A DNA stretch of 42,519 nt from a virus. Shown in pieces: positions 1 through 42,519 of the stretch (within the stretch, counting starts at the first letter, position 1; every line of letters starts with the position of its first letter). The stretch lies in IMG/VR virus record IMGVR_UViG_3300028392_000118, positions 1-42,519 of that record. One strand, written 5' to 3'. The position numbers and the translations under genes are program-made. A model generated the notes under the pieces. That model was not told where the DNA came from and ran no database searches. It saw nothing but the letters and a program-made list of their open reading frames with translations.

Positions 1-2
1 TC

Positions 3-2888
3 CAACTAGCAGCCCAACATTTAGCCCAGCACGGTCGCGGTGACGACAAGATGCTTGTTCACATGACCCCTAAAGAAGTTAGCGGTCTACAACAGCTTGC
101 CCAGATGCACGGTGGATCATTGACTCGTAACCCACATACTGGGCTTCCAGAAGCTGGGTTCTTGGATAAATTAATGCCAACTATTATTGGTGCAGCGGCT
201 ATGTATTTTACAGGTGGTACAGCGGCTCCTTTAATTGAGGGTTTGAGTAATGCCGCAGTTATTGGCGGTGGTGTTGGTCTTGCCGAAGCTGCACGTACTG
301 GTGATTTAACTAAAGGTTTGATGGCAGGAATTGGCGCTTATGGTGGCGCTGGATTAACTGGCGGATTGATGGAAGCTGGCGCTAATGCTATGACTACCGC
401 TGGGGTTGGTGATTATGCGGGTTCTTTAGCTGAACGAGGTATTCAAGCGGGTACTCCTCAATTTGGTGAGGAAGCAGGTAAATTAGCATTAGATTCACAA
501 AAACAAGCATTTGCTGCTCCTATGGCAGATAGACTTTCTGCAGGTTTTAATGCCGCAACAGCAAGCCCAAGTGCTATGGGGAATTTTGTTGCTAACAATT
601 GGAAATCTGGTTTAGCTGCTGCATCTCCAATAATAGCTGATCAGATGGTTCAAACCACTACAGCTCCTCCTGCATCAAGAGCTCAAATTCATCCATTTAG
701 ATATGACGAGGGAGATTTCACGAGATTGAACCCAGTAGATGCAAGTGTGTTTAAAGGGTTTGCTACTGGCGGTATTGCTGATGATAATTCACAGAGTATG
801 TTTAATTATGCGCATATGCAACCTGCGGTAGATTTGCATTCTGGTATTGGGACAACTCCTCAAGGTATGGCTGAAGGCGGCGTCGCGCATTTTGATGTAG
901 GTGGTAATATTAACTCTACATATAGCCCTGACATAATTAATAATTATATTGCGCAAAACCATTTATCAGGAGATGCTTTAACCGCCGCTGAGCAACAGTT
1001 TGGCGTTACTCCTGCACAAGTTGCCTATGCACAAACACAAGGTGTTCCTGCACCTGCTGGATTAGCATTGCTCGATAAGTCTATGGGTGCGTCTACAGCA
1101 GCACAAGCGGGTCAAATGGCAATAAACAATGCCGCCGCCGCTTCTGTTACTCCTACTCCTACTCCTACTCCTACTCCTACTCCTACTCCTACCCCAGCAT
1201 ATACAAGTTATACCCCCGACCAAATTGCTGCTTACATACGAACAAGCGGTATTAATTTAAATGATCCTGCGGCTATTGCTGCGGCTGAAAAAACATCAAA
1301 CATTGATCCTGCGGCATATAACGCATTTGCGGCGTCCAGTGCAAATCCATTCTCGTATCAAAGTTTATCAAATCCTGCAAATGCAACAGCTACAAACGTA
1401 GGCAATTTTGATGCAACTTTAGGCACTGCGCCTGCAAATATGGGTATTAATAATGCTATTGTTACTGCGTACAAAAATACAGGCGCTACTAATAACATTG
1501 ACACTAACGTAGCAGGTAATTCTCAACTTGCCAGAGAGATGGATACATGGAATGTACCACCTGCGCAAATGGCAAAAGTAACAGGACTTACCGAAGCAAA
1601 AATTCAAGCGCTTTATGATGCCGTTAATCCCAATGGTAAATACGCGTCTGCAAAAGGTGTGACTCCAGGTAGTACACAACTACCCGGCGCTACAACTTAT
1701 GATAACGGTGCATATGGTAACTATGGTTCTGGTAATCAAACAGGTACAGCCGCAAGTGGTAATGTTGTATCTACTGCTACTCCTGGCGATATTATTACGA
1801 ATCCAGATAAAAGTAGAACAGTTGTTCCAAATATTCCTGGCCGACCATATGGTGGGTTTACTGGTATAAGTTCTTTGACTGATGCATACACTGCAGGTGG
1901 CGGTCATACTGGCCCTACTAATTTGTATGTACCTAAATCTGTTGAAGAACTCAATGCTAAATATCCAGTAAGTGGTGGTTCTAAACAAATGCTTGATTAT
2001 CTGTCTGGTAAAACTACAGAGAACCCAATATTGCATCCATACACACCTACGGGACAAATTAGCAAATCGTATAGAGAATCAGTGTTAGGTTATCCTGAAA
2101 AAGATACCTCACAAAAAGCTTATACGTTTGACCCAAACATCAAAAAATATGTAAAAAATCCTGAATTTATTCCATATAACTATGATCCCAAAACAGGTTC
2201 AAAAGTTTATGGTAAGTCTCTAAATCAAATTAGAGGGGATATGAATACTTTAAAAAATGATGCTGATTGGTTAACTTATATGAACACTAATCATATTGAA
2301 CCACAACAAATTGCTGATGCAACTGGCGTATCGTTGGGTGAAGTTCTTCAGCATATACAAGCTGCAAACGCAAATGCTACGGGTAGTGGGGTTGGTGCTA
2401 CTTCTGGATCAGCAACTAATTTACCCGGAGGGGTTACAGGGACTCCGTTAGCTGCATACCCTGGATATTACATGGCCAATGGTAAATATTATGATAGTAA
2501 AGGTAACTTAGTTGCTAATAACGATAATGAACTTCAAAGCATATTAAACCCAGTAGTCGGCGCAAATGGTGGTTTAATGAATATGGCTCACGGCGGTATT
2601 GGGGACCTTGGTAGCTATTCTGATGGTGGCCGTTTGCTTCGTGGCCCAGGTGATGGAGTCTCTGATTCAATCCCTGCTACCATTGGTCAAGGAAGACCTG
2701 CCCGTCTAGCTGATGGCGAGTTTGTTGTACCCGCACGTATTGTGTCTGAGCTTGGCAATGGCTCAACAGAAGCTGGTGCTAGAAAACTCTATGCAATGAT
2801 GGATCGAGTACAAAATACTCGTGGCAAAACAATTGGTAAAGGTAAGGTTGCTACCAACACCCGTGCCGATAAATTCTTACCCGCATAA
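3..2888 (+). CDS. Large virion protein, 5' end cut by the window
   Basis: The reading frame is open from base 3 with no stop, so the Met at 51 is probably internal and the true start lies outside. The stretch HGRGDDKMLVHMTPKEV near the left edge and the C-terminal block GRLLRGPGDGVSDSIPATI followed by ARLADGEFVVPARIVSELG (about residues 865-905 counted from Met51) match what I recall of virion proteins in tailed phages from aquatic viromes. The middle is Ala/Gly/Thr/Asn-rich and low in charge, with an eight-fold Thr-Pro run. Short Gly motifs (FATGGIADD, EGGVAHFDVGGN, MAHGGIGDLG) are scattered through it and related motifs occur in the next gene. It ends 9 nt before the next virion gene, in the late operon. 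Structural role is likely; the exact position in the virion is unknown. No enzymatic motif seen. Confidence 0.75.
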   Translation, partial: QLAAQHLAQHGRGDDKMLVHMTPKEVSGLQQLAQMHGGSLTRNPHTGLPEAGFLDKLMPTIIGAAAMYFTGGTAAPLIEGLSNAAVIGGGVGLAEAARTGDLTKGLMAGIGAYGGAGLTGGLMEAGANAMTTAGVGDYAGSLAERGIQAGTPQFGEEAGKLALDSQKQAFAAPMADRLSAGFNAATASPSAMGNFVANNWKSGLAAASPIIADQMVQTTTAPPASRAQIHPFRYDEGDFTRLNPVDASVFKGFATGGIADDNSQSMFNYAHMQPAVDLHSGIGTTPQGMAEGGVAHFDVGGNINSTYSPDIINNYIAQNHLSGDALTAAEQQFGVTPAQVAYAQTQGVPAPAGLALLDKSMGASTAAQAGQMAINNAAAASVTPTPTPTPTPTPTPTPAYTSYTPDQIAAYIRTSGINLNDPAAIAAAEKTSNIDPAAYNAFAASSANPFSYQSLSNPANATATNVGNFDATLGTAPANMGINNAIVTAYKNTGATNNIDTNVAGNSQLAREMDTWNVPPAQMAKVTGLTEAKIQALYDAVNPNGKYASAKGVTPGSTQLPGATTYDNGAYGNYGSGNQTGTAASGNVVSTATPGDIITNPDKSRTVVPNIPGRPYGGFTGISSLTDAYTAGGGHTGPTNLYVPKSVEELNAKYPVSGGSKQMLDYLSGKTTENPILHPYTPTGQISKSYRESVLGYPEKDTSQKAYTFDPNIKKYVKNPEFIPYNYDPKTGSKVYGKSLNQIRGDMNTLKNDADWLTYMNTNHIEPQQIADATGVSLGEVLQHIQAANANATGSGVGATSGSATNLPGGVTGTPLAAYPGYYMANGKYYDSKGNLVANNDNELQSILNPVVGANGGLMNMAHGGIGDLGSYSDGGRLLRGPGDGVSDSIPATIGQGRPARLADGEFVVPARIVSELGNGSTEAGARKLYAMMDRVQNTRGKTIGKGKVATNTRADKFLPA
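1149..1190 (+). repeat. Hexanucleotide tandem repeat ACTCCT x7 (Thr-Pro linker)
   Basis: Seven perfect copies of ACTCCT followed by a degenerate ACCCCA unit encode an eight-fold Thr-Pro run inside the left-hand virion protein. A whole-codon repeat can change copy number without a frameshift, so the linker length probably varies among relatives. The (TP)n run should form an extended, stiff linker between domains. Confidence 0.95.
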
Positions 2889-2897
2889 GGAATCAAA

Positions 2898-5567
2898 ATG
2901 GCTGATGCAACCCAAACACAAAATATAAACTACGGCTTTGCGCAAGAAGCCGCGCCATTTGCTACAGACGTATTAGGTACAGCGCAACAATTAACCGATA
3001 CGATTGCGAACCCATATCAACAGTACCAAGGCGATACGCTTGCTCAATTCACACCGCTACAGAATTTGGCGTTTGGTAATGCAGCCACGATGTCGTCTGC
3101 GCCTCAGTTACAAGATGCGTCTGCGCTAGTTGGACAAGCGGGTCTCGGTGCGCTTAATACTCAGTACACATTCAATCCATCTAATTTTACGCAAGCCAAC
3201 TATAACGAGATGGCTAATCCGTATTTGAATGTGATGAATGCGGCGACAAATAGAAACGCACAAATTCAACAAGCTGCTACCAATGCCCAAGCTACTACGG
3301 CGGGCGCGTTTGGTGGTGGTCGCCAAGCCATAATGAATGCGCAAAACAATGCGGATTTGCAGCGCAATCTAGGTAAAAACCAATTTGATGCATATAACCA
3401 AGCGCAACAACAGTACAACACACAGAATCAACTCAATGCTCAACAACAGCAATTTGGTGCTGGACTAGGGCTTCAAGGTTTACAGACTGCCAATCAAGCG
3501 GCTACTAATTTGGCTAATATTGGACAGACCCAGTATGGTCAGAACATGGGCATTAATCAGTTGCAGGCGCAGTATGGTGGCGCTCAACAACAGCAAGTCC
3601 AAAATGGCTTGAACCAACAGCAACAACAGTTCTTGAACTATCAGAACTATCCATATCAACAATTAAACTTCATGCAGAACATGATCCGTGGCTTGCCCAT
3701 GACAAATCAAACTGCATCTGTGTATCAGTCTCCAGGAAGCATGCTAGGCCAAGTAGCAGGTTTAGGTATTGGTGCTGCCGCCGCTTTGAATAAGAAAGAA
3801 GGCGGTTCCATTAGTAGCTTTAAGGAAGGCGGCTACATAAAAAAGTATTCGGGCGAAGATGAAGAGTCGCTAGTGCGTCTTAGCCCGTTTGCCATGAAGC
3901 AACTTATGGGCGACGCAATTATGTCAGGCGCTGGTGTAAATGCAAATGCTGACTTGCATGAAGCTGGTAGATTAAGTGGTGGTGTAAATCTTAATCGCAT
4001 GGATAAAGGCATGGACAGTCGTCAAATGCAAAGCTTAATGGCTAACTACATGAACAATATTGGTGATGTAGGAATTAATGCTAATGTAAGTAGACCTCTG
4101 GAGAGAAATTTACCTGCTGATTTTTATCAAGAGAATTTAATGGGTTCAGTTCCAGTTGGCGAAGGAAGACTAAGTGCTGGTATACATGGCACACATGTAG
4201 GCGGCGAACACCGTAAAAACGCTCATTCATTGGCTTATAACACACCTTTTCACGGTGGGCATTTAAGCGCAAACATTATTAAACCTATAGAAGGCAAGCC
4301 ATCTTATGGAGTGCAATACAACAGATCATTTAGTGGGGGTGGTGATATAACTGATCCATCTGAAGGTAAGCTACATCGTATGATGAGTGATTTGTCTGAT
4401 GGGCAACTACAACTAATCTTACAACACCCTACTTCTATGGCTGAGTTGCAATCTGCTCAATTAGAAATGTCTTCTAGGCATCAGGGCATGAGAGAAGGTG
4501 GGGCAGTTGCATTTGCAGTTGGTGGAAGTAATGATGATCCAATGGGTACTGGGGCTATGGATATAACATCCGTCTCAAATCCAACAGCGCAACCTTTTTG
4601 GAAACAACTTTTTAATGCTCCTGTGCCTCCTGCATGGAAACAAAAACTTGAACAAGAATCAGACACCGCAAGAAAAGCAAGAGAGAACATGTCTGATTAT
4701 GTGCCAAGGAGCAATGCTAATCCAGCTGCTGTTAAAGAAGCTTTTAAAAAGCCTGAAATTAAAAGTGGTATAAGCGATTTAGTTAAAAAGCCGCCATCAT
4801 TAGGCGAAGCGCGTAAAGCTGCTGAGAGCATGGGTGTTAAAACTGAAGATTTTGATTCTATTTACAAGAGAGTATTAGGTGATTTAAGTAGTGGTAATGC
4901 TGACATCATCAAGAGTATTAAAGAATTAACCGCAGAACAGGTAGGCGAAGCTAAAAACATCAAAGCTGAAGGTGACCGCAAGGCGCTAATGAACTTTGGA
5001 TTTAATCTAGCCGCTGAAGCCTCACGTCCTGGCGTTGCTGGTAATCAAGGCTTTGCTGGTCTAATGCGTAGTGCTGCTGCAGCTTCTCCATCGTATGCTG
5101 CTTCATTAGCTGACACAGAAAAAGCTGCGCGTGAATCACAACGTCTAGCTAATCAAATGCAAATTGAAATGACCAAATATCAAGTTGCTCTTGATAAAGG
5201 TGATAAATCTGCAGCTATTCAAGCAGCGCATAATATTCAAATGTACCAATCTCATCAGCAACAAGCTGAAGAAGCTAAAAGGCATAATATTGCTACTGAG
5301 CGTAATCAAGCCGCGCATACTGGTATGTTATCTGAACACTATAAAGCCGCAGGAAATAACAATGCGTTTAAATTAGCTGGTTTTAAACAAAATGCAATTA
5401 GGCAAGCAAATACTAATTATAGTAATGAAATTAAAAATAACCCTTTGTTTGCTAATCAATTAAAAACACAAGGTTTAACACCTGATAAATGGAAAGAAAA
5501 ACAAGCGGAAGATATTTACGCAAGTACAATACATAGCATGGCTAGCCCATTAATGCCTTTAGAGTAA
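2898..5567 (+). CDS. Virion structural protein (889 aa)
   Basis: The N-terminal region has the signature PYQQYQGDTLAQFTPLQNLAF (about residues 38-58) and GAFGGGRQAIMNAQNN (about 136-151), which I recall from a widespread phage virion protein family of unknown fold. Next comes a Gln/Asn-rich helical stretch (about 155-260), then Gly motifs GGSISSFKEGGY (about 302) and EGGAVAFAVGGS (about 533). Between them, about residues 380-475, is a segment of alternating polar and aromatic residues (SAGIHGTHVGG, HLSANIIKP, YGVQYNRSF) that looks like beta-strand repeats. The C-terminal third is helical and Ala/Gln/Lys-rich. The start has a modest AAGGA ribosome-binding site. It lies between two other giant virion genes. 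A tail or internal virion component is likely; the exact role is not established. Confidence 0.72.
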   Translation: MADATQTQNINYGFAQEAAPFATDVLGTAQQLTDTIANPYQQYQGDTLAQFTPLQNLAFGNAATMSSAPQLQDASALVGQAGLGALNTQYTFNPSNFTQANYNEMANPYLNVMNAATNRNAQIQQAATNAQATTAGAFGGGRQAIMNAQNNADLQRNLGKNQFDAYNQAQQQYNTQNQLNAQQQQFGAGLGLQGLQTANQAATNLANIGQTQYGQNMGINQLQAQYGGAQQQQVQNGLNQQQQQFLNYQNYPYQQLNFMQNMIRGLPMTNQTASVYQSPGSMLGQVAGLGIGAAAALNKKEGGSISSFKEGGYIKKYSGEDEESLVRLSPFAMKQLMGDAIMSGAGVNANADLHEAGRLSGGVNLNRMDKGMDSRQMQSLMANYMNNIGDVGINANVSRPLERNLPADFYQENLMGSVPVGEGRLSAGIHGTHVGGEHRKNAHSLAYNTPFHGGHLSANIIKPIEGKPSYGVQYNRSFSGGGDITDPSEGKLHRMMSDLSDGQLQLILQHPTSMAELQSAQLEMSSRHQGMREGGAVAFAVGGSNDDPMGTGAMDITSVSNPTAQPFWKQLFNAPVPPAWKQKLEQESDTARKARENMSDYVPRSNANPAAVKEAFKKPEIKSGISDLVKKPPSLGEARKAAESMGVKTEDFDSIYKRVLGDLSSGNADIIKSIKELTAEQVGEAKNIKAEGDRKALMNFGFNLAAEASRPGVAGNQGFAGLMRSAAAASPSYAASLADTEKAARESQRLANQMQIEMTKYQVALDKGDKSAAIQAAHNIQMYQSHQQQAEEAKRHNIATERNQAAHTGMLSEHYKAAGNNNAFKLAGFKQNAIRQANTNYSNEIKNNPLFANQLKTQGLTPDKWKEKQAEDIYASTIHSMASPLMPLE

Positions 5568-5571
5568 TAAA

Positions 5572-8500
5572 ATGACTTTATACAAGATTCAAGGGCCTGA
5601 CGGAAAACGTTATGGTTTTGAAGCGCCTGCGGGCCTATCAGACTATGATGTTAATTTATTAAAAAATAAATTTTTTGCTCCTCCTGAAGCTGCCTCTGCG
5701 CCTCCTCCTGCGCCTAAACCTGAGACAGGATTTATTCCGTCTGTTAAGCGTGGTTATGCTGGGCTTGAGTCTTTAATAGGCGATGTTCTACCTGCTATGG
5801 CAGCCCATGCCGTAGGCGCGGATGAATACGCTAAAAAGCAAATGAAAGAAGCTGCGGCTTCCCAAGAAGAAATTGCTAAAAAATATCCTGCTGAAGTTCC
5901 CTCATACAAAAATGTTAAAGATGTTGGAACTGGCTTCAAATATATTGTGGAGTCAGTTGGCGAAGCTATTCCGTCTATTCTTCCTAGCTTGTTTACAGGT
6001 GGCGCAGCAAGCATTATTGGACGTGGCGCAGTTATAGCGGCTAGGACAGCGGCAGAAGATGTCGTTATGAAAGGCGCGGCGGCTGGCGTTGCAGAAGAGG
6101 CTTTAAAGAAAGCAGCTCTAGACGCAGGTGTAAAAGCCGCACAAAGTACTGCTCTCAAGTACGAGGCAACAGGTGCGTTGGCTGGTTCTGCGGCGCAGAA
6201 TATACCTGATGTATATCAGAATATTTACGAGAAAACAGGTAAACAAGACCTTGGCGCAACCTTAGCGTTTGGTGGGTTTAACTCTATCCTTGATGCCATC
6301 ACGCCATTCAATGTGATGCGCAAAATAAAGCTGACTGGGATACCAGAAGAGCAAATTGCTGCGGCTTGGTATAAGCGTGCAGGTAAGGGCGTGTTGGAGG
6401 GGCTCGCCACAGAAGGTGGTACAGAAACGTTACAAGAGATATCCAGTGCCGCTGCTGAAAGACTTGTGGCCCAACATGGAGACTTTTTCACCAAAGAAAA
6501 CTTTGAGCGGTTTATCAATGCTGGACTTAAAGGTGGTATAGGTGGTGGTGTAATTACGGGCGCTACAAACGTAGCGTTTGGCAAAGGGCCTGAAGCTAAG
6601 AATGCTCCCCCCGCTGCAGAGGGAGCGACACCATCACAACAAGTATTAGATCAATTAGCAACTCAACAAGCGGCAGGAACTACATCTACAGAACCAGCGC
6701 CCGCAACAGTACCTCAAACTGAAGCGCCTATAGGTGCAACACCAGGATTTAAAATATTAGAACAAGAGATGGCCAAAATTACATCTCCTGATAAAGTACC
6801 CACGCTTCCACCGCAAGAGTCTGATACTGATAAACTTAAAGCATATGTTGAGCAACAAAAAGCTGAGTTAGCTAATGGCGTTAGTAGTCAAGGTAAACCA
6901 TTAAATCCATTTGCTAAAAAGAAAAAAGAAAAAAAGATCGCTAAACTAGAAGCTAAATTAACGGAGACACCCAATGCTGAACCTGTCACCCCAACAACTG
7001 GAACAAGCGTTTCAGTACCTAGCGGACCCGATACAAACGTGGCCCCTGCCACAGGAACTGAAGGAAATCAATTACCAGGAGTGGTTCCTGCTGGAGAGAA
7101 TGTTCCAAGCGTTGTTGCAGGAGAAGCAAAGCAACAAGCTCCAGTAACAGAAAAAGCAGAGCAACAAGCTCCAGTAACAGAAAAAGTACGTCAAGACAAC
7201 ATAGTTAACTTAGGCGAAAAACGTAAAGAACGAGTTGCCGAAATAGAAGATGCTGCTAGAGCTAAATGGAACTCCGAATTGTTTAACGAAGCCTTACAGA
7301 ATCAGCTTAACGTATTAACTGATTTACATGTAAAAGGAATTGCTACCGATGAAGACGTAAACAATTTTGAGAATATAATAGACAATTCAGATGATTCAAT
7401 GATTGCTGTTGCAAAAATAAGCAAGCTTCTTGCGCCCCTAAAAAAAGCAGATAGAGCCGCGAAACAACAAAGAATTGAAACGCCTGCAGCAAACGAAGAA
7501 CCTAGTGTCACTGAGACCCCTGAAGACATCGAAACAACACAAGAAGAACAAGCAGCCCCTGCCCCAGAGCCTGTAACGCATACTGAAGATCAAATCGATG
7601 ACTACAACGCGGCGGCAGAGTACCACAATGAGCAGAAGGGTAATGAAGAACGCCAACTGCCTACCTATGATAAGCTGACTCCAGAGCAAAAGACTTCTTA
7701 CTTTTCTACCAACCCAACCAATGGCGAAGAGTACGATGAAGCGGCTAATAAATTAGCCAAAGAAATACACGGCAAGCGCAAGCCAAAGGAGGCGCCGATA
7801 CCTCCTGACGTTAGTGATATGCAGGCCGTTATTCAACGCATCCGTACTGCATCTGACAACCCGTTGCACAAAGCACTTGCTACCTTATTTAATAGTTTAA
7901 AGCTAAATACTAAGCTAAAGTTTGTTAACTCTTTGCCTGATGGCAGAGTAGCTGAATACAACCCAGATAACGATACTATCTATGCTACTAAGAAAGGCAT
8001 GGATGAAACAGTGATGTTACATGAGTTAACTCATGCGGCTACAGTCAAATCTATTTACGATTATTTAAACGAAAAGATTCAAGACGAGACAAGAGGCGAT
8101 GCAATGGTGCATCTAGAGTTCTTGATGGAGCAGTCAAGACAAGACTTAGGTACTAAGTTTCCAGAGGCTTACGAAGACTTATATGAGTTTATAGCCCATG
8201 CCATCACAGACGCTGAGTTCCAAAAGGCATTAGAGGCAACGCCAATCACCAAAGAAAATTCTATATTTAATAGGAACACAAACGCGTTTACTGACTTCAT
8301 CAGGTCTATCTTTCAATTCTTAGGTTTACTCAACGACAAATCTAATTTCAAAGCAGAAGCATTCAAGGCCCTTGAAGATATTGTCAGTGCGCCTCCAAAG
8401 AGTGGTGTGCCAGTAGGCCAGACACTTGGGTTCACAAAAACTCAAACAACCAAGCAAGCACCCACTGCACCCCAAACAGATAAAGAAATAATAGAGTCTG

Positions 8501-11500
8501 CGCTTAATCAAGTTAGACCGATGGTTCAGACCAGAAATGTTAGGTCAAGTATCAGAGGTTTATTTACTAAGCAAGGTGCGCAGTGGATGGTTGAGCGGTT
8601 CCAGAATGACCGCTATCCTTTAAAGCTGGCTGAAGACAGAGGAGTTCTATTCAACGTTATAGAACGCATGGGCGATAAAGTTAACAATGTATATGGTCAG
8701 ATAACTCGTTCATCGGGTATGGCCGTTGATTTGTTTAATAGGCACATGAAGTTTCCTGTACAAGATGCCAATGATGCCGTTAAAAGATATGCAGACAAAC
8801 GTGGTATTGATGTCAAAGAAGCTTTGGCTGAACTGCATTTGATATTAGAAACAAGGCATGAGCCAGAGCGCCGCGCAGTGCTATTCATGCTCAACGTACC
8901 GCTTGATGAAGTAAATCAAATACTAGAATTCCACGGCAAAAATTATTCTGCCTACGGTTTCAGGGATGAAGTTTTACGTCTATTAGGCAACCCCACTGAG
9001 TTGGAAAAGTTAGGGAATACCCCTTTACAACTGCGGGCGATGATGGACAAGATCATCCATAGTGTGCAGAACGATGTAAACTCACCGTTCAGGGCCAAGA
9101 GGCAAGAAGTAATTAAAAAGCGTGGTGAGCCCGAATATAAAGAAGTTGACCCCAAAGTCTTCAATATTAACGATCCCGCGTACAACGTGATTGCTAATAG
9201 AACACCACATGAAGTTAATGTAATTAGACAAAAATTAGATACGGCTGAAAACAAAGCCGAGATCGATGATGTCGCCGAAAAAATTAAAGCAGTACATGAA
9301 CAAACTAAATTCCTCAATAAGATGGCTAACTACCAGTCTAAGCCAGTATCGAATGTTATTGAATTCTATGACTTCGACCACTACGTTCCCTTCAAAGGAC
9401 GCCCAAACGCTGTTACGCAAGCTGCTGAAGAATTAGACTTTGATTCACAAAAGCTAGGCGGTGAGATGCAAGAAGGCCAAGACCGCATGGAAGGCCGTTT
9501 GTCTGAGTCTGAGAACGCAGTACTACAATCCCTTGCTGATGGGGCATCTGCCGCTATGCGTGCAGGACGTAAAGACTTAACGCTGTCCATTAAGAATGCT
9601 ATTGAAAAAGGTGTAGCAATTCTTCAAGGAAGACCTGTAGTTACAATTAATTTTGATGACCGCTTCCGTGGTATCGTAGATAAACAATCTATTGTTGGCC
9701 AAAATAAAATATTCCATTACAACGAAGATGGAACTATTAACGTTATTGAGATTACTGATAAGCGCCAAAGCGAAGCTATACGCCGTTCATACAGGGAAAG
9801 CCAACCTATTATGGATGCCATTAATAGTTTAACAAGTGGCATAGGTCAAACCCATACTCGCTACAACCCTGCTTTTGCGCCAATGAACTTTGTGCGCGAT
9901 GCGCTTACCAACGCATTTACGATTGGCGCTGAGTTAGGCCCAGCTCGTGCAGGTAGCCTACTTACTTTTATAGCGACTGAAGTGGCTAGCGGTGGCTTGG
10001 CTAAATCATTGAGATTCTCAAGACTTTATGCAAACGGTAAGTTCAATGAGATCAAAGCACTTGCTGGCGGTGATAAATCCTATAACAGTCTTAACGACTC
10101 AGAGCGTTATTATCGTGACCTCAGTAGTTATGTAACGCAAGGTGGTAAAGTCTCGTATCTACAAGGCATAGCTGCTAAAGGCGCACTAGACCAGCTCATT
10201 AAAGAAGTTGGTCGTTCTGGCATTTTGCAAAAGAAAGATCAAGTAGATAAGTTCATCGACATCTATAATGACATGTTTGAGTTGTCTAGCCGCGTGGCAT
10301 CTTATCGGTTCTTGAAAGAAGAGATTGCCAAAGACAATATCAAGAAAGGTATGGACCCCGCTAAAGCAGAAGCTGATGCAGAAATACAGGCAGTTGAATA
10401 TGCCAAAAATTTGGCTAACTTTGAACAAGTGGGTCGTTGGGGTAAAAACGCTGGCGCTTTGTTTATGTTCTTTAGGCCCGCAGCTACAGGTGCTGTACGC
10501 GCCATTGAAGCATTAGCTCCTGCTTTCTCACGCATTAATGAAGCTGAGTTTAGGGCTAATGAAAAAGAACGTGGCATGTCTGATAAACAGATAGATGAGG
10601 CTTTGGCTACATTGAAAGCTCGTCAGCAACATGCTCGTGTTATGGCTGCGGCTTTGACCGGAGTTGGTGTAAGCATGTTCTTGATGGCATCTATGATGTC
10701 AGGAGATGATGACCAGGGGCGTAATAAAGTTTTGAGTGACGATATGTCTAGATGGACTCGTTACGCTAGGTTCCCAATCCCAGGTACGGATATTATTTTT
10801 CAGATTCCTTGGGGCTTTGGTTTAGGTTCATTTGCAGCGGCTGGGGCACAGATTGCTTCTATGTTTGCTGGGCGCACCTCTATGGCTGATGGGCTATCTA
10901 ATATTGTTACGATTGGTCTTGATTCGTTCTTGCCTATTCCAATATCTAGGATTAGTCCTGTGGATAACTTCCCTGCATGGGCTATGGATTCTGTAACGCC
11001 TTCGCCATTGCGCCCATTCTTTGAATATGTAATGAATTTGGACGGCCTAGGCAGGGAAATCTATAACAACCGCCAAACAAAATATGGTGACGCATTTACA
11101 GGCGGTGATAATATACCTGAATTGTATAAGTACGCAGCTCGTGAGCTATTCAATGCAACCAACGGCGCTGTGGACTGGAGCCCAAATACAATATACTTTT
11201 TTGCCAGCAACTATGTAGATGGCATAGCAAAAGCATTAACAGGGGCTGTAAACCTAGGCTTATCCGTTACAGGCCAAAAAGACATAGACTTAAAGAATGA
11301 TACATTGTTTTTAAACAGTTTTTTTGGGTCTAAATCCAATGTGGACGCGCGGGAGTTTAGCAAGGTAGAGAATCAAATTAAAGGCGTAGAAAAGCGCATC
11401 AATGCGCTCAAAGACAAGCCTGAACAATTTGAACAATACATGAATGAGAACCCAACAGATTACTATCTTGTGCAGTTCTACAATCAGCAGATCAATGGTT

Positions 11501-11661
11501 CTTTAAAGACACTCAGGACCCAGGCTAATCAAATTCGCGTCAACAAAGATATGAACATTAGAGAGCGCAAAGAACGGCTTGATGAAATAATTAAGATGGA
11601 AAATTTAGTCAAGAGGCAACTTTTGAATAACTTTGAATCTATTTCAAATATTAAACCCTAA
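5572..11661 (+). CDS. Giant polyvalent virion protein with HELTH metallopeptidase-like motif and LPD38-like region (2029 aa)
   Basis: The longest gene in the window and the last of the late operon. The N-terminus (PDGKRYGFEAPAGLSDYDV) resembles short N-terminal domains of phage internal or polyvalent proteins. A hydrophobic Ala/Gly-rich region follows (about 120-200). Residues about 345-760 are a Pro/Glu/Gln-rich linker. A zinc-metallopeptidase-like motif, MLHELTHA, lies at residues 817-821. The block NPAFAPMNFVRDALTNAF (about 1432-1449) resembles the LPD38 large polyvalent protein-associated domain, and a hydrophobic segment (about 1690-1712, AAALTGVGVSMFLMASMM) could enter a membrane. Length and multidomain build resemble phage proteins ejected with the DNA, such as the T7 gp16 type, but homology to gp16 is not claimed. 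The start follows the previous stop by 4 nt with a weak ribosome-binding site. It converges on a minus-strand gene, the stops overlapping by 4 nt. Confidence 0.78.
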   Translation: MTLYKIQGPDGKRYGFEAPAGLSDYDVNLLKNKFFAPPEAASAPPPAPKPETGFIPSVKRGYAGLESLIGDVLPAMAAHAVGADEYAKKQMKEAAASQEEIAKKYPAEVPSYKNVKDVGTGFKYIVESVGEAIPSILPSLFTGGAASIIGRGAVIAARTAAEDVVMKGAAAGVAEEALKKAALDAGVKAAQSTALKYEATGALAGSAAQNIPDVYQNIYEKTGKQDLGATLAFGGFNSILDAITPFNVMRKIKLTGIPEEQIAAAWYKRAGKGVLEGLATEGGTETLQEISSAAAERLVAQHGDFFTKENFERFINAGLKGGIGGGVITGATNVAFGKGPEAKNAPPAAEGATPSQQVLDQLATQQAAGTTSTEPAPATVPQTEAPIGATPGFKILEQEMAKITSPDKVPTLPPQESDTDKLKAYVEQQKAELANGVSSQGKPLNPFAKKKKEKKIAKLEAKLTETPNAEPVTPTTGTSVSVPSGPDTNVAPATGTEGNQLPGVVPAGENVPSVVAGEAKQQAPVTEKAEQQAPVTEKVRQDNIVNLGEKRKERVAEIEDAARAKWNSELFNEALQNQLNVLTDLHVKGIATDEDVNNFENIIDNSDDSMIAVAKISKLLAPLKKADRAAKQQRIETPAANEEPSVTETPEDIETTQEEQAAPAPEPVTHTEDQIDDYNAAAEYHNEQKGNEERQLPTYDKLTPEQKTSYFSTNPTNGEEYDEAANKLAKEIHGKRKPKEAPIPPDVSDMQAVIQRIRTASDNPLHKALATLFNSLKLNTKLKFVNSLPDGRVAEYNPDNDTIYATKKGMDETVMLHELTHAATVKSIYDYLNEKIQDETRGDAMVHLEFLMEQSRQDLGTKFPEAYEDLYEFIAHAITDAEFQKALEATPITKENSIFNRNTNAFTDFIRSIFQFLGLLNDKSNFKAEAFKALEDIVSAPPKSGVPVGQTLGFTKTQTTKQAPTAPQTDKEIIESALNQVRPMVQTRNVRSSIRGLFTKQGAQWMVERFQNDRYPLKLAEDRGVLFNVIERMGDKVNNVYGQITRSSGMAVDLFNRHMKFPVQDANDAVKRYADKRGIDVKEALAELHLILETRHEPERRAVLFMLNVPLDEVNQILEFHGKNYSAYGFRDEVLRLLGNPTELEKLGNTPLQLRAMMDKIIHSVQNDVNSPFRAKRQEVIKKRGEPEYKEVDPKVFNINDPAYNVIANRTPHEVNVIRQKLDTAENKAEIDDVAEKIKAVHEQTKFLNKMANYQSKPVSNVIEFYDFDHYVPFKGRPNAVTQAAEELDFDSQKLGGEMQEGQDRMEGRLSESENAVLQSLADGASAAMRAGRKDLTLSIKNAIEKGVAILQGRPVVTINFDDRFRGIVDKQSIVGQNKIFHYNEDGTINVIEITDKRQSEAIRRSYRESQPIMDAINSLTSGIGQTHTRYNPAFAPMNFVRDALTNAFTIGAELGPARAGSLLTFIATEVASGGLAKSLRFSRLYANGKFNEIKALAGGDKSYNSLNDSERYYRDLSSYVTQGGKVSYLQGIAAKGALDQLIKEVGRSGILQKKDQVDKFIDIYNDMFELSSRVASYRFLKEEIAKDNIKKGMDPAKAEADAEIQAVEYAKNLANFEQVGRWGKNAGALFMFFRPAATGAVRAIEALAPAFSRINEAEFRANEKERGMSDKQIDEALATLKARQQHARVMAAALTGVGVSMFLMASMMSGDDDQGRNKVLSDDMSRWTRYARFPIPGTDIIFQIPWGFGLGSFAAAGAQIASMFAGRTSMADGLSNIVTIGLDSFLPIPISRISPVDNFPAWAMDSVTPSPLRPFFEYVMNLDGLGREIYNNRQTKYGDAFTGGDNIPELYKYAARELFNATNGAVDWSPNTIYFFASNYVDGIAKALTGAVNLGLSVTGQKDIDLKNDTLFLNSFFGSKSNVDAREFSKVENQIKGVEKRINALKDKPEQFEQYMNENPTDYYLVQFYNQQINGSLKTLRTQANQIRVNKDMNIRERKERLDEIIKMENLVKRQLLNNFESISNIKP

Positions 11662-11879
11662 CTAACTCTCCATGCCCTAACACCGAGAATATGCTTCTCG
11701 GTTGTAGTGAAACATCGGCATTTAATGCCAGATTGTTTTGCCGTGGTATCAATCACATAGGCCATGTATGCAGGGCGCATCGTTGGTATAAAGAAGCTGT
11801 CCCCTACATCCATGCCTGTGTATGGAAATATCCAAGTCGGTTCGTCAAGCGGTTGCGATTCCGTCAGTCTCTTTTTCAT
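11658..11879 (-). CDS. Small conserved phage protein (73 aa), last gene of the leftward operon
   Basis: The start was chosen at the Met that begins MKKRLTESQ, because the 15 upstream in-frame residues lie entirely within the primase-helicase coding region and look unnatural. The core GMDVGDSFFIPTMRP and the ending HILGVRAWRVS have the look of small phage proteins I recall near replication genes: a glycine turn, aromatic beta-strands and a terminal VRAWR motif. No function is known to me. It overlaps the end of the primase-helicase by 35 nt in another frame, has no clear ribosome-binding site and is probably translated by coupling. It also overlaps the stop of the convergent virion gene by 4 nt. 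Confidence 0.6.
   Translation of the reverse strand: MKKRLTESQPLDEPTWIFPYTGMDVGDSFFIPTMRPAYMAYVIDTTAKQSGIKCRCFTTTEKHILGVRAWRVS
11682..11702. other. Perfect 8-bp hairpin at the convergent late/early junction
   Basis: ACCGAGAA and TTCTCGGT are separated by TATGC, 20 nt after the late operon stop. There is no T-run on either strand, so this is not a textbook intrinsic terminator. It lies inside the coding end of the 73-aa gene. It could end or pause convergent transcripts or stabilise 3' ends. Confidence 0.4.
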
Positions 11880-14685
11880 TGAATAAGTAGGATATGTCCA
11901 TCTCGATCTTGTAGGCTTGCACATTGTGCGAACCTACGGCGTCCCGCCAACCAGCAGCCATCTGCTTCTTGAACTTACCCTTGAGTATGCCTGACTGCTC
12001 TAAGCGCGTCTCAAACTCCTTGGGGCCTAGCTTGATATCACGCAAGTAGTCTTTCATGGCAGAAGACGATATCCAAATCAGACCCTCTTCAACTTCAGCA
12101 CGGATGTATAGCGCATTGCGTGGCTCAGTAGATACCTTGCCATCCTTGATAACAAGGATGTTGGCAATGTTCTTATTGATGAAGTCTCCAAGTATATCGG
12201 TGCGGTTGTCTAGGTCATCTCGCGCCTTACCATTGATGATATTGATAAAGTCTTGGCCTACCACAGAGAAGATTCTGTCTAGATCAAAAGCAAATAGTGC
12301 TAGATCATTGCCAATCTCACCGCTCTTACGGGACACTGCCAGTAGATTAGCAAGGAATCGATACTCACTATTCTTTGTGTACTCCTCTCCAATGCGCAGA
12401 TACATTTTGTCAATAGAACTCTTGACTTCAGGAGTGCCTCGTCTAAACAATTCTTTAACAAAGATAGGTCCAGCATGGCCATAGTGTGTTTTGAATACAT
12501 CAAACATTACCTTACCGCGTTCTGCAGTTAGCTCGTATCCGGCAACATCAGGCATCTTCAAGTATGGTTCAAGCAAGCGCACATTCTCTGCGTTGGTGTT
12601 GGACTTGAATATTGCCATGATATCTTTCATGGGCGTGTTGGTAGTGATAACACCGATCTGCTTGGTATTGAACGATGCTTCGCGCTCCTCGTTGGTAGAG
12701 GCTTTTAATCTGATCTTGGGCTGACCTGATGAAATGTTATAGATCAAATGCGACATGAACTTACCATCTGCATTGGACTGCTCATCTAATGGGAACGGAA
12801 TATTCTTCAGGGTAATCATCCGCTGAATCAATGCGTTCTGCGTACCATCAAACACTGCTAGTGCATCGGGCTTGCCCCATATACTACTCATGCCTAACAT
12901 AGCGCCAGTCTTACCACATCCTGGGGGCCCAGCCAATGATAGTGTGACTCCATTAACGTTTGTTAACTCCATGAGTATCGAACCAAACCCACAAAGCAAA
13001 GTAAATGCGTGCCACTCATAGCCTGGGTCATTAAACATCTGAACGGCTTCTTTCCATGATTGGAAACTGCCACTCGCATGTAAATGCTTAACAACATTCT
13101 TTGACATTGGTGATGTAGGTGCATGGCGTATTGATCCATCAGCCATATACTCATCGTTTCCAATTACAAATGATTCTAAATTTTCTGTCCATCCTTGTTG
13201 AATTCTCATGACATCTGCTCTCTTAGTTGAGGTTAAATAAGTTGACCACTTTACTAAATAGCTCTGCACTTTGGATATGCTTGTTGGCTCAAAGGTGACG
13301 CTATTGTTCAGTAGTATTGTTTTCAGTTTCTCTTGTGATCCTACATCCTTCAAAGGTAAGAAATATTCTTTCACTCCTTCAAGGGGTAATTCAACATTCA
13401 TAACCAAGCACTCACCATCGTGAGGGGAATATAAACGTTGCACAGGGTAAGTTGCAAAGGGTAATAATAGTTCGTCTGGGTCTTGTACCATTCCTTTCTT
13501 TGTCGATCTTAGGGCGGGAGTATAGTATACGCCCCCAGTTGCTCCCTTGGAAAATGGTTTTAGGAAGTCAGGGAATACTACCCTTTTTCCTTCCACTTGC
13601 CTAGGTGCGTCCTCTTCGGCGCTATCTTGTTCGGTCGGTTCCAATTCTTCTGGGATTCTGAGAACTTCTCCAAGTTTGATAGGCCCTGATATCTTGCCTC
13701 TGTATGGGCATCCCTCGCATCCCGCTCTATTGGCTCGTTCAAATGCTTCACAGCCATGAGACCACTCAGCGGCGGTAAGGGATTGCGCTGACTTGCTACT
13801 TGTATTGTTGGCATCATATCGCGGGTCGTGTTCTGACATTGTATGTATGGCAGTATCGCCATCACGACACCTGCTGGCGACAGATATTCCAGCGTACCAC
13901 AATGGCTCCTCGCAACCAACTTCGGTGAGTAATTTCTTAATTTGTCCACAACCTGTTCCTTCCAAACTTTTTGTAGCTATCGTTGCAAAGTCGTATTCAA
14001 AATTACTTCTCCTTGCTTCATAAATAGCTTTGGTATCGTCATCTAAGCCTTTCTCAACATTCTTCAAATCAAACTTGGGCGCAATGCTACCCAAGGCGTG
14101 CGCTAGGCTTTCAAATGGGTGAGTCTGTACATCAGTCAATAAGTCTGATGGCATGGGTGGGTCGTATCTATAGTTAGATGTCCCTGGGATTCTCATCAAC
14201 CGCGCCGCGTCAGCGGGTACGGCTTCATCAATCACCATCTTGTGGTCTAAGCATAACTGCTTAAACTGTTTTGCATACCCTTTCCATTCTTCTCCTGCAA
14301 TCTCCTCATCAAATATCCAGTAAGCATGTATCCCGCCACCTGAATCTATGACTACGGGTAAAGGCCAGTTAATTTCTGTACAGAATCTATCAATATCGGT
14401 TAGCGCGGCTTCCTTGCTATCGTATTTAGCTTTTCCGTGCATGACATCTAAGTCAAGAAAAAATGCCTTTACAAACACACATGTGTCGGCAGTACGTCTG
14501 AGTCCAGAATAAGTTCCTGGTGTGAAGTAAACATTAATATTTGCATCTATGAACTTCTGCGCTATAGCAAGCGCTTTATCCATGTTTGTTTCAAATCTTG
14601 GTGTTATCTTTCCATCTTTATCTATTCCAGCAATGCACACATACCCCTGCGTTGGGAAAATTTTCTCAAAAAATTGTTTGTTCAT
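11845..14685 (-). CDS. Bifunctional AEP-type primase (primase-polymerase) and DUF927-like helicase (946 aa)
   Basis: The N-terminal third has archaeo-eukaryotic primase motifs: FFLDLDV with the metal-binding DxD (residues about 78-80), SGGGIHAYW with the catalytic His (115-123), and ARLMRIPGTSNYR (161-173). A Cys-rich stretch, CEAFERANRAGCEGCPYRG, follows at about residues 320-340 and may bind zinc. The C-terminal half has a Walker A GPPGCGKTG (about 585-593), a Walker B-like FPLDEQSN and TTNTPM as sensor, in the order seen in DUF927-type superfamily 3/AAA-like phage helicases. The protein probably primes and unwinds DNA for the phage family A polymerase. It is the penultimate gene of the leftward operon. 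Its ATG lacks a clear ribosome-binding site and lies just below a palindrome with a T-run, so its expression may be attenuated. Confidence 0.88.
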   Translation of the reverse strand: MNKQFFEKIFPTQGYVCIAGIDKDGKITPRFETNMDKALAIAQKFIDANINVYFTPGTYSGLRRTADTCVFVKAFFLDLDVMHGKAKYDSKEAALTDIDRFCTEINWPLPVVIDSGGGIHAYWIFDEEIAGEEWKGYAKQFKQLCLDHKMVIDEAVPADAARLMRIPGTSNYRYDPPMPSDLLTDVQTHPFESLAHALGSIAPKFDLKNVEKGLDDDTKAIYEARRSNFEYDFATIATKSLEGTGCGQIKKLLTEVGCEEPLWYAGISVASRCRDGDTAIHTMSEHDPRYDANNTSSKSAQSLTAAEWSHGCEAFERANRAGCEGCPYRGKISGPIKLGEVLRIPEELEPTEQDSAEEDAPRQVEGKRVVFPDFLKPFSKGATGGVYYTPALRSTKKGMVQDPDELLLPFATYPVQRLYSPHDGECLVMNVELPLEGVKEYFLPLKDVGSQEKLKTILLNNSVTFEPTSISKVQSYLVKWSTYLTSTKRADVMRIQQGWTENLESFVIGNDEYMADGSIRHAPTSPMSKNVVKHLHASGSFQSWKEAVQMFNDPGYEWHAFTLLCGFGSILMELTNVNGVTLSLAGPPGCGKTGAMLGMSSIWGKPDALAVFDGTQNALIQRMITLKNIPFPLDEQSNADGKFMSHLIYNISSGQPKIRLKASTNEEREASFNTKQIGVITTNTPMKDIMAIFKSNTNAENVRLLEPYLKMPDVAGYELTAERGKVMFDVFKTHYGHAGPIFVKELFRRGTPEVKSSIDKMYLRIGEEYTKNSEYRFLANLLAVSRKSGEIGNDLALFAFDLDRIFSVVGQDFINIINGKARDDLDNRTDILGDFINKNIANILVIKDGKVSTEPRNALYIRAEVEEGLIWISSSAMKDYLRDIKLGPKEFETRLEQSGILKGKFKKQMAAGWRDAVGSHNVQAYKIEMDISYLFNEKETDGIATA

Positions 14686-14696
14686 TTTCGCAGAGA

Positions 14697-14723
14697 CAAA
14701 AATAGCGGGGACATCCCCGCTAT
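14697..14723 (-). terminator. Perfect 10-bp palindrome plus T5 (terminator/attenuator or operator) upstream of the primase gene
   Basis: ATAGCGGGGA and TCCCCGCTAT are separated by two bases (14702-14723). On the minus strand the stem runs straight into TTTTTG. It fills the 50-nt gap between the HTH gene and the primase-helicase gene. GC-rich stem plus T-run fits an intrinsic terminator that would lower primase expression. The strict two-fold symmetry also fits a binding site for the neighbouring HTH protein. Confidence 0.6.
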
Positions 14724-14735
14724 GGTTACAAGTGA

Positions 14736-15056
14736 TTAACCTACTTTAATTGGACGACCAATCATGTCCTTTAAGTAAGCGCGTGCGTCAGCGAGGTTCT
14801 TGCATGGTAGCAGTCCTCTTTGAAAATCCTCTTCTACAAGTTGAATAAATGTTTCGATCTTCGCGCGTTTTTTGTGGCGAATGTGTCCACCCCTAAACCA
14901 TGTATGAATGGTCTGACGAGTTGTATCAAAGACTTGAGCTATATATGATGCGGGGAAGTTTGCTTTGATGCACGTATCAGCTAAGTCAATACCTAACCGA
15001 TACGGGCCCACTTCCTTCACAGTATCAACTAAGTCAGTACTGTATGTTCGTGACAT
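14736..15056 (-). CDS. Helix-turn-helix DNA-binding protein (106 aa)
   Basis: Residues about 36-58 (ASYIAQVFDTTRQTIHTWFRGG) form a clear helix-turn-helix: an alpha-helix, a short turn and a recognition helix TRQTIHTWF. It resembles the Myb/transposase-type HTH of small phage regulators. The C-terminus (KNLADARAYLKDMIGRPIKVG) looks like a short helix. The start overlaps the upstream stop as TAATG, so it is translationally coupled to the candidate ssDNA-binding gene. It could autoregulate the downstream primase through the palindrome at 14702-14723 or act as an origin or iteron binder. Both are inference. Confidence 0.75.
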   Translation of the reverse strand: MSRTYSTDLVDTVKEVGPYRLGIDLADTCIKANFPASYIAQVFDTTRQTIHTWFRGGHIRHKKRAKIETFIQLVEEDFQRGLLPCKNLADARAYLKDMIGRPIKVG

Positions 15057-15883
15057 TACTTCTTAGTCCATTTCTTCACAATGTCGCTTACATCCTCTAC
15101 CTTCTCAGGCGTAGGCTTCTTCACATCACGCTTAACAGGGTCTGCAACTTCAAGCGCTTCAACTTGTGTATCAGACTTGTACACTGTGAGTTTAATAGCG
15201 TTCTCCGCTGCGGGTGACTTACTCTGTGCCAAGAGAATGTTCTTGAGTTCGGGGCCCGCCGCGCCAATAGGCGAGAAGAGCAAACGTGGAACAGGAGAGT
15301 TAATATCAAACTCCATCTTGGTGATCACTTTGCCAGCACTAACATTGTTGTTAGCAAGCATTTGAACGTAGGGTCTGAAAGGCCATCTGCCGTTCTCTTC
15401 CTTACCAAATGTGCTAGTAGCGGGCAGAACTAACTGATGCACATGCCCAGCGGGATCGTTGGGTAGAACAACTGCAGTTCTCCAAGACAAACGACATGCT
15501 GTACCTGTACCGCCTGTACCTGAACCCTTAACGGATTGTGGGCAGTTAGAGCATGAGTCTGACTGTGGCTCTTCGACTTCTGCATCAGGAGTCTTAGAAT
15601 CGTTTGACCAACAAGCGGGAGCTAGTTTAACGCCCTTCTTGTATGTTGAGTTGTAGTATTGACGTGATGCCTCATGTGCCATCTTAACAAAGATAACATT
15701 CATAGAGCTATCTCCATTTACGGAGACTTCTTTACCACCTACTATTTTGCGAAACACTCGACCCTCAATAGAGATTCTTACGTTTCCGCCAGTAGCGTTA
15801 CCTGCTACTGCTTTGGTATCTTCATCAAGACCTAGTTCTACTAGATTGTCTACGCCTAAAATTGTTGCTAAATCGTTGCTCAT
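15056..15883 (-). CDS. Candidate single-stranded DNA-binding protein with a Cys cluster (275 aa)
   Basis: The N-terminal half has beta-rich segments (NVRISIEGRVFRKIVGG, SMNVIFVKMAHEASRQYY). A Cys cluster follows: C at PACWSND, then CSNCP, then ACRLSW (about residues 90-132), which could hold one zinc ion. Then comes a strand-rich region (HQLVLPATSTFG, RPYVQMLANNN, KVITKMEFDINSPVPRLLFSP). The tail is Lys/Val/Pro/Glu-rich, ending in KKWTKK, so the classical acidic SSB tip is absent. The assignment rests on its place between SNF2/coiled-coil genes and HTH/primase genes and on a general resemblance to zinc-containing phage ssDNA-binding proteins. I did not recognise a diagnostic OB-fold motif. 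It has a good AAGGAAA ribosome-binding site. Confidence 0.5.
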   Translation of the reverse strand: MSNDLATILGVDNLVELGLDEDTKAVAGNATGGNVRISIEGRVFRKIVGGKEVSVNGDSSMNVIFVKMAHEASRQYYNSTYKKGVKLAPACWSNDSKTPDAEVEEPQSDSCSNCPQSVKGSGTGGTGTACRLSWRTAVVLPNDPAGHVHQLVLPATSTFGKEENGRWPFRPYVQMLANNNVSAGKVITKMEFDINSPVPRLLFSPIGAAGPELKNILLAQSKSPAAENAIKLTVYKSDTQVEALEVADPVKRDVKKPTPEKVEDVSDIVKKWTKK

Positions 15884-15892
15884 GAATTTTCC

Positions 15893-16297
15893 TTAAACTA
15901 ATGTTGAACTAACTGGAGCCTTGCGAATTACGATATCGTATTCACGCATGGCATTTATGCCGACAGGGAGTCCTTCTCTGCCTTCCATAAATTCTTTAAA
16001 ATTCTTTTGACTGATACGGCGGTCAAGCAAATCAATAGACGCTTCGGTCTCAATGAAATTCTTGAATGCGTCCCAATCAGTACAAAAGAAACGTTCCTTC
16101 ACTTGGCGTGTTACTGTGCCACTTGAAGTCTTTAAACCATTGGTGTTTGTCTCGGTACAAATCGCAAGCAAAGCCGCTTTGATCTGTTCCATTGCATCTT
16201 TCATCTCTGCATCTTCCATCTCGTACTCTGCTTTGAGAGTCTCTCTCGCTCTGCGCATCTCAATAAAGTCTGCGACTAATTCTTCTGCGTTATTCAT
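15893..16297 (-). CDS. Conserved phage protein with N-terminal coiled coil (134 aa)
   Basis: Residues 1-45 are a charged amphipathic helix (ELVADFIEMRRARETLKAEYE and onward), probably a coiled coil. A compact domain follows with LKTSSGTVTRQVKERFFCTDWDAF cut across residues about 55-78, then LLDRRISQKNFKEFMEG and a final beta-strand. I have seen this pattern (SSGT, then TDWD, then ...RRIS...) in phage replication modules but know no proven function. It overlaps the SNF2 stop by 8 nt and precedes the candidate ssDNA-binding gene by 9 nt, so it is very likely a replication or recombination accessory protein. Confidence 0.65.
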   Translation of the reverse strand: MNNAEELVADFIEMRRARETLKAEYEMEDAEMKDAMEQIKAALLAICTETNTNGLKTSSGTVTRQVKERFFCTDWDAFKNFIETEASIDLLDRRISQKNFKEFMEGREGLPVGINAMREYDIVIRKAPVSSTLV

Positions 16298-17858
16298 CTT
16301 CTAACTCCTCGTTGTACAGGTCTACCAATTTCTCGTGCAAATCAACTTTGTTCTGCAACATCGTATACATGCGCTTCTCCACCTCAGACCCTTGAAGGTG
16401 TATCACTGTCATTTTATTTTTTTGTCCTACTCTGTCAATGCGGGCTATACATTGTAGATAAGTTTCGACTGACATTACAGGAGACCAAAAAATAACTGTA
16501 TCGGCGGCCGTCAATGTTACACCATGTGAAGCCGCTTGTGGTTGGATGAGTAAAACCCTCGGGTTTACCATAGTTTGAAAATTGTTGAATGTTATTGAAC
16601 GTTGATTCGCAGTGACATCTCCTGAAATTACTGCATTAGATACTCCGTGTTTATCTAAACATGTCTTAATAAGTGTTAGCGTATGTTTATACGGAACAAA
16701 AATTAATACTTTATTAGATGTTTCTTCAATCACCTCTAGCATAACGTTGAGTCTAGGTGACACATCGAACTCAACTACATTACCATCATCAGTGTAGACT
16801 GCTCCACCTGACAACTGTAATAATCTTGACAGAGCAGACGCGGCATTGACAGTGCTTATAGTTTCGCCCACTGTTTGAATCTGCATCTCTTTAACTAACT
16901 CTTTGTAGAACTTGGTAGCTTGTGGTGTAAGTGGTATGAGTCTCGTCTGGTGAATTAAATCAGGAAGATCAAGACACTGTGCCTTCTCGTATCGGATCGC
17001 GGGTTGCAATGCGCCATATACTGTATCTCTCGCATTCGGTTTCGGAACCCACTTAAAACGCGTCAATTGAGTCATCACCATGTCTTTCCAAGCGGTCATA
17101 TACTTGGGTACTCTTTGAGGTGAAACGAGCTTGGCGAGGCCAAACGCATCGATGGGAGACTGTGCAGATGGTGTGCCTGTCATCATCCATAGCCAAGTGT
17201 TTGGCCTGATCATACGCGCGAGAGTACGCCAACGCTTTGTGGATGGATTCTTGTATGCGTTCGCTTCATCCACGATAATCAAATCAAACCCTGCTTGCAC
17301 AATATCTTTCTCTACAACATTCACACCATCGTAATTGATGATGACAAACTCATATGTGCCGTTGATTATCTTTTGACGTTTAGATGTTGAGCCGTGTGCT
17401 ATGCCACATGTTCTGTGCATAGTTGTTTTAAACAAATCGGCTTGCCATGCGCTTTGCATGATTGAGAGTGGGCAAATCACCAATACACGTTTGATAAATC
17501 CCATGTGCATGAGGTAGTCAGCCGCCCATATCGCCGCCGATGTTTTACCTGTACCCGCTTCGTTAAAGCAAAACGCACGTTGGTGAAGTGTCAGAAACCT
17601 AGAAGTATCTCTTTGGTGATCGAATGGTTTAAACATTCCCGGCCAGGCGTAAGAGTATTCGATGGGTGAAGGAACTCTTACTACATGCCCAGCTATCTTT
17701 GCCAGCTCTTGCATTTCCTCAAGATTAAAATAAACAAGTACGTCAGACAAATTGCCATGAGTACCGAGTATCTCTGAGCGTGATATGCAATGCTTGATTA
17801 GCTTTGCGGTGTCGTGAGGGCACTGAAAGTTCACTGCCTCGTTACCAATTAAAATCAT
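16290..17858 (-). CDS. SNF2-family DEAD/DEAH-like helicase/ATPase (522 aa)
   Basis: Walker A AGTGKT is at residues 101-106 (motif I) and DEAN at 197-200 (motif II, in place of DEAH/DEGH). Next come MMTGTPSAQSP (motif III) and VLIFVPYKHT, then motifs V and VI (VTLTAADTVIFWSP, then QCIARIDRVGQKNKM). This is the SNF2/RapA-type order on a short two-domain core with no extra domains, as in phage replication helicases. It should translocate on duplex DNA and remodel forks or recombination intermediates. It has a GAAAGG ribosome-binding site 6 nt before the ATG. It is the first gene after a long structured leader and a TTGACA/TACAAT promoter near 18231-18258, and it is followed by overlapping replication genes. 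Confidence 0.9.
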   Translation of the reverse strand: MILIGNEAVNFQCPHDTAKLIKHCISRSEILGTHGNLSDVLVYFNLEEMQELAKIAGHVVRVPSPIEYSYAWPGMFKPFDHQRDTSRFLTLHQRAFCFNEAGTGKTSAAIWAADYLMHMGFIKRVLVICPLSIMQSAWQADLFKTTMHRTCGIAHGSTSKRQKIINGTYEFVIINYDGVNVVEKDIVQAGFDLIIVDEANAYKNPSTKRWRTLARMIRPNTWLWMMTGTPSAQSPIDAFGLAKLVSPQRVPKYMTAWKDMVMTQLTRFKWVPKPNARDTVYGALQPAIRYEKAQCLDLPDLIHQTRLIPLTPQATKFYKELVKEMQIQTVGETISTVNAASALSRLLQLSGGAVYTDDGNVVEFDVSPRLNVMLEVIEETSNKVLIFVPYKHTLTLIKTCLDKHGVSNAVISGDVTANQRSITFNNFQTMVNPRVLLIQPQAASHGVTLTAADTVIFWSPVMSVETYLQCIARIDRVGQKNKMTVIHLQGSEVEKRMYTMLQNKVDLHEKLVDLYNEELEDE

Positions 17859-17894
17859 TAACTACCTTTCAACTAAATTAAAAATGTTTGACGA

Positions 17895-17970
17895 ATGGGG
17901 GGACGCGCCCCCCATACGGATAGTCCTGTCGCGGGGAAAGGTTACAGGAGTAAAAAGCCCACCGACTATC
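17895..17970 (-). other. Structured leader RNA candidate upstream of the SNF2 helicase
   Basis: On the minus strand, GATAGT (17970-17965) can pair with ACTATC (17924-17919), and directly inside it CCTGT (17948-17944) pairs with ACAGG (17929-17925). Just downstream is a very stable hairpin, AT plus six G, loop CGCGT, six C plus AT (17915-17895). The T-rich stretch follows only about 12 nt later, so the GC hairpin is not a normal terminator. The whole 420-base gap 17859-18277 has no convincing gene; a 28-codon frame starting with ATGGGAGCGCC lacks a ribosome-binding site. An attenuator, riboregulator or small RNA is possible. Confidence 0.45.
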
Positions 17971-18194
17971 TGATATTGTTTTGCTCTGCAAAGTAAGCTA
18001 ACGATCCACTAAATACCTAATGACCGATCGGTTTGAGTCCGACAACTTGATACCAACAGAAGTAGAGACTGATTGCGGTTGCGACCCGCATGGAGCATCG
18101 GGATGAAGATGTTAACGCTAGATTACTGGCCAGACTCCAGACGTTCAGCGCACCCATGACCGACTTCTTCCCACACAATCTCTACATCTCTTGG

Positions 18195-18224
18195 TGTTGG
18201 CGCTCCCATGAAGTTTCGCCAACA
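18195..18224 (-). other. 5'-terminal mRNA hairpin of the SNF2-operon transcript
   Basis: A perfect 8-bp inverted repeat, TGTTGGCG and CGCCAACA, with a 14-nt loop. Its outer base at 18224 is the 7th base after the -10 box, so the predicted transcript starts with the stem. Four other leftward promoters show the same arrangement. Confidence 0.6.
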
Positions 18225-18230
18225 TTAACT

Positions 18231-18258
18231 ATTGTATGGGTGCTTTTGAAAATGTCAA
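18231..18258 (-). promoter_or_regulatory. Sigma70 promoter for the SNF2/primase operon
   Basis: On the minus strand TTGACA (18258-18253) is followed after 16 nt by TACAAT (18236-18231). This is a full -35 match and a 5/6 -10 match. It lies just downstream of the HNH-like gene stop, in the longest gap of the leftward block, and points at the SNF2 gene 370 nt away. Confidence 0.75.
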
Positions 18259-18277
18259 GTATTGAAATGAAAATATT

Positions 18278-18598
18278 TTATGAGGGTTTGCGAGTACGCT
18301 TCTCACTTTTACTAATTTCAGAAATTAGATTGCCTTTAGAGTCTCTCTTGAACGAACGATTCTCATGCGCTGATTGAATGCGTAGTCCATCTTTGTTTGA
18401 TCCACCCTTGTCTAGTGCAACAACATGTGCAACATCTTTGCCCTTGCGCGCGGGAGATTCTTTAGTGACTGTTCCTGTATCACGCTTATCAATACTACGG
18501 CGTGCGCGCTGACGCTCGTCACGGCGTTCTCTCTCACCGCGCTCTAGTTGTTGCTGATATTCTTTTTTGTATGGCCTTGGCTTATTGACATAGGGCAT
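18278..18598 (-). CDS. HNH-like small basic protein (106 aa)
   Basis: A very basic N-terminal half (KPYKKEYQQQ, then RRDERQRARRS) precedes AHVVALDKGGSNKDGL and SAHENRSFKRD (about residues 58-86). This is the HNH pattern: an H-V/D-x-P/A-L...GG.N core followed by N-R, although the canonical first DHIxP pair is seen as AHVVAL, so catalysis is uncertain. Similar small proteins are common in phage replication and packaging modules. It starts directly after the stop of the RecB-like nuclease gene, with an AAGGAGA ribosome-binding site inside that gene's last codons. Confidence 0.7.
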   Translation of the reverse strand: MPYVNKPRPYKKEYQQQLERGERERRDERQRARRSIDKRDTGTVTKESPARKGKDVAHVVALDKGGSNKDGLRIQSAHENRSFKRDSKGNLISEISKSEKRTRKPS

Positions 18599-19258
18599 TT
18601 ATCTCTCCTTATGAAACTCACATGTTCTGACTGGACACCACCCACACAAACCGCTTGGATTAGCTTGCCATGTATCATTCTCATACGATACAGACATGCG
18701 CATCAAGTCAGGTTCAAAGTCGTTCCACAATTCATCTTTGTCTTCAACTTTGTATTCTTCGGTGATGAACTGCTTGTGTGCAACAAACAATAATCCACCA
18801 TCAACTACTGTAATCTGGGGGAAGTGTTCAAACACCATGAGTGCCATCAACTGCAACTGTTTGGGGTCTGCGTACTTGATCTTACCTGTCTTGTAATCAA
18901 CAATAAAAGCATGTGTGCCTTGTATTACCAGCAAGTCAGCAATACCCCTCACCCATACATTCTTATCCATAAACCCGCATGGTTCTCTGTCAAATGTCAG
19001 ACCCATCCGATACTCAGGATACTTGACCCCATCCATCACGCGTAAGGGTTCTAACTGCGCGCCATAGTGTTCGTAGTTAGACGGCAAAGACGTATTATCT
19101 TTAACGTAATCCTCAAGCGCCTTATGTACTTTGTTTCCATAAGACATTTCCGCAGTCATTTGCTTTGGGTATTCTTTGGAAACGTGAATGGCGTTGTACT
19201 GTTTGGGACAATTGATATAGTCCTTGAGCTTAGAGTATGACCATTTGAGATTTTCCAT
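18599..19258 (-). CDS. PD-(D/E)XK nuclease, RecB/Cas4-like exonuclease (219 aa)
   Basis: Motifs in order: WSYSKLKDYINCPKQY at the start (N-terminal Cys), GNKVHKALEDY (motif I His), GIADLL (motif II Asp), IVDYKTGK (motif III, D...K), QLQLMALM (motif IV, Q-x3-Y-like), and C-terminal CGWCPVRTC. The Cys arrangement, one near the N-terminus and three near the C-terminus, is typical of Cas4/AddB-type Fe-S nucleases. Probable role: processing DNA ends for recombination or replication. It lies between DNA polymerase and the HNH-like protein. The start has a poor ribosome-binding site. Confidence 0.88.
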   Translation of the reverse strand: MENLKWSYSKLKDYINCPKQYNAIHVSKEYPKQMTAEMSYGNKVHKALEDYVKDNTSLPSNYEHYGAQLEPLRVMDGVKYPEYRMGLTFDREPCGFMDKNVWVRGIADLLVIQGTHAFIVDYKTGKIKYADPKQLQLMALMVFEHFPQITVVDGGLLFVAHKQFITEEYKVEDKDELWNDFEPDLMRMSVSYENDTWQANPSGLCGWCPVRTCEFHKER

Positions 19259-19294
19259 GACTGTATTGAACCAAAGTTAAGATGCGTAATCTTA

Positions 19295-21163
19295 TCAGCA
19301 ATCGCCGTAAGATGCACCTACTTTTGCTTCGCATGCTACTGGTAAACCCTTCGCCCACGATGGCGCGGTAGACATGATGCCAGTTATATAACTCAATGCC
19401 TCCTCGACCTCATCCTCGGGTACGATCACAACGGCAGCGTCATGGACTGTCAATGCTATAGGATACTTATTGTTGATCTCGACCATTTGAGTACCCACGA
19501 TTATGCGCGCCAATGCCTGAACAATGTTCTCCACAACTGCCCCGCCCCATAGGGAAATAGTACCCCTACGAGAGTCATAAACAGTCTTAGTCTTGCCATC
19601 CATCTCTTCTCTTCTAAGATTTGTATAGCGTATTTGTAAAGTATTGGGCAATATAATACCCTCTCTGTCAAAGCAAACGCATTCGTGCTCACCAAAATAA
19701 AGCGTTTTAGTAAACTTTGAGTTCATCATTTGATTCAACATCCGATCTGCCTCGCTCCATAGATCGGTTATCTTGTTGTTGGTCTGTCGATAGACACTAA
19801 CTATTCGCTCGGACTCTACCGAATCAATCTTTACGCTGACTGGCTGGGATGTGGATAATGTGTGCTGTAATTTGTTTGCGCCAGTCCCGTAGCCTAAACC
19901 CAGAATGCAAGTCTTTCCTACGAAACGCTCAATTGGGTCAGCTTTACTGATTGTTCTTTCATAAACAGTAGATGCGAATGCAGAGTAAACGTCTTCTCCA
20001 TCAGCAAATTGCTTGACGACTGAATCCTGACCAGCTAGCCACGCGAGCACCCTAGCCTCGATCTGAGACGAATCGCAGTTGACAATCTTGTAACCCTCGG
20101 GGGGCACAATGGCATTCTTCAATGCTTTCTTGTTCGGGTCACGGCTTGGCAAATTTTGAAAGTTAATCTTGTCTGTCCCACTCCATCGGCCTGTATGTGC
20201 GCCATAATATTTTAATGGGATAGGTACAAGGTCGTTGTGTCTCTTGCCCACCTCAATGAACCGCTCAAGTCGTTTCTCTTCCAAGGTAGACTTTGTGCCT
20301 AGTCTGACTGCACATAGGTGCTGAATAGCAATATCCTCATGCTCAAGTAGGGCTAAGAACCCTTCATCCTTTTTAGCCAACGCCCACGTTTCTTTGCCAG
20401 TTGTTGGGCTGACTTTCTTGGGCGCATCGATGCCCAATGTCTTTAACGCCTCGGCGAACTTGGCATTGCTAGAGAGTTTCTTACGCACTTCCTCCTCATT
20501 GGCGCACTCCAGGTAGCTCATGAGAGAACGCAATAGTCTATTCTTTTCTTCAACCAAGTTGGTAAGCCTCTCCCGTAGCACAGACTGGTCAAGGTACAAC
20601 ATGGGATGGGTGAACATGCGCAGAGTAATGTCTATAAGGTGTAATTCCTCTACTGGAAAACCCTGAGACATAATATTGAATAGCTTGTACGTCAGCGCAA
20701 CGTCATTCTTACAGTACGCGCCGTATTGCGCCAAGTCTTCAGGCAAGAAATCCAATCGGGTCTTTCCGATAGCATCATTAACTTCCGTGCCTTTAACACC
20801 TATCTGATATCTTTCAGATAGCTTGGCCAACGATCCACCCACCTCGACACCATGCAATGCTCTCGCCATGCAGAGGGTATCGCCATAAATCATGGGCGTG
20901 ATGTTGAATATCCAATGGAGGACTGCTCCATCGAACATAGTATTGTGAGCGATAAGCATGCTGTTCTTCCAGTCATACTTGCGCAAGAACTTTCTTATAT
21001 CATCGTGCGTGCCTGAGAACCAGACTGGCTCTCCATCGTCCACTTGAACGGCAACGCCAATAACTTCAAAGCGTTTATCGCGTACATACTCCTCGGTCGT
21101 TAGCTTGTTAAAGCCAAAGTCCTTGGAGTAGTACGTCTCAAAGTCAATTGTAATTAAACTCAT
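19295..21163 (-). CDS. DNA polymerase, family A, with 3'-5' exonuclease domain (622 aa)
   Basis: The N-terminal exonuclease domain has DFETY (residues 6-10, ExoI), AHNTMFDGAVL (ExoII) and YCKNDVALTYKLF (ExoIII). Polymerase motif A is NCDSSQIEARVLAWLAG (about 360), motif B is KTCILGLGYGTGANK (about 418) and motif C is TVHDAAVVIVPE (about 570). All catalytic residues appear present. At 622 residues it is a compact phage replicase without the 5' nuclease domain. It starts with an ATGA overlap with the zinc-ribbon gene. It is the main replicative polymerase of this phage. Confidence 0.95.
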   Translation of the reverse strand: MSLITIDFETYYSKDFGFNKLTTEEYVRDKRFEVIGVAVQVDDGEPVWFSGTHDDIRKFLRKYDWKNSMLIAHNTMFDGAVLHWIFNITPMIYGDTLCMARALHGVEVGGSLAKLSERYQIGVKGTEVNDAIGKTRLDFLPEDLAQYGAYCKNDVALTYKLFNIMSQGFPVEELHLIDITLRMFTHPMLYLDQSVLRERLTNLVEEKNRLLRSLMSYLECANEEEVRKKLSSNAKFAEALKTLGIDAPKKVSPTTGKETWALAKKDEGFLALLEHEDIAIQHLCAVRLGTKSTLEEKRLERFIEVGKRHNDLVPIPLKYYGAHTGRWSGTDKINFQNLPSRDPNKKALKNAIVPPEGYKIVNCDSSQIEARVLAWLAGQDSVVKQFADGEDVYSAFASTVYERTISKADPIERFVGKTCILGLGYGTGANKLQHTLSTSQPVSVKIDSVESERIVSVYRQTNNKITDLWSEADRMLNQMMNSKFTKTLYFGEHECVCFDREGIILPNTLQIRYTNLRREEMDGKTKTVYDSRRGTISLWGGAVVENIVQALARIIVGTQMVEINNKYPIALTVHDAAVVIVPEDEVEEALSYITGIMSTAPSWAKGLPVACEAKVGASYGDC

Positions 21164-21333
21164 TTAAGCCGTTTTCCATTTTCTTTCTCCTTGGGTTTAA
21201 TCATACTGATTATCACTTCACGCGTTCTGAATCTATGTTCGTTGGCACATTCTCGCCTTCGTGTCACATGATTCTTATCAGTCGCTCTTGTTTCTAATAC
21301 CACTGTCCATGTTCCACACTCAGGACATCTCAT
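21160..21333 (-). CDS. Tiny NrdR-like zinc-ribbon protein (57 aa)
   Basis: The protein starts MRCPECGTWTVVLETRA and continues with RRRECANEHRFRTREVI, ending Lys/Glu-rich. The order CPxCG, V-x-x-(S/T)R, RRREC, RF-T-E is that of the zinc-ribbon domain that begins the ribonucleotide reductase repressor NrdR, but the ATP-cone domain is missing and the fourth metal ligand is His (ECANEH) instead of Cys. It could bind DNA, or be a decoy or a polymerase accessory. A GGAGAA ribosome-binding site precedes the ATG. It overlaps the next gene (DNA polymerase) by ATGA and the previous gene by ATGA. Confidence 0.75.
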   Translation of the reverse strand: MRCPECGTWTVVLETRATDKNHVTRRRECANEHRFRTREVIISMIKPKEKENGKRLK

Positions 21334-21506
21334 TTCTTCTCCGATAATGCACGCTCAAGGCGTTTCATTAACACATCTATGTCCTCACGCATCTTAGCGC
21401 AATTAGGACAATCCTTAGTATGGTCGCGCCAACGCGCTTCTTTGGTAAGTTGTGTCTCTTTGCATCTTGATGCGATGCGCTCAAACTCTTCGTCTTCTTC
21501 ATTCAT
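21330..21506 (-). CDS. Small Cys-containing protein (58 aa)
   Basis: The protein begins MNEEDEEFERIASRCK and contains DCPNCAKMREDIDVLMKR, ending ALSEKK. The CPNC knuckle plus the earlier Cys suggests a small metal site, and the last third is a charged helix. Start and stop overlap neighbours (ATGA with the zinc-ribbon gene at 21330-21333). Function unknown. The reading frame's fit in a chain of ATGA-linked genes is the main support. Confidence 0.6.
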   Translation of the reverse strand: MNEEDEEFERIASRCKETQLTKEARWRDHTKDCPNCAKMREDIDVLMKRLERALSEKK

Positions 21507-21606
21507 CGCTCATCTCCTGTATAAACAACCATACAAGTACAGCAGTGTAAATGGCAACGGCTATGATACCTCCAAATGCCAATGCCCAAATTAATGCGTC
21601 AGTCAT
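21499..21606 (-). CDS. Single-pass membrane micro-protein (35 aa)
   Basis: About 23 hydrophobic residues (LIWALAFGGIIAVAIYTAVL and neighbours) follow a short MTDA start and are followed by FIQEMSDE, consistent with one transmembrane helix with a negatively charged tail. It has a strong TTGGAGGG ribosome-binding site before the ATG and overlaps both neighbours (ATGA at its start, 8 nt at its end). Role unknown. A holin-like or membrane regulatory role is possible but unsupported by lysis-gene context. Confidence 0.6.
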   Translation of the reverse strand: MTDALIWALAFGGIIAVAIYTAVLVWLFIQEMSDE

Positions 21607-21776
21607 AACACCCTCCAATTAATCAGCCAACATTTGATAGACCCCCAGAATGTTTGTTTAAATAGTTGAATTTCTAGTTTGTTTATACGCTCCTTCAGCT
21701 CATAGTTTTCCAATAACAATTCACTGTTATGCATAGACATCATGTTCCATGCTTTTTGTATGTCTTTATCATTCAT
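21603..21776 (-). CDS. Small helical protein (57 aa)
   Basis: A charged amphipathic helix (SELLLENYELKERINKLEIQL) is followed by an aromatic/hydrophobic end (TFWGSIKCWLINW), which could be a coiled coil with a membrane-associated tail. It has a good AAGGAGC ribosome-binding site 7 nt before the ATG, in a leader identical to that of the next upstream gene. It overlaps the 35-aa gene by ATGA. Unknown function. Confidence 0.55.
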   Translation of the reverse strand: MNDKDIQKAWNMMSMHNSELLLENYELKERINKLEIQLFKQTFWGSIKCWLINWRVL

Positions 21777-21788
21777 GTGTTGCGCTCC

Positions 21789-22247
21789 TTATTTAAGTGC
21801 GGTAGAAATTTTATTAAGTTTGCCTTCTTTTTCTAACTCAGCGAGAGTCGACATGGCTGTTGCCGCCCTCTCCAACAAAGATACATATCGCTCTAAATTG
21901 GCAAAGTTTGCAGTTTTCTCAACTTTGGATAACCCTGCGGCTAGGTCATCTGCGGCTTTGCGCACATTGCCTGATACTTTTTTAATATTGTTTTGCAATT
22001 CTTCTGTGGTCTCCATCAAATTACTTGCATTACGTTTAAATATTTTCTCTGCAGACACCGCTATCTCTGAAGCTTTTTCATAATCTGTTGAAATCATTTT
22101 TGCTTTCCTTGTTAAATATGTTCCTGACTCGGTCACCAATTCAGATGCTATTGCCGTAGTTATTCTTTGAACGCTCCATCCTGGCCCGTTACGATCTATC
22201 ACGTCTGGTTTTGTAGTTAAAAAATGTTTAGTAACTCCTATCTTCAT
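21789..22247 (-). CDS. Helical coiled-coil protein (152 aa), unknown function
   Basis: Residues 1-50 are a mixed domain (GVTKHFLTTKP, RNGPGWSVQRITTAIASELV). From about residue 52 the protein is one long Ala/Glu/Lys-rich heptad-like helix (KASEIAVSAEKIF, ETTEELQNNIKKVSG, LAAGLSKVEKT), resembling the cytoplasmic helices of chemoreceptors or tail-fibre trimer stems. No catalytic motif. It has a GAAGGAGC ribosome-binding site and overlaps the upstream gene by ATGA. Confidence 0.6.
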   Translation of the reverse strand: MKIGVTKHFLTTKPDVIDRNGPGWSVQRITTAIASELVTESGTYLTRKAKMISTDYEKASEIAVSAEKIFKRNASNLMETTEELQNNIKKVSGNVRKAADDLAAGLSKVEKTANFANLERYVSLLERAATAMSTLAELEKEGKLNKISTALK

Positions 22248-22483
22248 GTGTTGCGCTCCTTCAGCTTGGCTTCAATGTCTTTTGCAAAGTCATGCACCCA
22301 AGCTCCATAAACAATACGCCATTCATCACATATTGGCTTTAAATCTTCCTCTGTCAGTCCTACCCATTCCTTCTTGCAGAAACCACCATAGTTAGAACAC
22401 AGTTCGCTTTGCTCTATCTGTCTCTTGCGCCAAGAGTTTTCCAACGCCTTCAATGCAAGGCGTAATGCTTCGTCTTTAGTCAT
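22244..22483 (-). CDS. Small phage protein (79 aa)
   Basis: It begins MTKDEALRLALKALENSW, a start shared by many small phage proteins I recall. Two Cys (SELCSNYGGFC) and a Trp-rich middle follow, then a charged helix to KERNT. Unknown function. It overlaps the next gene by ATGA and the previous by 8 nt. Confidence 0.6.
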   Translation of the reverse strand: MTKDEALRLALKALENSWRKRQIEQSELCSNYGGFCKKEWVGLTEEDLKPICDEWRIVYGAWVHDFAKDIEAKLKERNT

Positions 22484-22640
22484 TCTTGTCCCCTTCCATC
22501 TCCCTCAGCATATTGCTCAGAGCAAACATTTTCTTTGTGGTTTCCATCTGTTGTTTGTGCAGTTGATTCATTGCCTCTGATAAGGCTTTGTTTGCACCAT
22601 ACAACTCAATAATCTCTTCTTTAATTTCTTCTTTAGTCAT
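22476..22640 (-). CDS. Small coiled-coil protein (54 aa)
   Basis: Almost fully helical by composition: MTKEEIKEEIIELYGANKAL, then SEAMNQLHKQQMETTKKMF. A Lys/Glu-rich coiled coil, probably an oligomeric accessory. Its ATG overlaps the upstream stop (ATGA at 22637-22640) and its stop overlaps the downstream start by 8 nt. It has a GGGGACA ribosome-binding site. Unknown function. Confidence 0.6.
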   Translation of the reverse strand: MTKEEIKEEIIELYGANKALSEAMNQLHKQQMETTKKMFALSNMLREMEGDKND

Positions 22641-22843
22641 TCTTGTCCCCTTTCTTTTATCATTGCATCTGCATATTGATAAGCCTTACCACCCACAAAC
22701 TCAAGAGTTGTTGTAAATCTATTGTCTTCTCTGCCAATAATTGCTTGCATAGCCTTAGCCGCAAAATAGTCCCGCAAAGTCATACCTTGGAATGGTTCGC
22801 CCCATCCATTGAAACCTTCGTTCGGAAATGCTGGTTCATTCAT
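22637..22843 (-). CDS. Small conserved phage protein with MTLRDYFAAKAMQ motif (68 aa)
   Basis: The segment EPFQGMTLRDYFAAKAMQAII is one of the most widespread small-protein signatures of phages and prophages, typically followed by an Ala-rich Y-x-x-ADAMI-x-x-R helix, as here (KAYQYADAMIKERG). The molecular function is not established to my knowledge. It is linked to both neighbours by ATGA. Confidence 0.75.
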   Translation of the reverse strand: MNEPAFPNEGFNGWGEPFQGMTLRDYFAAKAMQAIIGREDNRFTTTLEFVGGKAYQYADAMIKERGQE

Positions 22844-23061
22844 TTTTGTCCCCTTGCTCGGATTTTGTCCGCAATGATTTCAGAGTAATTACGTTCCAAC
22901 CCATTTGCGTATGCTTCTGCAATCTTTGCACACGCCTCACGTTCTTTTGCTTCAACTGCATTAGCAACTCTCAGCCAAGCATTATCGGGAAGCCAATTCT
23001 CAATACCACCTTCATGTAAATCCATGTCGGTCATCAATTGCATTAGTTCTTGATTAGTCAT
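22840..23061 (-). CDS. Small phage protein with EREACAKIAE motif (73 aa)
   Basis: Contains AVEAKEREACAKIAEAYAN, a frequent motif of short phage proteins of unknown function, and ends with ADKIRARGQK. The N-terminal part (LMQLMTDMDLHEGG) is a separate helix. It overlaps the downstream gene by ATGA and follows the winged-helix gene by 1 nt. Confidence 0.65.
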   Translation of the reverse strand: MTNQELMQLMTDMDLHEGGIENWLPDNAWLRVANAVEAKEREACAKIAEAYANGLERNYSEIIADKIRARGQK

Positions 23062-23062
23062 G

Positions 23063-23338
23063 CTACGCCCCTACGAATTTATATCCTCGGGATGTTCCGA
23101 ACAGATACTTAGTGCGGTTATCAACCAAGAACTCTATCTTGATGTACTTATTATCTATTAGCCATTTGAGCGCACGATGACTTGTGGCGGGGGACGCTAC
23201 GTTGATCTCATATGCTTGTTCTACCAAGTCCGTTATTGATACGCCTTTGCCGTAGCTAACTATTAGATCAAGTAATAGTTCAGCGACCACGCTCATACCT
23301 TTTCTCTCACGTTTCATATGTAATTTAATTGCTTGCAT
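23063..23338 (-). CDS. Winged helix-turn-helix DNA-binding protein (91 aa)
   Basis: The order is helix (AELLLDLIVSYG), then VSITDLVEQAYEIN, recognition helix SPATSHRALKWLIDNKYI, and a beta-wing, KIEFLVDNRTKYLFGTSRGYKFV. This is the layout of a single-domain MarR/ArsR-like winged helix with the wing ending at the C-terminus. It is likely a transcription regulator of phage or host genes, possibly of early genes. It has an AAGGTGGTG ribosome-binding site. Confidence 0.75.
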   Translation of the reverse strand: MQAIKLHMKRERKGMSVVAELLLDLIVSYGKGVSITDLVEQAYEINVASPATSHRALKWLIDNKYIKIEFLVDNRTKYLFGTSRGYKFVGA

Positions 23339-23486
23339 GTTTCACCACCTTTTTATTTAGAAGCCAGTTATCTCCAACAACCCTGATCGCGCGAACCCAC
23401 GCACGCATGTTGTGCCTTTGCTGAAAGTATGGTGATGTATCAATACACCACAACTTACGCGCTTTCTTTAACATTGAAATATCCAT
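23325..23486 (-). CDS. Small basic protein (53 aa)
   Basis: The protein starts MDISMLKKARKLWCID and continues with RHNMRAWVRAIRVVGDNWLL, ending HASN. It is basic and Trp-rich (KKARKLW, RAWVRAIR, NWLL), a composition common in small phage proteins that bind nucleic acid or host enzymes. It has a strong AAAGGAGAAGG ribosome-binding site. It overlaps the nuclease gene upstream by 32 nt and the winged-helix gene downstream by 14 nt, in different frames. I recall similar short proteins in related phages, but no function. Confidence 0.55.
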   Translation of the reverse strand: MDISMLKKARKLWCIDTSPYFQQRHNMRAWVRAIRVVGDNWLLNKKVVKHASN

Positions 23487-23775
23487 TCACCTTCTCCTTT
23501 AAAATTTCGTAAAGATTATCTATGTTGTGCTCATCAACGATGAATGCAATACCCCCATTCATATTTATTTCTTTGATATGTGACTCTTGCAGTCGTGTGG
23601 GTTTATTGCCGTTGGCCTTGCACTCTAGACCAATGAAGACACCCCTATAACAAACGAGAATGTCGGGCACTCCTGAGTTACCAAATCCGCTTGTTATAGG
23701 GAATGTATAGTACGCGCCGAGTCTAGCTAGTGCTAGTTTCGCCTTGTTCTTGATCTTGCTTTCGGGCGTTGCCAT
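23455..23775 (-). CDS. VRR-NUC-like PD-(D/E)XK nuclease (106 aa)
   Basis: ITSGFGNSGVPDILVCYRG (about 26-45), then FIGLECKANGNKPTRLQ (about 47-63), then GGIAFIVDE. This is the VRR-NUC signature: G-x-PD, the E-x-K triad and the KPT-x-x-Q helix. These domains are structure-specific or Holliday-junction nucleases. The phage probably uses it to resolve branched DNA before packaging. It overlaps the preceding unknown gene by 53 nt. Confidence 0.85.
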   Translation of the reverse strand: MATPESKIKNKAKLALARLGAYYTFPITSGFGNSGVPDILVCYRGVFIGLECKANGNKPTRLQESHIKEINMNGGIAFIVDEHNIDNLYEILKEKVNGYFNVKESA

Positions 23776-24166
23776 ATTTTACATGTGTGAATTGATCGGG
23801 TGTCAATATTAACATATATAAATTTGATGTCAACTGCCAACCTATTTCATCTAAGCGTTTATCCTGATTGTTATCATAGATAGACCATTGATGATTGTAT
23901 GCAGGGTTAGGGTTTTTAATGTTTATAAATTCTTCAAATTCATTAGTCACTATACCCCTACCTTCAAGATATCTGTGATACAAGTTTGGCTCGAAAGCAT
24001 GCGTCATTGTCATCAGAGACTTGATGAAGTTAGGAACATCCTCCGTGAATATCCTGATCTCATCGTCACCTACCGATACAATATAATTGTTATCATCGAT
24101 AAAGACTGGAGTACGAATGTACTTAGTCAAAGACCAATGGCTGATTGGGGGAGGATATAGAATCAT
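23723..24166 (-). CDS. Unrecognised protein (147 aa)
   Basis: Starts MILYPPPISHWSLTKYIRTP, with aromatic- and acid-rich composition (FIDDNNYIVSVGDDEIRIF, YHRYLEGRG, DQFTHVKYG). No transmembrane segment or known catalytic pattern is visible. Its ATG overlaps the upstream stop (ATGA) and its end runs 53 nt into the nuclease gene. It is the last of three unknown genes that follow the MoxR/DUF2201 cassette, so a shared function is possible. Confidence 0.6.
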   Translation of the reverse strand: MILYPPPISHWSLTKYIRTPVFIDDNNYIVSVGDDEIRIFTEDVPNFIKSLMTMTHAFEPNLYHRYLEGRGIVTNEFEEFINIKNPNPAYNHQWSIYDNNQDKRLDEIGWQLTSNLYMLILTPDQFTHVKYGNARKQDQEQGETSTS

Positions 24167-25062
24167 TCAGCGTGATCAGGAATAAGTAAGAAGAAACAAT
24201 GACCATTGTATGCAGTCACAATATCCAAGTCCTCCCAGTAACGATCGCATCGTTCTATTCCGAACTCATTGCTAGTGGTGAAACGACTGTCTTGCTTTCT
24301 TGATCTGCACATGAGCGCAAGACCCGCAAATGGAGTATCAGACATAGACTCATGTCTAACCGCATCTGAGACATCAACAACTGAATTAGTATTTGTATTA
24401 TATTTAGCCTTGCATATGATGTAATGTTTTTCCGTACCACTAACAGGAATCTTGATTGCAGTCACGCCTTTGGCATACCTATTAAGATTTACTTCTCGGC
24501 TCTCAAATTCCTTGTCTTCCTTACGAATCATCGATAGTGTGTTCAATAGCAAAGCCTGATCTATCATGCCCGATACATTCTCGCCTAAGAGTTTCTCACA
24601 CATGAATTGCATCTGCTCTCTAGGCATTGTTAAATTGCGTGACGCACCGCTTGACTTCAACTCAGTGAACCCAAAGTTCAAAGCTCTATTCCAAAGAGGG
24701 AATAGCTTGCTTGCCGTAGGCTCTTCGTTGTTCTTCTTGATAGACCTGATGAGCGTACTGATCTTCTTAGAATCTCTTGAATTATTATCAGTATACTTAC
24801 TACTTCTTTCCTTCTTGACAATACCCTCGGCTTCATAGATATATATCGTATCGCTACCATCCGATGTGGTGTACAACGCGCCCAGTGGTATGCCGTTGTT
24901 ATCAACAACACTTACCCTACTCTCTGAAAGACCATTATTAGTAACTTTCAGATTGAATGACGCACAGAACTCATGCGCCAACTTCTTCAGCTCCGCACGA
25001 TTTGGATTCTCCAGTATCGTACGCACTAAGTCTTGATTACCATATGTTGAAATAATATCCAT
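24163..25062 (-). CDS. Unrecognised protein (299 aa)
   Basis: The start is placed at the second Met (MDIISTYG): the ribosome-binding site AAAGGAG is 7 nt from it but abuts the first ATG. The protein has a beta-rich N-terminal region (VSVVDNNGIPLGALYTTSDG, TIYIYEAEG), a Lys/Ser-rich helical middle, then a further domain ending ITAYNGHCFFLLIPD in variant form (DIVTAYNGH). No recognised family. It overlaps the downstream gene by ATGA and follows the next unknown gene by 12 nt. It may belong with the MoxR/DUF2201 cassette upstream. Confidence 0.65.
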   Translation of the reverse strand: MDIISTYGNQDLVRTILENPNRAELKKLAHEFCASFNLKVTNNGLSESRVSVVDNNGIPLGALYTTSDGSDTIYIYEAEGIVKKERSSKYTDNNSRDSKKISTLIRSIKKNNEEPTASKLFPLWNRALNFGFTELKSSGASRNLTMPREQMQFMCEKLLGENVSGMIDQALLLNTLSMIRKEDKEFESREVNLNRYAKGVTAIKIPVSGTEKHYIICKAKYNTNTNSVVDVSDAVRHESMSDTPFAGLALMCRSRKQDSRFTTSNEFGIERCDRYWEDLDIVTAYNGHCFFLLIPDHAE

Positions 25063-25074
25063 TTGCATTCTCCT

Positions 25075-25947
25075 TTAAAGTCTAACCATTTCTTTACCAT
25101 CTTGCACAATCACATACCCCCACTTGCTTGTGGGAAAATACTTACCACCTTCCACTTGCTTTAGCTTGAACGGCACGTCCGAACGCCTTAACGCAAACTC
25201 ATCGAAGTGATTGGTCACTGCTTGATTGACCACAGATTTAAAGTTAACCAATCTACTCAAAGTAACATCAGCCCAACTCCAATAATTATATTTACGCAAC
25301 ACAAAGTGCATTAGCGCGTCAACATAATGTTTCTTCTCAAAGCATTCAAAGAATGTATCGTTGTGGTCTTTTTTGTTTAGTCTTAACTCAGTCAGTAAGT
25401 CATTCACGCCATCAGCGTTCATTGAATTAAACATTGTTAGACTCGCGACCTTGAACTCATCGTACTGCTTTAGATACTCAACCGCCACCTTCCGACTGAT
25501 TGTTTTAATGTACAACTCATACGGCTTGTGTTCCTTCAGAGTGTCCATGTCAATACGCAAACCCTTGAACATTGGGTGCATGGTACTACGCTCGTTGTGA
25601 TGTACCCTTATGCAAGTTCCACCCCTTGTCTTCTCATGGTAGACAGGCGCGCTCAGTATCCTACGCAACATCATATTCTCACTCTGAGCACTCGTAGGAT
25701 TATTAAACTCTATCGTATTGTCAGGGCGCACGATGGCGAACGCTATGCCAAGGTCAAGGTCTTTCACATTGTCCAATACTTCTCTGTGCCGATAGTAAAG
25801 CGCAAAGCCCTCCTCATTCTGCAAGGGTCTGAAGTGCCTTGCTGAATACTCGCGATACCCCAATGGGGTTGCGTTGCTCCCTCGATATGGTTTCTTTGCA
25901 CGCTCCACCATATTGGCATAGTTCATCTTTGGTATATCGTAAAACAT
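25075..25947 (-). CDS. Unrecognised protein (290 aa)
   Basis: Contains GYREYSARHFRPL, ALYYRHREVLDNVKD, IAFAIVRPDNTIEF, TRGGTCIRVHHNERS and a C-terminal block with many Lys/Phe/Val. The alternation of charged and aromatic residues suggests an alpha/beta soluble protein. No motif recognised. It has an AAAGGG ribosome-binding site before the ATG. It starts 12 nt after the stop of the DUF2201 protein, so it is co-transcribed with the MoxR/VWA cassette and may be a partner. Confidence 0.65.
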   Translation of the reverse strand: MFYDIPKMNYANMVERAKKPYRGSNATPLGYREYSARHFRPLQNEEGFALYYRHREVLDNVKDLDLGIAFAIVRPDNTIEFNNPTSAQSENMMLRRILSAPVYHEKTRGGTCIRVHHNERSTMHPMFKGLRIDMDTLKEHKPYELYIKTISRKVAVEYLKQYDEFKVASLTMFNSMNADGVNDLLTELRLNKKDHNDTFFECFEKKHYVDALMHFVLRKYNYWSWADVTLSRLVNFKSVVNQAVTNHFDEFALRRSDVPFKLKQVEGGKYFPTSKWGYVIVQDGKEMVRL

Positions 25948-25959
25948 TTGCTTACCCTT

Positions 25960-27153
25960 TCATTTGTTGAATATAACTTTCTTACCGCTTGGAACATCCC
26001 AGTCTTTGTTGTCAGTGATCATCCACAATGTGGGTGAGCTGATCTCCCACTTGACATCACTCTCAAGATAACCATCTGTGAATACAATCACACACTCAGC
26101 TTTCAGCTTCTCCTTATTGATGTAATCGGACACACTCGATACCTTAGTTCCACCCCCGCCTTGTGGCTTGAGCATTGAACCGATGTTGGCGTAGTTGTCC
26201 TTGAAGATTTGTTGACCATGAACTTTGGTGTCCCACCACAAAATGCGAACCATCTCAGGCTCGACCGCTTCACAGATCGACACCAGTTCCGATGCGAACT
26301 CATTGATCTGCTCTTGCCCGATAGACCCCGATGTATCGATTGCAACGATGACCTCACCAATTGTTTCATTCTCTACTGTGGGCAGATACATATCATTAGC
26401 AAGCATCCTACGATTGAACTTACGCCATGTGTACTCGTCCTTGCCCTTACACGATGCAGACACAAAGTCACGCAACGCTTCACGCCAGTCAACCACAGGC
26501 TTGAGTATCTCAGTGATCTCGCGAGGAATGTCTACGCCAAGTCTACCCGCTAGCAACGCGCCTTCACGCAACGCACGATCAATACGCTCGTTAGCATCTT
26601 TGAGATCATCAGGGCTCATGCCCCCCGATGTGTCATGCTCATCGAATTGATACCCCCCGCTATTTCCCTTGTCGGAACCTCCCGATGGATTGTCTCCATC
26701 GTCATCCCCGCCTTCACATTCCTCTTCTTCGAGCAGACGATACACGTCTCGCATAGACATATCTTTGTACTTGGGATCGTAAAGTCCCCCCTCGGGGAGC
26801 TTGCAAAGAGTCTTGTCCTTGAGGTTGATGATGATAGAGTTCACCACATAGTCAGCCGCTTTGTTGGCCTTCGATCTATCTTCTTCAAACAGATCACGAT
26901 TGTGGATCATATGACGCAACGCGATGTGCAAGTTCTCATGCAGTACAAGGCCATTGACTTCGAGCTGATCTTTGCAGACCTCAGCAAGGAACTGTCTGCC
27001 GTAGCGTTTGTTTACGCCATCGGTATATGCTGTCACAGCACCATCGATCACGCTCGTTTCACCCATCATCATCACGCCTGAGTACAACGCAGTCTCAGGG
27101 TGTTTCATCATGGTGATGTGAGCTTTCATTACACGTTCTTCTTGAGTTAACAT
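25960..27153 (-). CDS. DUF2201-type protein: metallopeptidase-like domain plus VWA domain (397 aa)
   Basis: The start is set at MLTQEERVMK, which has a TTGGAG ribosome-binding site; 24 further upstream in-frame residues look like non-coding leader. The N-terminal domain has HENLH at residues 72-76 followed by ALRH, the zinc HExxH pattern of the putative metallopeptidase domain (DUF2201_N type). An acidic, Gly-rich linker (about 144-180) leads to VDWREALRDFV and then the VWA domain, with the MIDAS motif AIDTSGSIGQ (272-280) and IVFTDGY downstream. Such proteins pair with MoxR AAA+ ATPases, as in RavA-ViaA and NorQ-NorD, and the MoxR partner lies just upstream here. Probable role: ATP-driven remodelling or insertion of metal into a target complex; target unknown. 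Confidence 0.85.
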   Translation of the reverse strand: MLTQEERVMKAHITMMKHPETALYSGVMMMGETSVIDGAVTAYTDGVNKRYGRQFLAEVCKDQLEVNGLVLHENLHIALRHMIHNRDLFEEDRSKANKAADYVVNSIIINLKDKTLCKLPEGGLYDPKYKDMSMRDVYRLLEEEECEGGDDDGDNPSGGSDKGNSGGYQFDEHDTSGGMSPDDLKDANERIDRALREGALLAGRLGVDIPREITEILKPVVDWREALRDFVSASCKGKDEYTWRKFNRRMLANDMYLPTVENETIGEVIVAIDTSGSIGQEQINEFASELVSICEAVEPEMVRILWWDTKVHGQQIFKDNYANIGSMLKPQGGGGTKVSSVSDYINKEKLKAECVIVFTDGYLESDVKWEISSPTLWMITDNKDWDVPSGKKVIFNK

Positions 27154-27245
27154 TATGGTCTCCAAACAAATAAATCTAACAAACAAACTATGAACGATAG
27201 TATGTACACTATCGCAACATAGCATCTAAAGGGATTGAATTTCAT
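27153..27245 (-). CDS. Putative 30-aa membrane micro-protein between MoxR and DUF2201 genes
   Basis: An ORF starts 8 nt after the MoxR stop and ends as TAATG, its TAA overlapping the DUF2201 ATG. The product begins MKFNPFRCYVA and its hydrophobic segment (YVAIVYILSFIVCLLDLFV) could span a membrane once. The ribosome-binding site is weak. The ORF contains a 7-bp inverted repeat (27195-27214), so the stretch may instead be regulatory leader. The precise TAATG coupling favours a real gene; evidence is moderate. Confidence 0.4.
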   Translation of the reverse strand: MKFNPFRCYVAIVYILSFIVCLLDLFVWRP

Positions 27246-27253
27246 GTACTGCA

Positions 27254-28321
27254 TTACATTATCTTGTGGTTATTGGTAGCCCAAGTAGTGATCGCTTGGT
27301 TATAGCGAGCAATCTTGGGGCGAGTGTGCATGATCATCGTGAAGAAGATCGATTGAATCTCAGCGTTCTTGATACGATTCACGAACTGCATGTACTCATT
27401 GAGATCATCTTGCGTCTCGATGTTATCGACTGCTTCAAACATCATCATGATCAGAGCAGACACATCATCAGGAACTTTCACAGTTGATGCGTTCTTCATC
27501 ACATCTTTGAACGACATGAGCTTACCCTCAAGGGAGATGAACGCAGACATTGACCGCGCACCCGCTTCACCGATCGTGCCCGCCAAGCCTACCATCAGAG
27601 CATTCTCTGTGACCTTATCTTTCCTATCGACTATGACCGATGCTTTAGCTAGCGAACGTGGAGACACGAACTGTTTGGCAGTCGATGACGGATTGAAGAT
27701 GTACTCATTGTCCTTCTGATCAGGATCAAGATAGGACTTGAACGCCTTGGGATTCATGGATGCCCATGCCCTTACCGCTCTAGCAATCTTGTTGTTGGTT
27801 GCCCATACATTCCATTCTGTGTGGTTTGGTTTGCGCATATTGATCACAGTCACACGATTGCCCGCATGAGCTAGCATGTTGTCACCTACGCCATCAGATG
27901 AGTTGTTACTTGTTGCAAACAAGTATGATCCCTCGGGGAGTGGAACATCGCCCACAGTTCTCTCAAGCATTAGTCTAGTGAAGATGATCTGTAAGAGCTT
28001 GGGAGCTTTCATAAACTCATCGAGCATGATGACCTTCTTACGACCATTGTTGATCTTGAACAGATCGGACACATAATACTCAAGAGACTTGCTCTCATGA
28101 TTGGGGATACTAGCCGCGACATCCATCATATCTTTAACAGGACAATCGACATAGATGTAATCATAGTCATCGCCCATCTCATCTTCAAGACTCTTCAGTA
28201 TCGTAGACTTGCCGACCCCAGGCTCGGACACCACGACAGGCGTAATTTGATCAGCCATTGCCTTGATGAAGTCTTTGGTCTCATCGATGGACATTGTAAG
28301 GGAGAAATTGATTTTAGACAT
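27254..28321 (-). CDS. MoxR-like AAA+ ATPase (355 aa)
   Basis: Walker A EPGVGKST (residues 33-40), Walker B VIMLDEF (97-103), sensor 1 LFATSNN (134-140) and an Arg-rich helical C-terminal region. The short 355-residue length, and the neighbouring DUF2201/VWA protein, place it in the MoxR group (CobS- and NorQ-like) rather than among replication clamp loaders. It is expected to form a ring that hydrolyses ATP to remodel a target selected by the VWA partner. It precedes the DUF2201 gene by about 100 nt, a stretch holding the possible 30-aa ORF. Its own ribosome-binding site is weak. Confidence 0.87.
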   Translation of the reverse strand: MSKINFSLTMSIDETKDFIKAMADQITPVVVSEPGVGKSTILKSLEDEMGDDYDYIYVDCPVKDMMDVAASIPNHESKSLEYYVSDLFKINNGRKKVIMLDEFMKAPKLLQIIFTRLMLERTVGDVPLPEGSYLFATSNNSSDGVGDNMLAHAGNRVTVINMRKPNHTEWNVWATNNKIARAVRAWASMNPKAFKSYLDPDQKDNEYIFNPSSTAKQFVSPRSLAKASVIVDRKDKVTENALMVGLAGTIGEAGARSMSAFISLEGKLMSFKDVMKNASTVKVPDDVSALIMMMFEAVDNIETQDDLNEYMQFVNRIKNAEIQSIFFTMIMHTRPKIARYNQAITTWATNNHKIM

Positions 28322-28339
28322 TTTGCATTTACTTTCAGG

Positions 28340-29248
28340 TTAGTTAAAGGATTTAAACGGAGCGAACTTGGACAAGATGTCATCGACATCATTCTTGACC
28401 ACACTACGAACATATGAACTCTCACGCAGATCATCCACAGTTACATCGCGCAACGCTTGCTCAAGACGTTGGCGAGCATTCTCTAGCTCTTGGTTGTTTG
28501 TAAGATTAAACTCTTTCAAGGTTGTGCATATCTCCTTTGCTTGGGTTACAGTTGTATCATAGATTTTCTTACGCTTGACCTTGCCGTCTTCATCAGGTGT
28601 ATTCTCAGTACACGCATTACTGATGCGAGACGCAATCTCCAAGAACCGCTCGCTTGCATCGACCATCACGTTATCAATGATCTCTGCAACTTGCCGTTCA
28701 TAGTGATTCTTTAAGTCATCGGCAATGACCGATGAGATGTTTGACCTGAAGTCGTTTTGGGGCACAGTTGTTACAAACAACTTTATGCGGAACTTGGAAC
28801 GCACAACACCAGAGTCAGGGTATTGACTTCTATCAAACATATCTCCTTGCTTAAAAGCCGCATCGCTCACGATCTGCGGATACTTGTAGATGAACTCATC
28901 GAGCAGTCGATTGAACTCGCGATCATGCGCTTCAAACTCTTTCATGAATTTCTCAAGGTTAACAAGTGGCAACAAACGACTAGACCCCGACCAGTCATAG
29001 GTCGACCGCTGAAGCCAGTTATATATCGTCTGACGATAATTCATGAGAGATTTGTGCTCGGGCGAACTGGAGAGCAAGTTCTTGGTGAACTTACCCGCTT
29101 CAGAGTCAGCGTTCTTCATGGACGTGACCTCGTTTGAGATCGCACGATCTTGCTTGGTTGCAGTCCACACATTGACTTCTACTGAGACAATATGTGCAGA
29201 GGTTGCAAGGGATATGATTTGTTTGGGTTGTTGCAATTCAAAATTCAT
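28340..29248 (-). CDS. DUF3150-like protein, partner of the MoxR cassette (302 aa)
   Basis: Mostly helical. The N-terminal region reads IVSVEVNVWTATKQDRAISNEVT, then LMNYRQTIYNWLQRSTYDWSG with RLLPLVNLEKF, and the C-terminus is a charged helix bundle. This pattern (VNVWTATK, small-residue middle, coiled C-terminus) resembles DUF3150, a family I recall near cobS/MoxR-type ATPases and VWA genes in phages and mobile elements. It is first in the three-gene cassette DUF3150-like, MoxR, DUF2201. It has an ATAGGATAAAC ribosome-binding site. The family assignment is by recollection, without a search. Confidence 0.6.
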   Translation of the reverse strand: MNFELQQPKQIISLATSAHIVSVEVNVWTATKQDRAISNEVTSMKNADSEAGKFTKNLLSSSPEHKSLMNYRQTIYNWLQRSTYDWSGSSRLLPLVNLEKFMKEFEAHDREFNRLLDEFIYKYPQIVSDAAFKQGDMFDRSQYPDSGVVRSKFRIKLFVTTVPQNDFRSNISSVIADDLKNHYERQVAEIIDNVMVDASERFLEIASRISNACTENTPDEDGKVKRKKIYDTTVTQAKEICTTLKEFNLTNNQELENARQRLEQALRDVTVDDLRESSYVRSVVKNDVDDILSKFAPFKSFN

Positions 29249-29283
29249 GATGTTTATCCTATGTGATTGTTCCGATTGATTGA

Positions 29284-29511
29284 TTAGTGCTTGGTCTCTT
29301 CAGCGTAGTCTTCCATGAGCGCATCCCACAATGCCCCACACGCTTTGGTGTAAGTCTCTTTGCTCATGCCCAGTTCAATGCACACACCACAGTAAAAGCG
29401 AGCAAGTACCATCTGTACAACTCTCATATCATTGTCGTGTAGGACATCTCCGACTTGTTCTGTAAGTTTCTCGGCTTGCGCTTTGATCTCTTTGATTTCA
29501 TTAGCGTTCAT
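29284..29511 (-). CDS. Small helical protein (75 aa)
   Basis: MNANEIKEIKAQAEKLTEQVG at the start is a charged amphipathic helix. The middle (VVQMVLARFYCGVCIELGM) holds two Cys, and the end is acidic (MEDYAEETKH). No function recognised. Start linked to the zinc-ribbon gene by ATGA (29508-29511), with a GGGGGG-rich ribosome-binding site. Confidence 0.6.
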   Translation of the reverse strand: MNANEIKEIKAQAEKLTEQVGDVLHDNDMRVVQMVLARFYCGVCIELGMSKETYTKACGALWDALMEDYAEETKH

Positions 29512-29723
29512 TGGTGATACCCCCCTTTGTTGTTAATACCTTTTAAGTCTTCACGATTTGTGACGACCATGTAGTTGCTCTTGTGCATAGGCACGATTGT
29601 GTGCTTGCGTGTACGCGCGTCTTCCTCCCCGCACCACAGGCAAATGTGGTAACCCGCATTGGCTCGCTTTGGGGAGAACGTGTCACCACACCGCACACAC
29701 ATGGGTTTCATGCGTTGTGTCAT
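29508..29723 (-). CDS. Phage zinc-ribbon protein with C-terminal HKSNYM motif (71 aa)
   Basis: The start is placed at MTQRMKPMCVRCG, since the residues before it are overlapped by the upstream gene. MCVRCGDTFSPKRANAGYHICLWCG is a classical zinc ribbon (CxxC...CxxCG) followed by ARTRKHTIVPMHKSNYMVVT cut across the middle. This zinc ribbon plus HKSNYM block is one I recall from many aquatic phages. Function unknown; nucleic-acid or protein binding is likely. Confidence 0.7.
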   Translation of the reverse strand: MTQRMKPMCVRCGDTFSPKRANAGYHICLWCGEEDARTRKHTIVPMHKSNYMVVTNREDLKGINNKGGYHQ

Positions 29724-29725
29724 GC

Positions 29726-29965
29726 TTAGTCCAGTCTGTGGGTTGAAAGGTTGAATGTGTGAACGGCATAGTCCGAACAACTACCTAACTCGTCTACATC
29801 ACCTTGGATGCAGAGGTGCATCTCGTACTCAGCGGTCATGCGGTCAACGTACACACCGACTGGGCGTTCGTTGCATGTGAGTACATGAACCTTGGGCTTG
29901 AGCGCCTCGATCGCTTGCCGATCGTGTTCGTTACTGTCGATTAATAAACTCTTAATACGTCCCAT
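29726..29965 (-). CDS. Small protein with possible nucleic-acid-related role (79 aa)
   Basis: Starts MGRIKSLLIDSNEHDRQAI with an AAGGAG ribosome-binding site 5 nt upstream; the 21 residues before it are excluded on that ground. The middle has VHVLTCNERPVGVYVDRMTAEYEMHLC with two Cys, ending HTFNLSTHRLD. No family recognised. It is the first gene after the promoter near 30053 and a palindromic operator (29990-30005), so it leads the long leftward transcript. Confidence 0.6.
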   Translation of the reverse strand: MGRIKSLLIDSNEHDRQAIEALKPKVHVLTCNERPVGVYVDRMTAEYEMHLCIQGDVDELGSCSDYAVHTFNLSTHRLD

Positions 29966-29989
29966 GATAACTCCTTGTAACTGAATGAA

Positions 29990-30005
29990 ATCGGAATGTT
30001 CCGAT
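29990..30005. promoter_or_regulatory. Palindromic operator, copy 1 (ATCGGAATGTTCCGAT)
   Basis: A 16-bp element with 7-bp arms in the 5' leader of the 79-aa gene, between its start and the upstream promoter. It matches three other intergenic copies that share the form ATCGGA-NN-GTTCCGAT. Likely a binding site for a phage or host regulator. Confidence 0.75.
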
Positions 30006-30020
30006 AGACTAAATAGAACC

Positions 30021-30081
30021 ATAGGCAAGAAACTCTTCCGACCTATGAATACATTGTACCATAACTTGACACATAACGCAA
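30021..30081 (-). promoter_or_regulatory. Leftward promoter with 5'-terminal hairpin (before the 79-aa gene)
   Basis: Minus-strand TTGCGT (30081-30076), 17-nt spacer, TG extension, and TACAAT (30058-30053). The block GTGTCAAGTTATGG lies directly upstream of the -10 box. CATAGG/CCTATG (30047-30042 with 30025-30020) form a stem whose outer end is 5 nt (6 nt for the inner ATAGG/CCTAT stem) downstream of the -10 box, at or near +1. Confidence 0.7.
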
Positions 30082-30099
30082 TATGGTTAGAGAAAATAC

Positions 30100-30276
30100 T
30101 TAGTCAAAGTGATGGCTAACATCCTCTGTGTTGACAACTTCTTCCCATGCGTTGAGATAGCCTTCAGAGAAACCTATCACCCACAGTTGGCGTACCGCAT
30201 CGGATATGTCCTGTTCGTTGTTCTCACGCGCCCACTGCTCATAGGCTTGTTGTGCTTTCTTCATAATGTCGTTCAT
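30100..30276 (-). CDS. Small acidic protein (58 aa)
   Basis: MNDIMKKAQQAYEQWAREN at the start, then VRQLWVIGFSEGYLNAWEEV, ending EDVSHHFD. Helical and acidic. It has an AAAGGAAC ribosome-binding site identical to that of the next upstream gene. No family recognised. It lies immediately after the promoter area near 30053 but is transcribed from the farther upstream one. Confidence 0.6.
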   Translation of the reverse strand: MNDIMKKAQQAYEQWARENNEQDISDAVRQLWVIGFSEGYLNAWEEVVNTEDVSHHFD

Positions 30277-30297
30277 AATAGTTCCTTTGTTGTTTGT

Positions 30298-30549
30298 TTA
30301 ATCGTTCTCTGCACCAACGTAGCACCCTGCGAAATAGTGCGTATGACCAAACGCTCGTATAAAACCTACTGGTAGTCTTCTGTTTCTTTTCCCTGAAAAA
30401 CGCTCAAGCTCAAGCTCATACTTGTACGCATATACAGAGGATCGTTTCAAGTCTCGCTTGTATGGTTTTAATGATTTGACCATGTATGTTTGTGCTGATT
30501 GCATACTGTTCAGTAATGGGCGTGTGGCAGAGAATTTATGATGTCTCAT
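30298..30549 (-). CDS. Small basic protein (83 aa)
   Basis: Begins MRHHKFSATRPLL and has VKSLKPYKRDLKRSSVYAYKY, then RKRNRRLPVG in variant spelling (SGKRNRRLPVG), ending CYVGAEND. Strongly basic, so nucleic-acid binding is possible. Leader CAAAGGAACTATT is the same as for the 58-aa gene downstream. Unknown function. Confidence 0.6.
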   Translation of the reverse strand: MRHHKFSATRPLLNSMQSAQTYMVKSLKPYKRDLKRSSVYAYKYELELERFSGKRNRRLPVGFIRAFGHTHYFAGCYVGAEND

Positions 30550-30570
30550 AATAGTTCCTTTGTTAATTGT

Positions 30571-30897
30571 TTATAGGTTACCGCATTCTAATTCGCAGAG
30601 ATACGCATTTTGCATCTCATCGTCCTCGTCTTCAATTTGTCCATCGGGTGAGTCCGATAGAGTAAGTAAAGCATAGTCATTGTCGATGTCGTTAAACTCA
30701 TCGATGCAGAAGTCAGGGTCGCATACGTTGGTGCGGTAGTATGTTGCATCGCCATCGAACGACTCAAGAGAATCGAACCCTGTGATGATGCGATCTACTG
30801 AATGATGCGTTGCGTTGTTGAACGCATAACGCTTGGGTGTTGTGATGCGCTTTGCTTTGCGCACAGAACGTGGATAGTGGGATAGAGTTGCTTGCAT
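30571..30897 (-). CDS. Basic-to-acidic small protein (108 aa)
   Basis: The N-terminal part is basic (HYPRSVRKAKRITTPKRYAF) and the C-terminal half very acidic (DEFNDIDNDYALLTLSD, EDEDDEMQ). This charge split could allow both DNA mimicry-like and nucleic-acid contacts, but this is inference. It has a GAAAGGCC ribosome-binding site. It is the first gene downstream of the promoter near 30977 and the operator copy 30915-30930. Confidence 0.6.
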   Translation of the reverse strand: MQATLSHYPRSVRKAKRITTPKRYAFNNATHHSVDRIITGFDSLESFDGDATYYRTNVCDPDFCIDEFNDIDNDYALLTLSDSPDGQIEDEDDEMQNAYLCELECGNL

Positions 30898-30914
30898 GAT
30901 TGGCCTTTCTTGTT

Positions 30915-30930
30915 ATCGGATGGTTCCGAT
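30915..30930. promoter_or_regulatory. Palindromic operator, copy 2 (ATCGGATGGTTCCGAT)
   Basis: A 16-bp near-palindrome in the 5' leader between the promoter near 30977 and the 108-aa gene. It shares ATCGGA and GTTCCGAT with the copies at 29990, 31549 and 32448. Confidence 0.72.
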
Positions 30931-30944
30931 TGGTTATTTAAAAT

Positions 30945-31005
30945 ATAGGGCGAAAACTCTCTCGACCTATGAATACAGTATACCATAACTTTACACTTAT
31001 TGGAA
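30945..31005 (-). promoter_or_regulatory. Leftward promoter with 5'-terminal hairpin (before the 108-aa gene)
   Basis: Minus-strand extended -10 TGGTATACT (TATACT at 30982-30977). GTGTAAAGTTATGG lies directly upstream; a weak TTCCAA sits at -35 (31005-31000). ATAGG/CCTAT (30945-30949 with 30966-30970) form a hairpin whose outer base is 6 nt downstream of the -10 box. The downstream leader GTATTCATAGGTCG is identical to the promoter near 30053. Confidence 0.68.
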
Positions 31006-31009
31006 GGGG

Positions 31010-31038
31010 TTTATACATGTTTTTTACCGAAGTGTCAA
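31010..31038 (-). promoter_or_regulatory. Canonical leftward sigma70 promoter near the origin
   Basis: Minus-strand TTGACA (31038-31033), 17-nt spacer, TATAAA (31015-31010): a full -35 match, 5/6 -10 match and ideal spacing. It sits at the left flank of the iteron region and lies about 30 nt upstream of the extended -10 promoter. It could drive the early genes or make a priming/regulatory transcript at the origin. No flush hairpin is seen here. Confidence 0.65.
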
Positions 31039-31230
31039 GTTAGGCCGTTTTTTTTGGAATCTGGAATAAAAAACTGGAATATTGGAATGTACTACTAATA
31101 GGTTACTAAAACAGGTTAAAAAGGGGGTTTTTCTTTGTTTTTTATATAAAATAATAATACTAATATATTATATATTTTAGTAGATTCTAATATTCCAGTG
31201 TTTTTAAAAGAGCGGGGACTTGCAGAGGGT

Positions 31231-31239
31231 TGTGGATAA
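31231..31239 (-). other. DnaA box 1 (TTATCCACA)
   Basis: A perfect 9/9 match to the E. coli DnaA box in the context AAAAAGTTATCCACAACC (minus strand). It lies exactly 30 bp (about three helical turns) from an identically oriented box. Confidence 0.85.
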
Positions 31240-31260
31240 CTTTTTGAAAAAGGGGTAAAT

Positions 31261-31269
31261 TGTGGATAA
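31261..31269 (-). other. DnaA box 2 (TTATCCACA)
   Basis: A second perfect 9/9 match, same orientation as box 1, in the context AAAAGTTATCCACAA. Spacing of 30 bp places both boxes on one helical face, as needed for cooperative DnaA binding. Confidence 0.85.
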
Positions 31270-31548
31270 CTTTTGCACTCAAAAAAAGAGTCTTGCAAAC
31301 ACAAGATGCTCTCAACCAGCCGTATCCGAAAAAACCACTGGAATCTTGGAATCTTGGAATCTTGACCTACTTTTTCCTTATAAATCAACAACTTAGTAAG
31401 TTCCAGTTTTGCGCGACTGGTTGGAATCTTTGCGTTGCGGATTGGAATTTGCTAATTAGACTTCTTCTAAGCAAACGGGAAAAAGAACTCTGTTCCAAGA
31501 TTCCAAAACACGATTCCAAGATTCCAGTCGTGTTGGAATATTGGAATT

Positions 31549-31564
31549 ATCGGAAGGTTCCGAT
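31549..31564. promoter_or_regulatory. Palindromic operator, copy 3 (ATCGGAAGGTTCCGAT)
   Basis: A perfect 7-bp-armed copy of the recurring element at the right edge of the origin region. On the minus strand it is followed, at the same distance where copy 4 has TATAAT, by a degenerate TATTCC, so a decayed promoter may lie here. Confidence 0.72.
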
Positions 31565-31640
31565 AAGATAATTAACTCTGACGCGCAAACACATTCGCTT
31601 GCTCACACGCGCGACGACATATAACTGGTCTCAAAAGGCC
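31549..31640. repeat. Duplicated intergenic module, copy A
   Basis: A module of operator, TAATTAACTC and, after a divergent GC-rich segment, CGCGCGACGACATATAAC with TGGTCTCAAAAGGCC. Copy B (32448-32543) has the same order of elements and nearly the same spacing. Both precede an intrinsic terminator of a leftward gene. The conserved blocks suggest a functional unit that was duplicated. Confidence 0.7.
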
Positions 31641-31646
31641 GAGGCC

Positions 31647-31678
31647 AAAAAAAACCCCTGACCATTTCTGATCAGGGG
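31647..31678 (-). terminator. Intrinsic terminator after the 222-aa gene
   Basis: On the minus strand CCCCTGA and TCAGGGG form a 7-bp stem around a 10-nt loop, followed directly by eight T. It lies 16 nt downstream of the 222-aa gene stop and would insulate the origin region from that transcript. Confidence 0.9.
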
Positions 31679-31693
31679 TAAGTACTTAGCTAA

Positions 31694-32362
31694 TTACTTT
31701 TTCGTGTAGACCTTGAAGAATGCTTCTTTCGCCATTCTATACATCACGGGATCGGCTGTTAGATCATTACGCGTTGATAGTAATTTGACCTTAGCGTCCA
31801 TGCCCTTATTTTTCTTACCGTCACCATTAAAGAAAACTTCCAATGTTTCCCTGAAATTTTTATTGGCTTTTCTTTCTGTGGGTGTACCCTGATTTTTTAT
31901 TTTCTTAGCACAATCTACCAATGCTTTAATACAATCTGATTTATAACCCGCCCAATGCTTTTTCATTACCTCTACAATTCTACGTTTTGCCGGATCATTT
32001 TTATTTAGATCTTTATAGTCACTTGCAGACAATGAATTTACATAGTCAATTGTCAATTCTATGGTGTAGGCTTTCTCTGGTACTTTAGCTACTTGATCCA
32101 ATGGCACATAGAATTTAACTCCATCAACAGGGTTAGTGGTTAAATAATAAGATACCTTACCGTTTTTACTTTCCCTATATTTTCTCTGAAAACCGATTGT
32201 CAATTGAGCGCGGGTATCATCTGAAACTGTCTCAGGGAAACTGGGGTCTTTTTCCATTAAGAGAGTAGCATTCTCATAATTACCCTCAATATTATCGGCT
32301 GTTTTATAACCAATATCGGCCAAAGAAATAGATAGTTCAGTCTTTTTTAGCTTTGCATTCAT
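31694..32362 (-). CDS. Unrecognised early protein (222 aa)
   Basis: Begins MNAKLKKTELSISLADIGY. It has two predicted beta-rich segments (SYYLTTNPVDGVKFYVPLDQV, YTIELTIDYVNSL) and a helical Lys-rich C-terminal part with KKHWAGYKSDCIKALVDCA. No known catalytic pattern. Monocistronic: its own promoter (near 32434) with flush hairpin and operator upstream, a strong terminator downstream. Its isolation and position beside the origin suggest an early take-over or origin-related protein, possibly the iteron binder, but this is only inference. Confidence 0.6.
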   Translation of the reverse strand: MNAKLKKTELSISLADIGYKTADNIEGNYENATLLMEKDPSFPETVSDDTRAQLTIGFQRKYRESKNGKVSYYLTTNPVDGVKFYVPLDQVAKVPEKAYTIELTIDYVNSLSASDYKDLNKNDPAKRRIVEVMKKHWAGYKSDCIKALVDCAKKIKNQGTPTERKANKNFRETLEVFFNGDGKKNKGMDAKVKLLSTRNDLTADPVMYRMAKEAFFKVYTKK

Positions 32363-32404
32363 TTTAAATACTCCATTAAATTGTTAAAAGTTAAGAACAT
32401 TAAA

Positions 32405-32439
32405 ACACCACTACGATGAGATGGTGTAAGAGAATTATA
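32405..32439 (-). promoter_or_regulatory. Leftward promoter with 5'-terminal hairpin (before the 222-aa gene)
   Basis: Minus-strand TGTTATAAT gives an extended, perfect -10 (TATAAT at 32439-32434). The -35 position is occupied by the palindromic operator (32448-32463). ACACCA/TGGTGT (32405-32410 with 32422-32427) form a stem whose outer base is 6 nt downstream of the -10 box. Confidence 0.7.
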
Positions 32440-32447
32440 ACACAACT

Positions 32448-32463
32448 ATCGGATCGTTCCGAT
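32448..32463. promoter_or_regulatory. Palindromic operator, copy 4 (ATCGGATCGTTCCGAT)
   Basis: Lies 8 nt upstream of the -10 box of the 222-aa gene promoter and so overlaps the -35 position. A protein bound here would block or replace the -35 contact. It shares ATCGGA and GTTCCGAT with three other copies. Confidence 0.75.
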
Positions 32464-32543
32464 CTGTTAATTAACTCACGGGTCACGCACGCCCATCCAC
32501 ACACGCATCTACGCGCGGCGACACATAACTGGTATCAAAGGCC
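32448..32543. repeat. Duplicated intergenic module, copy B
   Basis: Same element order as copy A: operator, TAATTAACTC, a divergent GC-rich middle, then CGCGCGGCGACACATAAC with TGGTATCAAAGGCC. It lies between the terminator of the 95-aa gene and the promoter of the 222-aa gene. The two GC-rich middles differ strongly, so only the flanking blocks are conserved. Confidence 0.7.
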
Positions 32544-32547
32544 ATAA

Positions 32548-32585
32548 GGCAAAAATAAAAGGGGAGCTTTTGGCTCCCCTTTTTG
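32548..32585. terminator. Bidirectional intrinsic terminator after the 95-aa gene
   Basis: GGGGAGC and GCTCCCC form a 7-bp stem with a 5-nt loop, with A-rich sequence on the left and T5 on the right, so both strands have a T-run. On the minus strand it follows the 95-aa gene stop directly. Confidence 0.9.
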
Positions 32586-32873
32586 TTAGATCGTACGGCT
32601 ACCTAGTTGCCAACCGCATTCATGAAACTGTTCGTCAGTAGACAGATCCAATTCCTGTTGGGGATTCCAGTACTTATTAATCATTGCCTCTGCAGGGTAA
32701 CCTTGTATACCTTGCATTGTCAACCCAAGCCGTACTAGGTGTTTTGATGTTCTACCACAATCCATTTTTAAGATTGTCACAACCCTGTTGAATTGCTTTG
32801 CGCCCAACCATTCCTTGCAATCATTGATTGCGTCTTCTGCTGTCTTGCTAGAGTAATCGATTTCGTAATGCAT
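32586..32873 (-). CDS. Small early protein (95 aa), unknown function
   Basis: MHYEIDYSSKTAEDAINDCKEW at the start, then AKQFNRVVTILKMDCGRTSKH, and QQELDLSTDEQFHECGW. Three Cys and mixed alpha/beta composition, no recognised motif. It starts just after the terminator of the 149-aa gene and has an AAGGAG ribosome-binding site. It probably depends on read-through of that terminator or on an unseen promoter in the gene upstream. Confidence 0.6.
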   Translation of the reverse strand: MHYEIDYSSKTAEDAINDCKEWLGAKQFNRVVTILKMDCGRTSKHLVRLGLTMQGIQGYPAEAMINKYWNPQQELDLSTDEQFHECGWQLGSRTI

Positions 32874-32889
32874 AATTTTCTCCTTAGTT

Positions 32890-32919
32890 AAAAAAGACAG
32901 GGGACTGTCACTCCCCTGT
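32890..32919 (-). terminator. Intrinsic terminator between the 149-aa and 95-aa genes
   Basis: On the minus strand ACAGGGG and CCCCTGT form a 7-bp stem with a 9-nt loop, followed by CTTTTTT. It lies directly after the 149-aa gene stop. Confidence 0.9.
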
Positions 32920-32926
32920 TGACTTG

Positions 32927-33376
32927 TTAGTCGCAGACTATTTCGTATTTTTCAACAGTCCGTAGCTCCGAACCAACTACCACTTTACGGCATGTTGGGC
33001 TGTCGTCTCTCACATAGGCGCTTACTGTCACCGAGTGAGTACTAGAAGTAAACCTGTAATCCCTGTTGAGGGATTGAGGCCAATCTTCGCTTTTCATGTT
33101 ATCCATTGTCTCAGATAGATAACCTAAGACATTTGCTAACCTATCGTCCTTGAAGGACTCTAGGTTATACATACCGATGTAAATATGAGGCTGGTTATTA
33201 GAAACCATTAAATACATACGCTCGCTTGAAAGGGTTACCTTCTCAAGTGCTCTAAGCACTTTGCCGATCGGTTTGCGATTGGTCTTGATAACATTCAACT
33301 GCGCAGTGGCGGATTCCACTGATCGCTTTGCATCTGCCAAACCCGATGCGAAGGCCATAGTTGCTTTGCTTTGCAT
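32927..33376 (-). CDS. Early protein (149 aa), unknown function
   Basis: An N-terminal helix (MQSKATMAFASGLADAKRSV) precedes alpha/beta segments (KVTLSSERMYLMVSNN, PHIYIGMYNLESF) and a C-terminal half with repeated short strands (THSVTVSAYVRDDS). No known motif. It is the rightmost leftward gene, nearest the divergent late promoter, and has its own promoter (near 33442) and terminator. Such first-expressed genes often modify the host, but this is inference only. Confidence 0.6.
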   Translation of the reverse strand: MQSKATMAFASGLADAKRSVESATAQLNVIKTNRKPIGKVLRALEKVTLSSERMYLMVSNNQPHIYIGMYNLESFKDDRLANVLGYLSETMDNMKSEDWPQSLNRDYRFTSSTHSVTVSAYVRDDSPTCRKVVVGSELRTVEKYEIVCD

Positions 33377-33410
33377 AGCATTTCCTTAACTGTGTTAATG
33401 ATCTCTACCG

Positions 33411-33460
33411 CACCACTGCAGGATCGCTGTGGTGTGAGTGTATTATAGCGTAACTTGACA
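33411..33460 (-). promoter_or_regulatory. Leftward promoter with 5'-terminal hairpin (before the 149-aa gene)
   Basis: Minus-strand perfect TATAAT (33447-33442) with GTGTCAAGTTACGC directly upstream, the same block seen near 30058 and 30982. No good -35 is present. CACCAC/GTGGTG (33411-33416 with 33429-33434) form a stem whose outer base is 7 nt downstream of the -10 box, with a G-U pair extending it by one. Confidence 0.7.
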
Positions 33461-33469
33461 CTTTCTGCT

Positions 33470-33643
33470 CTGGGAGCGCTATCTCGACCCCCACCCCCCT
33501 GATTTTTATCTGGTTCCATCCCTCCCCCCACACCCCAAGATTTGCACAAATAACACAGCACCAAACCAAACTTTTAACCCCCCCCCTTTACAATACTTTA
33601 CGCTTTTCAAAAAATATTTTGCAAAATTTTTCCAAACTTTATC
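33470..33643. other. C-rich and AT-rich gap beside the small terminase gene
   Basis: No gene seen. The plus strand carries C-runs (a C5-A-C6 run near 33490, a C6 run near 33527 and nine C at 33578-33586) and then AT-rich sequence with TTTTCAAAAAATATTTTGC. Small terminase binding sites (cos or pac) are often next to its gene, so this gap is a candidate, though nothing directly shows it. Confidence 0.3.
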
Positions 33644-33659
33644 CTGTACAAATATACAG
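33644..33659. promoter_or_regulatory. LexA-type SOS box next to the late promoter
   Basis: CTGTACAAATATACAG matches the E. coli SOS-box core CTGTATATATATACAG at 14 of 16 positions and has CTG-N10-CAG exactly. It directly abuts the -35 box of the promoter at 33660. Beta- and gammaproteobacterial LexA use this form of site. Confidence 0.65.
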
Positions 33660-33687
33660 TTGATATAACTAAAACTCCCTATATAAT
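33660..33687 (+). promoter_or_regulatory. Late rightward sigma70 promoter
   Basis: TTGATA (33660-33665), 16-nt spacer, TATAAT (33682-33687): 5/6 at -35 and a perfect -10. It is the only strong plus-strand promoter seen ahead of the terminase-head operon. The predicted start near 33694 lies after the ATG at 33688, which therefore cannot begin the small terminase gene. Confidence 0.8.
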
Positions 33688-33720
33688 ATGCACAAACTAC
33701 GGAGTGCCCCTCTTCCTCCC

Positions 33721-34278
33721 ATGATAGAACTCGTTCCAGAAATTGATTCCAATATTCCAATTCCAGCTTCAATAGCAGAAGCTATGCCCGAGCTTTCTCC
33801 TCAAGATGAGTTAGACATGAGGGCCAGAACAGTTAAGATGATTTCAGACTTAACTGGCCAACCAATAATCCCAGGCGAAGAAGATAAAGATGCCGCTCGT
33901 CATGCCGTTGAAAATATGGTCAGGCAGCCTGATGCTGCTGCCCAACTTGCTACATACTCTAATGGAACAATTGCCTATCTTGCGGGTATGGTCGCCCAAC
34001 ACGATTCTTATCTTGTCAAAGACCTAGCCGAGTTAAAGAAGTATGTGGTCAATAGTCTGGTGGCTGAATCAACTAGCCCAGACCCAAAAATCCGTATGCA
34101 AGCTCTTCGTGCTTTAGGTGAAGTTGATGGTGTTGATGCGTTTAAGAAACGCACAGAGACAACTATCAAGCATCAGTCCATTGAAGAAGTTGAGAATGAG
34201 ATCATGGAGATGCTATCTAAATTAGAAAGCAGAACAATTAACGTACAAGCGAAAGTTGTCCATGCGCCTAAGTCTTGA
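33721..34278 (+). CDS. terS: Small terminase subunit (185 aa)
   Basis: The start is set at MIELVPEIDSN because the longer ORF would begin at 33688, upstream of the predicted transcript start. The nearest GGAG is 15 nt away, so initiation is not fully certain. It has an acidic, Pro-rich N-terminus, then helical segments (QDELDMRARTVKMISDLTG, LVKDLAELKKYVVNSLVAE), and PDPKIRMQALRALGEVDGVDAFKKR with EEVENEIMEML near the end. This C-terminal half is what I recall from small terminases of aquatic phages. It precedes the large terminase gene with an overlap of 17 nt. It recognises phage DNA for packaging. Confidence 0.7.
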   Translation: MIELVPEIDSNIPIPASIAEAMPELSPQDELDMRARTVKMISDLTGQPIIPGEEDKDAARHAVENMVRQPDAAAQLATYSNGTIAYLAGMVAQHDSYLVKDLAELKKYVVNSLVAESTSPDPKIRMQALRALGEVDGVDAFKKRTETTIKHQSIEEVENEIMEMLSKLESRTINVQAKVVHAPKS

Positions 34279-35776
34279 GGAAATAAAAGCCTTACAGATA
34301 AAAATCCCGTCAATGCAAGATGACGAGAAACGCAAAGCACTGGACTTAATAAAAAAATGGTATGCTGACTCAACTCAAGAGGTCGGTAAAAATGATTTTC
34401 TCACATTCATTGATCATGTATATCCGGGCTACAAAGTCGGCCCACACCACAAACGGTTGGCGAAGATATTTGAAGAAATTGCAGACGGAAAAAAGAAAAG
34501 GGTTATCGTCAATATTGCACCAAGGCACGGCAAATCGGAAATGATTTCTTATCTTGCCCCTGCATGGTTCTTGGGCAAGTATCCACATAAGAAGATTATT
34601 ATGTCCTCCCACACGGCTGATCTAGCCGTGAACTTTGGTCGGCGTGTAAGGAACCTGGTGGGATCAGAACAGTATAAAGATGTATTCCCGCAAGTAGAAC
34701 TGCAAGCTGACTCGAAGTCAGCATCAAGATGGGGTACAAATTATAATGGTGAGTACTTTGCTATTGGTGTCGGCGGTGCTCTTGCTGGGCGCGGTGCTGA
34801 TCTTTTTATTATTGATGATCCACATTCAGAACAGGAAGCTAAGACAGGACGACCCGATGTATTCCTTCCTGCTTGGGAATGGTTTCAGTCTGGTCCTTTG
34901 CAGCGTCTTATGCCAGGTGGTGCAATTATTATCGTTATGACCCGTTGGAGTAAGTTAGATTTGACGGGGCAGATACTGAGTCAGATGGCAAGAGAGGAAG
35001 ATGTTGATCCTTGGGAAGTTGTGGAGTTCCCTGCCATCCTAAATGAGAAGCCTTTGTGGGCAGACTTCTGGTCAATAGAAGAATTGATGGGTAAAAAAGC
35101 GGGTATGGACCCCCGGTATTGGCAAGCCCAGTACATGCAGAACCCAGTATCAGAAGAAGGTGCTTTAATTAAGCGGGAATGGTGGCAAATTTGGGAAAAA
35201 GATGACCCGCCAAACTGCGAATTTACAATAATGAGCTTAGACGCGGCGCAAGAAGCATCAAATCGGTCTGATTACAATGCTTTAACGACTTGGGGCGTGT
35301 TTTTTAACGAGGAAAGCAACAATTTCAACATAATTTTGTTGAATTCCATCAAAAAACGCATGGAATTTCCTGAATTAAAGCGTCTTGTACTTGAAGAATA
35401 CAAAGAATGGGAGCCAGATGCGTTTGTCGTGGAGAAAAAATCCAATGGCGCGGCTCTTTATCAAGAGTTTAGACGCATGGGCATACCTGTTGGGGAGTTT
35501 ACACCGGGTAAAGGACAAGATAAGATATCTAGGGTGAATGCCGTATCAGATTTATTCTCATCAGGGATAGTCTGGGCACCAGATCGCAGGTGGGCAAAAG
35601 AAGTTATGGAGGAATGTAACGACTTTCCCAGCGGTACAAACGATGATTTGGTGGATTCAACCACACAGGCATTGATTAGGTTTAGACAAGGTGGCTTTAT
35701 TAAACTGCCTAGTGATGAGCCTGATCCCATACAAGCATTCAGAAGCAAAAGACGACAAGGGTACTACACAGTATGA
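34262..35776 (+). CDS. terL: Large terminase subunit (504 aa)
   Basis: Walker A APRHGKSE (residues 86-93), SSHTADLAVNFGRRVRNLV (115-133), Walker B LFIIDDPH (181-188) and the conserved RW motif (MTRWSKLDL) match the terminase ATPase. The C-terminal nuclease domain has MSLDAAQ and the late DDLVDS near residue 470, typical RNase H-like acidic positions. It is an ATP-driven DNA packaging motor and headful/site nuclease. ATG at 34262 is chosen over the TTG at 34256. It overlaps the small terminase by 17 nt and is followed by ATGA to the next gene. Confidence 0.95.
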   Translation: MRLSLEEIKALQIKIPSMQDDEKRKALDLIKKWYADSTQEVGKNDFLTFIDHVYPGYKVGPHHKRLAKIFEEIADGKKKRVIVNIAPRHGKSEMISYLAPAWFLGKYPHKKIIMSSHTADLAVNFGRRVRNLVGSEQYKDVFPQVELQADSKSASRWGTNYNGEYFAIGVGGALAGRGADLFIIDDPHSEQEAKTGRPDVFLPAWEWFQSGPLQRLMPGGAIIIVMTRWSKLDLTGQILSQMAREEDVDPWEVVEFPAILNEKPLWADFWSIEELMGKKAGMDPRYWQAQYMQNPVSEEGALIKREWWQIWEKDDPPNCEFTIMSLDAAQEASNRSDYNALTTWGVFFNEESNNFNIILLNSIKKRMEFPELKRLVLEEYKEWEPDAFVVEKKSNGAALYQEFRRMGIPVGEFTPGKGQDKISRVNAVSDLFSSGIVWAPDRRWAKEVMEECNDFPSGTNDDLVDSTTQALIRFRQGGFIKLPSDEPDPIQAFRSKRRQGYYTV

Positions 35777-36036
35777 CCACTCAGAAGTTCATGGGCAAAG
35801 GTCAGTTGATTGAACGGCTTGCAGCGCAGGTCGGCAACCGTGATACCGCCATAAAGATTCTGCAAGAGAGAGGCCATCTAAAAGCGGATGGCAAAACGTT
35901 TACTGCTGAAGGCGCTAAACGCAACAACATGACGGCAGAAGAACGTGCGAAAGATAGGGCGGCTACACGTTCAGATAAAAAGCCGGAAGCGTTTAAATAC
36001 AACCCCAAAACAAATCGGGCAACATTAAGGAAATAA
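35773..36036 (+). CDS. Small head-module protein (87 aa)
   Basis: A compact helical domain, FMGKGQLIERLAAQVGNRDTA, then GHLKADGKTFTAEG and a basic, charged C-terminus. I recall this small protein next to terminase genes in related phages, and its linked position (ATGA overlap, between large terminase and portal) suggests a packaging or portal-ring accessory. No experimental role known to me. Confidence 0.65.
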   Translation: MTTQKFMGKGQLIERLAAQVGNRDTAIKILQERGHLKADGKTFTAEGAKRNNMTAEERAKDRAATRSDKKPEAFKYNPKTNRATLRK

Positions 36037-36037
36037 C

Positions 36038-38536
36038 ATGTCAATCGCCAAAAGTTTATATCAAGCCCCTATGGGAATGGATGACGGTGCTCCAATTGAG
36101 ATTGAGATCGAGGACCCAGAGAGTGTTCACATGAATGTAGGGGATGTTGAGATTGATCTAGAGCCAGCCAAGCAACACAACAGCGGTGAGTTTGATGCTA
36201 ACTTAGCCGACCTGATGGACTCTTCTGACTTGGAGAGTTTAGCCAGTGAGTTGATTGCTGACTTCACAAAAGACTCTGGTGATAGGAAAGATTGGATTCA
36301 AACCTATGTTGAAGGGTTGAAGCTATTGGGTTTGAAGTATGAGGATAGGACTGAGCCTTGGCAAGGTGCGTGTGGTGTATTTCATCCTATGCTCACAGAG
36401 TCTGTAGTTAGGTTTCAGTCAGAAGGAATCATGGAGACATTCCCTGCGCAAGGGCCTGTGAAGACCCAAATTATTGGGAAAGAAACACCTGATAAACAAG
36501 ATTCATCGAACCGCGTCAGAGATGATATGAACTATCAGCTCACCGAAGTAATGCCTGAATACAGACCAGAACACGAGAAGATGTTATGGAATTTGCCTCT
36601 CGCAGGGTCAGCATTTAAGAAGATTTACTATGACCCAAGTCTAGGTCGTCAAGTGGCGATGTTTGTACCTGCGGAAGATATTGTTGTGCCATATGGTGCA
36701 GCATCTTTGGCTTCTGCTGAGAGGGTTACTCACGTCATGCGTAAGACTGAGAATGAGTTGAGAAAACTCATCGTTGCGGGCTTTTATAGTGATGTAGATT
36801 TGGGTGAGCCATCCAATGAGTTGGATGAGGTTGAGAAACAAAAAGCTCAAGAGAATGGCATGTCTGCTATTCAAGATGACCGCTACCGCATACTTGAGAT
36901 GCAGGTCAATTTGGACTTGTCTGGGTTTGAGCATGTGGACAAGAAAGACGAAGAAACAGGTATAGCCCTGCCATATATTGTGACTCTTGAAAAAGGGTCT
37001 AGCACCATACTGGCTATTCGTAGAAATTGGTACGAGGATGATGAACTTTGTACCAAGAGAAACCACTTTGTGCATTACCAATACATCCCAGGTTTTGGGT
37101 TCTATGGGTATGGTTTGATCCACTTGATTGGTGGTTATGCGAAGTCTGCAACTATACTTCAAAGACAACTTATTGATGCAGGTACATTGTCCAATTTGCC
37201 AGGTGGTTTGAAGTCCAGAGGACTCAGACTAAAAGGTGACGATACACCGATTTCTCCTGGAGAATTCAGGGATGTTGATGTGCCATCAGGTTCTATTAGG
37301 GACAACATTTTGCCGCTCCCGTACAAGGAGCCAAGCCAAGTTCTATTTGCACTTTTCCAAAACATTGTGCAAGAAGGCAAAACGTTCGCATCTAGCGGAG
37401 ATATGAGTGTAAGCGATATGTCTGCCCAGACTCCTGTCGGTACAACTCTAGCGATTCTAGAGCGTACATTGAAGGTGATGGGTGCTGTACAAGCCCGTAT
37501 GCACTACACGATGAGACAAGAGTTTAAGTTGCTCAAGAACATCATCGCTGACTACACACCAGAAGACTACGACTATCAGCCAGAAGACGGCAGTAGGAAA
37601 GCCAAACGCAGTGATTATGACTCTGTGGATGTGATTCCTGTCAGTGATCCTAATGCGTCTACGATGGCTCAGAAGATTGTGCAGTATCAAGCCGTTCTTC
37701 AACTCGCGCAACAAGCTCCACAGTTGTATAACTTACCCCTCCTACATCGCCAGATGATTGAGGTGATTGGCATTAAGAACGCTAATAAGCTAGTACCGAT
37801 TGAGGATGATGAGAAACCCGTTGACCCAGTCACTGAGAACCAGAATATGCTGACTCTGAAGAAGCCCGTGAAAGCGTTCATGGAGCAGAATCATCAAGCA
37901 CATATTGCGACTCACACTTCTATGCTTCAGAACCCACAGATCATGGGTCTATTGCAGCAAAATCCAATGATGCAACAGATTGTTTCTGGCGTACAAGCCC
38001 ACATCGCAGAACACATGGGTATGGAGTACAGGAAACAAATTGAGATGACTATTGGCGGTGTATTGCCCAGTGTGGATGAGAAGACTGGGGAGGAACCAAA
38101 AATATCACCAGAAATGGCAGATCAAATCGCGATCGCAGTGGCCCAAGCCAGCGGTCAAATGGCTCAGATGGCGCAAGCCCAAGCTCAACAGCAACAAGCC
38201 CAACAGAAGATGCAAGACCCAATTGTTCAGATGCAGATGCAAGAATTGCAGCTTAAACAAGGCGAGTTGCAGCTCAAGCAGCAGAAACAACAGATTGAAG
38301 CTGCGTCTAAAGCTGATCAGTTGCGTATTGAAGAGTCTAGGATTGCGATGCAAAAAGAAATTGCAGCTATGCAAGTCGGTGCTACGGCAGCGGCGGCAAG
38401 AGACAAATTGCAGAAACAACAAGAGTTGGAAGGTACTAAATTAGGCATTGAGATTGCTAAACATAAGCAAGAAATGGCTCATAACCGTACATCAACTATT
38501 CTTCAGCATTCTCAGAAAAACAAGAAAGGTATCTAA
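36038..38536 (+). CDS. Portal protein (832 aa)
   Basis: Family signature GACGVFHPMLTEAVVRFQSEG in near form (CGVFHPMLTESVVRFQSEG, about residues 112-130) and FPAQGPVKTQIIGKE, then the long mixed domain typical of podovirus-like portals. The C-terminus is a Gln-rich coiled coil (about 690-790: QMAQMAQAQAQQQQAQ, then LQLKQGELQLKQQ). It forms the dodecameric portal ring at the head-tail vertex, next to the terminase. It has an AAGGAAATAAC ribosome-binding site before ATG. It is longer than many portals because of the C-terminal coiled coil, which could be the barrel that enters the head. Confidence 0.9.
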   Translation: MSIAKSLYQAPMGMDDGAPIEIEIEDPESVHMNVGDVEIDLEPAKQHNSGEFDANLADLMDSSDLESLASELIADFTKDSGDRKDWIQTYVEGLKLLGLKYEDRTEPWQGACGVFHPMLTESVVRFQSEGIMETFPAQGPVKTQIIGKETPDKQDSSNRVRDDMNYQLTEVMPEYRPEHEKMLWNLPLAGSAFKKIYYDPSLGRQVAMFVPAEDIVVPYGAASLASAERVTHVMRKTENELRKLIVAGFYSDVDLGEPSNELDEVEKQKAQENGMSAIQDDRYRILEMQVNLDLSGFEHVDKKDEETGIALPYIVTLEKGSSTILAIRRNWYEDDELCTKRNHFVHYQYIPGFGFYGYGLIHLIGGYAKSATILQRQLIDAGTLSNLPGGLKSRGLRLKGDDTPISPGEFRDVDVPSGSIRDNILPLPYKEPSQVLFALFQNIVQEGKTFASSGDMSVSDMSAQTPVGTTLAILERTLKVMGAVQARMHYTMRQEFKLLKNIIADYTPEDYDYQPEDGSRKAKRSDYDSVDVIPVSDPNASTMAQKIVQYQAVLQLAQQAPQLYNLPLLHRQMIEVIGIKNANKLVPIEDDEKPVDPVTENQNMLTLKKPVKAFMEQNHQAHIATHTSMLQNPQIMGLLQQNPMMQQIVSGVQAHIAEHMGMEYRKQIEMTIGGVLPSVDEKTGEEPKISPEMADQIAIAVAQASGQMAQMAQAQAQQQQAQQKMQDPIVQMQMQELQLKQGELQLKQQKQQIEAASKADQLRIEESRIAMQKEIAAMQVGATAAAARDKLQKQQELEGTKLGIEIAKHKQEMAHNRTSTILQHSQKNKKGI

Positions 38537-38731
38537 TTGGACACCAAAATATTAAATCACTTGGCTTCTGAGTACGACAAGCTCAGAGGCGATCAAGTCA
38601 CCTTCCTCGCAGGAGGAGGAGCAAAAACGTTTGACGAGTATCGTCACGTCTGTGGGGTTATCCGGGGTCTAACCTACGCAGAGTCCATTGTCAAAGACCT
38701 TGTGCAACGAATGGAGACTAGTGATGACTGA
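38537..38731 (+). CDS. Small head-module protein, TTG start (64 aa)
   Basis: Starts with TTG directly after the portal TAA, with AGAAAGG upstream. The product, MDTKILNHLASEYDKLRGDQ and VCGVIRGLTYAESIVKDLV, is helical and hydrophilic, ending in an acidic tail. I recall it between portal and GroES-like genes in related phages. Role unknown, probably head assembly. Its stop overlaps the GroES-like start (ATGACTGA). Confidence 0.65.
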   Translation: MDTKILNHLASEYDKLRGDQVTFLAGGGAKTFDEYRHVCGVIRGLTYAESIVKDLVQRMETSDD

Positions 38732-39134
38732 ATTTGATGTAAGTGCTGTTGACCTATCTGGACTCCTCAATACGAGTGCCGAACAGAAAGCCAAACAGTT
38801 GCCCGAGCCAGTGCGTTTTCAGCTTTTGTGCGTCGTACCAGAAGCTATGGAAGAGTATGCTGAGAGTGAAAGTGGCATTATTAAATCTAGCCAAGCTATG
38901 CACTTTGAGGAGGTCTTAACTCCTGTATTGTTTGTAGTCAAACTTGGGCCAGATGCCTATAAAGATGCTACCCGGTTCCCCAGTGGGCCGTCGTGCAAAG
39001 CTGGCGATTTTATTATCGTCCGCCCCAATTCAGGCACCCGTCTGAAGATTCATGGTCGTGAATTCAGAATCATCAATGATGATAATGTTGAAGCTACTGT
39101 GGAAGATCCCCGTGGTATTACACGAGCTGCTTAA
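38724..39134 (+). CDS. Phage GroES-like co-chaperonin (136 aa)
   Basis: The start is taken at MTEFDVSAVDLS (GGAG ribosome-binding site), 12 residues inside the longer ORF. The region LLCVVPEAMEEY, then TPVLFVVKLGPDAYKD, then CKAGDFIIVRPNSGTRLKIHG and FRIINDDNVEATVED has the GroES/Cpn10 pattern: a beta-barrel with VVKLG-x-x-A, GD-x-(V/I)-(V/I)-x-P, and a YxL/I-(I/V)-x-(E/D)-like end. It is longer than GroES because of an N-terminal extension. It lies between portal and scaffold genes, as T4 gp31-type cofactors serve capsid folding. It probably works with host GroEL on the major capsid protein. Confidence 0.75.
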   Translation: MTEFDVSAVDLSGLLNTSAEQKAKQLPEPVRFQLLCVVPEAMEEYAESESGIIKSSQAMHFEEVLTPVLFVVKLGPDAYKDATRFPSGPSCKAGDFIIVRPNSGTRLKIHGREFRIINDDNVEATVEDPRGITRAA

Positions 39135-39144
39135 AGGATAAATC

Positions 39145-40110
39145 ATGTCAAACGAAGACTATAAATTCCCCGATGAAAAAGAGATCGAACTAAAGGACTC
39201 AGATGAAAAATTTGAAGTTGAGATCGAGGATGATACGCCTGAAGAGGACCGTGGCCGTAAGCCTATGGCGACTCCTGTCGAAGAAGTCACTGACGAAGAG
39301 TTAGATTCTTACGACGAGAAAGTCCAGAAACGGATTAAACGGTTTACCAAAGGTTATCACGATGAGCGTAGGGCTAAAGAAGAAGCTCTACGAGAGCGTG
39401 AAGCCGCAGAAAACTTTGCTAAACAAGTTTATGAAGAAAATAAACGCTTACAACAACAGCTCTCCAATGGTTCAAAAATCATGGTTGAGCAGTCTAAATC
39501 TAACGCACAAGTTGAGTTAGATGCCGCGAAAGCCAAATACAAGAAGGCTTTTGAAGTAGCTGATCCTGATGCGCTTGCAGAAGCTCAAGAGGAGATTGCC
39601 AAGGCAACAGTTCGTTTAGATAGAGCATTCACAATGCAGCCTATCGAGGTCCAAGAAAGGCCAATGCCGCAACAACAGCAGCAGCAACCTAGAATTTCAC
39701 CCAGAACCATGAAATGGGTGGAATCCAATAGTGATTGGTGGCAAAAAGACGACGAAATGACAAGTTTGGCTATTGGACTTGACAAGAAATTGGCAAGAGA
39801 GTATGGTCCGAACTACATAGGTACTGAAGAGTACTTTCAAACCATCGATAAAACGATGCGCAAAAGATTCCCTGAATATTTTCAGAGCGAAGAGGATGTT
39901 GAGGTACCTCTTAAAAGAAGAACTTCTGAACCGGATGAAGATGATAGTCCTCGCCGTGCAAAACAAACCACTGTAGTAGCTCCGGCCACACGCAGTACAT
40001 CGCCTAATCGTATCAAACTGAAGGCATCCGAAGCTGCTACTGCGCGTCGCCTTGGGGTTCCTTTGGAGTTATATGCTAAACAGGTTGCTTTACTTAGAGA
40101 TAGGGGTTAA
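39145..40110 (+). CDS. Scaffolding-like protein (321 aa)
   Basis: A very acidic N-terminus (DEKEIELKDSDEKFEVEIED) precedes a long charged coiled coil (about 50-160, ERRAKEEALREREAAENF in near form, AKQVYEENKRLQQQL). Then come a Pro/Gln-rich hinge (RPMPQQQQQQPRISP) and a basic C-terminal helix (LKASEAATARRLGVPLELY). Acidic-coil-basic-tail is the normal design of phage scaffolds. It sits immediately before the head genes and upstream of the major capsid gene. No protease motif seen. Confidence 0.7.
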   Translation: MSNEDYKFPDEKEIELKDSDEKFEVEIEDDTPEEDRGRKPMATPVEEVTDEELDSYDEKVQKRIKRFTKGYHDERRAKEEALREREAAENFAKQVYEENKRLQQQLSNGSKIMVEQSKSNAQVELDAAKAKYKKAFEVADPDALAEAQEEIAKATVRLDRAFTMQPIEVQERPMPQQQQQQPRISPRTMKWVESNSDWWQKDDEMTSLAIGLDKKLAREYGPNYIGTEEYFQTIDKTMRKRFPEYFQSEEDVEVPLKRRTSEPDEDDSPRRAKQTTVVAPATRSTSPNRIKLKASEAATARRLGVPLELYAKQVALLRDRG

Positions 40111-40112
40111 AA

Positions 40113-40571
40113 ATGGCTGAAACACAAAATAGATTAAATCGCGAAATGGAATCTCGCAGTAAAACCGAATATCGGCCTACTGAGTGGAAACAACCTGAAT
40201 CTCTTCCTTTCCCGGACGATAGACCAGGATGGAAACACAGATATGTTCGCATTAGTACTACGGGTGTAGCAGATCCTGCTAACATTTCCTCTAAGTTCCG
40301 CGAAGGATATGAACCCTGCAAAGCAGAAGATTATCCCGAAATGATGATGCACGCCACTCAAGAAGGCCGATTCAAAGGCAATATCGAAGTTGGTGGGTTA
40401 TTGTTATGCCGTATCCCTGAAGAGTTTATGAAACAGCGTGCCGCTTATTACGACAAGCAAAACAAAGCTCAAATGGAATCGGTTGACAATGCGTACATGA
40501 AAGACAATGACCATCGTATGCAGAAATTTTCTGAACGACAGACGAAGGTTACTTTTGGTTCCGGTTCTTAA
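40113..40571 (+). CDS. Conserved head-module protein (152 aa)
   Basis: Starts MAETQNRLNREMESRSKTEYR. Core RYVRISTTGVADPANISSKFREGYEPC with YPEMMMHATQEGRFKGNIEVGGL. Helical and charged, no catalytic pattern. I recall this in similar phage head gene sets. It may be a capsid accessory. It follows the scaffold gene by 2 nt. Confidence 0.6.
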   Translation: MAETQNRLNREMESRSKTEYRPTEWKQPESLPFPDDRPGWKHRYVRISTTGVADPANISSKFREGYEPCKAEDYPEMMMHATQEGRFKGNIEVGGLLLCRIPEEFMKQRAAYYDKQNKAQMESVDNAYMKDNDHRMQKFSERQTKVTFGSGS

Positions 40572-40590
40572 CTTTTTATAGGAGTCTTAA

Positions 40591-41418
40591 ATGGCTTATC
40601 CCGTTGTCTCAGCCCCTTACGGGCTAAAACCAGTCAATTTGATTGGTGGACAGGTGTTTGCGGGTTCAACTCGTATGCTACCTATCCAGTACGGCTACGC
40701 TACTAGTATTTTCTATGGTGACATGGTTAATATTATTCGTGGTTCAATTGTTAAAAACACATCTACCACAGACTCAAGTGCTGCTGGTTTGACTGGTGTT
40801 TTCTTGGGTTGTTCTTTTACAAACCCATTAACAAAACAGAAGCAGTTCTCTCAATATTGGCCCGCAAGCACCTTAGCTGGTGATGCAATGGCTGTTATTT
40901 GTGATGATCCTGATACTGTTTTCAAGGTAGTTATTTGTTCAGCAACTACTGTGATCGCTTCTGGAAGCATTGCTGTTGTGGGTCAAAACTTAGGTTTGAT
41001 TCAAAACGCTGGTAATACCAATACAGGTGATTCAGCCGTAGCAGCCTTGTATTCTTCAACTTTAACAACTAGCGGTTTTGGCTTGCGTGTTGTTGACGTT
41101 GTTCGTGATACACAAGTAGCGTTAGGTACAGCGGTTTGGTCTTCAACGTCCACAGCCACCTTAACCTTGACTTCATCTAGTGCTGCCGCACTGCCCCTAG
41201 GAACTGATGTTGCTTCAATTGCCGCTAACGGTCAATTGATTGGCTCTGGTTCTTTTGTCGCAACTGCCGCCGCTGCTGGTGCTACCACCGTTGTGCTTAA
41301 TACTGCGCCTCAAACAGCGTTTACAACAGCCGCAACACTTGTCTTCACCCAGTACCCCGAAGTGCTAGTCAAAATCAATTTTGGCTCACATCAGTACTAC
41401 ACAGCAACTGCTGTATAA
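40591..41418 (+). CDS. Candidate capsid decoration or head-associated protein (275 aa)
   Basis: Begins MAYPVVSAPYGLKPVNLIGGQ and has FAGSTRMLPIQYGYATSIFYGDMVNII, the pattern of a phage structural family I recall just upstream of capsid genes. The rest is Ser/Thr/Ala/Val-rich and beta-rich (TATLTLTSSSAAALPLG and similar), with no charges over long stretches. It precedes the major capsid gene by 12 nt, with a good AGGAG ribosome-binding site. Confidence 0.7.
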   Translation: MAYPVVSAPYGLKPVNLIGGQVFAGSTRMLPIQYGYATSIFYGDMVNIIRGSIVKNTSTTDSSAAGLTGVFLGCSFTNPLTKQKQFSQYWPASTLAGDAMAVICDDPDTVFKVVICSATTVIASGSIAVVGQNLGLIQNAGNTNTGDSAVAALYSSTLTTSGFGLRVVDVVRDTQVALGTAVWSSTSTATLTLTSSSAAALPLGTDVASIAANGQLIGSGSFVATAAAAGATTVVLNTAPQTAFTTAATLVFTQYPEVLVKINFGSHQYYTATAV

Positions 41419-41430
41419 GGAGCTTAAATC

Positions 41431-42342
41431 ATGGCTATTTCCCGCGCACAACTATTGAAAGAGCTGCTCCCAGGTTTGAACGCATTGTTCGGTCTTGAGT
41501 ATGCTAAATACGGTGAAGAACACAAAGAGTTTTATGAGACAGAAACTTCTGAGCGTTCTTTTGAAGAAGAGACCAAATTGTCTGGTTTCTCTGCCGCCCC
41601 TGTTAAAAACGAGGGTTCAGCGATTCAGTATGACAATGCTCAAGAGGCATGGACAACTCGCTATAACCACGAAACCATTGCTTTGGGTTTCTCAATCACT
41701 GAAGAAGCGGTTGAAGATAACTTGTACGACAGCTTGTCTGCTCGTTACACCAAAGGTCTGGCCCGTGCTATGGCTTATACCAAGCAAGTTAAAGCTGCCG
41801 CCGTTATCAACAACGGTTTTAGCAATGCTTATGCTGGTGGTGACGGTGTTGCTTTGTTCTCTACTGCTCACCCATTGGTGAACGGCGGTACAAACTCCAA
41901 CACTCCATCTACTCAAGTTGATTTGAACGAGACTTCTTTGGAAGCCGCCGTTATTCAGATCGCTGCTTGGACAGACGAGCGTGGACTTTTGATCGCTGCA
42001 AAACCCAAGAAATTGATCGTTCCACCAGCTTTGATGTTCGTTGCTAAACGTCTATTGGATACCGAACTCCGCGTCGGCACTACTGACAATGACATCAACG
42101 CCATTAAACAAATGGGCGCAATTCCTGAAGGTTACACAGTTAATCACTTCTTGACCGATACAAACGGTTGGTATTTGACAACTGACGTGCCAAATGGATT
42201 GAAACATTTCATCCGTACTCCTTTGAGTCAATCAATGGATGGCGATTTCGACACAGGTAACGTCCGTTACAAGTCTAGAGAGCGTTATTCTTTCGGTTGG
42301 TCTGACCCATTGGGAATCTGGGGTTCTTCCGGTTCGTCCTGA
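41431..42342 (+). CDS. Major capsid protein, HK97-fold type (303 aa)
   Basis: MAISRAQLLKELLPGLNALFG at the start, then SIQYDNAQEAWTTRYNHETIALGF-like sequence (GSAIQYDNAQEAW), a central FSTAHPLVNGGTNSN, and TDERGLLIAAKPKKLIVPP, typical of major capsid proteins of the Mu-gpT-like group. It ends RYSFGWSDPLGIWGSSGSS. The N-terminal helices could be a scaffold-like extension. It is followed by an intrinsic terminator after the last codon, as expected for the most highly expressed gene of the module. Confidence 0.9.
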   Translation: MAISRAQLLKELLPGLNALFGLEYAKYGEEHKEFYETETSERSFEEETKLSGFSAAPVKNEGSAIQYDNAQEAWTTRYNHETIALGFSITEEAVEDNLYDSLSARYTKGLARAMAYTKQVKAAAVINNGFSNAYAGGDGVALFSTAHPLVNGGTNSNTPSTQVDLNETSLEAAVIQIAAWTDERGLLIAAKPKKLIVPPALMFVAKRLLDTELRVGTTDNDINAIKQMGAIPEGYTVNHFLTDTNGWYLTTDVPNGLKHFIRTPLSQSMDGDFDTGNVRYKSRERYSFGWSDPLGIWGSSGSS

Positions 42343-42350
42343 TAAGATTA

Positions 42351-42376
42351 GGGGGCCTTGTGCCCCCTTTTCTTTT
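42351..42376 (+). terminator. Intrinsic terminator after the major capsid gene
   Basis: GGGGGC, loop CTTGT, GCCCCC, then TTTTCTTTT, starting 9 nt after the capsid stop. It would limit read-through into the gene at 42476. Confidence 0.92.
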
Positions 42377-42407
42377 GGTGTATATTAGAACTATTCCGGG
42401 CTTTCCG

Positions 42408-42450
42408 GTGTATCAAACAGTCCCGGCTGATGACATACCAATTGATACAC
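42408..42450. other. Inverted repeat GTGTATCAA / TTGATACAC
   Basis: 9-bp arms (42408-42416 and 42442-42450) around a 25-nt centre, between the capsid terminator and the next gene. It may be an operator or a large RNA stem in the leader of that gene. No clear promoter hexamers sit in the spacing expected. Confidence 0.5.
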
Positions 42451-42475
42451 TTAACTTGTATGTAAGGAGATCCTC

Positions 42476-42519
42476 ATGGGATTCGCAACTCACCTAGGCC
42501 CTTGGTTATTGGGCACTGT
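42476..42519 (+). CDS. Start of the next structural gene, cut by the right edge
   Basis: Strong AAGGAG ribosome-binding site, then ATG. The visible product is MGFATHLGPWLLGT and runs off the window. I recall this N-terminus from small phage structural or head-tail proteins. The remainder is not in the window. Confidence 0.75.
   Translation, partial: MGFATHLGPWLLGT

Follow-up and report, generated by a model that had tools for sequence, protein, structure and literature searches.

Hairpins at the predicted 5′ ends of early transcripts and two pseudoknotted leader RNAs in a lineage of aquatic phages

The window analyzed here, i.e. the whole stretch of 42,519 nucleotides of a 42.5 kb virus record, contains a podovirus-like gene set with a terminase (34256–35776), a portal and a major head protein (41431–42342), together with genes for an A-family DNA polymerase, a helicase, a primase and an exonuclease. 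Five of its leftward promoters are each followed by an inverted repeat that begins at, or close to, the predicted first transcribed base. The question raised by this arrangement is whether the repeats are due to chance, are sites in DNA, or are RNA structures kept by selection and, in the last case, what such structures could do for the phage. DNA similarity searches of named phages gave no match to the window, nor to the helicase leader and the late leader considered below. Relatives were collected via the terminase and the ATPase. By terminase, the closest named phages were DSL-LC04 (53%) and the pelagiphages HTVC023P and HTVC027P (48–49%). The ATPase and HNH gene pair of the window is also present in N4-like phages.

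Position and folding of the start-site hairpins

The five stems reported by the first-pass annotation were all found, on the (−) strand, and the gap from the −10 box to the stem, said to be of 5–7 nt, measured 6, 5, 6, 6 and 7 nt for P1 to P5, respectively. The P1 hairpin (18195–18224; TGTTGGCG/CGCCAACA, 8 bp) is flush at the predicted +1 of a promoter with TTGACA as −35 (18258–18253) and TACAAT as −10 (18236–18231), the junction being TACAAT-agttaa-TGTTGGCG. The P2 hairpin (30020–30047; CATAGG/CCTATG with an inner GGAA/TTCT) follows a −10 TACAAT (30058–30053) extended by TGG, and the end of its stem is 54 nt from the ATG (29965). The P3 hairpin (30945–30970; ATAGG/CCTAT with an inner CGAGA/TTTCG) follows a −10 TATACT (30982–30977) and precedes a gene at 30571–30897. 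The P4 hairpin (32405–32427; ACACCA/TGGTGT) follows a −10 TATAAT (32439–32434), ahead of a gene at 31694–32362. Finally, the P5 hairpin (33411–33434; CACCAC/GTGGTG, an A-A mismatch, GC/GC and the hexaloop GATCCT) follows a −10 TATAAT (33447–33442), ahead of a gene at 32927–33376. In P2–P5 the start codon is located 34–54 nt past the end of the stem, which leaves the ribosome-binding site free.

The five promoters had been taken as independent, and this part of the earlier claim has to be corrected. P2 and P3 are paralogous copies with a common AAGTTATGGTA..TGTATTCATAGGTCG, so that there are about four lineages rather than five independent cases, and P1 forms part of a larger leader RNA. P1 is also the only one of the five with a strong −35 (TTGACA) and the only one that passed a strict consensus promoter scan; therefore, such a scan alone misses P2–P5, which are promoters with an extended −10 (P2 and P3) or a weak −35. 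P2, P3 and P5 have in common a GTGTMAAGTTA spacer directly 5′ of the −10 box (regions 30053–30080, 30977–31000 and 33442–33465, (−) strand), which is kept in relatives, replaces a normal −35 and is perhaps an activator site. A count of a mismatch-tolerant promoter pattern in 12 relatives was barely above the reversed control and was discarded.

The P5 operon has another hairpin between two of its genes (32897–32919, (−)), directly after a stop codon and just 5′ of the next Shine-Dalgarno, which is kept with other letters in four relatives (L084, L112, L115 and L117). It could be a terminator, or it could cap the 5′ end of a processed mRNA.

The first 31–37 nt of each leader were compared with 200 dinucleotide shuffles. 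All five folded better than shuffled sequence, with z-scores of −3.20, −3.25, −3.39, −2.62 and −2.10 for P1 to P5 (that is, from −2.1 to −3.4), and the shuffles that folded as well as the native sequence were 3, 1, 0, 4 and 6, respectively. One could still argue that short stems turn up often around any promoter and that the cases had been selected by the reader, since arms of 5–6 bp are individually weak and the z-score of P5 is only −2.1. As such arms are weak evidence when taken alone, the decision rests on a test across the phage family.

This test was run on 163 deduplicated, intergenic, sigma70-like promoters from the window and its relatives, 87 of which had a hairpin below −7 kcal/mol within −30 to +70 of the −10 box. 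The starts of the best hairpins peaked at 5, 6 and 7 nt past the −10 box, with 7, 8 and 9 of the 87, respectively, against about 1 per position elsewhere. A z-score below −2 at +1 was obtained for 21% of the 163 promoters, while the control offsets gave 6, 8 and 4%, and sites inside reading frames gave 10% at +1. The same position stood out in a less strictly deduplicated set of 166 intergenic candidates scanned with 32-nt windows, where the mean folding energy dipped to −5.4 at offset +4 past the −10 box, compared to about −2.0 to −3.0 upstream and, mostly, −2.9 to −3.6 downstream; a second, smaller dip occurred at +36 to +40. In lambda, N4 and P22 there was no peak at 5–7 nt, and 1 of 14 hairpins was found at 3–9 nt, which is about chance, this control being small (28 promoters). 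So, judged on the family statistics, flush hairpins exceed chance, and the positional peak, the control phages and the compensatory changes described next make a chance origin extremely unlikely.

Pairing conserved with different letters

The P5 leaders were aligned without using structure (alignment A1, n = 9). With the stem of the window imposed on this alignment, 91.1% of the cells were paired, compared to at most 52% with slid versions of the stem. Three pairs had changes on both sides, amounting to 6 such cells versus 2.0 in shuffled data, and the covariation score was 0.241 versus 0.134, with 0 of 500 shuffles reaching as high a value. Among orthologues of the P5 gene with 32–67% protein identity (L138–L152), most have, as judged by eye, a hairpin of unrelated letters just past the −10 box. 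The orthologues of P2, P3 and P4 resemble those of P5 in that the hairpin is kept while its letters are changed; a MAFFT alignment of the P4 set had its loops misaligned and was left out of the evidence.

Concerning the nature of the selected molecule, the transcribed strand of the +1 hairpin folded better than its complement in 38 promoters versus 20 (Wilcoxon p 0.0096), while none of four other offsets showed a bias in that direction. Besides, 59 of the 485 pairs of the first hairpins were G-U. A sense-strand bias restricted to +1, together with the G-U pairs, is what indicates selection on RNA rather than on DNA, and the evidence thus points to RNA as the selected molecule at +1. The proposal of selection on RNA pairing, made from the five stems of one genome, has in this way been borne out by compensatory changes, unlike stems in orthologues, the positional peak and the strand bias.

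The alternative that the inverted repeats are DNA operators, with a repressor acting on the start site, would account for their location at +1, and a second palindrome, repeated in the genome, does look operator-like. However, in the first hairpins the half-sites are not the same from one promoter to the next in a given genome, the total length varies from 23 to 30 bp, and the frequent G-U pairs and the better folding of the sense strand fit poorly with a duplex DNA site. For the first hairpin, a DNA operator is largely refuted by its unlike half-sites, G-U pairs and strand asymmetry, and we consider it very unlikely.

The second palindrome, ATCGGA-N4-TCCGAT, is a different matter. On the (−) strand it occurs downstream of P2 (29990–30005, with ACAT as its centre and the AU-rich CTATTTAGTC just before), downstream of P3 (30915–30930, with ACCA, after TTTAAATAACC) and upstream of P4 (32448–32463, with ACGA, after TTAATTAACAG), and there is a further copy at 31549–31564. 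The copies are always in one orientation, each after an AU-rich TTAAWTA-like stretch. The half-site is constant within one genome and different in other phages, the centre is free, and no strand bias in folding was observed. One half-site throughout, as in DNA operators of a single repressor, is thus found in the second palindrome and not in the first hairpins. From its letters, the second palindrome resembles a DNA operator, a second promoter class or a processing site being also candidates.

Two side observations can be added. The (−) strand encodes at 23063–23338 a 91-aa protein that, by eye, has a winged-helix DNA-binding look, and it is a candidate regulator acting on the palindromes. In addition, no gene is obvious in the roughly 650 nt of 31040–31690, which contain repeats of TTGGAATCTTGGAATC and two DnaA-box-like TGTGGATAA, both perfect (31231–31239 and 31261–31269), and are likely a replication origin.

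Leader RNAs of the helicase gene and of the late region

The transcript predicted to start at P1 contains a helicase leader RNA (17867–18040, (−)), 5′ of the helicase gene (16290–17858). Its parts are a stem H1 (CGGTC/GATCG), a loop pseudoknot (GYRUG/CRYRU) and a long hairpin (GATAGTC..GACTATC). The leader was also located in relatives (loci L281–L305). In an alignment of 20 genomes (A3), which covered the first stem and the loop pseudoknot, 90.3% of the cells were paired, compared to at most 43% in slid versions, and changes on both sides were found in 11 of 12 pairs, amounting to 54 cells versus 18.6 shuffled. A further hairpin of this leader, TCAGTTAGTC...GACTAAC, shows covariation by eye.

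The first stem of the helicase leader is itself 4–7 nt past a good −10 box in ten genomes. In the window, the P1 hairpin and the conserved leader are separated by a segment (18041–18194, (−)) that most relatives lack. The displacement of the leader amounts here to about 184 nt, and the promoter displaced with respect to it carries a flush hairpin of its own, that of P1. The leader is displaced also in two other genomes, G027 and G028, and their sequences again read as a different hairpin at about +1 (ATTGAGAG..CTCTCAAT and CAAGA..TCTTG, respectively). The recurrence of a flush hairpin at displaced promoters is the most telling single fact in favor of a putative requirement at +1. There is an exception in eight records (six close relatives) with the first helicase-leader stem 10–15 nt past the −10 box, a spacing seen in the G016–G018 clade.

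The other leader belongs to the late region. It is located at 42396–42462 on the (+) strand, within 42379–42476, 3′ of the major head gene and a terminator, with a −10-like TATATT at 42381–42386, and it adjoins the Shine-Dalgarno of the next gene. Its predicted fold is a double pseudoknot in which helices A (42396–42400/42422–42426), B (42408–42416/42442–42450) and C (42434–42438/42458–42462) are interlaced, and the loop of hairpin D (42418–42420/42427–42429) pairs with the 5′ end. A pattern scan recovered at least 120 DNA stretches, of which at least 93 were distinct sequences after removal of near-copies, one of them (L239) being probably a chance match; the late leader is thus present in more than 90 distinct contigs. 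In alignment A4 (n = 36), 97.1% of the cells were paired in helices B, C and D, with 91 both-side cells versus 27.5 shuffled, and helix A was nearly invariant.

In DSL-LC04 and HTVC023P the late leader was located by shape only, and sequences with unrelated letters form all four pairings, A to D, with almost unchanged spacing (loci L311:26649-26715 and L312:26775-26843). A sequence-free descriptor gave one match in each of these phages, at the leader of the gene that follows the major capsid gene, and, among the matches listed, 69 in 67 of the 80 loci taken from the pattern scan. In controls run on both strands, there were 0 matches in 1.96 Mb of early-region loci and 0 in 0.28 Mb of lambda, N4 and P22. 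As the descriptor was written after seeing three examples, the two phage matches are illustrative, and the informative part is the zero background. HTVC027P and 023Pt_psg01 did not fit even a relaxed descriptor, which was set aside as it gave 10 chance matches in 0.28 Mb; in their homologous leaders, helices B and C are kept by eye, which was not counted as evidence.

Rfam 15 gave no match to the window and, even at relaxed E-values, no sensible match to the early leaders, the helicase leader or the late leader, and membership in a ribozyme or riboswitch family was discarded on this negative result.

Possible function and comparison with known systems

The best mechanism that can be offered for the stems, with a probability of about 0.5, is that they shield the 5′ end of the mRNA against RppH and RNase E, as in ompA and T7 gene 10. 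A host-type (sigma70) RNA polymerase would transcribe from the leftward phage promoters, and the nascent RNA would fold once its first 25–35 nt had emerged, so that the first 0–2 bases would then be at or beside a base-paired end. Such an end would deny the single-stranded 5′ terminus needed by RppH, for the removal of pyrophosphate, and by the 5′ pocket of RNase E, and the shielded mRNAs would live longer. The exact start sites are here those predicted from the promoters, and a pathway of RppH/RNase E type is presumed in the host. The 5′ ends on which RppH and RNase E work are single-stranded, and this is the reason why 5′ structure stabilizes mRNA (PMC3997798). The 5′ stem-loop of T7 gene 10, assayed in C. 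necator, stabilized mRNA and increased expression 1.5–3-fold (PMC6146998). With the starts as predicted, the geometry of the P1–P5 stems matches this known rule of stabilization by 5′ structure. The helicase and late pseudoknotted leaders probably add gene-specific control.

Some letters are conserved inside the hairpins: the 5′ arm of the P2/P3 type has GGUYGGGRA, and the hexaloops of the P4/P5 type are AAUNNN or GAUCCU, with GATCCT kept among P5 orthologues and AATCAG, AATCCC or AATTCG elsewhere. These letters would be unneeded for pure end-shielding and suggest that a protein binds there or that a tertiary contact is made. Hence the possibility that a phage or host RNA-binding protein recognizes the hairpins and controls when each early mRNA is translated or degraded, which would also suit the helicase and late leaders, whose folds are complex and have invariant cores. 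On the other hand, no single loop or motif is common to all the leaders of one genome, and the P2–P5 hairpins leave the ribosome-binding site uncovered. It seems reasonable to regard this possibility as unlikely, yet not negligible.

A different function, in the manner of HK022 put, would be that the 5′ hairpins attach to the elongation complex, which would then pause and terminate less in the early operons. HK022 put is likewise a folded RNA at the extreme 5′ end of an early transcript, the stems studied here are located immediately 3′ of early promoters, and several leftward terminator-like hairpins occur in the region. In HK022 putL, the first pair is at A3 and two stem-loops are contained in about 73 nt (PMC9378689). 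The P2 and P3 leaders bear two hairpins, as put has two stem-loops, but these are 13–15 nt apart rather than adjacent, P1, P4 and P5 are without a second hairpin right after the first, and none of P1–P5 has a pair of adjacent stem-loops within about 70 nt. Moreover, put copies are similar in sequence, whereas the stems of P1, P2/P3, P4 and P5 differ within one genome, and most of the short operons are each served by a promoter and a leader of their own. A strict put reading fails on copy similarity and on the adjacency of two stems, and we consider a put-like function distinctly unlikely.

Taken as a whole, we find it somewhat better supported than an even guess that 5′ ends of transcripts are folded as a rule in a widespread aquatic phage lineage extending to the abundant SAR11 phage HTVC023P, with simple early hairpins and two undescribed pseudoknotted leaders, one for the helicase gene and one for the gene that follows the major capsid gene. 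The phage-wide design originally proposed is supported, and is wider than claimed in that it includes these two leaders. The late leader occurs in HTVC023P, which is in culture, and in a group reported to comprise the most abundant pelagiphages known (PMC12753301). If the shielding of 5′ ends were true, the lineage would protect many mRNAs by means of cheap, fast-evolving 5′ structures, not by an inhibitor protein, and a stem 5–7 nt past a −10 box would provide a sequence rule to locate where transcription begins in phages not yet cultured. Both pseudoknotted leaders are candidate new RNA families, and as a cultured SAR11 phage carries one of them, it is directly testable.

The 5′-terminal stem-loop itself is a known kind of element. 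What appears to be new is its use at many promoters across a phage lineage, where selection on it shows in the sequence, and the fact that it accompanies two pseudoknotted leaders unmatched in Rfam. Searches of open-access papers gave no description, which falls short of a proof of novelty.

Concerning the late leader, the mRNA of T4 gene 32 has a translational-operator pseudoknot in its 5′ leader. Compared by architecture, both are 5′ leader pseudoknots ahead of a phage gene; the late leader differs in its interlaced A/B and B/C helices, in the pairing of the hairpin D loop with the 5′ end, and in that it adjoins the Shine-Dalgarno.

Concerning the early leaders, nut sites of the lambda type consist of a boxA and a boxB hairpin in the leader, with which the N protein acts. 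A likeness to lambda nut, or to the boxBAC of rrn leaders, is seen in some leaders where a hairpin is accompanied by an AU-rich or boxA-like stretch, e.g. the boxA-like TTCTTTAACA after the P4-type hairpin in the relatives L041 and L115. Unlike in those systems, the boxA-like stretch is present in some leaders only, and order and loops differ. There was no N-like gene among the proteins scanned, which included a minority of the small ORFs. A boxA/nut reading was not adopted, as boxA-like letters are missing from some leaders.

Among the rivals, HK022 putRNA has the closest architecture. The likeness to ompA and T7 gene 10 lies in a stem a few bases from the start (about 0–4 nt from the predicted one, with 5–7 nt past the −10 box as the family mode), in the conservation of pairing rather than sequence, and in a ribosome-binding site outside the stem (P2–P5). 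T7 is also a phage that places a 5′ stem on abundant mRNAs. Unlike ompA and T7 gene 10, the hairpins described here occur at many promoters per phage, of sigma70 type, throughout a lineage, and with a different stem on each.
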